The position numbers and the translations under genes were made by a program. Shown one piece after another: positions 1-64,000 of a DNA stretch of 64,000 bases. Under the pieces are notes generated by a model. It was not told where the DNA came from. It saw only the letters and a program-made list of their open reading frames with translations, and made no database searches. This DNA comes from Darksidea phi (lineage: Eukaryota > Ascomycota > Dothideomycetes > Pleosporales > Lentitheciaceae): NCBI GenBank assembly GCA_030770425.1, contig JASJFT010000006.1, forward strand, positions 62,001-126,000. Reading direction: 5' to 3'. Position 1 is the first letter of the stretch. Each line of letters starts with the position of its first letter.

Positions 1-81
1 GTGTACACGCTTCCCTGATTGCATCCTGACCATGGTTTATTGCTATCAAGCTCCACGGCGCATCGCTTATCCTTGTTCTAG

Positions 82-429
82 GGTGTCCTCGTCTCCCTCG
101 CTATAGCTGCCTGGTACATGGACTTCATGTCCAAAACTATATACGGCGAGCTCGTCCCTACGCGCAAAGACTTCTTCCGGCACCCGTTCGAGTCCAGCAG
201 CCGCTTCATCAACGTCTACAAAATGCATATTGCACAACAGTCACAACTGTCCGCAGACCAGCGCCTGAAGAAGCAGGAGGATATTGAGAAGCGAAAGCAA
301 TATAGACTGGAGAGGATGCGCGAGGCGGAAGAGAGGGGTGAGGAGTATGTAGAAGACCCGAGGTACTATATTGGAGAGGATGGGATCAGGCGGAGGAGGG
401 TGAAGAGGTGGTTTGGGATTTGGGAGTAA
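82..429 (+). CDS. C-terminal exon of an unknown membrane-anchored protein (partial)
   Basis: Only the last exon is in the window. An in-frame TAG at 79-81 is best read as an intron acceptor, so the exon starts at 82 and runs to the stop at 427-429; a GT at position 1 could be the matching donor. The encoded 115 or so residues begin with a short hydrophobic stretch (GVLVSLAIAAWY), a probable end of a membrane segment, then a charged tail rich in K, R and E (around residues 55-90) that should be helical, and end in a basic KRWFGIWE. I do not recognise the family. A small mitochondrial inner-membrane protein would fit this shape, but that is a guess. A start at the internal ATG at 118 is less likely because the hydrophobic segment lies upstream of it. 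Confidence 0.5.
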   Translation, partial: GVLVSLAIAAWYMDFMSKTIYGELVPTRKDFFRHPFESSSRFINVYKMHIAQQSQLSADQRLKKQEDIEKRKQYRLERMREAEERGEEYVEDPRYYIGEDGIRRRRVKRWFGIWE

Positions 430-1088
430 GAATTCCGAAGAGTAGGTTCTGTGGGGGGAGGCGTGATTGAAAGAAGTACAGATGGCGAGTCATGTATGAT
501 ACTGTAAATGGGATCGTTGTGGAAGATGGTGGCGAGACGTTGGAGGCTGAAGGGCAGTTTGTCGGGGAGATGCATACCGCAATGTCGGGCAAGAGTGGAA
601 GTGAATGAACGTATAGAAGCTTCTTTGAGTTCTTCCGAAATCTCGGTATAGCGTTCTCGTATGTACATGTACGTATATACACGGCTCCCCGCAATGAGCC
701 CTCCAGCACCTCCCGTTGCTCCATTATCACGCAGGATGTTTTCCCAATCAACTGGTAAGTACGGGAAGAAGCCTTCCCACTATGGATGATAGCATAGTGC
801 GACGCTGCCTTCCAAGGCTCTTGCGTACTGATGAAAGCAGCTATCCGCTTGAAATTCCAACGTTTGGCGAAGAAAGATCGAGGCTGGTGTAAGAGGTACT
901 GCTTGTCTGTCATGCGGAAAGAGTTCTTTGAAAGCGTATGGACATGTCGCACAGTCGCTTAAGGGCTCAAAGGCTCAACATGTTTCGAGTCGGCAATGAG
1001 GTGTACGCGGGAGTGGCACCATTGCACAGGCGGCAGGCGGCAGTCCCAACGGCGAGCCGAAGATTGCACAAAGAGTGATGTCGGTTCG
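430..1088. other. Intergenic, convergent 3' ends
   Basis: This 660 bp stretch lies between two genes whose 3' ends face each other. Reverse-strand open frames here read as low-complexity shadow and share no motif with known families. I see nothing else to annotate. Confidence 0.5.
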
Positions 1089-1927
1089 TCATCGCCAACC
1101 ACCTACTCTGCCCTCGTCCCACCTCTCTTTCCGCTCGGCGCGTAAGTAAGCCACTTTTCGGCCCTCTCGTAGCCTGCGCACGAAGTCGGTCACCTCTCGC
1201 TCAGTGGCAACGTCGTTGGCGCTACCTAATGTCTCGCCTTCGAGGAAGCTTTCTTCTAATCCGCGGCACAGTGCTTCTTGCTCACCGACGGCGGCACTCA
1301 GGCGTTGGTACAGTGCTGGAGGACTAAACTCGCGCAAAGCCTCGTCCTGTTCTGCCTGCTTTGCTCTCCATTGTCGCTCGAGTGCGCGAAGGGCTAGCAA
1401 GCGTGACTGCGTGCTCTCGCGCTGGCGCTGCAGGTGGGCCTCGAGTTGCTTCAACGACTCGGCTAGGGCTACATTCTGCGCCAGCAATGCCTGCAACGGC
1501 GCGGTCGAGGCGGGGATCGAGGGGTGCGCTGTTTCGGGATTATGGATAATAGCGTGCTGGAGCTCGGGAGTGCGCAACACGTGGTGGAGATCCACGGTCC
1601 TGTCCCAGTTCAGCATCTAGCACCATACGTTTCAACGGCGACGTACGACTTGGCTTTCAAAACATCCGGCAGCCAGCCATCGTCGGGCGGTTCAATGGCG
1701 GATTGCTCGGGTCCCGCGGCAGAGGGAGTTTGAGCATAGCTCTGTGTTGATGCTTGCTGGTGGTTGCTATGGAGCTGCGGGGGCTGGCCTTGGGCGGGCG
1801 GGAGGGGGAGACCGGTTCGTGGTGTTGCGGTCCTGCTTGGATGTGAGGGCTTGGGCGGCGGCGGTGGAGGGGTAGAGGGGTTGAAGTCGTAGAAGTTCTG
1901 CGACTGAGGCGGCGAGTGATACGACAT
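1089..1927 (-). CDS. VPS37: ESCRT-I subunit VPS37 (Mod(r) domain)
   Basis: Two exons, 1927-1647 and 1599-1089, are joined over a 47 nt intron (donor gtacgt, acceptor gggacag), giving 263 residues. The N-terminal third is a proline-rich linker (PPPPPPKPSHPS and similar) followed by DDGWLPDVLKAKS; the rest is a helical region of the Mod(r)/VPS37 type with repeated L, E, R and Q heptads and a closing basic segment. VPS37 is part of the ESCRT-I complex with Vps23, Vps28 and Mvb12, which sorts ubiquitinated membrane proteins into endosomal vesicles. The length and proline-rich N-terminus suit filamentous fungal VPS37. An alternative acceptor giving a 30 nt intron was discarded as too short. The family call is from pattern recognition. 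Confidence 0.72.
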
Positions 1928-3061
1928 TTGGTTGGGCGTGCTTGTCCGCTAGGGGTCGTGGCAACGGGCGTGCATATCATATGTCATGCTGTTCAGAGGT
2001 TGCGACATGTCCGGCATGACAACGCCTATGCGTAGCCGAGCCGTGAGGCGGGTGACGGCGGCGGCCGCACGTTGTTCCGCTCCGTCTCTGCCGAGGAGGG
2101 GCTAAGGGACTGAGGGGACCAAGGGCACGGGCGGGTTGTCAGGATGGGAAATGAAAAGCAATTTCGTTGGGCGGACGAAGGAAGCGTGCAAGTCGAATAA
2201 TTAGTTGTGCAAGCGTGAAATTACGATGCCGGACCCGTTGCCAAATTGGCATCGAGGACGAGGCTGGGCTGGGGCTGGGCGGATGTCTCCTGGCGACTGT
2301 GCGGGCGGGGGTGCCACTTTCCCCTTTGGCGACCGCCGCGAGATGTGCTTTCTCCTTTGGGATGCGCCTCCTCCACGGCGGATGGCGAGGGATTGCGCAA
2401 CGGCGGCAAGACAAAAGCAACGCTGGGCTTGTCGCCGGCGCTGGCCGTGCTTTGCGCCCGTCGATGCGTTCGGGTGTCGCTGATTGGGCACGGACGCGAC
2501 TGTGGGCGCGCACAGTGGAGAGGATACTTCGCTGAGGCGCCTGCCACACGCCTGCCACGCTTTTTCCGCAGTGTTTCGGCGGATGGGGTGCGGTAGGGCA
2601 GCGCGGCCAAGGCATTGAGCGTCCAGTCAGCCGTCGCGAAGCCCGCCTCGACGACGCGATATTCCACCCCGACACGGCTTCGACCGCCCGCCTGTCGACC
2701 GCACACACTCCTCATATCCAGCGGCGGACCCCTTCTGTGCCCTCAGCGCCTTGTCCCTGACTGCTAACGGCTCATTGGCCGACCGGTGGCGTGTACCTGC
2801 AGGGAGCCGGGCACCCCCCCTGACGCCGCGCAGCGCCAGCCGGCCGCGCCCTCGAGCACAACAACGAATAAACGAATTCCAACGCTGCGATCTACCCCGA
2901 GGCCGCAGTGAGATCCGTCGCCCGTTCATGCGTAGCGCGACTCCCCTTTGCAACGCTGCCGGGGGCGACGTGCTCCTCTCCATTCATCGCGTCCGGGCCG
3001 CCGACATCTGGACATGGAGTTATGCAACTCTGCGCGGGGATAGACTCATAGGCTCTTGATA
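1928..3061. promoter_or_regulatory. Divergent promoter between VPS37 and the coiled-coil gene
   Basis: About 1.1 kb separates two divergently transcribed genes. It is GC-rich, so all frames stay open for long runs, but none carries recognisable protein features. It must hold both promoters and 5' UTRs. I could not pick out a TATA box. Confidence 0.5.
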
Positions 3062-6000
3062 ATGCAAGCCACAAAAACCGGGCGCGACGGCGCTGCTTCC
3101 TCGGCCTCGCAGACCTCTCCATCGCCGCCAAAGGCAAGAGCTCCCTTTCTGGCCGCTCTTGCTATCTCCTCCTTCGCCGCCTTTCGCTCCCAGCCCGCAG
3201 CGCCCGCCGCCGTCCAGGCTCCGGTCCGACGAAAACCCCTGCCGCCAGGCTCACCCCTAGTGGGACGTTATTCTCCGGCTGAATTGAATAGCAGCCCCAA
3301 GCCTGCAGCAGCAGATAACGACGTGGACATCCCTAATCCCCCACAGCCCCCAGCACCACCGAGCCGCGTTGGCGCAGCACTCCCTCCGCCATTGACCCAG
3401 GACGACCTTGTACCGCGGAACCTCGACGAGTAAGTGGTCTAGCTCCCGTGTAGAGCGCAACGACAGGTACTGATATCAACCATAGAGCACCACATGGCAC
3501 CACGCCTCTGACCGCCCACGTACCGCAGCACCCCTTCGGTCCGCGGAAGAGCTCCCTCGCCTACTCGAACAACAAGAGCCCGACCTCGTCCCGACCACGG
3601 CATGATCGGTCGGCCAGTGGCTTCCAAACGCATCGACAGAGCAGAATAATAGAATTGCAGAACACGGCCAAGGGAGCACACGTGCGGTCCCCTACCATGC
3701 CAAACATGCCCTTGTACACCTCAGAACTCCGCCAGCCGAACTTGCGATTGAAACTAGACGGAGTTACAGAGGACTTCATCGACGATCTCTACGAAACAGA
3801 GGACGATCGTGCGGAAGAGGTGCAGCCTGCGAAGCCCAAGTCGCCGGCGGGAGGCTTCACTTCATTCTTCGGCTGGAACTCGACAAAACAAAACGGGCCC
3901 GACTCGCCTACCACAACATTCTCCGAGTCTTTGTCTCCTTCCGCCTCCCCACGCTACCCCAAACAAACGAACATGCCTGCCAAGACCAAGCCCACGGGCC
4001 TCGACATCCCCATGGCGAATTCTTTCGCCCAGCCCTCATACTTCAACATCCCCGGAACGCCACTTCTGTCATCGTCGCCCCAGATGAACGCCCACGTAGA
4101 AGAGCTGGAGCGAGAGCTCAGAGAGGTGAGCTCAGAGCTCGCAGCTTCTATCCGCAGAGAAATGGAATTGGAAGACGAAGTCGAACGATGGAAAACCGAG
4201 AGCTCGTCGACCATGTCTGTCGAAAACCGTAGAACCAGCGACTATTACTCGGATTCTGGCACTAGTTCCGTTCGCTTTCCAGTAGGAGATGCCGAAAGCA
4301 AGCTGGAAGAGCTTGAGATGCTGCGTAGGAAGGCGGAGCAGGAGCGTGCTCAGCTCAAGGTACACATGGCAGAACGACTACAGGATGAGCTTCGCCGCCG
4401 TCGAGACTTGGAGGAACAGGTCCAGCAGCTTGAAGAAAAGGTCAGCGGTCCAGCTGGCTCCTCCACCACCGCTGGTCCCAACGTTAAAGAGCTCCAAACC
4501 TCGCTAGAAGATGCTAAGAGACGTTTGGCCGAAGAAAGACAGGTCAAAGAAAACTTTGAAGACCTACTGACAGCCTTGCGGCAAGAGCTCGAGCAGCACC
4601 GCAATGAACGAGACAACCTCCGCGACGAGGTCGTTCCTCAGCTCCGAGCACGCCTAGAAGGCTTAGAGTCAGAGGCCACAAACACACAAGGCCTCATATA
4701 TGAAACAACACGCATGCAGCAAGAAATCCAGCAACTCCGCGACGAGAACCAGGCTCTACAAGATGCACGAAGAATGCAACAAGATGCGACCCAGCAGCAG
4801 GTCCGTTTCTCGGCTATCGCGGAGGAGGGCGATTCTCCCCAGAAAGTCACCACCCCGCGTGTCGGTCTCTCGAGATCAAATTCCCTTGCTCGAAGTTCTG
4901 GGTTCAACAAGAGGGGCTCATTGCAACGCTCCAGTTCTGTAAAGGATCGATCCGGGGCCGAATCCCCGCGGGAATCGCCCATGGCAGCTGGTAATCCGGT
5001 GAAGGAATTGGAAGAACAACGTGACGCGCTCCACAAAGCTTTGAAGCATCTATTGCAGCGACAGGAAATACAACAAAGAGATTTCGAGAAACGAATCAAG
5101 GAGCTCGAAATGGAAAGGGACAACGCTCTAAATCTCACTCCTCGGAGAACGGCGTTCCATATCGAGGTGTCTAACCTTAGGAGCGAAGTGAACTCGCTGC
5201 GGCGTCGGGCAGATGATGCTCTCGAGCAAAAGTTCCAGTGTGAGAATGGCCTCCGTGGTCTTCGCATGGATCTGGACCGCGCGCAGCAGGAGACATCGTC
5301 TCTTCGGGATCTCTTGAAAGAAAACGACATCACCATTCCAGAGATCAGGATTGACAGCCAGCCAGCCTCGCTTGACAAGGCTTTCAACGAGCTCCGCACG
5401 ACGCATGCTCTATCTCTTGCCCGCATCAAGCAAATGGAATCCGAGGACACTCTTGGTGCTGCTGGTGAAGAGGCGGAGAGGACGTTGGATTTGCTCAAGC
5501 AAAGCATATCTGACGCGGAGGCTGAGCGAGACTTTGCACAGAAGGAAGCCGAACAGTACCGTAAGCAAGCTCGCGCGTTGCAGCAATCGGAAATAGAGCA
5601 TTTAGGCAAGGAACAGAAGCTCAGTGTCGAACTCTTTGCTGCCGCAACACGTATGGACGAGCTGTCCAACAGAATACAGCAGCAGCTTGATTCCAACAGT
5701 ACGCTCCGCAAGCGTCTTACCGATGCTGTTTCTCGTGGCGAGCAAGAGCAGGAAAAGTCGGCGGAAAAAATCATCGAGCTGGAACGACGACTCAAGACGG
5801 CAGAAGACAAGGTCATGATCGCTCAGCAGTCGTCGGAAGAGGCAATTGCCAGGCACGAGGAGGAGGTCAAGGCTATCAAAGAGAGCCATAACGGCCATCT
5901 TCACCGCGTCAAATCTGTACTGCTCAGTCCTGGTGCCTCGCCCAGACTGCCTTCATCGCCAGTTTTTGCCCAGAGGTCGCCCCGTCTCGGTCAGACCACC

Positions 6001-6302
6001 AGTGGCCCTGCTATGTCGATGGCGGAGGCTACCAGGACAGGGTCCCTTGAGAAGCGTGTCGAAGAGCTTGAGAAGGCCTTGAGAGATGCCGACCACGAGA
6101 TGGAAGAAGTCGTCGGTCGCATGAATATGGCACAGATCGAGGTTGCCGACCTACAATTCCAGAGGTATGATTTATGTTCTGGGGAAAAGAAGACCCCTGA
6201 CTAACATTGGACAGGGATGAGGCAATGCGTATGACAAGGAGACTCCAGGCTGACATTCTCGCCGAGCGTGAGAAGGTCAAGGCTCTAATGGCTCAGAACT
6301 AA
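3062..6302 (+). CDS. Large coiled-coil protein, USO1-like in appearance
   Basis: Three exons, 3062-3429, 3486-6164 and 6215-6302, give 1,044 residues; both introns are 50-56 nt, and the second has a clear ctaac branch site. The first 300 or so residues are disordered and rich in P and S. From about residue 330 to the end the protein is almost continuous coiled coil, with heptads rich in E, L, R, Q and K, broken by a Ser-rich patch (around RSNSLARSSGF) and another SP-rich patch near residue 950. Fungal proteins of this type are often annotated as intracellular transport protein USO1-like or M-protein repeat proteins; I cannot assign a molecular role. Many SP and RSxS motifs suggest phosphorylation. 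The long reverse frame inside it is a codon-composition shadow. Confidence 0.8.
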
Positions 6303-7696
6303 TACCTTAACGATGCATTATGACGACCGACGTTTGACACGCCGTTTTTTTTTGCCCAACTATAATCGCCCTACCCTTCTCGCCAGATACAAGGTATCTC
6401 CACTTTTTGTAGCTTACTTTACACATTCGGCGTTTACCAGGCATGCATCTGCGCAGGAGCCAGGCGTTGCATGGCGATGATGGATCGCCCTTTCTACATC
6501 TTTCGTACCGCTCACTGTCATACTTGTTTTATCAGCCTCAGACACGGTGCAGGATGGCGTCTTCCAGTCGTCCTCAGCATTTCGGCGGAGCCCGCGTTAG
6601 GGCCCTGTGTTATATACCCTTAGTTTTTGTGGTTGCCCTTGCCCAATGGCGGGCTTGTTGGATTCTTGTACACCAGCCGCGGTTTACATCAGCACCTTAT
6701 TGTTGTATTTAATGATCTAATGGTCGGATGTTGGATCACACACGTCATCAATCGATGGATTGCTGTACTACTAGAAAACTTGGAAGGGGTCCTTGTACAC
6801 ATTCTATGAATGCGTCGTCTACATGCCATGTGATGCCTTGAATCAGATGTTACCAAGATCCTGGGATATGGTCCAGTGGAGATATTCGACTCACTATCGG
6901 CGGCGGCCGGTTCCTCAACAGGGTGTCTAGAGCGGTGACCAGCTAAAACAGCAATCAATTGTTGCACGGCGTAGGACTGTTTGGGGGTTAATTGGCAGGA
7001 GGCGATGCAACAATTGCGTGTTGTCTTACTAGGTAGCAGGCGAGACGAAAACAAGTAGCCGAGCTGCTGCCCGACGCTATGGAAGCGCCCAACGCCGTGC
7101 TCCGGTAGAACTAGGCCTGTAGCCATGCAAAAGCGTGGCTACCATGGCGGAGGAGCATTTGTGTCCGCCAGGTGTCGGCTTATCGATAGTCGAGTCGGGT
7201 GGCAGAAGCACAGCGCCGAACGGTAGCAGCGTAACGTGTAATGAGCATGGAGCATCTGCAGTAACGCGGTCCCTCGAGCCAACGAGTGAAGTGGCAGTAG
7301 AGCTTTGGAGCTCCCTGCAGCGTTTAGCATCTTCGATTTTGTGGTAAACTTCCCGGCTTCCGCACGCTCCCCCTCACCAGATGTAGTTTAGCCTGGTCTG
7401 GAGCGTTTGAGGCATCGTTAACCCTTACTAGACGGTGCATAGGTACCGCAACACTCCCCTTGTCCCTCGCAGCCTCTTCTTTGCTCTCTCTGCTAAAGCT
7501 CCCTTCACTCCATCCGTGAAGAGCACGGTTGCACCTCTCCAAACAGGCGAACTCCCCGCGACGGCTTTGGTCCGTCCCGCTACGCCCCTCCAAAAGAAAT
7601 TGAGTACACTCCACTGCGCCACGCAACCACCGCCGAAGCACGACACAGTCTTCCCGAGGAAGCCATCTGAGGGCTCCTCAGACCCTGCCCATCGCC
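6303..7696. other. Intergenic, 3' UTR and kinase promoter
   Basis: This 1.4 kb stretch lies between two genes on the same strand. A T9 run at about 6345 sits just after the upstream stop. The last 250 bases before 7697 are rich in C and T, as expected for a fungal promoter and 5' UTR. No further gene is evident. Confidence 0.5.
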
Positions 7697-9814
7697 ATGA
7701 ACAACCAGCAGCAGCAACAGCAGCAGGGCAACCGCCTGAACCTCAACTTTGGCTTCGGCAACAACGACCGAAATCAGTACCAGGACTCGGGGCGTCCGTT
7801 CCCCACCACACCGTCTACGTTCCCGCAGCCCGTATACCCAAATCAGGCTGGCCAGCAGGAGGTCTGGGGCGCACAGCAAGCCAACGGCTACGGCAACAAT
7901 GGGTACTTTGTGAACCCGTATCAGCAGGCTCAGTATCAGGGGCAGCAGGGCAATCTGCAGGCCCCCCAATCTGCTCGCGGGTTCAACGATGCGGCTAATG
8001 GCCTGGCCCAGCAATTTCAGCACCAGGCTCACCTGGGTGGAGGCGGCGGCGGCGGTCGCTCTGGGAGCCCCTACGGCCGACAACCGTCCCCGAACCAGCA
8101 GCGCCCTCGCACCGCCGGCGACAGAGGGTACCACCATGGCCAATATAGTGGCCATGTGCCCCGTCAGCCTTCACTCTATGACGAGGAGCCGCCGCAGAAG
8201 ACGCCGGAGAAATACCCGGACTGTATCCTCAAGGCGTCGAAGGTGTCGGTGAATCTGGTCAGCACTTTCTTCAAGGACAGCGTGCAGCGAGCGCGAGATC
8301 GCAACCAACGGTACGCTCACTTTACACTAGTTATCGTGTACTAGCTGATGGAAATTCAGAGCTCTCGAGCTAGAGTCAATCATGAAGGAGCCTTCCCTTA
8401 CCGATGCCAGCAAGGCACGGAAGGAAGCCACCATGCGCCGACAAGAGGCAGAATACCTCCGCTTCCTGCGAACCAAGGAGAGGCCGGAGAACTTCTCGAC
8501 GCTGAAAATTATCGGCAAGGGTGCTTTTGGAGAGGTCAAGCTGGTTCAGAGAAAGAACGACGGCAAGATCTACGCCTTGAAATCCCTTGTCAAGCAGGAA
8601 ATGGTCGGGTTCTCTCTCTCCTAGCTTAAACAAGGCCATGCTAACTGCGAGCAGTTTAAAAAGGACCAACTGGCCCACGTCCGCTCGGAGCGTGACATTC
8701 TCGCCGAGTCCGACAGCCCTTGGGTTGTCAAACTGCATACCACTTTCCAGGACAACACCTTTCTCTACATGCTGATGGAGTTCTTACCTGGCGGTGACTT
8801 GATGACCATGCTTATCAAGTACGAGATATTTACTGAGGATATCACGCGCTTCTATATGGCTGAAATCACCCTCGCAATAGAAGCCGTCCACAAGCTTGGT
8901 TTCATTCACCGGTAAGCGCACAATGCAGTCTCCTCTACGAGGCAACAGCAACCAAAAAATACCCATGCTAACCGCGCGCAGCGACATCAAGCCCGACAAT
9001 ATCCTGCTAGACCGCGGCGGGCACATCAAGTTGACCGATTTCGGTCTGTCAACGGGGTTCCATAAAGAGCACGAGGCTGGCTATTATAAGAAGCTTCTTG
9101 CAGGTGGGCAGCACAAGTCTGCCCGTGAGAATCGCAACTCGATGAACCTGGATCAGATACAGTTGACCGTCAGCAACCGCAGCCAGATCAACACCTGGAG
9201 AAAATCCCGCCGACAGCTTGCTTACTCCACTGTGGGTACACCTGACTACATCGCTCCCGAGATCTTCAGCGGACAGGGATACGACTATGGTTGCGATTGG
9301 TGGTCGGTTGGTACTATCATGTTTGAATGTCTGATCGGATGGCCGCCGTTCTGCGCTGAGGAACCGCACGACACGTACCGCAAGATTGTGGACTGGCCAC
9401 GAAACCTGCACTTCCCTCCGGACCAGCAGCTAGGGCATGAAGCTGAGGATTTTATCAAGCGGTGAGTTACTTTTGCGTTGTCAGGAAGACGAGCTATACT
9501 AAATCAGCTCTAGGTTGATTTGCGATGCTGAGCATCGTCTCGGTCGGATCGGCGGCGGCAGTGAAATAAAGCAACATCCCTTCTTCCGTGGTGTCCAGTG
9601 GGACGGTCTGCGCCGTATCCGCGCGCCGTTCGAGCCGAAGCTGCAGTCCAACGTCGATACGCAGTACTTCCCGATCGACGAGATTGACCAGAACGATACA
9701 AGCGCCGCTCTGCGTGCTCAGACGGCGCAGGCTGGCGACGAAAACGCTGCTGAGATGAGCTTGCCTTTCATCGGCTACACTTACAAACGTTTCGATGCTT
9801 TCCGAGGATCTTAG
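7697..9814 (+). CDS. cot-1: NDR-family serine/threonine kinase COT-1
   Basis: Five exons, 7697-8310, 8360-8603, 8655-8911, 8982-9461 and 9514-9814, give 631 residues, close to the roughly 620 of Neurospora COT-1. The first 190 residues are Gln-, Asn- and Gly-rich and start with a polyglutamine tract coded by CAG/CAA. The kinase domain follows: glycine loop [10 protein letters not shown], invariant Lys in YALKSL, catalytic HRDIKPDN, DFG in LTDFGLST, then the NDR-specific insert before the activation segment [14 protein letters not shown]. The C-terminal hydrophobic motif [12 protein letters not shown] is present. NDR kinases work with MOB2 and an upstream germinal-centre kinase to control polar tip growth, branching and septation. 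The second intron uses a weak gtcggg donor, but phase and family alignment support it. Confidence 0.95.
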
Positions 9815-10770
9815 ATACCCACGTCGACTAGCCACGACTACGCATGACCTGGTATGGGCTACGACAGCGACACTGTGGACGTTAAAATTCTATATCAAAG
9901 ACATTTACTGGCATCATATTATAAGAGCGTCGCGTGTTCATCAAGGGCTAGGTTTGGCTCGTTCGATCTTTGTTTCCTCTCGTTAGAACTTCGCCTGTTG
10001 CCCTCTCCTTCGATATCGCCAATTCTTTCGGTAACTGTTAAAAGACGGGTAGCGAATGCATATGATGACGCTGCTGGCGCGGCTGAAGCACTAACGCGAA
10101 TGCCTTCCCCTGTTGTTAGACCTGCCAACCCTACTGTAGTGTCTTTTTGCCTCTCCGTGTGTCTGCCGTGTTGAAGCAGGGCAGGATAATTACGGACTGT
10201 CGCTGGGTTGCGCGCTGGTAAGCGTCTCATTAAAGGAAATGTCACTTCTCTGCTTATGGGAGGCCTGACGCATGGGAAACTATTCTAGGCATTTGGTGGG
10301 AGTTGCGAACGGTTACAATATGAGGAATGTGCATCTTGCAAGCTAGAAGACCTGTCTCCGGCCGTGACTGTTGTGCATTCGAACGAGATGTTAAGTCTAA
10401 TACATGGCATGCCATTTGATCAAACTACATATACACTAGAAACTCCATGCTACCTTTCTTGCCATAATGCCAGAGTTACCCATCCTGCTTAATGATGTCC
10501 AACCAGAACGCTATTCCGCTCGGTATGAACCTTATCCGCTCATCGTTTCCGTGCCCGCATTACGGCTCACGCATATTCCGACCTTTTCTTCATCGCGCCT
10601 CAAATTGAACCATCCTATTAACACATTAGCCCATACCCTCATATTCGCTTTCGCTTTCGCCTTCCATTCCCCCATCCATCACTCTCCCGCCTCCTGGTAT
10701 CCGACAAAGCCTTCCCCCTTCCCTCATTTTCACCACTCCCTCCATCGCAAAAGGAAAAACATCCGCCGAC
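9815..10770. other. Intergenic, convergent 3' ends
   Basis: Convergent space between the COT-1 and RPC10 genes. Short open frames on both strands carry no recognisable motif. Nothing else is seen. Confidence 0.5.
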
Positions 10771-10962
10771 TCACCGATTCGTCCTCTTCTTGTACAGCAC
10801 CCGATGTCCACAGTTCCTGCATCGAATCGGCTCGCCCCGCTTGAGCTGTACGTCGCCGTCGCAGTCGCCGCAGGTGTAGTTTACGGCGCGCCCGTTGATG
10901 TCTATTGTGGTGCCGTCTTGCGCGATGTTCGAGTTGGTTTGGGGGGGGTTGTACGAGGACAT
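10771..10962 (-). CDS. RPC10: RNA polymerase I/II/III shared subunit ABC10-alpha
   Basis: A single 63-residue frame. Residues 30-55 hold the zinc ribbon CGDC...CRNC (CxxC-x13-CxxC), followed by the basic tail GHRVLYKKRTNR typical of this subunit (Rpb12/Rpc10). The protein is a zinc-binding structural subunit shared by all three nuclear RNA polymerases. The reading frame continues about 70 codons upstream, but that part is P-, T- and H-rich low-complexity sequence from the promoter; the ATG at 10962 gives the normal family length of 60-70 residues, so I chose it. Confidence 0.93.
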   Translation of the reverse strand: MSSYNPPQTNSNIAQDGTTIDINGRAVNYTCGDCDGDVQLKRGEPIRCRNCGHRVLYKKRTNR

Positions 10963-12716
10963 GGTGGTGGGGTTTGGGGGGTGCGGTTGTCGGTTGTCGG
11001 TTGGCGGTTGTTGGGGGCGTTTTGGGGACAAGGAGGGTTTTTTGTGAGGAGTGGGGGTGGTTGAGGGGTGTGTGAGCTGGGTTGGCGAAGGAGGGCACAA
11101 AGGGTGGATGTGGTGGTTATGGAGAGATATATTTTGAAGGCGGTGAGGCGGGTTTCTGCCGTGGCGCGGGGGCACGTGATCTTATCGATACCTTTGCTAT
11201 CCATTGATCGCCTTTATGCTGCATGTGCTCTTCGCGATCCCGTTGATCGGTCTACTGTCGTTAAGCTTTTTCCGTTGATCGGTCTACTATGGTTAAGCTT
11301 CAAGTCCTCATACACTCAAGTCTGTAGAAACGGTCGGGCGATGTGGATACACATACACCAAGTCGTTACATGGATTCTCCGCCTATTCCGCTAAGTGAGG
11401 GCTGCGTGAATGCAGGGGGCGTCTGATTTTGTATACAGCTGCGAACTTCACTCAGGCGTACATATAGGGTTTAGAAACTAAAAGTTCTCAGTACCTACCG
11501 TCGCATACTAGAGACGCTACCATCTCGCGATTACGATTTGCAGTTTGTACCCCCAAATTACGTTTAATCGAGGTGCAATCCGATCCCGACGTTATCACCG
11601 CACTCAAACATACGCTTTGGGATGGACTAGTTCGCCTGTCTGCAGTCACATAGCACATCGCCGCCTCTTTCCTGCATAGAAGTACAAAATCTCTTGCCCG
11701 CAGAACATCGTCTAATAATGGCCCCCTTCGCCTATAGAATTCTGTACCGTAGCCCCATTTTGCCGGTACTGTATTTGTAGAAAGCTTGCATAGTTTCTAT
11801 TCTATGACCGGGTTGAGCAAAATCTGAATCCCTACGTACATGGACGACCTTGCGGTGCAGTAGCTAGCTCGGAAACTTGACCATATAGAAGACACGCCGT
11901 CTGTTTATCGACATGGGGAGAGTCATGTTTGTATGCACGGCACGATGCATGGAGTTGTAGTTTGCGGGCGTTTCATCTCGTTAAGGACTGTACTGTATGT
12001 ATAAGTCTCAGGAGCAAGACGGAGGCTTAGAGCGATAAGTCTTCCGGTATGTTTATCATCTGTAATGTGGATATATGGGGAAAGATGAGATTGGATGCTG
12101 CTCATTTTCCGTTGATTCATTCGCTTTATTCATGAGGCGTGTAGCTGATGGAGCACTTGATGAGATGCCTACTATCGCATAGCATGAGTGCGAGGAGCTG
12201 ATCAGGTGTGAGTACCTAAGCAATTGTTTCAAATCACAATTGTGTAGAATGAGTGGAGAGCTAATTAGCACATCTTACGACTCTGGCGAGGACTAGGATG
12301 ATACGCGTAGGTCAGGGATTTCACTTCGGAGTATGAAAGCCTAATCTCAAGCGTTGGAGCATGCGCGGCAGGGATACCTGGTACGACGACCTGCAACATC
12401 ACCTCACTCAACAGGTAATCACGATAGAGCAAAGCAAGATATATCGGGTTGGCGCAAAGGCAGAATTAGTTATTACTGCACTATCTCCTACTGAAAAAAC
12501 CACCAAGGTGTATATTTTGAAAATCCGCAACTCACAAATCCATCACACATTCTGTGTTTATTACCTGCTTCGCACCATCCGAACCAAACAAATCTGTAAA
12601 GGTATCTTATTCCCCAAAGGACAACGTCTCATCGTAAGGAACGTGAACATCAAAGCCAAATGCGCCAACCGCGGATTCCTCTTTTCTCTTGTCGACTCCA
12701 GACTCCTGGAAGCTGT
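10963..12716. other. Intergenic region, 1.75 kb
   Basis: It contains the RPC10 promoter next to 10962 (long G/T-rich runs on the plus strand) and a short tandem duplication near 11240. A 141-codon plus-strand frame ending at 12786 overlaps the 3' end of the next gene and has no family features. I see no supported gene. Confidence 0.45.
11240..11300. repeat. Short tandem duplication, 32 bp period
   Basis: The motif CCGTTGATCGGTCTACT followed by GGTTAAGCTT-like sequence occurs at 11240 and again at 11272, nearly identical, giving two adjacent copies with a 32 bp period. No role is visible. Confidence 0.7.
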
Positions 12717-13289
12717 TTACAAAGCAAGGATGCCGATAACACCGAGCGCACCAGCGAGACCGGAGCCGATGACGGCGGTCGGGTAGGACGCGCCATTGTT
12801 GGTGGGAGCACCGGTGCCACCGGTACCACCGGTAGTGGAGAGAGTGGGCGAGTTGACGGTGGTGGTGGAGTTGTTGCCACCAGTTGGCTTGCCGCTGACG
12901 GCACCAGTGCCGGTCTCAACGGCGGTGGTAGTTGCGGTAGACGTCACATCCGCCGTAGTCTCAGCTGGCGCGCTGACGGGGTACATCTGGGGCAAGATGG
13001 TCTTGACATCCGCTGGGAGAGCCTGGTACCAGTCTGGGGTATTACCGGCGGCGAGAGAAGAGAACATCTCAGACTCGAAAGCAGCCTGGTTGGTGGCAGC
13101 GAGGGATATCGCAGACGGGGGGAGTGCAGTCAAGAGCACGTTGAGGACGGATGCCGACACACTATGCAGACATTAGCATCTATTTGCGGGCTCACAGGTC
13201 TTAGACGCAACTTACTCTGACGGAATGGGCGACTGAGCGGACACACTTGCGGCCAAAGCGGCGGCGAAAGCAAGAGCCTTGTACTGCAT
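12717..13289 (-). CDS. Small secreted Ser/Thr-rich GPI-anchor-type protein
   Basis: Two exons, 13289-13216 and 13161-12717, give 172 residues over a 54 nt intron. The N-terminus MQYKALAFAAALAASVSAQS is a textbook signal peptide with cleavage near ASVSA. A compact region of about 60 residues (including WYQALPADVKTILPQMYP) follows, then a 60-residue Ser/Thr/Gly-rich spacer, and a C-terminal hydrophobic tail (VIGSGLAGALGVIGILAL) preceded by small residues (NNGASY), which fits a GPI attachment site. Proteins like this sit in the plasma membrane or cell wall. It has no CFEM cysteines. The function is unknown. Confidence 0.8.
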
Positions 13290-15548
13290 TTTGGGAGTTA
13301 TGAACGATTGCGCGTCGCGAAGTCGAAAGGGAGATTTGAGCGAGTGGGGAAGAGCGGAGCGGGAGTAGAGGAAGGAACACCCAGGTAACGAGAGTGGACT
13401 GATGGGAGCGAGGATCAGAAAAGATGGGAAGGGGGGAAATGGAACTGCTGGATCCTGGGGCTTTTTGAAACAGAAAAAGAAGCCAGCCAGCCGACCTGTT
13501 CGCCTGGACGGCTAGCTATAAATTACGCGGGAAAATGCTATTGACAAATGAGCGCAGCCGGGCCGAAGAACAGCCTGGCCATGCATTCTCGTTTTCCGCG
13601 ACGAATGAGCGTCAGCCAAATGCGCAGCCGCTGCCTTTGGGGCTGAGGCTATGCATGTGGGCTTGCAGTTGCCTGAGTTTGGTGGGGAGACAACACCCAA
13701 AGCAATACAGCAGAGCCGATGAGCGAGCATTCATGAAGCTCTCGGGCTCATCGAGAACCTTCGTCTCGACATAAGCGCACACGATCGGCTTGCCGGCCAT
13801 TAACCTCAAGATAGAGACCAGGGTGTGGAAGCTTGATTTGCCTGGAGGCCAATCGCATGCGTGATCGGCGATCGAGAGAGGAATGCTCATTTCCACTTTT
13901 TAAGCACTGTTGCCCCTAAAAATCCGGCTGAAACGCCCTGCGGGGCACTCAACATGCGGTCCAGAGTCTAATGGAGCGATTCTAGGCTGGCTTGTCGGTG
14001 TTGCGCAGCAATGTGAGAAAGCACGCCACGGCCAATATGCCTTACGAGAACAGAATAGCAATGGTAATGCGTGCGGCTGAGAAGAAAAGGCGACAAATAT
14101 TGGATAAACCATATCCAGCATGGGCCCCGGTGGCGTAAAGATGCGCATCTCAATTACAATCAGATGGATCCGGTGGGTGGCAGTTCGGCTTTTGTCACTG
14201 GGGGCTCAACTGTTAACAAGCTTTCTTCGAATGGTCGACTATTGATGAAGCGGTCCAATCCCGACGGTTTATTGTTTCCTGACGTGAGCTGACACCGTGT
14301 GGTGGGGTGCCAGTGTGGGAACCCTAGACTCCTTTTTAGGTACTAGAGATAGCCACGGTCGGCATTACGCTATTCAAGCTGTTCGAGGTCTCATCGATCT
14401 GTTCTTCAAGATGTTGTTGGGAACAAGTGCGCGAGATGGCAGAAAGATTTCTGCTAGCCTTCTTGGAAGGTGTGCGCCACAGCATCTACTGACGCCTCTG
14501 AGGGGGGGCTGCGCTGTCGCGTCGGTGCAGCTGAAGTCGGTTTCCTTAGCTTCTTTTCCCAAATGTGAAGCCATCCTTTGCTCTAGGTGCGATCGTACGT
14601 AGCAGGGCCATACGCGTGACTGTAGCCGACTCTATCCTTCGCGCATCCTCATGACGTCGAAGGATGCCGCAGCCTGTGATCTGCTCCAGCCTCACATGTT
14701 TGGGGATAAGACATGCAAACCCGAGGACCGTATAGCCGAATTGCATGCGATGACTGCGAGGACGCCTGGAGAGCGGGAAGCACCGAGGTTGTGCGATGAG
14801 AAGCGACAGGAATTAGGTCGAGTATAAAAGCTAGATGTGTCGAGTTATGTTCCGCATGGGCATTCGGAGTTGCCCATGTGCTACTTGAGCCTCAAGGAGC
14901 TACCGGAATGACCCTTGGAGTTGCCAACCGCACGAGTAATGCCCTGTGCACGGCTTTCAACATATCTCCCAACAATTGTGCCCGCAGCAGCCTGCGCAAT
15001 AGTGACATCGCTGTCTATTCACCGGCCGAATTAACGAACACCGATGTTGATTCCAGAACGCTCCATGCCCGGCGTCCTCGAGAACTCGGCGATCTATTTC
15101 CATTCCCCTTCCCCTCTCTCCGGCCCGCCCTTACATGAATGCTGGGAGTTCCCCACCACTGGGCACGCTAACGGGGAAATGAGCTGTGCTTGGGCCCTGC
15201 GTGGAGCCATTCACTGCCCCCTGTGGCGGAGACTTCCCCCCTTTGGGCTTGCTACTAGTGCGCCTTAGGCCTAGCCCGAGGCATCAGCAATCCTGCTGTG
15301 CCTGTGCCGGACCAGGGCTGAGGAGGAACATAGCCTCGACCTTTCTCTCTCTCTCATGTCGGTTAACTGATTGTCTTGCCACCTGGCTCGCTCTCCCTCT
15401 ACTTCAGCCGTGCCGCAGTACCTTTCCCATCGACGTGCGACGTTAGCCTGCCACTTCTACACTCGCGCGCACACCCTCTACCACGTCTCTCTACACCAGA
15501 CAAAACAAGCCCAGCTGAGATACCTAAAGAGCAATACGATACCCAAGA
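13290..15548. other. Intergenic region, 2.26 kb
   Basis: This is a divergent gap between two small surface-protein genes. It holds their promoters: C/T-rich runs precede both starts. One GTCAGCC word lies at 13611 as background. Short open frames have no recognisable features. Confidence 0.45.
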
Positions 15549-16058
15549 ATGGCCGAATCCCCCGTATCCGTATCAGAAACCTACACGCCCATTCCGCCCG
15601 CCTCACAATCCACGACCGACACTACGTCCCTCACAACCTATGCAACTACAACGACAGACTCCCTCGGCTCGCCCACACTTAGCTCACTCACGCCCGATAT
15701 TACAACCCTCATAACCACCACCACCCCCTCCGACTATGCCTCCTCGCCCGTCCCTACCACCACACCGAACTACTGGGGCTGGAACTGCAACATGACGAAC
15801 ACCTCGCGCGTGCATTTGTCTGCATCCCAGTCAGGCTGGGGGTGCTCGGAGACGTTTGTGCTGCCGAGCAGTACGCAAATTAGTATGAATTTGACGGAGC
15901 CGTCTGAGACCGGGACAGGGGGTAGTGAGCCTACAAGGACGTTCGCGCCGGGAGACTTCCCAGGCGCGGCGTCGAGGGTGATGGACACTGGAATGGGAGG
16001 TATGATGGGGTGGACAGGGCTGATGGTTATAGTGGGGGTGTGGGTGGGTTTGATCTAG
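15549..16058 (+). CDS. Hypothetical Ser/Thr-rich protein with C-terminal hydrophobic tail
   Basis: A single 169-residue frame. Residues 1-70 are almost all S, T and P. A short region with two cysteines (YWGWNCNMTN and GWGCSETF) and a sequon NMT/NTS follows. The last 20 residues are hydrophobic (GLMVIVGVWVGLI), like a GPI or tail-anchor signal. No N-terminal signal peptide is visible, which is odd for a GPI protein; a missed upstream exon is possible, though I could not find one. Composition and the CT-rich leader before the ATG support a real gene, but I do not recognise it. Confidence 0.45.
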   Translation: MAESPVSVSETYTPIPPASQSTTDTTSLTTYATTTTDSLGSPTLSSLTPDITTLITTTTPSDYASSPVPTTTPNYWGWNCNMTNTSRVHLSASQSGWGCSETFVLPSSTQISMNLTEPSETGTGGSEPTRTFAPGDFPGAASRVMDTGMGGMMGWTGLMVIVGVWVGLI

Positions 16059-16585
16059 GAGACCGTGGCAGAGAAAGGGGCGGAGAATAGTCATACCAAA
16101 TGAAAATGGCTGAAGCTTGGTGTGTCGAGAGGGCAGGGATGGGCTGTGCGGTAGCGGTTCCTTTTAACACATGTTTATATTACGTTTGATATCCCGAAAA
16201 GTCGATTCCGAATGGCTCGGCGTAGCATATTTGTTTAATGAAGTTAGTACTAGAGTTACGAATCCATGGCATTGCTTGAGAACAGAAAACCGATGTATGG
16301 AATTGCTGAGAATGTCTAGTAGGCACCAAAAATATTCCTCCAAATCTCCATCCAGTCGTAAAGTCATACATATCGGTCCATCAGGCCTAAAGTTGTGCAA
16401 CGAGGTGGAAAGAGTTCAAAATGAAAGACGCCGTTACGAGGGAGAGATCAAGGTCAACATGATGTCATGGATATCATAAATAAGATATGTTCGGCCGTGG
16501 GAGAGGCCCGGTCTCGCGGGAGATCATCGGTTTCGGTGTTGGGACACGGCTGCCGTTTGACGTGCGATGGAAGTTCACGCAGGCG
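16059..16585. other. Intergenic, convergent 3' ends
   Basis: A 530 bp convergent gap. Small open frames on both strands have no family features. Nothing else is seen. Confidence 0.45.
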
Positions 16586-17713
16586 TCACGGCTCCACCGT
16601 TCTATAGACAATGCGGGCTCTGCGACACTTCATGCATTGCCTCTCATCATTATACGGGTGAGTAGTGTGGAAGGCTCTCGTCTTGTATAGTCTCAACGCC
16701 AGTGCCTCGACATCGGTTCGCAGAGCCCACTCATAATCGGGCGTGCCCCGGACGTTGTTGGAGGAGAGGACAGAGATGTCCCGGATATGGTATAGCCTTT
16801 GTATCTCCTGGAGCGTCTAGGAGATTGTTAGTGTTTTGAGGCAGGAATATAGTGGCTTTCTACATTCGATGCAGCATGCACTAGAATGCAATGCTCACGG
16901 GATAAGCGACCTGCAAGATGAGAGCCATTCCTAGTGGATGAATACCGTAAGGGTGGATGAAAAGAGACTCACGAGTGCTTGAGCGTAGAAACAGTTCTCG
17001 CATAAGATAATAAGCGTCCTCAAACGCCAATGCGGATACTGGCTTACGGCTACACTGCAGAAGACGCAGTGGCGAGACGCCATTTGAAGCCATAAGCGAC
17101 GATAAACAATGCCGCTCAGATCCGGGTACACGCTGTTCGGACCGTATGTCTCCAGATGTTGGAATGGCAGGTTGAACCTGTTGCACTTTCTCACTAGATG
17201 AGCGCAGTAACTCTCAACTAGCTCTCGACAGCGTTTGGAAGTAGCCGCAAGGTCGTTGAACGGATGGTGTTGTCCACGCAGGGCGAAAATGTTGGCAAAG
17301 TGTCTATGCGAATCAGGTGGTGTTGTCTTATCTTCCCTCGCCTTTATATTTCGCTGCTCTGTTTTTGAGAAGTCCCAGTTGCTTTGGTACTCAGTGAGGC
17401 CAGGAAGGCGAGATCTAGGGTGGACAAGGTAAGAGAGGATGTGATTTACGACTTCGATAGGCAGAGTTTCAAGGTTGTTGTAGAAGGCTGAAGATGCGTG
17501 ATTGACTAGTTGATTGTCGCGAGATGAAGCACGCCTCTCTAGCGGTTCAGGTTCAAGTGTCCATATCTCTTTGGCGATCGGAGGCGGGACAGACCGATGC
17601 GCCTCTTGCGTCGAGCTCGGCCCCGCTGTTCCCGAGCTATCTTTGGAGGTGGAAGGGGGGCGAGTGTGCCTAGACTTCCTACTCTCTGACCGTACACGAG
17701 CCATTGGCGGCAT
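16586..17713 (-). CDS. F-box-like protein with C-terminal cysteine pair
   Basis: Exons 17713-16973, 16910-16899 and 16816-16586 give 327 residues; the middle exon is only 12 nt (VAYP) and could instead be skipped in frame as part of one 156 nt intron. Residues 1-75 are disordered and basic. At about residue 80 the segment LETLPIEVVNHILSYL is a typical F-box start, followed by DLAATSKRCRELV further on. Two Cys pairs, CVFC and CENC, and a late CMKC in the last exon suggest a small zinc site. F-box proteins link substrates to SCF ubiquitin ligases through Skp1; the target here is unknown. A second in-frame ATG lies three codons downstream. Confidence 0.65.
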
Positions 17714-18142
17714 AAATAGTTAAACTAGTAGAAGGTGAAAGATTGACGAGAACGGAACCCGAAACTAGCCCTGAGCAGTCTGGGCATTTAAAGGAAGGCT
17801 GTGGCGAAGCGGCGTTATGTTGCACGGACTTCGGGATGCCGAAATGTTTGCCCTACCGCCCGAATTTTTTTTTTTTTTTTCATGGCAATATGCAGGTACA
17901 TGCATGTGCACGGCATCATCGGAGCCATCTTGCATTGCGGAATCGAGCGAGATGGCGATGACGAGTCACCGCGCGTGAAAGGTGGAGGACGCGCGCTAGA
18001 ACGAAGGGTGATTTGTGAGCACTTAAGACGGAGGAAGGCGCTTGCCGAAATAGGTGCGCTAGATGCTACACATCTCCAATGCCGCCAATACTATTGCCAG
18101 CACTCTCCCGACCAACGGCCCGCCCGCTGCGAGACAAGACTG
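17714..18142. other. Divergent promoter with long T tract
   Basis: This 430 bp gap separates the F-box and sirtuin genes. An uninterrupted run of about 18 T lies near 17863-17880, a likely nucleosome-excluding element. An open frame runs through it into the sirtuin, but I place the sirtuin start at 18143 because the upstream residues (FFFFF, MAICRYMHVH) look non-coding. Confidence 0.45.
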
Positions 18143-19696
18143 ATGGCTCAAGCCAACGCGGGGCCCGTCATGGTGCAAGATGCCGTCGACGTGTCGATTG
18201 ACCCCGCCGACACCACGCACCCAAAGCCGAACCCCAATGCGAACCCCGCTACCCATGAGGATGCAGACGATGGTGACGCGTGGGAGTCGGGTTCACTATA
18301 TGAGGAGATTCTCGACGAGGTGGCCGCCTTCGAATACTCGAGTGACGGTGAATGCGACCCGAAACGACGTGTAGGCTGCCCACTGACCGCCGAGTAGGGA
18401 ACAGCACCTGCACCGCCGAAGAAGCGCGCCAGATACGGCAGCGCCTGCACGATGTCGGCACAGACAAGTTCGTGCTCGATTACATTACGAGCGAGCGGTA
18501 CACGGCGCGCAAGCTATGCACGGCTTTCAACGTGAGGCTGCCCAAGTTCATGGACGAATACCCCGACGAGTCCTTCTACCGCCTACTCGGCCTAGCTATC
18601 AATCGCGAGCTGAACAAACGCCGGCGACTGGAGCAATACAAGACAATTGACGATGCGGCCCAACTGCTGCGGGAGCGCAGGAATATCATGGTCATCACTG
18701 GCGCGGGCATCTCCACGAGCCTGGGCATACCAGACTTCCGTAGCAAGAACACGGGCTTCTACTCCAAGCTGCTCGATATGGGCTACCAAGAGCCCGAACA
18801 GGTCTTCGACATCAACAACTTCGACGACGACCCAACAACCTTCTACCACCTCGCCGGCGACATTGTCCCAGATCTGAAGACGTGGTCACCCACGCACGAA
18901 TTTATCCGGTTGCTACAAGACAAGGAGAAATTGCTCACAAATTACACACAAAACATTGACAATGTGGAGTCACACGCCGGCATACGGAAGGAGAAGCTCA
19001 TTCAATGCCATGGCTCTTGGGCAGGGGCGACTTGTCGCAAATGCAAACACCAAGTCCCCGGCGAAGACATTTTCGAAGCGGTTCGCGCCCGCAAGCCCGC
19101 CGAGTGCGAGCGGTGCATTAGAACCATCGCTACGCAGAAGCCGGGCATGAAGCGCAAGCGAAGCTCCAACGGCTCCAAGAAGCGCCGTCACGCCGGCGGC
19201 GATGACTCTGATTCGGATGGCGCCTATGACATGCCGCAGCCCGGAATAATGAAACCAGATATTACTTTCTTCGGTGAAGCGCTGCCTAACGATTTCTTCG
19301 ACCGTCTTAAGGATCACGACAGGGAGAAGGTGGATTTGGTCATTGTCATTGGGACGAGCATGAAGGTTGCACCAGTTTCAGAAGTCCCGAACTTCCTGCC
19401 GCGGGACGTTCCCCAAATCTACATTTCACGAGACGTAAGCAACATGTTCCTCGTCATACAATGTGTGACGCAGCTAATTCTCTTAGCCGATTTATCACAT
19501 TAATTTCGATATTAACCTACTCGGCGACTGCGACGTCGTCGTTGCTGAGCTTGCCCGCCGCGCAGGCTGGGATCTCAAGCACAAGATGATACCCGCAGGA
19601 CAGAAGGTTGATGTCCAGGTCGTTGACGAAGTCGAGCATCTGTATAGTGTCAAAGTTCGGAGTACGGCGCTGGAGGCGGAGACCCTAGCAGCTTAG
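18143..19696 (+). CDS. Sir2/Hst1-type NAD-dependent protein deacetylase (sirtuin)
   Basis: Three exons, 18143-18347, 18398-19434 and 19487-19696, give 483 residues; introns are 50 and 52 nt. An acidic disordered N-terminus is followed by the helical Sir2/Hst1 N-terminal region (ARKLCTAF...[10 protein letters not shown]). The catalytic core shows [23 protein letters not shown], catalytic His in QCHGSWAG, zinc ligands CRKC and CERC, and [10 protein letters not shown] with INFD for NAD binding. After the second zinc pair there is a basic, NLS-like insert ([14 protein letters not shown]) then an acidic DDSDSDG stretch. It removes acetyl groups from histones using NAD, so it acts in the nucleus in silencing. 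The first intron is inferred from a required frame change, a ctgac branch site and phase agreement. Confidence 0.92.
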
Positions 19697-20307
19697 GGTC
19701 ACGAGAAAGGTTTCCTCGGCGTTTATGCGGCATTTTAACAGGGTTTCTGGTGTTCATATGGTTTCTCATCATACACTCCACAGCACTCGGTTCGGCACCT
19801 TCCTAATGATGGGACAGGTGAGGCTTCGGCCAGTATGACGAAGTGTACATGTTTTAGGAAGGGCAGCATGGGGAGTTGTTATACCTGCAAGTGAGTTTCA
19901 CCGTCTCAAGATAGTGTATAGATTTTATCATGATATTATTTGATCTCAGCGAAATGATTTACGACGTCATCTTCTCTTGCCGATCATTATTGCGAAGAGG
20001 AAATTGCAGTGTGTTCGTGACCCGATTTTCGCTATCAAAGCAACGAGTGAAAGGAAAATTGTCCGTGTACAAATTCTGTATCCTTGGCCGGTAGAGCGTA
20101 TCTAAATCCATTTCAAAGGTCCTGTACGTATTAATTAGGAAAGTTAGAGGCTTGATCGCAAACAGGACGAACGAGATGTGAGTAAGTATTGACATGTGAA
20201 AGGCTAAGCTTGGTAGGGCTGAAGCTCAAAGCTTCACCAAAATTTCCGCCCCACTCTACTCAAGCTCGCGTCAAGCTTCCGCGCGAGCGTCCACAGCCCT
20301 GTTCGCA
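19697..20307. other. Intergenic between tandem genes
   Basis: It holds the sirtuin 3' UTR and the promoter of the next gene. No further gene is seen. Confidence 0.45.
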
Positions 20308-21599
20308 ATGCTCGACATCCATCGCGACGACGGACCCGAAACAAAATTCTATTTCTCGCACAGCTTGCTGCCGAGCTACATCGATCCACAAAATGTTTCC
20401 ACGAAGAAGAAGCCGTTCTCTACCTTCAACGCGCAGCCTTTCTCGCATACGGTATGAGCACGACTAGGACGAGGCTCAAGGGGGTGGCAGGTCAAGAGAC
20501 TGACGCGCGTGTAGTTGGACCTAATACTGCCGGAAGAAATATACGAGCTTGTGCGCGCGCAATTGGAGAAGCAGGATGGCACTGCGAGGGGTTTGTATGC
20601 GAGGGTGTTCATGAAGCTTGGGGAGATGTTGGATGGAGACTTCTTTACTGAGTATATAAAGAAAGGTGTGTGGGAGATTGTGGTAATATAAGCAGACGGA
20701 GAGGCTGATGTTCGCGCAGGCAATATCATGATGCTCTCCGAGGGCCGACCACTTGTCGATAACGTTTTCTCGCTCTACGAGGGTGTGCTGAGGTTGGAGC
20801 TCGATCGGCCGACATATGAGAAGTGTGGATTGCAAGGGAAGCCGATTGAAGATGGCGGGAAGAAGCACAAGAAGTCGAGATGGGGTGTGTACATCATTCG
20901 TACAGCGAATGTGATATGGAACGCAGAGGCTGATTATGTACAGTGATCGAATTCAACCTCCGCGCACCTAGCATGGTACATGGCAAAAAGGGTTTCTCGC
21001 GGCTCGAGTGGGCATGCAAGAATGTCCTAAACCAAAGCTTAACATGGCTATTCTACAACTTGAACTCGTCATCTGCAGAGTCACTTCGAGAGGGAAAGGA
21101 ACCGATATCGATACACCAGCCCTTCATCCAAGCCATCGACCCAGTCATTATCAAGCAGCCTAGAGTCTTCGTTCCCGATTTAACCATCGCCGACCTCAGC
21201 GGCCTATACGATCAAGAAGACGCCCTCGCCCTCCAAGAATACCTACACCTCCTCTCCCTCGCCTCCCCGCGTCTCTCCATCCACGACTCCATCGATCCCC
21301 ATCTATCGCGGTACGAAGTGCCTACTTTCGGCATGAACACGAAATTGGAGACGAGGAACATGGTAAGGGTGAGGTGGAGGGGATTTATGGGGCCGCAGTT
21401 TGTGAGGAGGCTGTTTTTGATGGTTAAGCGAGAAGGGTTGAGAGTTGAGAAGGGCGATGGGGTTGGGGAAGGCGGCACGCAGAGACGTGCGGAGCGGAGG
21501 TGGGTTGCTTGGAACGCGGAGGCGTTTGGAGGGTCGCAAGGGTGGACAGTCATGCAATGGGCAGGGAGAGAAGGGTTGGTTTGGGAGCGTGAGGTATGA
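20308..21599 (+). CDS. RNase P/MRP subunit Rpp40-like protein
   Basis: Four exons, 20308-20451, 20515-20665, 20720-20884 and 20944-21599, give 371 residues, with all phases consistent. The N-terminus (KFYFSHSLLPSYIDP, then KKKPFSTFNAQPFSHTLDL) and the LPEEIYELV segment match my memory of fungal Rpp40 proteins, as do ARGLYARVFMKLGEML and the IEFNLRAPSMVHGKKGFSRL block. Rpp40 is a protein subunit of the nuclear ribonucleoprotein that trims tRNA 5' ends and pre-rRNA. The C-terminal 80 residues (SRYEVPTFGMNTKLETRNMV and on) stay in frame. The assignment is by recall, without an alignment. Confidence 0.68.
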
Positions 21600-24135
21600 G
21601 ACAAGGAGGCTTGCCGACGAAAAGAGTACTGGCAAGCACAAACATGAAAAGTATCAGCGCAGCATGTACCGTACCTACTTCATCAATGTGGAAAACATCA
21701 AAGATGATCATTCGTAATTCTCGCCATTACTCGGATGTCTCAGCATAGCTGATGGACTCCAGAGAGTGGGATACGAGATGTCTTCTGGACAAAGCCGCAT
21801 ACGGATAACCTTGCAACTTCATATCACAACATTTCCTCCCACGGTCAACCTCAAAGCACCGGCACCGACGCCCTACCATGACTCCACCACCGCCACACCT
21901 GCATCTGTCAGCTACCATGCCTATCACCCAAACTCTGACTCAACCGGTCAACCGATCCCAAATTGTCGACCTGTGGAGGGAGGTTATAGGTTAATGAGGC
22001 AGAGAGGCGTAATGTGCGCATCGATGCGTTGGTGCTCCGACTTCACCGATTTACGCATGCCATGAGTTCCATAGAAACGGTGAGCCCGGAGCGGTGGAGA
22101 TTCACGTGAGAGGCTCGGGGGATGTTGCAATATTGGACCCACCATGACCGCTTCAACCACCTGCTCGTCATTGATGAAAATCGAAGGAGGTCGTTAAGAT
22201 GGAGAAGATCTCGGCCAGCTGTGGTGAAGATGCAGGGCTGCTGTGGAGCCACGACGAGTATGCGGTGATATAGGGCGTAGGAGTAAGCACTTTGGAGTGG
22301 GATCTGGAGCTCTGAGTGGGGAGCTTGGGTGTAAGCATTTGTGCTACAGAAGCCGTACCACGAAGTGCTAGAGCGGTGAGAGTTGGTCTCGACGTCCAAG
22401 CCTTGTTCAATGCATAACTGTAAGGTTTACTGTCGCCTTCTTCCTCTTTGTTGAATGACTAGGCCAGGGAATGAGCATGTTGCTCAACGCTTACTCGCAG
22501 CACAGCAGTGCCCTCCTCACCTAATATGTGTGAGCTTCCACTTGCGATACAATTTCATTGGCGGTGAGATTCCCTCGATCTCGCATCGATCGTCCAACAT
22601 CGCTTCTTTGCATACCTAGTCCAGAGGCTTTCAAAGTCATATCATCTCACATGAGAGACATGACGTGGTATATGCGGTCGCGCAGTCAGCGTGCTTTCCG
22701 CCCCATACGCTATTCCTAAAACTCTCATCATAGCTGGTGGAAGATCAAGAAGTTGTTCTTGCGTGGACTGGTGTTGAAGGAAAAGACGGGTGCGAGATGG
22801 CGAAAGCGGTGAAGCATGTAATGTGCGTGGGTTGTTTTTGCGGTGCGGTCCAAGGTGGAATACGATAGATCGTTCGGATAGCAGTTGGGTGCTATATTTG
22901 AAACACAAAAGATCGTCTTCGCGTATTCCACCACTTTCGGATATCCATCCGAGAGCTTCTTGCGAAATTTGCCTACCGCGTCGAGCTAAGTATCATAGTG
23001 AAGGATCGATGTGCGCTGGCTCTCTGTCTAGTTTCATCCAATAAGATAGTACTTCACTTCAACCCACTTCGCTCTCAACCACCAAGCATCGCTATTCGCA
23101 TAATTCGTCAATGTTTAAGTGCATATACGAGCACGGGGCGGAGCATTGTGTCTAAAAGTCCGGTATCGAATACGCTTCTCTTTCGGAAGATGCCGCTATC
23201 GGCCCATACATGCGAGCTACCTCTCAAGCCATTCAGCTCTAAGAAGGCCCCCAAGACGGGCCTCCCCCTCCACCCTGCCGCACCCCAGGCATTCAGCTCA
23301 AGCCACCCCTCCTCAGCTGTCCTTAAGGCTCCATTCTAAAACGAGCAGTGGAGCGCCACGACCCAACACATACCGCAATGCACTTTTTTATTGGAGGTTC
23401 ACACGTGGCCAAACGCCGCAGTTTGGAAATGGCAGACGGAAATGTTGGCGAGGCGTAGGCTGGGCATTGGTAGTGTGGGTGGCGCACGCAGTTACACGGA
23501 AACGGTGAACTTCGGACTAAGGTGGGGAGCCAGAGTGCACTTCACGTCATGGCATACCTATTCCACGCACAAACGTGGCTGGTAGAGTTAAGTTTCCACG
23601 CTTCTCACCTCGCGTCGCTTAGGCGATTAAAGTTATACTCTGCTATACACCAAACAATTGCCGGCCTAGGATACGGGGCTGAGCTCCTGCAGAGGGAGGA
23701 TGCGAGCCATGGTTCCCCATGCACATTTTTCGACCGGTGGTCAGCACAGCCCCCGTTCATGATCGCTGTCTGGGATGCAGCATGTCGTGTGAGGTTTATT
23801 GATTCTTTGATATGTCCGGAGCTAAGGACGTACCGAGCTGCAGTCTGCTGTAGCTCCGTTAATGTGGCTGGATCGGAGCACCCTTGCTTCTTGACGAGCT
23901 TTTGGGCTTGCATTTTCGGAGGATATGTGAGGTAGTACGACATGAAGGATGTCTGAAGTTCCACATTAGAAACGAAGACTCGATGAAGTTTGCATTTGCG
24001 AAATTGTTTCATTCGAAATCGGATAGAGGTAAAGTTTGAAAGCAGAAACGATAAACCGAATCGCCTAGGTTTGCTACAGCCTAATCGACGGCTTGACTAT
24101 CAAATAAAGGGCTTACTGATACCAAGTGGGTAAGT
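21600..24135. other. Intergenic region, 2.5 kb
   Basis: Convergent space with several 60-140 codon open frames on both strands. None shows domain motifs, signal peptides, good codon patterns or splice-joined extensions. I see nothing I can support as a gene. Confidence 0.45.
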
Positions 24136-25561
24136 CTACCATCTGCCGTGACCCCAATGTCCACCACGCTTGCTGCACGCTGTCACGGAAGCACTAGGCG
24201 TGACTGTCGTAGTTCGGGTCCACGTAGCGCGAATAGTCTTGGTCGTTAGACTTGTCGTATATGCAAAAGCAAAGCGTGTCTTAGTCGGTGTCGGGGCTGT
24301 TACTGTGGAAGTGAAGATGCCCGAGTAAATAGTGACTGGAGGTTCAGTCGTTGTGGTTGTACTGGAAACGACTGTTGATTCAGTCGTTGTGATAGGAGCA
24401 GCGGTGTAGGTGACAGTCGTGTTGACGGGCGTTGGAGCGGTAACGGTAATGGTTGGTGCATCGGGAGCGCGCTTGTCGAGGGGTGCCGCTGCGTCTCTAG
24501 CCTTCTGGTTACGCTTGAGCTTGGCGGCTTCGATACGGGCGCGAGCATATTCGATATCGACGGCGCGGTCGGCCTTTCGCATAAAGCGGTGGAACTTGTG
24601 TGGGGCAGCAGTCGGAGTCACCAAGGCTGCCGGGTGTAGTAGCGTAGGTGAGTATGTGCAGGGCTTATCTGGCTTGCTTGGTGTTGAGGTGGTGCAAGTG
24701 GCGGTAACAGTCTTAGTCTGGATGCTGAGGTCTTTCGTCCATGTAGTTTTGGCGCGTGTGAAAGTCTTGGTGATCGTCGCTGTGACTGGGGGCGGAGTGA
24801 TCGTCTTGATCTTCTTGGCCGTTTTGGATGGTACAGTGTAGGTGAGCGTATTGCTGATTGTTGAGGTCACTTGTAGAGTGGAGGTCGTTGTTGCTGTTAT
24901 CACTGGGGTGGTGGTGATATTGAAAGTAACGACTGGGGTGACTGTGGTTGTGACTTGAGGACCGCAATCTAGGTAGAGATCTAGTGATCAAATCAGTACT
25001 GCTGAGATAGTTATGGAAAATAGTGCCCACCTCTCTCCCAAGCGAATGGTTGTCCGTTGCCATTATTGCCTATGAGGAGAAGTATGTAATCTCCAGAAGA
25101 CATCTGGCTCTTTTGCAGAGGGCATGTTGATAATTGCGCTGTATCATCGGGTGTAGTAGGGAGCTGGGAACAGAGAACCTCATCTCCCTCCGGATCGACA
25201 AACAGGACTTCTGCGAGATCTTGATTGCATCCTTGGAAGGTTGATACGGAGGTGAAGTTCTCGGTTGATAGAGTGTTGACTAGATGTAGGGATACACAGT
25301 CAGCAAAGCTCATCCATATGGGCTTCGCTGCTTAGTGGCTAGAACCGTAGGTTGCGCTGTCTTGCGAATTGCGACGCAGTTTGTACCGCGGAGCTACGTA
25401 CTAAAATAATGACCTTCGTCAACGAAGTCCACACCATACGAGTAGCATATGGAGTCGGGATTGCCTTCGTGGTCTGCACGAGGACTGACGTCGGGATGAG
25501 AGACCGCTAACGAGAGCAGAGCAGCAATTGCTGAGAGACTAGATAGATGAGAGAAGGACAT
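24136..25561 (-). CDS. Secreted Ser/Thr-rich protein with dibasic processing sites
   Basis: Three exons, 25561-25402, 25327-25031 and 24968-24136, give 429 residues. The start MSFSHLSSLSAIAALLSLAVSH is a signal peptide. A conserved-looking N-terminal domain of about 125 residues follows (CYSYGVDFVDEGHYF, FQGCNQDLAEVLFVDPEGDE, SQLPTTPDDTAQLSTCP, ILLLIGNNGNGQPFAW), a lectin- or carbohydrate-binding-like domain I have seen in many ascomycete hypothetical proteins. The rest is Thr/Val-rich (TTTVTPVVTFNITTTPV and similar) with a basic middle holding DKRAPD, a KEX2-type site, and a short Gly/His-rich end. It is probably a cell-surface or secreted glycoprotein of unknown role. No C-terminal GPI signal is evident. 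Confidence 0.75.
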
Positions 25562-27615
25562 GTTTAATATCGAATGACAGTAGGGGAGCGAGTGTTGAAC
25601 AGTGCCAAATATGTCTTCTATTTAGGAGGGGAACACAGAGCTTATGTATGTTATCTGACGGTGGAGCTGAGCATCTACCTCAAGCCGTGGCATTTATGTT
25701 GCTTCCATAGCCGAACTTCGATGGCGCAACACTCCGGTAGATGGCTTGGACGAAAAATGTAGCGAGACACTGCTTCCCGTTTGGGCGTGTGCCGTCTCCG
25801 AGCCGCGAAAGGCTGGCGGGCGGGACATTGGCCGACTGACAGCAAGCTCGCCACGGCTCCATCTAGCTCTTACCAATCGCACATTGAAGGAGCACAATGA
25901 TGTCGCGCAGCAAGACATGCCGGGAAGCTGGAGAAAGGATCATGCACGCCAAGTATTGGAAGCCACTCGGATACGCAGCCAATCAGGCGTAGCCTGGCCC
26001 CTGCATCATCTCTTCCGGACAATTGCCAAATATAGATGTCACGCTTCTCCTCTCATCCGTCTGCCATTACCGACACTGCACGTTTCTGTGGATCCCTCAA
26101 TGCTACGTCTGGTTGGCGCTTAGCCTGGGTGTCCACGATAGTCCGATCAGCCCCCAGTGGCGCTGACGCCGACCGGCTATAGCTGTGTCAACCTCGACAC
26201 TCCGTGCCGCTTCGACTACTCATGATCGCTGCTGGGATTCAGACAGACAGTTCCATGTCGATGCTTGGTATGGGTTTGTGGATGTCACCGCTTATTGAAC
26301 CCACCGTGTTGGCGATACGACACCTGGTGGCCTTGGTAAACTCTAGCGACCATGCATGAGTTGCATACCCATGCACCCATGCCACGTTCTGTCCGCCCCG
26401 AGGTTTTCTGAGATTGACCGATCAAGCAAACTTTGGCCCCAGTAGCTGACTTCACGGCAGTATCTTCGTATACACGTCTAAGTGAAACGCGACAATTTGG
26501 GGACCAAGTTCTCGACTACGCGGAGTTGCCAGTGGGATTGCGGAACCACTTCAGCTTACAAGACCGAAGCGTTCTCTCCATATGTTTCACTTCCTACCTC
26601 AGCCACCCAGCCTCAGAAACAAACGTTTCACGTCAACAGCTGCTGCTTACTGGAAAAACAGTCGCATTCGCGCCATACTGCCCAAAATGGTCCATTGATT
26701 GAATTCGATGTCCTGACTTTTTCGCTCCATATTCCCACCCTCCGCTTATGCCCACTGCGGCCTCGCTTTGTCGGTGTCGAACGCGCCAATCATCTGGCAT
26801 AAGTGAACACTACTGTATTACATGTGGTATTCTTACTTGCACTAGCTGGTTTTTATGCGACCTAAGAGTGTTGGTCGCTTACCGAGGCTTTAAAAGTTCT
26901 TTGCAGGCGATATCAGGAGCCCAATACCTTCCGCATTCTGGACGAGTGCCTTACTTGAACACTCGCCACGCCTAGCCCAGCTAGCATATCTCCGATGTGC
27001 TCACCTGAACATCTTCAGGACCCCAATGTCTCTGTCTGTCAGCTGCGACCCTACGCCGTCAGCCTAGCTAGTATGGAACTTGCGAACCTCGCTTTTCTGT
27101 AAAGCTATCGGCAGTTGCAACGCACAAGAATGTCAGCTTTCGAGTGCACCATCTTCAAGCACTGGTCCTAGAATAGGTCTTACATCCATCAATACGGAAC
27201 AGAGACATAGGGCCTTATCCAATGACCAGCATTTCCGCTCGATCCTAGACCCAAGGGCAAAATTGGCTATACGGTGTGTGTTCCGAGTCACGGTCCTCGC
27301 CAATACGGAAAACCCAAGTTGCGGAATGTTTCTCATCCAGCTAGGCATACCGCTTCGCTTCGCCCGGTGTCGAGCAACGCCACTCCATCCAGGGCAATGT
27401 TTTCCACATTCCATCGTCGAACCTATTACGAGGTCGGACTCTCGGACGAGATATATATATCTGTTGCCTGTCACCCATTCCTGACTTTCATACAAGTAAC
27501 TTCCCCCAGGATTCATCAATGTAAGTGGAGCTCCGATGGTACTCATATAGTGTCTATCTGTATCTCCATTCTCTCACCAAAGTACAAAATATTTCATCCA
27601 AAATCCTTACACAAT
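25562..27615. other. Divergent intergenic region upstream of the laccase
   Basis: This 2 kb gap separates two divergent genes. A GTCAGCC word at 27058-27064, 552 bases before the laccase start, matches the motif found in the cluster promoters; GTCAGCT occurs at 27037 and 27132. Open frames in the region carry no family motifs. The laccase leader just upstream of 27616 is rich in C, T and A. Confidence 0.5.
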
Positions 27616-29843
27616 ATGTTGGGCAATATAGTAGCCTTTTGGCTCACTCTCGGTTCACTCGCTTTCACAGGAGCTGTTCCTCACAAAGCTGAATTACTCC
27701 CTCCCTCAAGAGTGATAGCTGGAAGGCAAGCCCCTTCGTCTACACAAGTCCCTGATGGAGAATGTACCAACGGACCACGGACACGGAATTGCTGGAGCAG
27801 CGGCTTCAGTATCGCAACCGACTTCGACGCCAAAGCACCTCCTGCTGGGAAGACTGTAACGGTATTCCGCCCTATAGTTACTTGAGAAACAGCACCTGAT
27901 GCAATGTAGTATGACCTGGAAATCACGAACACCACATTAAACCCCGATGGCGGCGGTGACCGCCCAGTCATGGTAAGTAAATTCGCAAGAGTATAATTGC
28001 GAAATCTCTAACACTGCGCAAGCTGATCAACGGGACCCTTCCCGGCCCTGTACTTCGAGGTTTGTAAAACTTATTAAGAAGCTTTCCTTGCACTAATCGT
28101 TGATAGCATCATGGGGTGATACGTTGGTTGTCAACGGTGAGTTTACGCGTTGTGCCATGTACCACTACGTCTGACCAACATCTAGTGAAGAACTCACTCC
28201 AGGACAATGGAACTGGGATTCACTGGCACGGTATCAGGCAACTCAACTCCTGTCAGCACGATGGAGTACCAGGTGTCACAGGTATGGTATTTTGCCTTTA
28301 CTTCCTCTTATTGGTCACTCATGCTTTCTTAGAATGTCCGATAGCACCTGGTAAAACTCGCCAATACGTATTCAAATGTACTCAATTCGGTACAACCTGG
28401 TATCATTCGCATTGGAGCTCCCAGTACGCGGCGGGCACGCTTGGTACACTCATTATCGTGAGTCTTCAATCGGATGTTTTCCTTCACCACCTGCATTCTC
28501 CTAATTACCAGTAGGATGGTCCTGCAACAGCCAATTACGATGAAGACCTTGGAACGCTCCCGCTAACTGAGTGGTACTATCTGCCTGGCTTTACACTGAA
28601 TGAACAAGCACAGCACTCACAGGGTCTACCGCCGAAACCGGATAACATTTTGGTCAACGGTACACATGTGAATGCAAATGGCGGTGGAAGCTATTTTAAA
28701 ATGAAAGTCACGAAGGTATGAGAATTTCTTTACCCCATTGATCACGAAGCTAATCAAGGCTAGGGCAAAAAATACCGCATCCGGATCATCAATAGTTCCG
28801 TTGATACAACGTTCAGCGTGTCTATGGATAAGCATCCCTTTACTGTCATCACGTCGGACTTTGTGGGTGCAATTCGCCATGAACTTCGGAACGGTGTGCT
28901 AATACGTCTCAGGTCCCCATCCGATCGTTCGTTGCTGATCAGCTTACCCTTGCCATCGGTATGCACAAACCCCTCGAAAACCACATAAATTTAAGCTAAT
29001 TATTGCCCCATAGGCCAACGCTACGACGTCGTGATTAACGCAAATCAAACTGTAGATAACTACTGGTTCCGTGTTTCTATTGGCACCGCCTGCGGCTTCA
29101 ACGCCATGACCGACACGAACCTCCCTCTTGGCGCCATCCTGCAGTATGACGGTGCTTCCAACTCCAGTCCAAGCTCCACCGGCGTCCAGATGCGTACCAC
29201 CTGTACTGATGAGACAAACCTCATCCCGTTTGTCCCCAACAGCGTTCCTACAACTATCGTTCCCCAAGCTGAGATGAAACTCAACCACACTCAAGACGCA
29301 AACAACAACTTCTTGTTCCGTTGGACAATTGATGGTACGCCTCTGATTGTCGACTGGAATACGCCGAGCCTGGAAACGGCGCTTTCCGGCTCATCGACGT
29401 TTGGAGAGTTTTCGAATGTGTATGAAATGAATAGTAGTAATTGGTACTTCTGGTGGATACAAACGACCTCCACGATTCCGCTCCCTCACCCGATCCATCT
29501 TCACGGGCATGACTTTTATATTTTAGGGTCTGGAGGCGGGACGTGGGATGGGTCAACCCAGGGGTTGAACTTTCTGAACCCAACCCGGAGAGACACCGCC
29601 ACGTTGCCCGCAGGAGGCTATCTGCTGCTCGCATTTCCTGCGGATAATCCAGGGTTGTGGGTTATGCACTGCCACATCGCCTGGCATGCTGGGCAGGGAC
29701 TTAGCGTACAGTTCCTGGAGAGGAGAAGTGAGATTAGGGGGAGTATTGGGAATTTGGGCGAGTTCGACAAAGGCTGTGAGGAGTGGCGCGACTACTGGGT
29801 GCCCGGAAATCACCCCTACAACCAGACTGATTCTGGAATCTAG
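27616..29843 (+). CDS. Laccase (ascomycete multicopper oxidase)
   Basis: Ten exons (27616-27861, 27910-27972, 28023-28059, 28107-28136, 28186-28281, 28333-28457, 28515-28715, 28764-28862, 28913-28958, 29014-29843) join in frame to 590 residues. MLGNIVAFWLTLGSLAFTGA is a signal peptide, so the protein is secreted. All four copper motifs are present: HWHGIRQLN, WYHSHWSSQY, HPIHLHGHDF and MHCHIAWHAGQ; Leu follows as the axial position near the type 1 copper. The C-terminus ends DSGI, the processed plug typical of ascomycete laccases. It oxidises phenols or diphenols and reduces O2 to water. It lies 1.2 kb from the PKS 3' end. Whether it belongs to the cluster is open. Sequons such as INGT and NSS suggest N-glycosylation. 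Confidence 0.95.
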
Positions 29844-31093
29844 GAGACGCTCCGTACCTTTTTGGCATTTTCAACGGAGTTAGATTTGGGTGGATCTATT
29901 GTTCGCTTAGTCGTAACTAAAGAATGCTACTTGATCATCTGTTAAGATATTCACACGTTTGTTGGACTTATTTAAGAATGATTGTGGGTATAGAGGAGAC
30001 TTGTGCGGTATCCACAACGAAACTAATCTTGCGCGTGCTCAGGGCGAGCTAGGATAGTGCCGAAGACGCTTTGGACGGAGATGGGCTAGCTGCAGAGTTA
30101 CCTCAAAGGCTAGGCTGCAAACTAAAAAGAACTTGGATGCAGTGTATGTTCAGTCGTTGGATTCGATACAATGTAAGGCTAGACATTCGAAGGTCATATC
30201 TTGAGTCTTCATTTGACGTATCAAATCGCGAGGATCCTCTTGGTGAGCGATCACTATTCACTGTTGTTCGTGGTATGGCGTCGGTCCTGCTGTTAATGTG
30301 ATGCGCCTTAGAAAAACTGGAGCTATGATCTGCTTGTGATGAGAAGTCGGTTATGCTCCGGGTGTTCGGATATCGCTCCTGCATTGCAACGCACTCGCGC
30401 CTAGTCGGACGCATCTTCAAGCACTATCATTATATGTCAAATTCTATTAAATAAGTAGTAGCTGTTAAGTACTTAAATTTGCGGGATGATCTAAAAATGG
30501 TATTATAAAAAGATGTTTGTTCTATATATCTTAAAATATGAGAAGATAATTGGTTATAGCTATTATCTAAGATATTATATTCAGTTTAGATTTATATAGT
30601 GGGAGTCTCTTTTATAGAGTCTGCACGAAACATCGTAGGACTTTATCCACAGTAGAGGTGCTATACTCATACCTTATATACGATATTAGAGCTGTAGAGC
30701 TATATATAGTATTATTGATCGTAAGCGAGGAGGTAATATTTCGAATATCGAATATTAAGGCGACGAGCAATAATATATATTACCGAAACGTAGAGCGTTG
30801 GGAGACTAACAGCGGTAGCGGTGAGTTAGCATACCTATACTACCGCCCATAGTATAAAAATTGCCTGCGATAATACCAGCATCCCACTCACTACTCCATT
30901 TCTTATTCTCAGCCAGCTTCCTCACATCCGTCTCAAAGAGAATTTGTATATTAAACTATCTTAATACGTCTGTCCTAACTATTACGCCTAGTTAGCGTAT
31001 TACATCTGGTCTAAAAGCTCTACGGTATCAACTCCTTGATAATACCAGCAACCACCCCAGTCTACCTCGTGCCATGGCATCGGTCTATCCCCT
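29844..31093. other. AT-rich spacer between laccase and PKS 3' ends
   Basis: From about 30420 to 30830 the sequence is rich in A, T and TpA steps, looking like a RIP-mutated repeat. A copy of a dispersed repeat lies at 30648-30924. No intact gene is seen. Confidence 0.6.
30648..30924 (+). repeat. Dispersed direct repeat, copy A
   Basis: This 277 bp segment matches 49473-49700 in the same orientation. Shared words in order are CACAGTAGAGGT, CGATATTAGAGCT, AACAGCGGTAGCG, TGAGTTAGCA, CCCATAGTATAAAAAT, ATACCAGCATC and CAGCCAGCTTCCTCA. Copy A has about 50 extra bases, mostly A/T, in its middle, and where the copies differ it often has T or A where copy B has C or G, as expected from RIP. It carries a TATAAAAA box. 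It may be the remnant of a mobile element end or of a duplicated promoter. Confidence 0.75.
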
Positions 31094-34000
31094 CTACGCG
31101 TCATGCAATAGGATGAGGCCATCTGTGGCACGCTTACCCAACGCCTCCAGCGTCCCCATACTCAACATTTCCATCGTGCTGATTTGGAACCCGAAGGTCA
31201 GCTTCCACCAAGCCCGCAACTCGACCGCTACCAAGGAGTCCAACCCCATATCGGCAGTGCGCATGGCGATGTCGATCTGCGCATTCCCTGCTAGGAGCAG
31301 ACTGGACAGCTTCTTTCCAATTTCCAAGGCGAATAGCTCCACCGTCCGGTCTGACCGGAGAACACTCGGGTCCTTCCTGATGGTGGCGAGGAATGCGCGC
31401 AGCCCATCGGTTGCGGAGCTAGCGTTACTGCCGCCCCCGCCCCCGCCTCCGCCCCCGCTCATGCTGTGGTAAATCGCCATCCGCGCATCCTTCGCCAGCA
31501 GAGTGCTACTCTGGGGGTTGCTCAGAGGAAGAGCCGGGATGAGACCGAGAAGGAAGGCGTCGCCAGCTGTGCTGCCTTGTCTGCGTCGATCGCGAGTGGA
31601 CGGAGACATCATGGCCAGATCCAGGGCTCCGAGGAGCTCCGTCTCCTGCACCACGCACCACCCAGTGGCCTGCATCTTCCTGAGAAGATCTTGGTTCTCG
31701 GACAAGTAGCCAATGCCCTCCATCGCCCCAAGATCGATCGCTGTACAGGGGAGGTTCATGCCAGCGCGATACTGGACAAAGGCGTCGAGAAAGGTATTCG
31801 CGCTCGCATAGTTGGCCTGCCCGACTTGACCAACGATTCCCGACAAGGAGCTGAATAAGAGGAAGAAGTCAAGATCCAAGCCTCTCGACAAAGACACGTT
31901 GTGAAGGTTCCATGTGCCCTGGACCTTGGGCTGCGTGACTGCGTTCCAATCCTCGATAGTCATCTTGTCGAACATTTGATCGCGGAGAACCATTGACATC
32001 TGCACGATGCCTTTCAGGGGCGCCAGAGCCCCATCCACAGCACGCGCAACATCGTCTGGGTTGGCGACGTCTCCACGGACTAACTGAACCCTGCATCCCA
32101 TGCTCTCGATCTCCCGGGTGAAGTCGACATCGTGCTTTCCACTTCCTGCACTTCGAGACAAGAAAGTAAGATTTCTGGCGCCGTGTTCGACCATCCAGAC
32201 CGACATGGAGCGTCCCAGACCGCCGAGGCCACCGATGAGGAGGTACGAAGCTGCCCCATCAAGGTCGGCGCTTGTCTTCGTCGTGGTGTCGACGTCCTTG
32301 ATCAAGAGGTTTCCAGTAGCGTCTCGGATCTCAAGCACAATCTTGCCGATGTGCTTACCCTGCTGCATGTATCGGAAAGCGTCTAGCACAGCAGGAGCGA
32401 TGAATGTTTGATCGACTCGTATCGGTTTGAAATGGCCCTTAGAGAAGCAGTCCATCGCAAATCTAAGCGATCTGGAAAAGAGGATTGTGTCAGCGCAGTT
32501 AGGTCAGACGAGGAGACGGAGTGCCTTACCGGCTGCTAAGCTCAGGTCGTTCTGTTCTCATCTGCTCGACATCCAAGCAGCAATAGTTCCGGTTATCCAG
32601 GAAGGGGCCCATATCAAGCTGGGCATTACCCAAAAGGTCCCGCTTCCCAATCTCCACCATGGTTCCCCATTTCGCAACGCATTTCCAGGTTGCATGCAGA
32701 AGCTCTCCGGCAAGGGAGTTCAGCGCCACATCAACACCCTTCCCGTCAGTCTCGCGCAGTAGGTCGTCCACAAATGAGGTATTCCTAGAGTTGAAGATCC
32801 GGTTCCTTGGAATGCCGAAAGTGTCCATCAGATATTGCGCCTTCTTCTCGCTGCTCACGGTTGTGTAGACTTCGGCGCCCTGCAAACGAGCTACCTGGAT
32901 AGCAGCCAGTCCCACTCCACCAGCACCGCTGTGAATCAAGACAGACTACACGATAGTTAGGAATTGCTCCAGACTTGTTGATGTGCGTGCGGTGCTCACC
33001 TGGCCTTCGCAAAGTCGCGCCAAGTCGATTAGCCCATAGACGGCGGTGATGAAGATGGTGGGAATGCAAGCACCTTCGATAAAGCTGATGTTGTCCGGTA
33101 GCTTCTCGTAATACACTTCCCGGCCTGTAATGACGGTCGTGAACGTGTTGATGCCCACAACAACAGCACGGTCACCAACACGCACTTTGGTCACTTTTGG
33201 CCCAACTCGGCGCACGATTCCGGTTGCTTCGTAGCCAAATTTGGGTTCGTGGCGCCCTGGTATGATTTGCATGCCTACTAGGACATCCTGATGGCATTGT
33301 TAGCCAAGCCTGGTGCCTTGGGGCGCATGATGGTGAACTTACCCGGAAATTCAACCCACTGGCGTACACTTCGACTTCAACCTCATCATCCACCGGAGCA
33401 GGCGCGGACTTTGCCGACCATCTCAACGTGTCGAGGCGTCCTGGATGAGATTGGGACAAGACAGCCTCATCAGATGCGTGCGACACCAGAAGCTCCTGGT
33501 CAAGAGAAAATGGAAAGACGCGGTTGACGAGTATCTGGCCGTTGTGGATGACATATTCATAATCTGGACCTAAGGCGCCATCTTCTTCTCTCGTCTGAAA
33601 TTTGCCCAGGACGTCAACTAGAGAGATAGCCCCTGCAGGAGTCACAATCCTGTCCGTCTCCAAAGTAGCAATGTCGATCGCAATCTCAGATCGAAGAGTG
33701 CGGATTAGACCAATGATCTGACCGTATCTGGGGTCGGTGCAGCCAACATTGGAGAGCTGCGTGACCCAGAGCATGCCAGCGCTTCCGAGATGATTGAGGA
33801 ATGACTTGAATTCTGACAGTCGGGATGCGTCAAAGTTCTCGAAGAATGGGAGCTCTTCTTCAAGGAGTGTGAGTACGTCCTGGCCCTGTGGTGGTGTCTG
33901 TCCTAGCGAACAACGGTCGACCTGGTAGCCCCGATGGGTGAGCTCATCTACAATCAACTTCGGCTCAGCCGTTTTGCTGTTGCACATTAGTAGCGTAATG

Positions 34001-37000
34001 CGCTTGATTGGAGTACTCGGGAGCTGGGGTTTTGCTACTAAAACAGTGTTCGTCCAATGCGCCGAGTCTGGTTTGACGTGGTCCACGTCTGGAAACCCAG
34101 CTGCCGCCAACTCCTCCTGCCACCTCTCAAGGCTGATAAAGGGCTCGTCCACCCGTTTCAAATCTTCAGAATGGGACCACCAGCCAGGCAGTGTGCCCAG
34201 AGCAAACTTGGCCCAAGACGAACCGGGTCGCGGCTCTTCCAGGATCAATCTTCCGCGAGGGCTCAGTAGTCCGTGGATATTTTGTAGACCCTTTTGGATA
34301 TCGATGCTCGTACTGATGACGTTTGCCGCAACGATGAGGTCAAATTGACGACCCTCCAAGGCCTGGTCTGCCATACTTTCATTCACATTCAGGACAGTAA
34401 ACTCGATATTTGGAACACCCTTCAAGCGTTCCTTTGCCGTCATCAACAGGCCTGACGATGCATCCGCAGCGACGTACTGGGAGTACAAAGGTCGTCCATC
34501 AGCGAGGGTCAAGCTGTTCAATATGTTCAACGTCTTTTCGCCCAGCCCTACACCGATCTCTAGAACACGGACATTGGGCTTACTGTGCGCGATACACCGA
34601 AGATATCCGGAATCGTCTTGTGCCCGTAGGAAGTCAGAAAAGCTGTCCAGGCCACCGACCTGATTTAGGATGTCTAATCCTGTCTTTTCCCCTTCCAGTA
34701 GAGCTTTTATACTGTTGGAAATGGCAGCGATGGCATTTGCTACACGTCCAGCAGAAGTTTCCTGCATCCTTACGACCAGCGACTCAACGCCTCGAGTGAG
34801 TTCAGCAACTTCGTCGAGAGCTGAGGGCGCCTGCTGGTTGAGCCACTCCTTGTACTTGATCAAGTGAGGTGTCTGCACTTCTGTGCTCTTAACAGTTGCG
34901 CTCGCAAGAGTAATTGCCGATTGCGCCAGTTCATTGAGTAGAGGTATGGAGACTTCATGGCCGGGAGGTAGCCTGATGAGGTTGCTGATGTTTTGGAAGT
35001 CGACGTAAGGCACCCACTCACATCGAGCCGTGATGGGGGTGCTGCTTTCGTTCTTGCCTTCGGTCTCGTCGAAGATTGAGACGCGAGCACCAGAGATCCG
35101 TAAGACGGTCATTGAGCCCGCAGTAACTGAACCCTTTCCGATATAACCTTCGTCGTCGGGCCTGGATGCAGCGGAGAGTACGAGGTCATCTTTGGTGCAG
35201 CGAAATATTGTCATCGAATCGATTTTTGAAGCAAGCAGTCGTTGGTAATGTCGGCCTATACCGCCATAAACCGAAAGGATCATCAACTGAATGTATGAGT
35301 CCAGGATGACGGGATGCAGATGATGCTCTGCCTCATCGCCCCATTTGTTGTTTCGCATCGTGGCCGTAGCTTCACGAGGCCAGCCCGTGGATGATCGTAC
35401 CTGCTCCAGAGTAGTGAAGTTCGGCCCGTAAAAAAGACCTCCTCGCCGCTCTGCTTCATACCACTTCGATATATCGACTTTTCGTGGCAGCTCTTCTGCT
35501 TCCTCGTCATGCTCTACCTTGTTGTTGGATGTCTCTCCTCGGACCTCGCCTGTGCAGTGTTTTGTCCACAGGTGACCATTATGTGACGATACAGTGAATT
35601 CCCACCAATCGCTGTTGAGACTGGCGGTCAAGCGCCGGGGGCGCATGGTGGTAACTAATTCGGTAGGCGCATCTTCAACGAGCACAAGAGAAGTAATAAC
35701 AGTCACGTTCTTGAAACTGACTCCATCGTCGACCCCAGTAACCTGACGAGCAGCTTCGGCCGCCATGGATACGAAACCGGACAACGGGAAGATGATGGTT
35801 TCATCGACCTTGTGATCAAGTATCCAAGGCGCAGTATCAACCTGTAGAAGATTTCGCCATACAGGTTCGAGATCGGTACACTCTGGCACTTTTGCCCCCA
35901 AGAGATTGTGGTCAGGATGTTCTTTTCCTCGCCACTCCTTGGATAACCTGGACTCAAACCAGTGCCTTCGCGAGTGATCCCAGGGATAGTGTGGTAAGTC
36001 CGTAGCACAGGTACCATTGGGCGCGAGTGATTTGATGTCCATGACGACATGTAGCGTGTACAGTTTCCCAATCGCTTGAAGCAAATTCTCCACACTGTTT
36101 TGTCGTCGCACGAGTGAAGGAACATAGGGCGCCTTGCTTGACTCCGATGCTAGAATCTGTCTCAGCGGACCAGCGAGTGCGGAGTGGGGTCCCAGCTCCA
36201 AGAAGACCTCGTTGCTGATCGCTTGGGACTTGATGATGCCAGACACTGCCGAGTTGAAAAGTACAGGGCGCTCCAAGTTGGCTTGCCAGTACTTGGGGCC
36301 TAGTATGTCACCTTTTGTGCTCCCAAGTAGTTTGCCAGTTACACTAGAGAAGAAAGGTATTAAAGGCGTTTTCCCCACTACCCCCGAGTCAACCATTGCT
36401 CGATGGTAGTCGTCCCCAAGGACTAGCATATGGTGCGAGTGGTATGCCTTTTCTACCTTCAAAATGGTAGCCGGTACGTCTGGGTGGCTTTCTTTGATGC
36501 TAGCCACGACAGCATCCAGCTTGTCAGCATCTCCAGACAGAGTCACACTACGTGGTGAGTTGTCACAAGCTGCGATGACTCCTGGAACTAGATATTGCTT
36601 CACCTCATCCCAGCTTAGCCCCACTGCAGCCATGCCGCCGCGCTCAGTCGATCCCTTTGTGGCAGCTCCGCGGTGGAATGCGACAATAATAGCTTCTTCT
36701 GCTGTGAGAGCTCCTGCCGCGTATGCCGCCGCAATTTCACCACTGGAATGGCCAACGACAGCGGCCGGTCTGATGCCGATCGAGGCAAGAGTGTTGACAA
36801 GGGCTATTTGAAGGGCGGTGCAGAGTGGCTGCGAGAATTCGGCCTCGTATACTCGGCTCGTTCTAGTCGGTTTAAGAAGTTCTTCTTTCAACGACCAACT
36901 CGGCGCGACCGCGCCTAGGCTCTGCAGATGCCTGTCAAGCGACTGTATGGTGTCTGAGAATGTACTGTTGGAGCGCAACAAGGCACGCCCAAATTGAGGC

Positions 37001-38846
37001 CAAGCTGCGCCTTGCCCGGTAAAGACGATGACGAGAGACGGAGCTGCTAAGCTGCCTTCCCGGGTTGCTGAAAAGGGAACCAAATCGAACTTGCCTTTCG
37101 TTGCGACTGCGAAGGACCGATATGCAAGATGCTCTCTTCTGCTTGCAAGGGTGTATGCCACGTCGGCAATATCCAAGGATGTCTCGCTGAGCAGAGACTG
37201 GTAGTTTCGCTCTATATCTTTCAATGACCGGACCGTATTGGCTGAAAACAACAGTAGTTGCGGCTCATTTGCTGCTGTCACTTGCGGCTCCGGTACCTGG
37301 CGGGAAGCCAGAAAACTTGCTGCCGATTCTACGATGACATGGGCATTGGCTCCGCCTACACCGAACGAATTGATGCTGACGCGCTCGTCGCGGTCGGCGG
37401 GCCATTGCGTAGGCTGTCCGGGTATCTGAAGCTTCGCGCGTTCAAATGGGATTCTAGGGTTCAGTGGCAAGTATTTGATGTTTGGGGGAATGGTCTGATG
37501 TTCTAAGGCAAGTGTGGCCTTGAGTATTGCCGTTAAACCTGAAGCTCCTTCTGAGTGTCCCAGATTGGGCTTTACTGCACCGAGGATTATCCCTTCCTTA
37601 TCAAACACTGAAGCGATAGCCTCAGTTTCTATAGGGTCTCCAGCAAATGTCCCGGTTCCATGACACTCAAATAGTGCGGTTTTGGAGATATCTGACGCGG
37701 AGATACCCGCAATCTCGTAGGCTCGTCTGATCAACGCTTCCTGTGATGTGGCACTGGGCATTGTTATGGGGTTTGTCTTCCCATCAAAGTTTGTGGCGCT
37801 GCCGGAAATGATGGATCTGATTGGGTTACCATCGCGAAGTGCTGCGCTCAGTGATTTGACATAGACTGATACGATGGCTTCACCTCGCGCATAGCCATTT
37901 GCGTTTGCCGAAAACGTGTTGCAAGACCCATCCGGGCTCAAGACACCCTGGCCCGATAATCTTGTGGCCATATCAGGGGCCAAGATAAGGCTGGTGCCGC
38001 CGACGATGGCAGACTCGCAGTCGCCTCTGGCAATGGACATACATGCCTCATTAAGACCAGTAAGTGCAGATGAGCAAGCCGTGCGAATTGTCAAACTGTC
38101 AACGTTTTAAAATTAGCGTCTTGGACGAGCTTTCGGGTCTAGAGTACTAAATACCTTGGCCCACGAAGATCCATCTCATGCGATACACGCTCCGAGATCA
38201 TAAAATCGTGCGATGTCGTGAGCGCATAATGACTATGCCTTAGTCCGTCACGAACCATGATATCGTACCAATCTTGAGTAAAATTCCCCATGTAGACGCC
38301 GATATTAGAGCCTTTCCAGCCCACTTCTCCGGCATCATCAAGGGACTCCCGTGCAACTTCGAGCATCAGTCTTTGCTGAGGGTCCAGCCACTCGACCTCA
38401 GTGCGAGTCATGGAGAAAAACGACGTATCCAGCCCTGCAAGGTCGACCGACTCGTCTAAGAAGTAGCCGAACTCTGTGTTGGAAGTACCGGGCCTCTTCA
38501 CTGGCGAATAGTAGCCATCGATATTGAACCGGCTTTTCGGAACACGGGTCCTTCCGTCTCGCCCCTCGATCAGGAAATCCCACAGCTCCTTCGGGGAGCT
38601 GATTCCTCCTGGAAGGCGGCAAGCCATGCCGCAAATGGCGATGGGTTCAAATACAAGGCCCTTGTTTGGTGTCGACTGGGACCCCTTGACGTGGCCGTTT
38701 GCTGCATATTGGTTCGTGCCATTTGTGCCATTGCTGTGTCCATTCACACCTTCCGTTCCGTTGAGGTGTCCATTCATGCCATTGGTATCATTGCTGTGTC
38801 CATTGCTGGGAATGGCAGTTCTATCTGCACCATTGATTTGGGTCAT
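31094..38846 (-). CDS. Highly reducing polyketide synthase (KS-AT-DH-MT-ER-KR-ACP), apparent frameshift
   Basis: Five exons: 38846-38155, 38095-33343, 33287-33000, 32945-32530 and 32472-31094, about 2,500 residues. KS: Cys in TACSS (about residue 236), HGTGT and NLGHSEG. AT: GHSSGEIAAAY (about 690). DH: His in WILDHKVDETIIFP (about 1000). MT: LEIGVGLGEKT (about 1400). ER from about 1800, with GAGGVGLAAIQVA. KR: GGLGGLGRS and Tyr in GQANYASAN. ACP: Ser in MGLDSLVAVEL. There is no thioesterase or reductase, so another enzyme must release the chain; the neighbouring alpha-oxoamine synthase is the obvious candidate. The N-terminus has Asn-Gly repeats and the KR-ACP linker a poly-Gly run. An ATG 34 codons upstream (38948) is possible, but its residues look like leader. 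The frame of the last exon is offset by one base from the only GT-AG splice I can see (donor 32529, acceptor 32473), near a run of four A at 32459-32462. Confidence 0.93.
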
Positions 38847-39968
38847 CTTACTTGACGGGGAAGATGGGATGGCTGAAGTATGGAAAAAGGTGGATGAAGT
38901 GACTATGTGGACAAGGCTCAGGGTGTTTCGATTTTCATAGGCCAGCATTCATCTGAATCTATAAGAACTGTTCATAAACGTGGGCAAAGCATGTCTTTCG
39001 TATGATCGGATAAGTGAGAAAGTACACCTTGCTTAGCCTTGTCAACGAGTGGCAGTTGCACTGTTGCCTCCCGCCACACTTCAATCATTTCCTGTTAGGG
39101 GAACCAGCAGGTACGTCAGCTACTCGTAGCAGTAGCCAGCGTCATTTGTCTATCATGGATGCACTACTGGGATATTGACACATTCAGTCAGACACAGAAG
39201 CAATCGGCATATGTGGAGAATCTGAAGCCGTCCCAAAGTCAAGGTTAGTTAATAGAGCGGAAATATCAGTTGTTTCTAAACCTGGTTAGTGCGAAACGGT
39301 CCTAGAAGGGGCTGCGTGGAAATTATCCGCCTTGCCCTAGTCGTTTGCCTAGTTGCCGGAACTCACATGCATGTGGTTACGGTGGTATGCAGGGCGCTGT
39401 AGAACATGCAGTCAGCCACCTCGACTGTACGACTCAAAACCTGATTTTCAGTCGAGTCAAAGGATGGTCACTACCGTCATCGATGTTACGAAGTCCAAAC
39501 TAGTTTCTCATACCTGGTATGTTTCGCTTGTGATGCAGTCAGCCACGAAAACATGCAGTCAGCCACAACGCTAAGCAGTCAGCTAAGCACATATGTCATT
39601 ACGCATATCAAGGCGCGGTCAGTCTCAAGTTTGTGCACTACAGGGGCGAACGCACCGGGTCATTTTTAAGCCCATGCGCATTCCGACGCTGGGTTGACAA
39701 GGGTGAAGGCGTTGGTGAGTTATGTCAGCTAGGCTACCGAACTACCCCGGAGACTCAGACATTGAAGCCCATTGGTGCGGAAAGGCTTGGTAAACACGGA
39801 GATGTAAATGAACTCCCGGGCCCGATCTGATGCCTCGCTAGATATTGTATGATTAGCTTTATAGAAATTATACAAGATATCTTGTGTGCATCACCTCCTC
39901 AAGAGCAGTGCTCAGCGTTCTTTTGCTTCCCCATCTAAAGTCTAGCTAATTTCAAAAACCAATCCAAG
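38847..39968. promoter_or_regulatory. Divergent promoter of the PKS and oxoamine synthase
   Basis: This 1.1 kb region separates two divergent cluster genes. It holds GTCAGCC at 39411, 39538 and 39558 and the variants GTCAGCT at 39115, 39578 and 39724. The fuller form TGCAGTCAGCCA is shared by the 39407, 39534 and 39554 copies. The motif contains a TGAC half-site, as bZIP factors prefer, and a bZIP gene lies in the cluster. Confidence 0.65.
39531..39590 (+). repeat. Three tandem 20-bp regulatory-type repeats
   Basis: Three units of exactly 20 bp each carry GCAGTCAGC at the same offset: 39531-39550, 39551-39570 and 39571-39590. The flanks between boxes vary, so the conserved core is the box. 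A 20 bp spacing is about two helical turns, which would put bound factors on one face of the DNA. Confidence 0.8.
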
Positions 39969-41554
39969 ATGTATTACGAGAATCTCCTCAAGGAGATGCT
40001 ACCGGCCCAGGAACTCCGTGGCCCGTCTATGAAGAACGAACCCGCCTTCTACCGCCGACTGGAACAGTCCATGGACGTCTCCCGTCAAAGACGTGACCTC
40101 ATGGTTCTCAAGCCGCGCTGGGACGACAGCGTCTTGGACCTGACGTCGAGCGACTTCCTCTCCCTCAACCGTTCAGGCCGCATCCGGGAAGCCTTCCTGA
40201 AAGAGCTGAAAAACTGTGGCGACTTCCAGCTCAGCGCCGCCGGCTCGCGTGTGCAATATGGCAACTACGACTATCTGCTTGAAGTGGAGCGGGAGCTCGC
40301 CGATTTCCACGGCGCGGAAACGGCTTGGATCTGCCACTCGGGCTTCTTTGCTAACTTTGGCGTGCTCGAGGCTATTCCGCTGCCTGGAGATGCTATTGTC
40401 TATGATGAGTTTTCCCACGCAAGCACTGGCCTCGGACTCAAAGTCAGCATGGCCGCTCATAAGATCTCGTTCAAGCATAATAGCATCGATTCTTTGAGGG
40501 ACGTTTTGACTTCTCTCAAGACCATGGATCGCGGCTTCGCGACGGGGGACAAGTCCATCCTGATCTCTGTCGAGGCTATCTACAGCATGGAAGGCGATAT
40601 ATGTCCCCTCAGAGAGATGGTCACTGTGGTGAAAGAGATGTTTCCTGCTGGCAACGCGCAATGGGTTATAGATGAGGCACACAGTAATGGTACTCTAGGT
40701 CCGAAGGGAGCTGGCTTGGTATGTTCCAAAGCTCATGTTTCCAAATATTTTCCGGTCTGACTTAATTTTTGAATCTAGGTCTCAATGTTAGGGTTGGAGA
40801 AAGAGATTGCTATTCGAGTCCATATGTGCAGCAAAGCGTTGTCATCAACCGGAGGTGTGTTATTCCTCTTCTCATTCTATGGACCAAATCGTGAGACTGA
40901 GACTGAATCTTTAGGTGTGATACTCTGCAATAAAACAGTACGAAGCGCCATTGTCCATTACTCACGAGCTATGACATATTGCGGTGCGCCCTCAGTTCCC
41001 ATGATCGCTTCTATCCGAGCTGGTTACCAACTGCTGAAGAGCGGCCAGACAATAAAGGTATGTCCCATTCAAGCCTGCCATGATCTCAAGCAAGTCCATC
41101 TGACATTTTCGCTTCACTTTAGCAACAGAACGCGATCCAAGAGATTGTGAAATACTTCTTCCAAGCGCTCCTAGCGAGCCCCGCTTGGGAAGAGGCCATG
41201 GAAGAAGGTGTTTTATGGGTACCGCTCGCCGAGGATTGGGAGGAGCGCGCTGTCCACTCTCACATCGTACCCATTAGAATACGCGGAGGCCAAGAATTCT
41301 CCCTGTTTGTGCACATGCTCATGGCCAACATGAACGCGTATAACATCCAGTATCCCACCGTGCCAAAAGGACAGGGCCGTGTCAGATGCGTGTTTCATGC
41401 CCATAACACGAAAGAGGAGATTGATCGTCTAGTCTCTACTGTTGGCGAATGGGCGCTCGAAATTCTGGATATCGAGCGTGGCCAGTCGAAGAATACCCTT
41501 CCGAGCGCTGTGCGTCGAGCCTTTGCCTTGCAAACGTCTGGATGGAAGGAATGA
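39969..41554 (+). CDS. PLP-dependent alpha-oxoamine synthase
   Basis: Four exons, 39969-40718, 40779-40854, 40915-41057 and 41123-41554, give 466 residues. Family motifs are all visible: FQLSAAGSRVQYGNYDY for substrate binding, IVYDEFSHAS, DEAHSNG at the PLP pyridine, and the Schiff-base Lys in CSKALSSTGG. These enzymes condense an acyl thioester with an amino acid and lose CO2, giving an alpha-amino ketone; serine palmitoyltransferase and 8-amino-7-oxononanoate synthase are relatives. Next to a PKS without a release domain it probably off-loads the polyketide, as Fum8 does in fumonisin synthesis. Unlike Fum8 it has no long N-terminal membrane extension and is about the size of a soluble class II enzyme. 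It shares a divergent promoter with the PKS. The amino acid used cannot be read from the sequence. Confidence 0.92.
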
Positions 41555-42005
41555 GCGGGATTAAGAACGTTGACCATTTTCTGGAATTTCATCTTAGAGT
41601 GAAGAGTAATATGACCTGGCATTGTAGAAAGATAAATCCAATGCCACGCCTTCTTCACTATTTACAAGGTTGCTACTGTTAATGTTATGCAACATCTGAG
41701 CCGGTCATTTTGTCTACCTACCATAGGTATTCTGTGACTTGTGAGTTTGTTTCTCACAGTATAGTAAAAGTATGAGAAAAAGGTTGACGGTACACAGAAG
41801 TAGCAGAGACGTCCCTTCGCATTTTCTATCTAGAAGCTGACTCTGATACATCCAATAAACGAGGAGCGAGCTCGCATATGTAAACGCTCAGTTTATCAGG
41901 CTTTTGAGGGGGAATCAAATCAACTTAGATCCAAACCGTAGTAAGAGGAAGTGTAGGGTAGCCCAATCACACTCTCGCCACAATGCTTCCACGCAAGGAA
42001 CCCCA
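41555..42005. other. Intergenic, convergent 3' ends
   Basis: A 450 bp gap between the oxoamine synthase and bZIP 3' ends. Nothing beyond 3' UTR sequence is seen. Confidence 0.5.
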
Positions 42006-43843
42006 TCACTGCGCGCGTCGAGCATAGAGAAGAACAGCCACAACGACCCTAGCAATCCTATCACAATACACACCCTGAGCTCCGGCCAACTCCGTGAGGA
42101 TGGACCAGAGATATGGCATCTACAAAGTTAGTTCACCCAGGACGCACCAACATTGACCTGGGTATGTCCACTCACCGAGTCTGGAGCGCCCTCCATCTCC
42201 CCCAGTAGCTGTAGTTCATCCGGAGTACCCGACTGCATCGTGTGATCGCTTCGTATGCTACCTCCATGGTCACTTATCAGCCACTCAAGCGAGCTGGTGA
42301 GACTCGCTAGCTCGCCTTGGTGCGGGTTGGGTTCCTTGGTCTTGCTGAGACGTTCCATTTCTTCCACGCAGAGGGAGGCTGGAAACCCAACCGGCAGTCG
42401 TTAGCTCGAGTTATCGCAGGCAAAGAAAGACCAGACTCACCAGTCGTTTCCGAAATGCTCTCGTTGAGGCCTCGAGACTCCCACCGCGGCCACTGCCGAC
42501 TACTCACGTGTAGCTCCTGCAGCATCGCTTTTAGGCGGCGGCTGCGGCTGGCGCATTGGACCATGGCAGGGAGGCTGCCTTTTTCAAATTGCGCCGTGTA
42601 GTATGCCGCCGCCATCGCATCGAAGTCTTGGAACCCGGCTGTCCGCACTGCTTCGAGCACGATTCCGAAGCGTCTTGTGATTTCAGTGACAGAGGTGCCA
42701 GATGCAGGATATGGCAAGGGGTCGGTCGGCGAGGATATCATGTCGCCTATGCTGGTGGTGGATGCGCCGTTGAGCGGTATGGCCAAGGGATATTGCGTGG
42801 ATGGTCTCATACGTTTGTTTCCGTGATCGACGTGCAGTGGTTGTGAGCCCGAGTCACTAGATGAGAAGAAAGACGTTTAGCTCGAGCGGGGACTGAGGGG
42901 TGAAGCGACGGGCTAGAAACACATCATTGGTATAATAGTAGATTTGCAAAACTTACCGCGGCTCCAGGAGAGCAAGCTGGTAAACGGAAAAAGCACACAC
43001 CTTGATCTAGAGAAACTGGACCGATGGTGTGGTGTTTGGTGAGTCTGGGGTGGTATCGACATTTCAGGATTAGAAACGTGGTGGTTTTGGTGCCGGTGAT
43101 GAAGTGGCCGAGGAGAAGTCCTCTCTGCTAATACTTGAGCGCGCATTTTTTCGAGGTGGCCAGGACAAGGGCCAGTCGTGCCGTTGCAAGGACAACTCTG
43201 AGGTGTGTAGCCTAGCTGAGATATGCAGCTCTCGTTCGCAAGTGGCATGCTGACTATTGGGTAAACATTCGACCAAGACGAGTCCTGTTGGGACAACAAT
43301 TGATTTGCCATGAATGGATCATTTATCATCATGCCGGCTAAGGGGATAGTTGAGGGAGATCCCGGAAAGGATGAAGCAAAAACCTCAGGGTCGATGTCAC
43401 CTATGGAATTTATTGAACTGGTGTCTACCGATGCGTTGTTGTGAGGAATGTGGGATGGTTTCAGCGTATCGTTTGGGTTGGGGTTCGTATTGGTAGCAGC
43501 TTGGTGATTCTCGTGGTGAGCCTCAGATGTGGGGTCGTCATTCGCGTCTTCACGCGTCTTGTTATTGCCTTGGTTGGTCTCTCGAATCCTTTGTCCTATC
43601 TCGGTTGCAATTATAAGCTGTAAGTCCTGATTGTCCCTATTGAGACACGGAATGCGGATACATACGATGGTTTCGCTGTGAGATTCTGTTCTGAAGTCTA
43701 AAATCCCCATCAAGAATAGTTCAACAAGCTGAAAGGATGACAAGCGAGTCGGTTGCTCACCTTCTGAGTTCTACAGCCCTTGGGCTCGTAGATCGGCCTG
43801 ATTTCCGTGCAGCTTTTGATGGTCTTTCCTCTCCCGTGAACAT
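42006..43843 (-). CDS. bZIP transcription factor, probable cluster regulator
   Basis: Six exons, 43843-43761, 43697-43666, 43595-43001, 42856-42441, 42378-42176 and 42119-42006, give 480 residues with consistent phases. The basic region is built across three exons and reads RRLQNRISQRNHRQRIRE, with the bZIP signature N-x7-R; its centre lies on a 32 nt exon. A long disordered middle follows, with a Cys cluster (CPCNGTTGPC) near residue 220. The segment ITRRFGIVLEAVRTAGFQDFD...AAYYTAQF, then RWPRWESRGLNESI, matches a helical region I know from other bZIP-type fungal cluster regulators. It probably activates the surrounding genes, whose promoters share a TGAC-containing motif; its own promoter has TGACGTCA at 44008. 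The last intron, and so the final exon, is the least certain part. The leucine zipper is short or weak. Confidence 0.82.
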
Positions 43844-44007
43844 GCTATACCGCCCGCTCCCGTACGTGATTGAGGCTGATTGAGGCTTGGAAAGAGTTTA
43901 GTGCTTAATTAGAAGTAATTGGCGAGACCTGCGCACCATTCCCGTTGAAAACCACGGGATCACCCGCTATTTATGGGGTCTGCAGTCAGCGGGAAAGGCA
44001 TCCCAAG

Positions 44008-44015
44008 TGACGTCA
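44008..44015. promoter_or_regulatory. CRE-type palindrome TGACGTCA
   Basis: A perfect TGACGTCA palindrome, extended to TGACGTCAGCTTAGC, lies 165 bp upstream of the bZIP start. CREB/ATF-type bZIP dimers bind this sequence, so autoregulation is a reasonable inference. Its right half (GTCAGC) is the core of the motif found in the other cluster promoters. Confidence 0.6.
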
Positions 44016-44049
44016 GCTTAGCAAGCTCGCTTGATTTTATTCATTACGG

Positions 44050-44340
44050 GCTTCTATACAAATTCTCGAACGGCTATATATAACCTTAAATAGATAATAA
44101 TACTTTATAATATGATATTAATATATCTTCTTAAGTTTTAATTATAATAAACCATTCAAATATACCATTTGACCTTATATTATAATAAATAATATAGCTA
44201 TAGAATATAGCTTTTCTTAAAAATAAGATTTTATAGATTAGTATCTTATAATTATCTATTAGGTTTATTAGATTTATAGAGGTAAAACGTTTAGATAACT
44301 AGTATTAAACTAAAATGACTAGTTCTTATTTAATCCTACT
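44050..44340. other. AT-rich island, probable RIP-degenerated repeat
   Basis: About 290 bp made almost only of A and T, dense in TA, ATA and TTA words, in strong contrast to both flanks. No open frame of note survives. It resembles the AT-rich blocks left by repeat-induced point mutation. The original element cannot be named. Confidence 0.65.
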
Positions 44341-45310
44341 AATGAATAGAGGGTGTACATAAGCGTGATTGGTAAGTCGAGCTCGTTACCGAACATGCGG
44401 AAATATTGTAGACCGCCTTTTTGCCAAACTCGATGGCGCACGGATCGTTCGAGCTGCTTCCTCGGCATGCAAATTTGTGGATCACTAATTACGATGCATG
44501 GTTCAGAGTCAGGTTTTGTCCTATACTGCACTAGGAAATACCATCGGTGAAACCCGAAAAGAACCGAGTAATCGGAGCCTTCAGTCATTCCACTCATGGA
44601 GCAGCTAATGTTTGAAGTGACTTGCTCCACCTCATCTTTTGAGGATTGGCCAGTCGCCAGTCAACAGATCTTAGAAGAAGGCGTAAAGCAAGATTGCAGT
44701 AACGGCTTGCTTCACCCACTCTTATTGGTTATGACAAGTGGGTGTCGCTAGCTCTATGGATGTGCGTGCCGTTGCCGTTTAATAATGTCGTGAGATTTTT
44801 GCGGGGCTAGCGGCTTCTTTGTCATCTGATGGTTCATGGTTCCCTTCGAAACCACGAATGTACCATTTGTCGCCGGCTCAACTCCCTACCCCCCATATTC
44901 CCGGTAGCTCCAAGCCAATGGCTTAGCACTTTATCACCGGGCAGGGCCTCCTTTGTTGATTCGTCTTAGTCTGATTTTGATTTCATCGCGTGAACGGTCA
45001 TCTGGTGCTTGGGCGATGACGTAATAATTAACCGGGTATCGAAAACCTCCACTCATCGCAAATCAGCTTGACAATTCACGGAACCTCTAGGCCACTAGCA
45101 TACACACCAATAAGACAGTAACATTTGAACTCAAAAAAATTCGCAACGGTTTCAAGGAAGATCCCTAGAAAAAATCTCGATGGCAGATAACATACGAACG
45201 AACGCTGATGCTGCGATTTTACTGCTTGTGCATGCATTTCAACACCTTTCAAACGATAAGCGGAGTTCAAGTTTATTTCAATCTTTGTTTCAATGCTCTA
45301 CTTTTCGCTA

Positions 45311-46541
45311 CTACGAACAGTCCTCCAAGCTCCTCAAAGCCGGAACCTTCTTTTTCAACTCGGCGATAATTTCATTCCAAACCATTTCTTTGACTTTGAC
45401 TGCAGTGTCGCTCGTCACGTTCGGGATTGCCAAACGCTGGTATTCGTCATCGGTATACAACGTCTGGATATATTTGCCCTGTTGGACAGTGTCAGTCAGT
45501 CTATTGCACAATGGAGTGTCTACAGAGTGTATGGCTTACGTGTTCTTGTTCCGAGGTGCGTGCCGCTGTGACATAGCACCGTGCACCATCTGCTGGCGAT
45601 TTTCCCAACACGTTGAAATATAAGAGAATAGCCAGCTGCATCATTCTCGACATTGTGGATATGGACCGTCCTAGACTAGTGTCCACGAGACCGGGGCAAA
45701 CAGTGTTCACGATAACGTCCACTCTATCACAACAAGCCCAAGATTAGCGCAGTCCGGAACGTTGAGGACGGTTTCATACCTTCCGTTTGCTCCCATCGCT
45801 CTTTTGCAGATCTTCTCCACGGCGTATGTGAGCATTAGCTTGGTTTCGGAGTAGTTGGGATCGATTTGGCCAGCGGGCCAGTTTCGCTCGTTACTGAAAT
45901 GCTGCAGTATGCCTTCTTGGGCTCCCCATTCCACCCAAGGGGTGATTTCGGGGAGAATGTGTTTTCGAGACGTCACGAATGATAGGTGCGGTGTTGTTGT
46001 TCCAGCTTTGTGCGTTTGCTTCATCCAGCCCAGTAGAAGCAGTCCCAGGAGGGTGGTGCTTAAAGTGTGGACTTGGATGGTTTGTTCCCTACGAGAACAC
46101 GTAAGAAGTTTTATTGTGTACAAGGGGCAAAGGCAAGACATACCAGCCCTCAGGACTCAGCACAAAGTCCACATTGATAAGACCAGCGTTCAGGACAGCA
46201 ACGTCAAGACCATTGCAACCCGCCTCACTTTTCTTCAATTGGTCGACGAACGATAGACATGAAGAGTATCGGCTCATGTCCAATTCCATGACATGTATTC
46301 TTCGCTTCCCAACGATGCCAGCGCGTTTTTCAACATGTTCCTTGGCGGAGTTGCCCTGGGCTACACTTCGCGACGTCAAAATCACGCTGGCCCCAAGAGT
46401 TGCGAAATGGACTCCTGCAGCCAGTCCAAGACCTGCGGTTGCTCCTGTGACAAGGACCGTCTGACCCTCAAACGATGCCATAGGAGGCAAAGGCTCTGGC
46501 CAGAGTTTGTCGCGTAGGCGACGAGGCCAGAGGGAAACCAT
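45311..46541 (-). CDS. Short-chain dehydrogenase/reductase
   Basis: Four exons, 46541-46144, 46088-45780, 45723-45540 and 45478-45311, give 352 residues. The NAD(P)-binding motif TGATAGLG, the structural NAG in VLNAGL, and the catalytic Tyr and Lys in YSETK are all present, followed by NTVCPGLVDT. A second in-frame ATG 20 codons in (46481, MASFEGQTVLVTG) would give the classic SDR start; the extra N-terminus is basic and may be real. In a pathway with an alpha-oxoamine synthase an SDR would be expected to reduce the 3-keto group, as Fum13 does, but this protein resembles general fungal SDRs more than sphinganine ketoreductases in the parts I can judge, so the substrate is an inference. It is divergent from the ATP-grasp gene across 337 bp. 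Confidence 0.9.
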
Positions 46542-46878
46542 GGTGTGGTGGGATTCTTTCGTACTGTAGTGGCAGGCGGCGATGAGCGTAAACAGCGTTA
46601 AAACAATGCTCAGATGCTAACGAGTGTGTATTCCCTAGGTTGCACCTGCATACTAACTTGTGCCCCTCTGTTCGGGGGGCAAATGGCTGACCAGATGCGC
46701 TGTCAGCCTAGCGTGCCTGTAGATGCATGGTCAGACCTCCTTCTCGGCGGCAGCATTCACACACTCGAAGATGATGGGCAATTAGAACGTAAGATATTTT
46801 TATATTCTGTCGTGGGGGAGAAAGTGCACGAGATCAAGCATGCCTCCGATGTGCGTCGATTGCGAAGCATCCCGCAGT
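46542..46878. promoter_or_regulatory. Divergent SDR / ATP-grasp promoter with inverted motif pair
   Basis: Midway in this 337 bp gap GGCTGAC (46685-46691) and GTCAGCC (46702-46708) form a perfect inverted pair with a 10 bp spacer. It is the same motif, in symmetrical form, as in the PKS promoter, and could serve both genes. Confidence 0.65.
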
Positions 46879-48984
46879 ATGGAACCGTCTCAAATCGCGA
46901 GAAACATCAATGGGCACGACGCATTCCTCTTTGAAGTCTTCTCGGTCAAAATCTCTGAAAACCAAGGTAAACACTGCTCATTCCTATGAGGCTGCCCTGT
47001 ATATTGATTTGCTCCCTCACGAGTAGCTCCAGCGAAGATCGCCTGTCGTTGGGGCATTTCGAAATCGCTAGCAGATGAAGATGAGCCGCAATATTTCCAT
47101 AGCCTCGATCTGCTGCTGAGCATCCTCCCTGCACCGATCAATGGTGCAGAAAAATATCTTCGCATCACCGACACCACAGGTACCGCCCTCGAGACCCTCG
47201 TTCGCCGCATTCCGGGGCTAGACAACAAGACAGAGGTAGCAGTAAAAGTGCTGCTAGTCCCACATGATGGATACGTGTGTATGAGCAGCATCCTGGATTT
47301 GAGAATGGGTCACTCAGAATTTGTCCACAAAGTGATACCGTTCGCAACGTGGGACAAACATCTTTCAGGCTTTCCAGTGCAAGACAAAAGTACTCTGCTT
47401 ACTTTACTGTGCTCCTCCCCTGGAGCACTTCTTATAAGGCCGTCGCAATCATCCCATTTCGAAACTTTGAAACTACTGCAGAAAGATCTGGCGATGCGAC
47501 TATCTTTCGATTGGATCCTTCCTAGCAAGCCACCCACTCGCACCGTGGCTGTCGTAGCCGGCCGTCCCATGCGCGAACCGAAGCGAGGCATATATTGGTC
47601 CCAACCATTCTTCGAGGCCGCCCAAGCCCTCGGTATATCGATAATCGTCCTTGATGAACCAGGACACTGGCTCGAAGGCGAAGAGTATGCCCATCTCCGT
47701 CAAGAGTTCATTGCCATCGACCTGTCCAACATAGAGAAGCTGCCGCAGAAACTGGCCACTGCGTTGAAGGGTAGACTCATTGATGGTATTGTTACCTTCA
47801 CGGATGATTACGTTGTCGCGACTTCCGAAGCAGCAGAGATTCTGGGTTTGCCCACTGAGCCGGCACAGACTATGTGGCAAGCCCACCACAAGAACGATAT
47901 GCGGAAATTGGTCAACAATAGCAACAGCATCCAGGCAGTGTTCATGGATAACGTCAAAGAACTCGACGATCCCGCCCTCGATGACAAGTTCAGTACCTTA
48001 AAGTACCCGATGATCATCAAGCCATGTCGCGGTGTGTACTCCAAAGGCGTCATGAAAGTAACCGATGACACAACGATGCGCCAAGCTGCACGTGTGCTAG
48101 AGAGAGACGGCCTGACTGAGGACGGCATCCTGCTCGAAACGTACGTCGACGGCCCCGAGCTAGACGCCAATTTCGTGCTCTGGGACGGAAAAGTCCGCTT
48201 CGTCGAAGTCTGTGACAACTTCCCATGTCTAGGCGACGCGAACGGTGCGACGCATTCTGCTAACTTCGCTGAAACGGTTACGATTTCGAACACTCGACTC
48301 CCTCACGTGGAGGTCGAGCTCATCCGTTCGTTTTTGCACAGAAACCTGCTGAAACTGGGCTTCCGCTCCGGTGTGTTCCATGTGGAGGCCCGCATGCAGA
48401 ACTCATCCATGCGATATCAAGACGTCCGAGGCGACGGGATCTTAGACCTCATCGACAGCAGCATTGACGGTGATGGAAAACACTACTCGGAATCCCAAAC
48501 GAATGTGTTCCTCATTGAAGTCAACGCCCGTCCACCTGGTGCAGGTGGTACATGGGCAACACTCTTTACCTACGGCGTGCATCTGGGCGCACTGCAACTT
48601 CTCCGTTCCATCAATGACAATGAGCGTTTCAAGGCTCTGTCGACGGCTTTCTCTTTTACGAGTACTAATAGTCCTGGTGACGGCGGTGGTGCCCAGTACT
48701 GGACTGCGCACTCGATGATTCCTGTCCATCGAGAGAAGATCCGAGTTCCAGAAGAGTTCTTCGAGAAGATTTATCGGGTATTGCCGGATATAGTGCCATA
48801 TGTTACCAGGGCGGAGCTGTACGCGGACCCGGGGTCGGTTGTGTCGCCGAGTGGGGGAGTGGGGTGGATTGGGTACCTTCTGTTATTTTCGAGGACGAGT
48901 AGGAGGCATGTTTTAGAGATGTATCATCGCGTTGCTATAGCTGCTAAGAACTTGTTGGATAACGAGAGTGGCTATGGCTCGTAA
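46879..48984 (+). CDS. ATP-grasp carboxylate-amine ligase
   Basis: Two exons, 46879-46966 and 47027-48984, give 681 residues. The first exon (MEPSQIARNINGHDAFLFEV) was found by following the frame upstream of an in-frame stop; the acceptor could also lie 3 bases earlier. The second half is an ATP-grasp fold: YPMIIKPCRGVYSKGVMKV (ATP-binding Lys and Gly loop), ILLETYVDGPELDANFV, and the metal-binding end LIEVNARPPGAGG. Related enzymes (carnosine synthase and amino acid ligases) activate a carboxylate as acyl phosphate and join it to an amine. Here it could link an amino acid or dicarboxylic acid to the pathway amine, or make the unit loaded by the NRPS-like enzyme. The N-terminal 230 residues are a divergent pre-ATP-grasp region. 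The partner substrates are unknown. Confidence 0.9.
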
Positions 48985-49913
48985 TCGATGTTTCCAGAGT
49001 TGGAACTATTTAGAACTCTCTTATGTCATGCGACATGGAGTCCTGATTTTAGTATTGGTCGGATGGAGTTTCAAGATCGCTAGAGCAGGGTAGATTAACT
49101 CAACCTTGATGCTGTAGCATTTACAAGTATTTCTACAACTACTAAAGACGGGGTACAAGGTCCGCAAAGGTTATTAACAGGGGTTTCGGTGCCTATTGTT
49201 GAGACTTACTCGGAGTTATTCTCAAATAGCTAATCTATAATCTTCGAAGATAACATTCACTAAGTGGTGGCTGCTGTCTTTTAGAGTAAATGAAAGTTGG
49301 TACAAATAAACTCTCGGTCTATACCAAATCAAACCACCCTTTATGATAAGTAGTCTCGGAGAAGGATTTGAAGCCAAGTGCCTCTGATAAGTAGCTGTAC
49401 TAAATGAAGAAAGAGCTAAACAATTGCCAATGAAAATAGAGTGACTAGCCTATTTTTGATCGTCGCTGACTTCACAGTAGAGGTACTATATCTACACCCG
49501 GTACACGATATTAGAGCTATAGATCTATATACAGTAAGAGCAGCGAGATGATATCTCGAACATTAATAGGCGGTTAGGAGACTCTAACAGCGGTAGCGAT
49601 GAGTTAGCACACTCACACTACCACCCATAGTATAAAAATCACCCGCGATGATACCAGCATCGCACTCACATACATCTCTTATACTCAGCCAGCTTCCTCA
49701 TTACTTCCACGAACTTACCACCGACGCCCACCACCCATACCATGCCGTCGCCTGGTGCCATCATCCGCCAGGTCCTTCGGAAGCCTCGCGGTGGCCTGAG
49801 CCACCACGGGACATCACATACATATATCACACTCGTGGCAAAATAGATGACTCGCCATTTGCCTCGAGACTGAAGCTGTATTCACGTACAAGGCTTGTAG
49901 TGCTACAAGTAAG
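48985..49913. other. Convergent spacer with repeat copy B
   Basis: This 930 bp lies between the 3' ends of the ATP-grasp and oxygenase genes. It holds the second copy of a dispersed repeat (49473-49700). Downstream of the repeat a 34-codon frame begins at 49741 with a TATA-like box at the usual distance, but it is too short to call. Confidence 0.55.
49473..49700 (+). repeat. Dispersed direct repeat, copy B
   Basis: The less AT-rich copy (228 bp) of the element at 30648-30924, in the same orientation 18.8 kb away. It includes AACAGCGGTAGCG and CCCATAGTATAAAAAT, and both copies end at CAGCCAGCTTCCTCA, after which the sequences no longer match. Confidence 0.75.
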
Positions 49914-51054
49914 CTAGGCGGCGACTGCGGGTTTCCCAACTGGACTTCTCGAGTGGTCGTTTTCCTCCATCATCCCCACAACAACCTGCATCCCATTCTC
50001 CATAGTGTCAGGCGAGCGAAAAGCATTGAACTTGAAGTCATGCCACTCCTTCGCCGACCACACCTTTCCAGTCCTGTCAGTCCAAACCAAATCATCATTT
50101 AGACGTAAGAAGTAAGCGATGCTGTACCGGTCCTCGTGCTGGCTTCCGTGAAGAGGTATCACGCGGTGAACAACCGAAGGAATCTGCCTCTCAGATGTAA
50201 AGTGCAAACCATCGCCTACGTTGATTATCGCATGGTTGGGACGAGGCTTCACAAAGGCCCACGTCTTGGTGTCCAGAGAGAGAACTTGAAGACCCCACTG
50301 CCGCGTAAGCAGAAAGGTCAGCGAGCCAATATCCGTATGTTTATTGTGTCCCACGGTGTCCGCCGTGGGGTCGTCATGTTTGGGGTACTTGAGCAGGCCC
50401 ATGTTGGTAAGCGTCGGTCGTGCGTCTGCATGGAACGCCTCGAAGCGAGAGGAGCCCTCGAGCCCCATCTCGTCGGAGAGCCTTTCGAGCATGATTCTAG
50501 TAACTTCATGGGCCTCACGCATGAATCCGAAGAAGAAATCCGAGCGATCGCGGATTGGGGTGGAGAGTTCGATCTCATTTCGGAGGAATTCTCGTCGTGA
50601 GATCTAGAGAAATCGAGGTTAGATCTTCTGTTCGTAAACCGACTGCAAGGCCATAGGATGTACCTTGAGAGACTCGTATCCATCCCGTGTTGCCGGATTA
50701 GGCCCCACCTCGGTCCCGATGGGCTCGTATCTGTGACGGTCAATCACTGGTCACGTACACACTGGAATGGGTCTGATCGACTTACCCCGTGTTGTCGCTT
50801 CCACGGGCGTCCTGCATTTTTACTTCCAGTGGTTGATCAAAGTACTGCTTCATGAGAGGGAGCATCTCTTCCCAATAACGACATAGCGTTGCGTCGGTCG
50901 TCAGATCGAGATAGAAGAATCCATAGTTACGACAGGCATCGAGCAGCTTCTTGCTCTCCGCACTATCTCCGGCTCGGAGCTGATCCAGATGAAGCGTTGG
51001 TAGAGAGCTTGAAACCACGGGCTCGCTGTTGTTGGCGATACCGTTGGTAGCCAT
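49914..51054 (-). CDS. 2-oxoglutarate/Fe(II)-dependent oxygenase
   Basis: Three exons, 51054-50786, 50730-50664 and 50603-49914, give 341 residues. The N-terminal DIOX_N-type region (LDACRNYGFFYLDL) is followed by the double-stranded beta-helix with iron ligands HTD in GHNKHTDIGSLTF and the distal His in SVVHRVIPL; Arg in DRYSIAYF binds 2-oxoglutarate. Such enzymes use O2 and 2-oxoglutarate to hydroxylate or desaturate. By analogy with Fum3 and Fum9 it may hydroxylate the alkyl chain, though it belongs to the isopenicillin-N-synthase-like branch by sequence, so other oxidations are possible. It shares a promoter with the NRPS-like gene. All three exon junctions fit in phase. Confidence 0.93.
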
Positions 51055-51883
51055 GGTCGTGGACTGGATGCTGTGGTTAGGATGTGTTGACGAGCTCTGG
51101 AAGAAAATTTAGCACGATCGCGTCGTTCGCTGCGACTTCAAGAATGAAACCTTGAGCCGGTAGATCCCAATAGAGATTGGTATGCTTCAACTATCCGACA
51201 GTCATTACTCTTTTCGCGAGTACCGTAATGACGACCATCGCAAAACCCCTCGCTTTACCCCGTGACGCTCTATCGCACCAGATTTGAATCGCACGACCAG
51301 TCGTACCATGGGGTCAGACATGTAAAGTCAGCCCGCAGCCCTAGCAGCGCGAGTTTGGTGGTATTTTGGGAAACCACAGACCCGTCATACTTCGGATCCT
51401 GTTTCTATCAATTCGATATGTAGATTAGTTCCTGTTGAGTCGGAACCGGTGAGTTTGAGATCCACAGTGCTGGCTATTCCCAGGTGGCTTGAAACCGGCT
51501 GACATGGTATGAATGCATGCATGTCAGCCAATAATCCCGGTGTTCTAATGGCTGACAATGCATTTCAACTGGCTGACATCAGTGTTGTACTGCATACTAC
51601 AGTCTCTGATGAACACCCACAACCGATGCAGGGAAAAAAATCGCACATATTCATGAAAAATGGTGTCGCATCATATACAGTGGTTTCAAAGTGCAGGAAT
51701 CGGGATATGGTCATCACGCACTTTGCGATAGCACCAGCTCTGAGCTTCTATTGCAACAAGTCTAAACTTTGCTATTCGTCCCACTCAAGTTCCAACTTCT
51801 TCTGTTCAGAAAGTGGCGTCTTCCACATCGCGTGATTTCTATCCTCCAAGTCACACTTCTCGCGTTCATTTCGTCCGTCTCCA
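51055..51883. promoter_or_regulatory. Divergent oxygenase / NRPS-like promoter with five motif copies
   Basis: GTCAGCC occurs at 51327 and 51523, and its complement GGCTGAC at 51497, 51550 and 51571. The 51497 and 51523 copies form an extended inverted repeat (GGCTGACA ... TGTCAGCC, 17 bp between arms). Five exact 7-mers in 830 bp is the densest set in the window. Confidence 0.7.
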
Positions 51884-54800
51884 ATGCAAACAATGAACAA
51901 AAATCATATTCCCAACCTACCCCTCACCAAAACCGTCATCGACCTATTCAATGTCCAAGCCGCCAAAACACCCAACAAAATCGCAGCCGAATGGCAAGGC
52001 AAAACTATCACATACTCCGCACTACAAAATGCCTCACTCCACGTCAGCAAAGCCCTCCTAACAGCCGGTGTCCAGCCCCGTGCCACAGTACCACTCCTAA
52101 CGCACATGTCTCTCGAGATGCTGCCCGCCATTATCGGTATCCTAAGAGTGGGTGCGAGTTATGCGCCCATGGATGTAGCGGCATGGAGTGGCTCAAGGAT
52201 TGAAGCTGCGCTCTCCACTCTTGGTTCACCTGTGACCGTTGTGACGACGCCGTGTCCGGGGCTCCAGCTACCTGTCTTTACGGTGAACTTTCAGGAGGAG
52301 TGGCTGTTTTCTTTGCTCGAGACTGTAGATGAGTTGAGTTTTCGGCTAGATGCGCTGAGGGAGGGATTCCAAGATGACTATCTCGCCTGGATCCTTTTCA
52401 CGTCCGGCACGACGGGCAAGCCGAAAGGCGTTATGGTGTATCACACCGGTGCCTACGCATACTCTATGTTCGACCTTTTGCAACACAGTGAGGACATCCA
52501 ACCCAACGCAAACGAGGGAATCCGCTTCCTACTAGCCTTTTCCGTAGGCTTCGACGGCTGCGCCTCCGTCATCTGGACGACTCTGACAAAAGGCCACACC
52601 CTCGTAATGGCGTCGCCTTCAGACTTTCCCGAAGTTGCTACCACCTGCGACGTACTGATGCTGACACCGTCCATGCTGTCAATCCTGGATCCTGCGCGAC
52701 CATACGACCACGTGAGTTATATATTCATGGGCGCCGAGGACCCTAGTATGGACGTCGTACGCGAGTGGATCCGTCCCAACAGGAAAATCTACACCACGTA
52801 TGGTCCAACGGAAACGACTTGCTTCCTCACTGTCGGCGAGCTCAAGCCTGACGAGGAGATTACGCTTGGGCAGCTTATGCCTGGCTTTCAAATGGTGCTT
52901 GTCGACGAGCATTTGCAAGAGTGCGAGCGGCATGGCGAGATTCTGATCGCTGGACCGGGTGTGGCGGCGGGATATTTCGACAACCCCGAACTGACGGCCA
53001 AGAAATTTATTCACTGGAATGGCGAGCGGTTCTACCGGACAGGCGATTTTGCGCGCAGAACGGAAAATGGGCAGCTTGTTTGGGGCGGCCGGGCAGACTC
53101 CCTCGTCAAGAACAGAGGCTTTTTAATTAATCTCGAAAGCGAGGTCGAGCCTGCACTGCTTAGCTTTTCTCCTGTCCGCTTAGCGGTGGCTTTGAAGTGG
53201 CGAGACAGGCTCGTTGCTTACGTCCAGCCGGCCACTGTTGATATCGAGAAACTTCGTGGATTCATCAAGCAGCACTTTGATCCCTTCGTTATTCCGGACG
53301 AGATTCTAGCAATGGACACCTTCCCTCTGAATTCCAATGGCAAAGTAGATCGGCATGCGCTCACGGCGCAGCTTGAGAAAAGAGTGACCGAGGACGGGGA
53401 GGGCATGTTGGACGACGGTCACCTTGTAGCTTACGATGCGTTACGCTGGGCCTTCTCCAAGTGCCTACATGTTGCGATCCGGGAGCTAAATAAGGATTCG
53501 TCTTTCATGGGGTTAGGAGGAAACTCTTTCGCAGCCCTCCGACTATCCAACTTTTTGAGAAAGCGTGGGTACGTCGCCACAGGTATCCAGATCCTCAGGC
53601 TCGACACCATACGCCTATTGGAAGAGAACCTCAAAAGCCTGTCCAGTTCCGACCAAAGTCCAGGGCAGCATGACATCGATCCGGGCTACGTTTCCGAAGA
53701 AGCACAACCCATAACCGGTTCGCAGAAGATATTCCTCACCCGCTCGCTAGAAAGTCCAGCACAGTGCTGTCTTATCGGCACAACCAACTACATTGGCGAT
53801 CCGCTTACCGTCCCGACTGCCAACGAGCTCCACACTGCTTTCGTCAAAGCGCTTTCAGCACACAGCATCTTCCAGACACGCTTCGATCTGACAAACTTCA
53901 CTCTTTCTGACCTCGGCCGGCTGAATCTAGACTGGCACGAGGTGAGCGTCGAAGAAGCAGAGTTTGAGAACTCCTGCCTGGCAGCTGAGGAGAAGGCCTG
54001 GCTGGATCTGAACGAGGTTACGCGCGCCAATAACGAGGTCCCCTATTACCATGTAACCTGCATTTCCGTCCCAAACCGCAAAGCATTGGCCTTCATTACA
54101 CGCATCCACCACGTCCTAGTCGACGTCTTCGCGCAAGCCATGATATCGCAAGACGTAGACCGAGCACTAGTCGGGGAAGAAGTTCCCGCAGGACCCAAAA
54201 TCCAAGATTTCGCAAGATTCATGTACAACTACAAGCGAGATAACCTAGAAAGAGCCATCAGCACGTTCGAGAAAATGGTAAAGCCGCTGCCAGTCACATC
54301 GGTGCTGCAGCCTCCCAGTCCGCAGACACGACCTCTAGAACAAGCCTTCGATCTTATCCGTCTCAACTCTCCCACATCCCTTCACAAGTCAGTACTCGAT
54401 GCCTCAGCGCGTGCTTACTGTGTCACCACCGGCACAATGGTCTATGCTGCTTGGGCGCTCTTTCTAAGCAGAATCACTTCATGGGACCGTGTGGGGTTCC
54501 GAGTAAGCTTGTCAGGACGAACCGTACCGTGGCCATCGGCGCAGTCCATCGTAGGTTGTCTTGTAGACAGTGCTCCCTTCAGCACCAGTGTTCCAACGCG
54601 GCTCACTGTCCATGAGTGGCTTGCCGAAGTGCACAAGACGAATCTCGATGTTCTGGAGTTCGACGGCCTTGCCTTCTCATTGCCCGAGTCCTTGAGGCTA
54701 GACCCGCGCACCAATACCACGAACGTGTTGTGCTTCCTTGACATGCCGCAGCCCACAACCTCTAATTGGACGTACAAGGAGAAACAGAGGCACAATTACC

Positions 54801-54973
54801 TTATGGATTGGTATGTTTTCCAGGAGGGCGAATATGTGGCGACAATTTTCGAGATTCAGTCTCGACATGTGGACTTAAACTGGGCGAAGGAAGTGGCGTC
54901 AGTGCCAGGGAAGATGCTTGAGGCGCTTGTTGATGCTACAAAGGAGACCTTGGTAGGGGATTTGTTAAGATAG
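51884..54973 (+). CDS. NRPS-like enzyme, adenylation-thiolation-condensation
   Basis: A single exon of 1,029 residues. A domain: FTSGTTGKPKG (A3, about 165), FSVGFDGC (A4), YGPTET (A5), YRTGD (A7), KNRGFLINLESEVE (A8) and NSNGKVDR (A10, about 485). T domain: Ser in GLGGNSFAAL (about 545). C domain from about 600, with the active-site pair in RIHHVLVDVF (about 745). The order A-T-C means an acid is activated, tethered and then passed to an external nucleophile. In fumonisin synthesis Fum14 (T-C) esterifies a hydroxyl with a tethered acid; here the A domain is fused. The Asp in A4 that usually holds an alpha-amino group is kept, which favours an amino acid over an aryl acid, though this is weak evidence. 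There is no release domain. It may form an amide or ester on the aminopolyol. Confidence 0.92.
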   Translation: MQTMNKNHIPNLPLTKTVIDLFNVQAAKTPNKIAAEWQGKTITYSALQNASLHVSKALLTAGVQPRATVPLLTHMSLEMLPAIIGILRVGASYAPMDVAAWSGSRIEAALSTLGSPVTVVTTPCPGLQLPVFTVNFQEEWLFSLLETVDELSFRLDALREGFQDDYLAWILFTSGTTGKPKGVMVYHTGAYAYSMFDLLQHSEDIQPNANEGIRFLLAFSVGFDGCASVIWTTLTKGHTLVMASPSDFPEVATTCDVLMLTPSMLSILDPARPYDHVSYIFMGAEDPSMDVVREWIRPNRKIYTTYGPTETTCFLTVGELKPDEEITLGQLMPGFQMVLVDEHLQECERHGEILIAGPGVAAGYFDNPELTAKKFIHWNGERFYRTGDFARRTENGQLVWGGRADSLVKNRGFLINLESEVEPALLSFSPVRLAVALKWRDRLVAYVQPATVDIEKLRGFIKQHFDPFVIPDEILAMDTFPLNSNGKVDRHALTAQLEKRVTEDGEGMLDDGHLVAYDALRWAFSKCLHVAIRELNKDSSFMGLGGNSFAALRLSNFLRKRGYVATGIQILRLDTIRLLEENLKSLSSSDQSPGQHDIDPGYVSEEAQPITGSQKIFLTRSLESPAQCCLIGTTNYIGDPLTVPTANELHTAFVKALSAHSIFQTRFDLTNFTLSDLGRLNLDWHEVSVEEAEFENSCLAAEEKAWLDLNEVTRANNEVPYYHVTCISVPNRKALAFITRIHHVLVDVFAQAMISQDVDRALVGEEVPAGPKIQDFARFMYNYKRDNLERAISTFEKMVKPLPVTSVLQPPSPQTRPLEQAFDLIRLNSPTSLHKSVLDASARAYCVTTGTMVYAAWALFLSRITSWDRVGFRVSLSGRTVPWPSAQSIVGCLVDSAPFSTSVPTRLTVHEWLAEVHKTNLDVLEFDGLAFSLPESLRLDPRTNTTNVLCFLDMPQPTTSNWTYKEKQRHNYLMDWYVFQEGEYVATIFEIQSRHVDLNWAKEVASVPGKMLEALVDATKETLVGDLLR

Positions 54974-55079
54974 GACGTCCTGTAAAAATACAACACGAGT
55001 CAACTTGCCATATGACTTTGCATAAACCTGATAGCTCGTCCAACATATCCAATGCTAGACCAAGCTCAGGCTACAATAC

Positions 55080-58000
55080 CTAATCCTTAGCCCCAGCCCT
55101 CGCCAGATTCCCAAACCTAGTCCCCATCTCTCCAGCTAACTCGATGGGATTTCCAACCTCCACAATCTGTCCCGAGTCCATGACAACAACTCTATCGAAG
55201 TCCATAATCATGTCCAACCGATGGCTAACCGACACAACGGTGTAGTCCTTGAACTCAGTCCTGATGATGTCCTGGATAATACGTTCTGTTGTCTGATCCA
55301 CACTAGAGCTGACTTCATCCAAAAGCAAGATACCGCTGTCTGAGGCGCCGGAGCCGCCCATGGTAAGCTCTAGATTCCGCGTCCGAACACGCCGTCGAAG
55401 CAACGCCCGTCCAACCGACATGAGTTGCCGCTGCCCGGCGCTCAGAGTCCCTGGGCTCATGCCTGCGTCTAAACCGCCGCGGTCCTGAACAAAATTCCAC
55501 AAGCCGACGGCCGCAAGTATCGCTTCGCATTCTGTAGAGTTTGAGACGGAGGACGGATCTAGGTTTGTCTGGAAGGTGGAACCTTCAGGTAAGAAGACAG
55601 CTTCCTGTGGGACTGCGATTATGCGCTCGCGTAGCGCGGCCCGGTTAATACGGCGGAGCGGGATGTCATCGATGACTGCCTTGTCGGCCGTCTCGGAGAG
55701 GGGATCGAGGAGCTTAAGGAGGAGGGCGATTATGCTAGATTTGCCGCTGCCAGTGCGACCGCAGATAGCAACCTTTTCGCCGGAGTTGATTGTCAAATGG
55801 ATATCATGGAGAGCCAAGTTAGGTGTGCCGCTTGTTTGATCTTCCGTACTACTCATCATTAGCACTTTTTAGCTTACATGGTTTTTGTGAGATATATTGC
55901 TCTTACTCATAACTTGCAGAGATACCCTTTAATTCTACTACTCCTTTTTGAGGCCACTGTTCTGGAGGAATAATGTCCTCTCCATCTCTGTCCTCCGGCT
56001 TAACAGTTTCGTTGAATGTCTTGAGTCTGGCAATCGCTCCGATAGAAGTTTCGAGCTTAGTGTAGTATAGAACAATGCCTGCGAGGTTCTCGCCGAGAGT
56101 AATGAGGCTGTAAAGAGCAGCACCGGTGAAACCAGATTTGGAGTGAAGCTGAACGGAAAGAGTCACTAAGACTACTGCCATTACCATAACTATCAGGCCA
56201 AGGATGAGGTTCAACCACTCTTGAATCATTAGGAGGAGATACGCTGGCCGTTGGCTAGTATCGATTAGGCGAGCGTTCTTCTCAATATCATTGGAGAGAA
56301 AACCTGCATATCCCTATTGTCAGCGACAACACCAGGTCTCGACAAGGAATGCTGCAAAGCGCCGTATTTTCGTGCGTTCAGTGTCCGTGTGGATCTCATA
56401 TATTACTCACCGAATGCTCTTAAAGTTGTGATGCCCTTCAGGGTATCAAGGAAATGCGTGCTGGATGAATGCAAATTAGCATAGTGCATAATAGTGGTCC
56501 AATATGTGACTCTCGGATGGAAGACTTACTATAGGGGACTTTTAGTCTCGAGGTCTAGCAACCTTAGCTGCCTGGAAGTTCGTAGGTAGAACCTTCCCAC
56601 GATATATAGTACGGCACCAAGGAGTGGGTAAGCTATGGCTAAGTATGCAGACGAAGTAAGCATAACACCCACTTGCCCGAGTGCTTGAAAGACCTGTGAC
56701 TTCTGCGTCAGACTACTAGGTAAAACTCCTCATCATTCTTAAGTTTGAAAGACTTACACAAAACAGCGTATTCAATAATGCGTCTGGTAGTTCGGTGTCT
56801 ATGAGGTTCAAATCTTGCGAAAATAGATTCGTAACAACACCGGTATCGGTCTTAATGAAGAAGCGTAATGGTGCTTGCATGAGTGTTCTCAGGGCGTCCC
56901 GGTGGATATTCGCACCTGCTCTTTTGATAGCGACGACCCAGAGCATTATGGCGAGAAGAAGCAATGATATCAGGGCGCATATTTGAAGCAAAGCATACAA
57001 TCCGGCGTAGTAAGCCCAAGAGCGTGTCGGATGTTCCGAAAAGACGTCGTCCGTCCAATACGTAAGCCCTACAGATGGTATTAGCCATATTTATCTGGAT
57101 TATATCATGAAACCATCGTTTTTGGTTGAAGGACAAAGCTAACTCACAAATGGTTGGAAAGTTGGTGAAGAAACCCCAAAGAGTAGCAAAGAACAGACTT
57201 AAAGCTGCCGGGAGCCATCCCATGCTTTTGGTGTAGTGTTTGTATACCGTCATATCACCAGTTTGTCGCAATGAATCCGTGTTCGGGGCGAGAGGTTCTG
57301 TGTCGATGGTCGACATGTGGAGAGGCTGTGGCTTCAACCCCTCCAAGCTCTGCTTTGACGTCGTTTCCTTAGACGAAACATCGCAGTCAGAAGGGCTTCT
57401 TAACCCCAGACACTGAACATAACCTTGACTGGTCATCAGTTCTCCAAAACTACCTTGCTCTGCAATGGTGCCATCTCCGAGTACGATAATATGATCGGCT
57501 GCAGGTAAGTGCTTGACGCTATGAGTGCACAGCACGGCCGTAGAGAGTCGACGTCTAAGAAGTCCACCTGGTGCAAAGACTTGTTGAAACACCTGCTCCT
57601 CAGTATCTGCATCCAACCCACTGAAGACATCATCTAGCACCAGCAGGTCAGACTGCAGATACAGAGCTCGCGCGAGAGAAACACGTTGTTTCTGACCCCC
57701 GGACAGTGTGACTCCATCAGATCCGACATTTGTTCGATCTCCTTGTGGAAGCGTGGCAATGTCGAAGCTCAGAGCCGTAGCATGAATGACTTCGGCATAT
57801 CTCTCATGGTTGAAAGGAGAGAATCCGACGATATTATCCCTGATGGACCCGTTCGAGAGAAACGCCGTTTGTTCGCAAAATCCAACGTGGGCGAGCCTGG
57901 TGCTTGAAACTACGCTACCTCGGCTGAAAGGGATCTCTCCAAGTAGTGCCTTGCAGAACGTAGATTTTCCGGAGCCAACAGATCCGACAACGATAGTGAG

Positions 58001-59956
58001 CGAGGATTTGGGTATGCGGGTGTTTACGTTCTGCAAAACGAACTTGCCTGCCTCCCAACCAAAGTCTCCGTTCTCGATGGCAAACTGTAAACTAGGCGAT
58101 TTCTCTGTGTCTGCTAAGGCTTTCTCCTCGTTGAGCCTTGCATTAACGAGGACTGCGCGAAAATCATGACGATCCTCGTACTCCAAGAAAGCCTGGATTC
58201 GACCTATACACGCTAGCCCGGAGACGATCTGAGGGACACCCTCGAAAGTCTGCAACAGCGGGTAAGTCATAAGTGTAAGGAAAGCAAGGCACGTGAATAT
58301 AGTCGAGGCATCCAGTGTTTGTTGAGTAAAAGCGAAGGTGAGTGGGGGACCGAGGAGCAGCGAGCTATATCCAAGGAGCGCCGCAGTAATGAATACCTTA
58401 CGGTATCGGGATCCCGCCGCTAGCTCCTCGACGCGGAGCTTCTGCACGAAGGTGCTTACGGCAGCGGGGAGGCTGGAGATCTTCAAGTTCTTCATGCTGC
58501 CGATAACGGTGGCCGTCAGACCAACACGTTTCTGGACCCCTGCCATCCAGGCCCTCTGGGAGTCTCCGGTAAAGTTTACCAGGATTCCCAAGCACGCGAA
58601 GCAGACCATAACCAGTCCAATAGATGCGACCAAGACTACGCCAAGTCGATTATACAGCATCCACGCAGCCAGGGCGGCCTGGATCAGGCTCGCCCAAGTC
58701 TCATGCATCGCTCTAAAGCCAACCCTAATTCGCTCCACGTCCGTGCTCATTAACGTCAGCGCAGCACTCCCATCGCTGATTCCAATTCGAGCTTTCGTGG
58801 CTTTATTGAATATTTCGGCAACCAATACAGATCTTGTTATGGTACGCGCTCGGTTGTGGAAGTACCTGTGCTCATGTATAAGTAGCGAATCTTGGGTGAA
58901 GGTTCGCAGATGGTACTGTACCAGTAGAAACCCATTGAGATAGCCATTCCTGAGTAGATTAGAAAGCTAGCCCCGATGAACCCATATCCCATATTTGCGT
59001 CAAGTTCAGGCTCTGATAGGTAATCCAGTAGCTTTTCCATGAGAAGCGGTTGACAAAACGTAAAGCCAAGCATCGCTAAACGTGGAGGTACAGGAAGTAG
59101 GAGAGGGACCTTGAGTGTGCGTACAAGCACCTTCGCCAGACCAAACTTGTCACCCTTTAGTTTGGAGTAGTCTATTTTCCTAGAGAACTGGTCGTGGAGC
59201 GATTTGGCGTTAAAGGCGCTGTTAAGAGGGTAAAGGTCCTCAACCGTTAGGATTTTGCTGTATCCCAACTGGAACATCCTGTTGAGCCAAAAGAACACTC
59301 CGAGGGAGAAAATTCCGCTCGTCTCCTCTGGACTGTACTGCTTCTCGTCCCAGCGCACCCATGAAGATTTTTGTTTGGCTTCTAATAGTAATATTCCAGC
59401 TTTCACGGCCATACCAGCGCAAAAGATGCTGCTGTAGGTGAGCTCCGGCTTGCCATCCGCCGACAAAAACAACGTTCTTGCCTGGGCCGCGTCTAGAAGA
59501 AGCGTCAGAGACAAATAGATATTTAGCAGCACAGACGGCCTCGGACTTCTACTATGATCAACAACACTAAGCGTTATCATAAGAAGGGCTGACACAAGCT
59601 CGAGGACGGAGGCAGCTATAAATATGTTGTTTACGTGGAAGGATCCAAGCGCAACCAAGATGAGGAGTGCGAGCTCAAGCGCGACGTAGATTGTGATGGC
59701 CCCCTTTGGTAGTTTGATCAGCACTTTGATGTACATACGTGCACTTAGATGAAGAGCGTACCACTTTGACGAGCTGGAAGATCGGAGCATTCACCACCGT
59801 AGGCTTTCGTAGCTGCGAAACCGTCCGCCATGATGATGTTGCGATGAACAGTGCGGAGGGTATAATGGAAAAAAACAGGTGCTCGAACTGGAGGTTGAAG
59901 TCGAATTCCTCTTGGTTCAGTTGGAGCAGATTCTCCTCGCGGGTCGGGAAGGGCAT
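55080..59956 (-). CDS. ABCC-type multidrug transporter
   Basis: Eight exons, 59956-59762, 59703-58922, 58865-57148, 57068-56758, 56693-56530, 56460-56411, 56303-55907 and 55848-55080, give 1,461 residues. It begins with an extra hydrophobic domain (TMD0) ahead of the first transmembrane domain, as in MRP/ABCC proteins. NBD1: Walker A VGSVGSGKST, signature LSGGQKQRVSL, Walker B LLVLDDVFSG. NBD2: Walker A CGRTGSGKSS, signature LSAGQRQLMSV, Walker B ILLLDEVSSS. Such transporters export organic anions or conjugates across the plasma or vacuolar membrane. Fum19 is the matching type in the fumonisin cluster; here it probably exports the product or protects the producer. Two first-choice splice sites gave introns under 40 nt and were replaced by 56 and 58 nt introns that keep frame. 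Confidence 0.93.
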
Positions 59957-60770
59957 CTCGGACGCCTAAGCACGTTGATTGCTTGCGGGAGCGCAATTTT
60001 TGAAGCAGAGCACGCGAGGGGTGGTTGATCGAGTAAGTGGTTGGGGAGAAGAGCGAGCATGCTTGAACTTTGACTGTGCCGTTGACTTGGCCGATGTACT
60101 GGTATCCGAACGCCGATTCTGCAGGTACAGAACTCCGCACTGACTTTCCCATAACGGCAGGTGCAGTCAGCCAGTTCTTGGCAGTAATGGCGTAGCGCGT
60201 CAGCAAACAAGGGCCCCAGCAACAGCAACCACGCCATTTGTACTTTCCGTTCGAGCGGAGTCGAATGCGCACATAGAAGTGAAAACGACTGCTTGATCGA
60301 AAGAGTCCACCCACTTATCTGAGCTCCCCTCTCCCAGATTCGGCATTGAACGCGGGCATAATTTGGTGTTTTCCTTGGCGCATCCACGGGTCGCTCGCGT
60401 AGAGGGACACTGGAGGAGAATCGAGCGGCCTTTGACTTGCAGGAGACGGAGAAGAAGGTATGGACGGCAATAGACAGCCCCGCGGGCATCGACGGTCGAG
60501 AGTATCGCTGGTAGAGTCGCTTTGTACAGTGGAAGGCGGACAAGAGCAGTGCAACCTGATAGAAACAGTCGCTGGAGGACTTCAGCTACGACGTTGGCTG
60601 GACGCTTTTTGATAAGTTTCACGCGCACATGAAGCGTATGAGCGTTTTACGCTTGGGTGTACGGCTTGATGTCAGGGTTGTCTGTGACGCTCTTCAAAAG
60701 GCCGCCTCTCGTCCCCGATATCCGAATAAGTCGTCGCCGCGCCCTGGCCATCGAACACTGAAGTTGTTGA
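59957..60770. promoter_or_regulatory. Transporter promoter with one GTCAGCC motif
   Basis: The motif lies at 60166-60172 within GTGCAGTCAGCCAG, 210 bp upstream of the transporter start, matching the extended form found near the PKS. Open frames further upstream look random. Confidence 0.55.
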
Positions 60771-61363
60771 AGGACGCGCGCGAAGCAGAAGACAGAGCAA
60801 AAAGCCCAGGAGCGTCTTGAGGCTGCGCAGGCGATAAAGACCCAGGCGGATCATACCACTGAGCTTATAGACACCTGGTGCTGTCTTAAGGGTGACAACT
60901 GTCACAATAGGGGTGGCATTTGTTACGTCTCACTTGCGAGTATGATACATTACGCCTTTAAGATATGTGATATTGATGCGTGGGCATACAAGATTGTTGC
61001 AGGCGAGAGTAATGTCAACGTCAAGCTCCCGTCTGCTATCCTTGTGGAGTCCTGGGGACTGAAAGGCAATAAGTTGCGCGTTAGTCCCTAACAGCCGGAG
61101 GAAAATCCCACATAATTCTGACTCTTCCGGAGTGGATTTGAAGCACGTCAAGCGTAGGCTAAAAAAGAACAACAAGTAAAGATGTGACTTCGACGGATGG
61201 AGGATGAGGAGGAGGACCTTAAGGATGCAAAGAGGCAGCGGAAGCTCCACCAGTACAGCCTGTCATGCCAGCTCCACATGCACCGCCTGCTCTGGCCACT
61301 CCCGTCGAGTCTTTGGTGGTACCATGCTCAAGTCCTGATTCCTACTATACAAATCCAAAATGA
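60771..61363 (+). pseudogene. Relic of a repeat-family cysteine/proline-rich gene
   Basis: An open stretch without a start codon (60771-61091) encodes a charged helix (KQKTEQKAQERLEAAQAIK) and then a Cys motif (WCCLKGDNCHNRGGICY, C-x5-C-x6-C) followed by AWAYKIVAGE. After a frame change a proline-rich piece (APPVQPVMPAPHAPPA) runs to 61363. This order resembles the C-terminus of multicopy hypothetical proteins I associate with repeat-rich fungal DNA. Missing start, internal stop and frame change mark it as a relic. The family link is from memory. Confidence 0.45.
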
Positions 61364-61589
61364 ATAATATATGGTATGGCGTGGAATAGGGGCTCGCAGG
61401 CAAAATTAGCGGGAGATGGGAAGGATCGACACGTCATTATGACAAAGTGATAGAGCACCACTTCGGGCCCATAATATTAAGTCCAAAATTCTATAGATAC
61501 GCTGTGTAAATCGTAGCCTGATTAACTTCAAGGTGTAGTACGTAAGGTCTTTTTTGTCCACATACAAGCCCATGTGACCCTCCCATGAC

Positions 61590-61950
61590 TGAAACTAGCC
61601 AGTACGAACCGTGCTCGCAAGGGACTAGCCGCGTTGTTCTGCCGGCCCTTCCTTTTGCCACCGCTATCCAGGCAACCCCAAGTCACGTGGCGATTACAAC
61701 ACTTCAACTCTGGCCTTCGCCTTCACTTCCGCCTTCACATCAGGCACCAGCCCTCACGTGAGCCACTTTCTGCTTACCTAAGTATCTCGCTTACGGGCAC
61801 GGTCCACTTCATACGTCTATATAAACCCGCCCTCGCGCGGTTCCTCTTCCTCTTTTCTTTTCTTCTTTAGCTCTCTTTGCCTTTTGGCTTAGATCAAGTG
61901 TAGTATCTGTTCTTTTTAGTTTAATCGCTAAAACGGTACGTTTATCTCTC
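61590..61950 (+). promoter_or_regulatory. Promoter-like region without a clear downstream gene
   Basis: Two CACGTG boxes (about 61685 and 61756) precede TATATAAA near 61819, then a pyrimidine-rich stretch, and a possible 5' UTR intron donor (gtacgt at 61936). This is a complete-looking fungal promoter, but no supported coding region follows. Confidence 0.4.
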
Positions 61951-63151
61951 CCCTCCTCACTCGTAGACTTGCTAACTGGCTGAAGTTCCTACGGGAACAT
62001 TTTAAGATTATTCCTTTTTTTGTACCTCGGCCTCCTCTCACTGGGCTTGCCCATAGTTGAGGCCACAGTGTCGCCAGTATTGCACTACCTCTGGCTGACG
62101 CGACGATTTTTCATTGACGTTCGTACCCTGAGTGCATCGTTGAGGAAGATGAGACACCTTTTTCATTACATTACGTTTACAAGATGACGTGATGGCTTTC
62201 TGGAAAAATTACACCGGAGTGCGCGCAGGTGGTTTATCGTAAGCTCGCTTCCCGCCCCTTTCTTCTGGCTAATTCTCAAAGGATGAGGCGGAGCAACCAC
62301 GCTAGGCATCAGCATCCATAGCTCATTTCCAAGTTTTATTCTTCACTCCCGATCGACGCCGGACCGCATACTAGGAAAGGCAATACATCCATCGGGCGGC
62401 CTTCTAGTTTAGACAACCCATCCGTCCTCGATCGAGCGTGCCCAAGGGTGTAGGAAGCTTCTAAAGACCACATGCGCAACAAACGTTGCTTTAGCCAAGC
62501 CACTACGCACTGAGACAATAGGAAGGCCTAGGGCTCGGAGTTCGCTATCTCCGTTTCAGCGGGCGCGCCTTGAACTCCCCTCGGCAAGCGCAACCTCACC
62601 CTTTGGAGCTACCACACCAAACGCGAAGCCTTACCATACCTCGGCGCCACCTTCGGCACGGGCGAGCTCCTCCATGACACCAGTGTAGCCTTGGAACGCT
62701 ATCTAGAAGCCTCTCCACATATCCTTCAACACGTCCCGCGCGAGCCGCTACCGAAGACTGTTCCCAGGTCGCGAGCGCTCGATAACGCTACCCAAGTCCG
62801 CTGTGGAAGCGGCGCTTTACATGGAACTACCCGGGTTGACGGTACCGTTCCATGAAGCGGGTGCGAGGTGAGTGGTAGTAGTTGAGGCCGATCTTCATTG
62901 CCTTGCGGCGAAGTGCAGCTGGCGTTAAGCCATAGACTCGAACACACCGAGATTCGTGATGGCGAGTTGAACCTGCGACAAATGATACGCTCAAGCGTGG
63001 CTTTACCACATTGGCTTTGGTATAAATCAAAAGGACTGCCCCCTTCTAGTGAACTATTGCTTTCTCACTGCTTCTCTACTATTCAACCTACTACTCCCCT
63101 CGGGTATATCACGCCCGATTAATACACGACGAATCGAACCACAACATCGCC
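61951..63151. other. Gene-poor region
   Basis: An open frame at about 62550-62855 (including LTLWSYHTKREALPYLGATF) lacks a start and a known family. A TATAAAT box lies near 63019 ahead of a C/T-rich stretch. Nothing further can be supported. Confidence 0.4.
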
Positions 63152-63349
63152 ATGCCTAAGCGACGTCGCAATCCATTCTCGGTCGGTGGCATTGCGCCAC
63201 GAGCCAGGAAACGCACGACAGTCGAAACCACGCCTCAGCCCTCTCCTACAGTCGCCGGCAAAACTACAGAGATGGTGAGGTATGAAAAACCTCGGATTTT
63301 AAACTCCTCGAGCCTATCCTTCTACACCTCGAACCGCCGGCTATTCTAA
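63152..63349 (+). CDS. Small basic ORF, possibly a truncated gene
   Basis: A 65-residue frame (MPKRRRNPFSVGGIAPRARK...) with a good start context, a TATAAAT box about 130 bp upstream and a C/T-rich leader. The first 45 residues are basic and look coding; a GT donor-like site near 63276 could lead to a further exon, but the downstream DNA is AT-rich and degenerate. It may be the surviving 5' end of a repeat gene. I do not recognise it. Confidence 0.3.
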   Translation: MPKRRRNPFSVGGIAPRARKRTTVETTPQPSPTVAGKTTEMVRYEKPRILNSSSLSFYTSNRRLF

Positions 63350-63399
63350 GCGGTCAGCAAGTCAGCAAAGACTTTCAAGCCGTCATTATAAGCAGTCCT

Positions 63400-64000
63400 C
63401 GAATTTAGGCCAAGTTATTTAGAACGTTTCCTCAACCGATACTACGTTTACTAGTCCATTACCGCCGTCCGCGAATAAATCCGTTTATTTATTCCGTCTT
63501 TGATACAGCCCTCGACCTAAAGAGGAGAGACGACCGGCTCTACAGACCTCGAAACGCTAGCTGAAGATTTATGTACCTAGGTACTCCGAGCGTACCTATT
63601 AGTATTCGCATTGTAGAGTTCGTAGATAGTGATGAATCCTATCGAATTACTAATACTAAAGTATACCAGTTTAATTACGGGGTAATACCGTTACAACTCG
63701 ATACTATCGCTCTAATTCCGGCTTAGTATACTTATACCGTCTGGGTGTTTCCTTACGATAAAGATTAAATATTAACGCCGCCGAACGAATCGGTCCGTCG
63801 CTGTAAGGAGAAATGTAAAGAAGCTGCTTATTAGTTAGAGGATGTGTATATTTAGGTGGGCCGGACGAATGAAGATGAATTTTCGGAACCTCAAAGAGTA
63901 CTTTAGCTTTCGTATTGATGAATCTATCTATATATATAATCACATCTATTATTTGATAGCTATATCGTTACAGCCGTGTTAGGCATCCCTTTGACTTAAT
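63400..64000. other. AT- and TpA-rich degenerate DNA
   Basis: The sequence is rich in TA, TTA and ATA words while CpG words survive, with stops in all frames. This is consistent with RIP acting on a repeat that continues beyond the window. Confidence 0.5.

Follow-up and report, generated by a model that had tools for sequence, protein, structure and literature searches.

The window, the whole 64,000-nt stretch of Darksidea phi DNA that was analysed, carries eight genes between positions 31094 and 59956 (Table 1): a highly reducing polyketide synthase (HR-PKS), an alpha-oxoamine synthase (AOS), a bZIP-like regulator, an SDR, an ATP-grasp ligase, a 2OG oxygenase, an A-T-C NRPS-like enzyme and an ABCC transporter. 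By Pfam matches and gene models, seven of these are uninterrupted, with no internal stop, whereas the model of the regulator is incomplete; all intron positions are predictions. The sequence-only reading had placed the eight genes where we find them, and both of its ends agree with the models, in which the PKS stops at 31094 and the ABC transporter starts at 59956. Its description of an HR-PKS that has no release domain and is divergent from the AOS is likewise borne out by the domains and gene models, in which the PKS ends in an ACP. The PKS, AOS, regulator and SDR are consecutive models, which under the definition of Kim et al. form the core of a SAM cluster. That definition also has the SDR related to FUM13 and the PKS in reducing clade III, beside FUM1.

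Table 1. The eight genes, with positions in the window, predicted exons and the basis of each assignment.
Gene	Position	Strand	Predicted exons	Basis
HR-PKS, KS-AT-DH-MT-ER-KR-ACP, 2539 aa	31094..38948	-	31094-32462, 32530-32945, 33000-33287, 33343-38095, 38155-38948	Pfam, gene model, no internal stop
AOS, 466 aa	39969..41555	+	39969-40718, 40779-40854, 40915-41057, 41123-41555	PF00155 (Aminotran_1_2), gene model, PDB matches, tree
Putative regulator, bZIP-like basic region RLQNRISQRNHRQRIRE	41920..43843	-		read by eye after placing two introns; 3' end uncertain
SDR, 332 aa	45311..46481	-	45311-45478, 45540-45723, 45780-46088, 46144-46481	PF00106, gene model
ATP-grasp carboxylate-amine ligase, 679 aa	46879..48984	+	46879-46966, 47033-48984	PF18130 (ATPgrasp_N) + PF13535 (ATP-grasp_4), homologues
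2OG/Fe(II) oxygenase, DIOX_N type, 341 aa	49914..51054	-	49914-50603, 50664-50730, 50786-51054	PF03171 (2OG-FeII_Oxy) + PF14226, gene model, PDB
A-T-C NRPS-like enzyme, 1026 aa	51893..54973	+	single exon	Pfam AMP-binding + Condensation, homologues, motif alignment
ABCC-type (MRP/YCF1-like) full transporter, 1461 aa	55080..59956	-	eight exons	two ABC_tran domains

The bZIP identity of the regulator is the weaker assignment, as Pfam yielded no such match at either E 0.001 or E 5. For the SDR the best NCBIfam match, PRK06197, is far under its cut-off, and the PDB matches are generic SDRs or oxidoreductases. The transporter fragment 56855-58966 has its best PDB matches in MRP2, MRP1, an ABCC2 and YCF1. 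Between the genes lie 25 open reading frames of at least 75 aa, and the 10 that were scanned gave no Pfam match above cut-off. An extension of the cluster to the right was dropped, since the next 4 kb contain low-copy repeats, and six open reading frames scanned there had no Pfam match above cut-off. By eye, the open reading frames beyond these 4 kb resemble ordinary genes.

The polyketide synthase and the oxoamine synthase

Pfam recognizes the KS, AT, DH, methyltransferase, KR and ACP domains of the PKS; the zinc-dehydrogenase match of the ER scores 26.8 bits, just short of the cut-off of 27, and the remainder of this domain was identified by eye. No TE, R or C domain was found at the C-terminus, and the solved structure nearest to the largest exon is LovB. 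The DH motif reads HKVDETIIFP, with Glu in place of the usual Gly. This replacement, and regions near 30-31 kb, 44-45 kb and 63-64 kb that are AT-rich and have raised TA/AT, could suggest that, although its frames are open, the cluster is silent or does not work in this strain. We regard this as very unlikely, given seven models without internal stops; moreover, the glycine is also missing from the AOS-linked PKS at C401 of the same genome (HKVQQDIVFP), so its loss may be a trait of the clade.

Among solved structures, the AOS best matches 9dos (named 8-amino-7-oxononanoate synthase, 442 bits) and 9pep ('Aminoacyl transferase sphA', 424 bits), over residues 10-461 of 466, while the next best structure scores 112. 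The protein carries DEAHS, HMCSK (with the Lys in HMCSKALSS) and CHSGF, which we take to be the catalytic sites, including the PLP Lys and Asp. Judged by its sequence, it is a full-length relative of the sphingofungin enzyme SphA. In a tree of relatives, of which the best 120 of 249 matches were listed, it falls in a set of 17 (support 99) that includes an F. mexicanum AOS 65% identical to it. At the position of ALAS residue 83, placed by motif, it has a Ser (AAGSRVQYGN), as does SphA. The residue-83 rule would weakly point to alanine as the amino acid used, but SphA, with the same Ser, is reported in the accessible part of PMC10936153 to require aminomalonate when the substrate resembles a polyketide, and to use serine with palmitoyl-CoA. 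We therefore dropped alanine as a firm substrate and consider aminomalonate equally possible. According to the same portion of that paper, SphA collects the polyketide of a TE-less PKS, SphB.

Two ligases and their partners in other fungi

The ATP-grasp protein matches the L-amino acid ligase BL00235 (3vot) at E 2.9e-11 alone and 1.1e-24 with a 22-row profile. Ligases of this type appear as 'carnosine synthase 1' in annotations, and 3vot can be aligned over the ATP-grasp part of the window protein, which has about 180 extra residues ahead of the aligned part. In the NRPS-like enzyme the PP-binding match is under cut-off (18.3 against 20.8 bits), but the T site LGGNSF is nonetheless present, and the C site reads HHVLVDV. 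Its A-domain code, DGSMIMTCFK as we placed it, recurs unchanged in one (P0260) of 75 relatives of at least 900 aa, drawn from 90 of the 120 listed NRPS rows. To our knowledge it matches no described code, and with such limited agreement we dropped the prediction of a substrate from the ten residues.

As a proxy for linkage we counted homologues on contigs of equal length, comparing 120, 120 and 90 rows. Among the relatives listed, there were 26 matches for ATP-grasp and NRPS, 9 for ATP-grasp and AOS, 11 for NRPS and AOS, and 6 for all three; control comparisons at six offsets (1, 2, 3, 5, 7 and 11 bases) gave at most one match each. Specifically, in Fusarium sp. NRRL 25303 the relatives of the ATP-grasp and NRPS proteins sit on contigs of one and the same length, 173930; the accessible text of PMC7376913 reports the SAM4 PKS, AT and SDR of this strain as pseudogenised. 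In Thermocarpiscus the locus tags 2360 (NRPS), 2362 (ATP-grasp) and 2365 (AOS) have, on tag numbers alone, the same spacing as the window order, which from right to left is NRPS-2OG-ATP-grasp-SDR-bZIP-AOS.

On the ATP-grasp tree all 21 NRPS-linked rows fall within one set of 46 (support 100). Among its members are F. phyllophilum P0055 and F. proliferatum, the NRRL 25303 protein being too short to include in the tree, and 25 of the 46 rows are without an NRPS link among the relatives listed. An Apiospora ATP-grasp protein linked to an AOS by an equal-length contig falls outside the NRPS-linked set. The identities of ATP-grasp, NRPS and AOS correlate at 0.72-0.79 (21 pairs from 7 genomes). On the AOS tree the partner-linked rows are scattered: 13 labelled rows need 11 changes, compared with a mean of 12.5 after shuffling, and 39 of 500 shuffles were as low as 11. 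The two partners also accompany distant AOS types, in P. angulare, T. evansii, Xylogone and A. arundinis. An NRPS relative from F. phalaenopsidis (P0259) was found, for which no tie to SAM4 could be made.

One Colletotrichum protein, P0285, holds the ATP-grasp and A-T-C domains in a single chain, and because of this fusion the two may be a self-contained unit. Such a unit could serve a separate pathway, with the PKS, AOS and SDR making a free sphinganine analogue while the ATP-grasp and NRPS-like enzymes, with the 2OG oxygenase, make a small amide such as a modified dipeptide. The fused protein would fit this reading, as would the presence of an AOS row in just 6 of the 26 ATP-grasp/NRPS cases among the relatives listed, and three further PKS-AOS pairs in the same genome with no match to the two ligases nearby. 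(A fifth pair, at C451, was dropped because a lower-bound scan gave no DH-domain match on that contig.) We nevertheless consider two side-by-side pathways unlikely: the AOS list holds the best 120 of 249 matches, so that an AOS may be present on the remaining contigs, and in the window the two ligase genes are interspersed with those of the SDR and AOS, a spacing that the Thermocarpiscus tags repeat. We tentatively suggest, at rather less than even confidence, that the ATP-grasp and A-T-C enzymes form a module dedicated to conjugation whose two members stay together across several classes of Ascomycota, which we assigned from genus names, and that with a PKS-AOS pair it may give an undescribed class of aminoacyl- or dipeptidyl-sphingoid lipids.

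Relation to known clusters and the predicted product

The sequence-only reading had seen a PKS-AOS cluster of sphinganine-analogue type with two added amide- or ester-forming enzymes, and this part stands, with 9dos and 9pep as the best structures for the AOS. The tailoring set, however, is not as unfamiliar as it was taken to be: an NRPS, a 'carnosine synthase 1', a dioxygenase, an ABC transporter and a transcription factor are already in print for the Fusarium clusters SAM1-SAM5, in the accessible text of Kim et al. (2020, PMC7376913). By elimination from that text, an NRPS together with a carnosine synthase marks SAM4. The window cluster has both, the latter as the carnosine-synthase-like ATP-grasp gene, alongside the PKS, aminotransferase (AOS) and SDR that form the rest of the likeness; it also has the ABC transporter, dioxygenase and regulator listed there for SAM1-SAM5 taken together. 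Darksidea is a different fungus from Fusarium. In addition to the F. mexicanum AOS, the putative SAM4 relatives are ATP-grasp proteins of F. proliferatum (51% identical) and F. phyllophilum (56%) and an NRPS of F. proliferatum (56%).

The absence of P450, tricarballylate-type and ceramide synthase genes, also part of the sequence-only reading, holds as far as we scanned. With 92 of 375 candidates scored, the nearest P450 match on the contig lies on the right, at a distance of about 24 kb; the ceramide-synthase family PF03798 has eight matches in the genome and none on the cluster contig, and the eight models include no tricarballylate-type gene. The fumonisin ester is made by an NRPS-type condensation enzyme. 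The window cluster has an HR-PKS, AOS, SDR, oxygenase and ABC transporter in common with fumonisin and AAL-toxin clusters (in part after the accessible text of PMC7376913), but lacks the three gene types above within those limits, adds an ATP-grasp enzyme, and has an NRPS with its own A domain. With the sphingofungin (sph) cluster of A. fumigatus it shares a TE-less HR-PKS released by an AOS; that cluster has its own ketoreductase SphF, P450 SphH, acyl transferase SphE, SphC and MFS transporter SphD, and the accessible part of PMC10936153 names neither an ATP-grasp enzyme nor an NRPS for it. None of the eight window models is an acyl transferase. Membership of the fumonisin, AAL-toxin or sphingofungin groups was dropped because their tailoring genes are, within the limits of these scans, missing. 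Among the listings and abstracts of the open-licence literature searched, none gave a characterised product of such a gene set. The accessible text of PMC12821873 (2026), on fumonisin and AAL clusters, has none of the terms SAM4, carnosine, ATP-grasp, sphingofungin and NRPS, and the passages of PMC11051388 on fumipyrrole and sphingofungin have nothing bearing on it.

The locus is thus quite probably a sphinganine-analogue cluster of the SAM4 type (Kim et al., PMC7376913, as far as its accessible text goes), in which an AOS-released polyketide is acylated by the two ligases. We infer the following steps, with their order, substrates and product. The HR-PKS would build a reduced, probably methylated chain and keep it on the ACP, from which the AOS, condensing it with a small amino acid under decarboxylation, would release it as a 2-amino-3-ketone. 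The SDR would reduce a ketone, probably at C3, and the 2OG oxygenase would hydroxylate the chain. On its T domain the A-T-C enzyme may activate an amino acid or a similar acid, which its C domain would transfer to the amine or a hydroxyl, and the ATP-grasp ligase may form a second amide, after which the ABCC pump would export the conjugate.

Alternatively, the amino-ketone could cyclise or be taken over by the NRPS, and the outcome would then be an alkaloid of pyrrole, pyrrolidine or pyrazine type instead of a 2-amino-3-hydroxy lipid. The best matches of the SDR are generic and do not mark it as a 3-ketosphinganine reductase, and the ATP-grasp relative P0073 is named 'fumipyrrole biosynthesis protein C', by annotation only. 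Against this, the AOS is kin to SphA and groups with the F. mexicanum AOS, and an export pump and a fully reducing PKS would suit a lipid; we give an alkaloid a very low probability.

The window gene set resembles a published, chemically unsolved type, SAM4 being the commonest of the putative clusters SAM1-SAM5 in a Fusarium survey (61 genomes) that, in its accessible text, left the product open (PMC7376913). A probable relative of SAM4 outside Fusarium with open frames and a trackable ATP-grasp/A-T-C pair narrows the options for the product and offers two enzymes that can be assayed singly, and the three further PKS-AOS pairs of the same genome, without these ligases nearby, provide material for comparison. 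If the amine of these lipids carries amino acids, their amino-alcohol end would be unlike that of fumonisin and sphingofungin.

The cluster and its surroundings

Eight genes were modelled across 31094-59956 of the window, which is C434:62001-126000 of the 477-contig, 51.35 Mb Darksidea phi assembly; seven of the models are free of internal stops, and their intron positions are predictions. The PKS, AOS, SDR, ATP-grasp, 2OG, A-T-C and ABCC genes named in the sequence-only reading were all modelled, but its bZIP regulator is a weaker call, made from a basic region found by eye, and a Pfam search of this protein gave no bZIP match.

Cluster genes (C434, within window 31094-59956) and further pairs of polyketide synthase and alpha-oxoamine synthase genes in the assembly
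Feature	Contig	Position	Strand or arrangement	Remark
Highly reducing polyketide synthase (HR-PKS)	C434		-	
Alpha-oxoamine synthase (AOS)	C434		+	
bZIP-like regulator	C434		-	3' end uncertain
Short-chain dehydrogenase/reductase (SDR)	C434		-	
ATP-grasp ligase	C434		+	
2-oxoglutarate (2OG) oxygenase	C434		-	
A-T-C NRPS-like enzyme	C434		+	
ABCC transporter	C434		-	
PKS-AOS pair	C401	79158-89301	divergent	
PKS-AOS pair	C190	288495-300536	divergent	
PKS-AOS pair	C412	41974-52553	same strand	

The left flank holds a kinase, a SIR2 protein, an RNase P subunit and a multicopper oxidase. Two minus-strand products (window 12717-13289 and 24136-25561) have, by eye, signal-like N termini and Ser/Thr-rich sequence and are perhaps secreted or wall proteins. 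Low-copy repeats occur in the 4 kb right of the transporter (window 60000-64000), with partial copies at 83-91% identity on C31, C112, C146 and C412; the ORFs farther right look, by eye, like ordinary genes. AT-rich sequence with raised TA/AT occurs near 30-31, 44-45 and 63-64 kb. The absence of a P450 and of a ceramide synthase homologue, noted from sequence, was borne out: with 92 of the 375 candidates scored, the closest P450 match on the contig lies some 24 kb past the transporter, at 83983 of the window, and none of the eight genome matches to the ceramide-synthase family lies on this contig.

The core pair and the tailoring enzymes

As anticipated, the HR-PKS is divergent from the AOS and ends in an ACP, with no release domain found among its Pfam domains. 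Glu replaces the usual Gly of its DH motif (sequence and LovB alignment), and the same Gly is missing in the AOS-linked PKS at C401. The AOS carries DEAHS, HMCSK and CHSGF sites; its top solved structures are 9dos (named 8-amino-7-oxononanoate synthase, 442 bits) and 9pep ('Aminoacyl transferase sphA', 424 bits), the third-ranked scoring only 112 bits. According to the available text of PMC10936153, the chain of the thioesterase-less sphingofungin PKS SphB is taken up by the AOS SphA, which uses serine with palmitoyl-CoA and needs aminomalonate with a polyketide-like substrate. A rule in the available text of Kim et al. (PMC7376913) predicts alanine where Ser occupies the ALAS-83 position. Ser is found there (placed by motif) in the window AOS and likewise in SphA, so the rule does not fix the amino acid.

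Similarity to the L-amino acid ligase BL00235 is seen in the ATP-grasp enzyme, at E 2.9e-11 with its sequence alone and 1.1e-24 with a 22-sequence profile. All three sites of the A-T-C enzyme are recognisable, the C site being HHVLVDV; among 75 aligned relatives of at least 900 aa, drawn from 90 of the 120 listed, HHxxxD is kept in 73, and the seventh position of the site, Val in the window enzyme, is Gly in eight. The 2OG enzyme is of DIOX_N type, the transporter is ABCC-like, and the best SDR matches are generic oxidoreductases.

With three further AOS genes adjoining HR-PKS genes (loci L019-L030), the genome has at least four such pairs. The window ATP-grasp, NRPS, 2OG, SDR and ABC proteins had no tblastn match (E ≤1e-8, >60 bits) in three 40-kb stretches there. 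Paralogues of the ATP-grasp gene lie on C427, C323 and C471 (35, 42 and 32% identity; loci L031-L037), the C323 match with an in-frame stop, and neither the cluster NRPS nor the AOS has a match in the surrounding 20-30 kb. The genome is rich in secondary metabolism, with at least 41 PKS DH domain family matches and, among those listed, 100 P450 matches, exons counted singly.

Co-occurrence in other fungi

Taking contigs of equal length as the same contig, we compared 120 listed ATP-grasp, 120 listed AOS and 90 of 120 listed NRPS homologues. Among these, ATP-grasp and NRPS coincide in at least 26 cases, NRPS and AOS in at least 11, ATP-grasp and AOS in at least nine, and all three in at least six (Thermocarpiscus, T. 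asperelloides, Stipitochalara, P. fimorum, Pleomassaria and Xylogone); six offset comparisons of contig sizes gave at most one match. Readable locus tags of such partners are near one another (e.g., VTK56DRAFT_2360, 2362, 2365). A Colletotrichum sp. protein of 1580 aa (P0285) is annotated with ATP-grasp and A-T-C domains in a single chain; it may be a true fusion or two gene models run together.

In a quickly built ATP-grasp tree (window plus 97 of 120 listed), all 21 NRPS-linked proteins, the window's included, fall within one 46-member set (support 100), against 0 of 52 outside it; link labels change 14 times, where shuffling gives 19.3 on average. A second Fusarium group and an AOS-linked Apiospora protein lie outside the set. 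The AOS tree, of the same size and build, places the window in a 17-member set with F. mexicanum (support 99), nine of them partner-linked. Partner-linked proteins also occur in distant AOS groups, and the association is therefore not one clean lineage: 13 such proteins give 11 changes versus a shuffled mean of 12.5, with 39 of 500 shuffles as low. It is unlikely that two separate pathways happen to be neighbours here.

Cluster type and proposed pathway

The tailoring set had been called unfamiliar, which does not hold. In the available text of Kim et al. 2020 (PMC7376913), the Fusarium sphinganine-analogue clusters SAM1-SAM5 are defined by PKS, AT (an AOS-type aminotransferase) and SDR, and their further genes include TF, DOX, ABC, NRPS and 'carnosine synthase 1'; the gene set is not new to the literature. 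SAM1 is described there with one dioxygenase and one monooxygenase, and SAM3 and SAM5 without other known enzyme genes, so that NRPS and carnosine synthase belong to SAM2 or SAM4. F. phyllophilum and Fusarium sp. NRRL 25303 are both named for SAM4, and our ATP-grasp matches include proteins of both, named 'carnosine synthase 1'. By elimination from that text, the set is probably SAM4. The same text leaves the SAM1-SAM4 products unnamed, and the open-licence literature searched yielded no characterised product for this gene set.

The anatomy of the cluster is observed, and the chemistry is inferred. A polyketide chain would be carried on the PKS ACP and released by the AOS as a 2-amino-3-ketone, which would be reduced and hydroxylated; the A-T-C enzyme would add one acyl group and the ATP-grasp enzyme another, and the ABCC transporter would export the product. 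There is a slim chance that the amino-ketone cyclises instead, and an equally slim one that the cluster is silent, which is compatible with the other readings. The likely reading is a SAM4-type cluster whose product is a conjugated sphinganine analogue.
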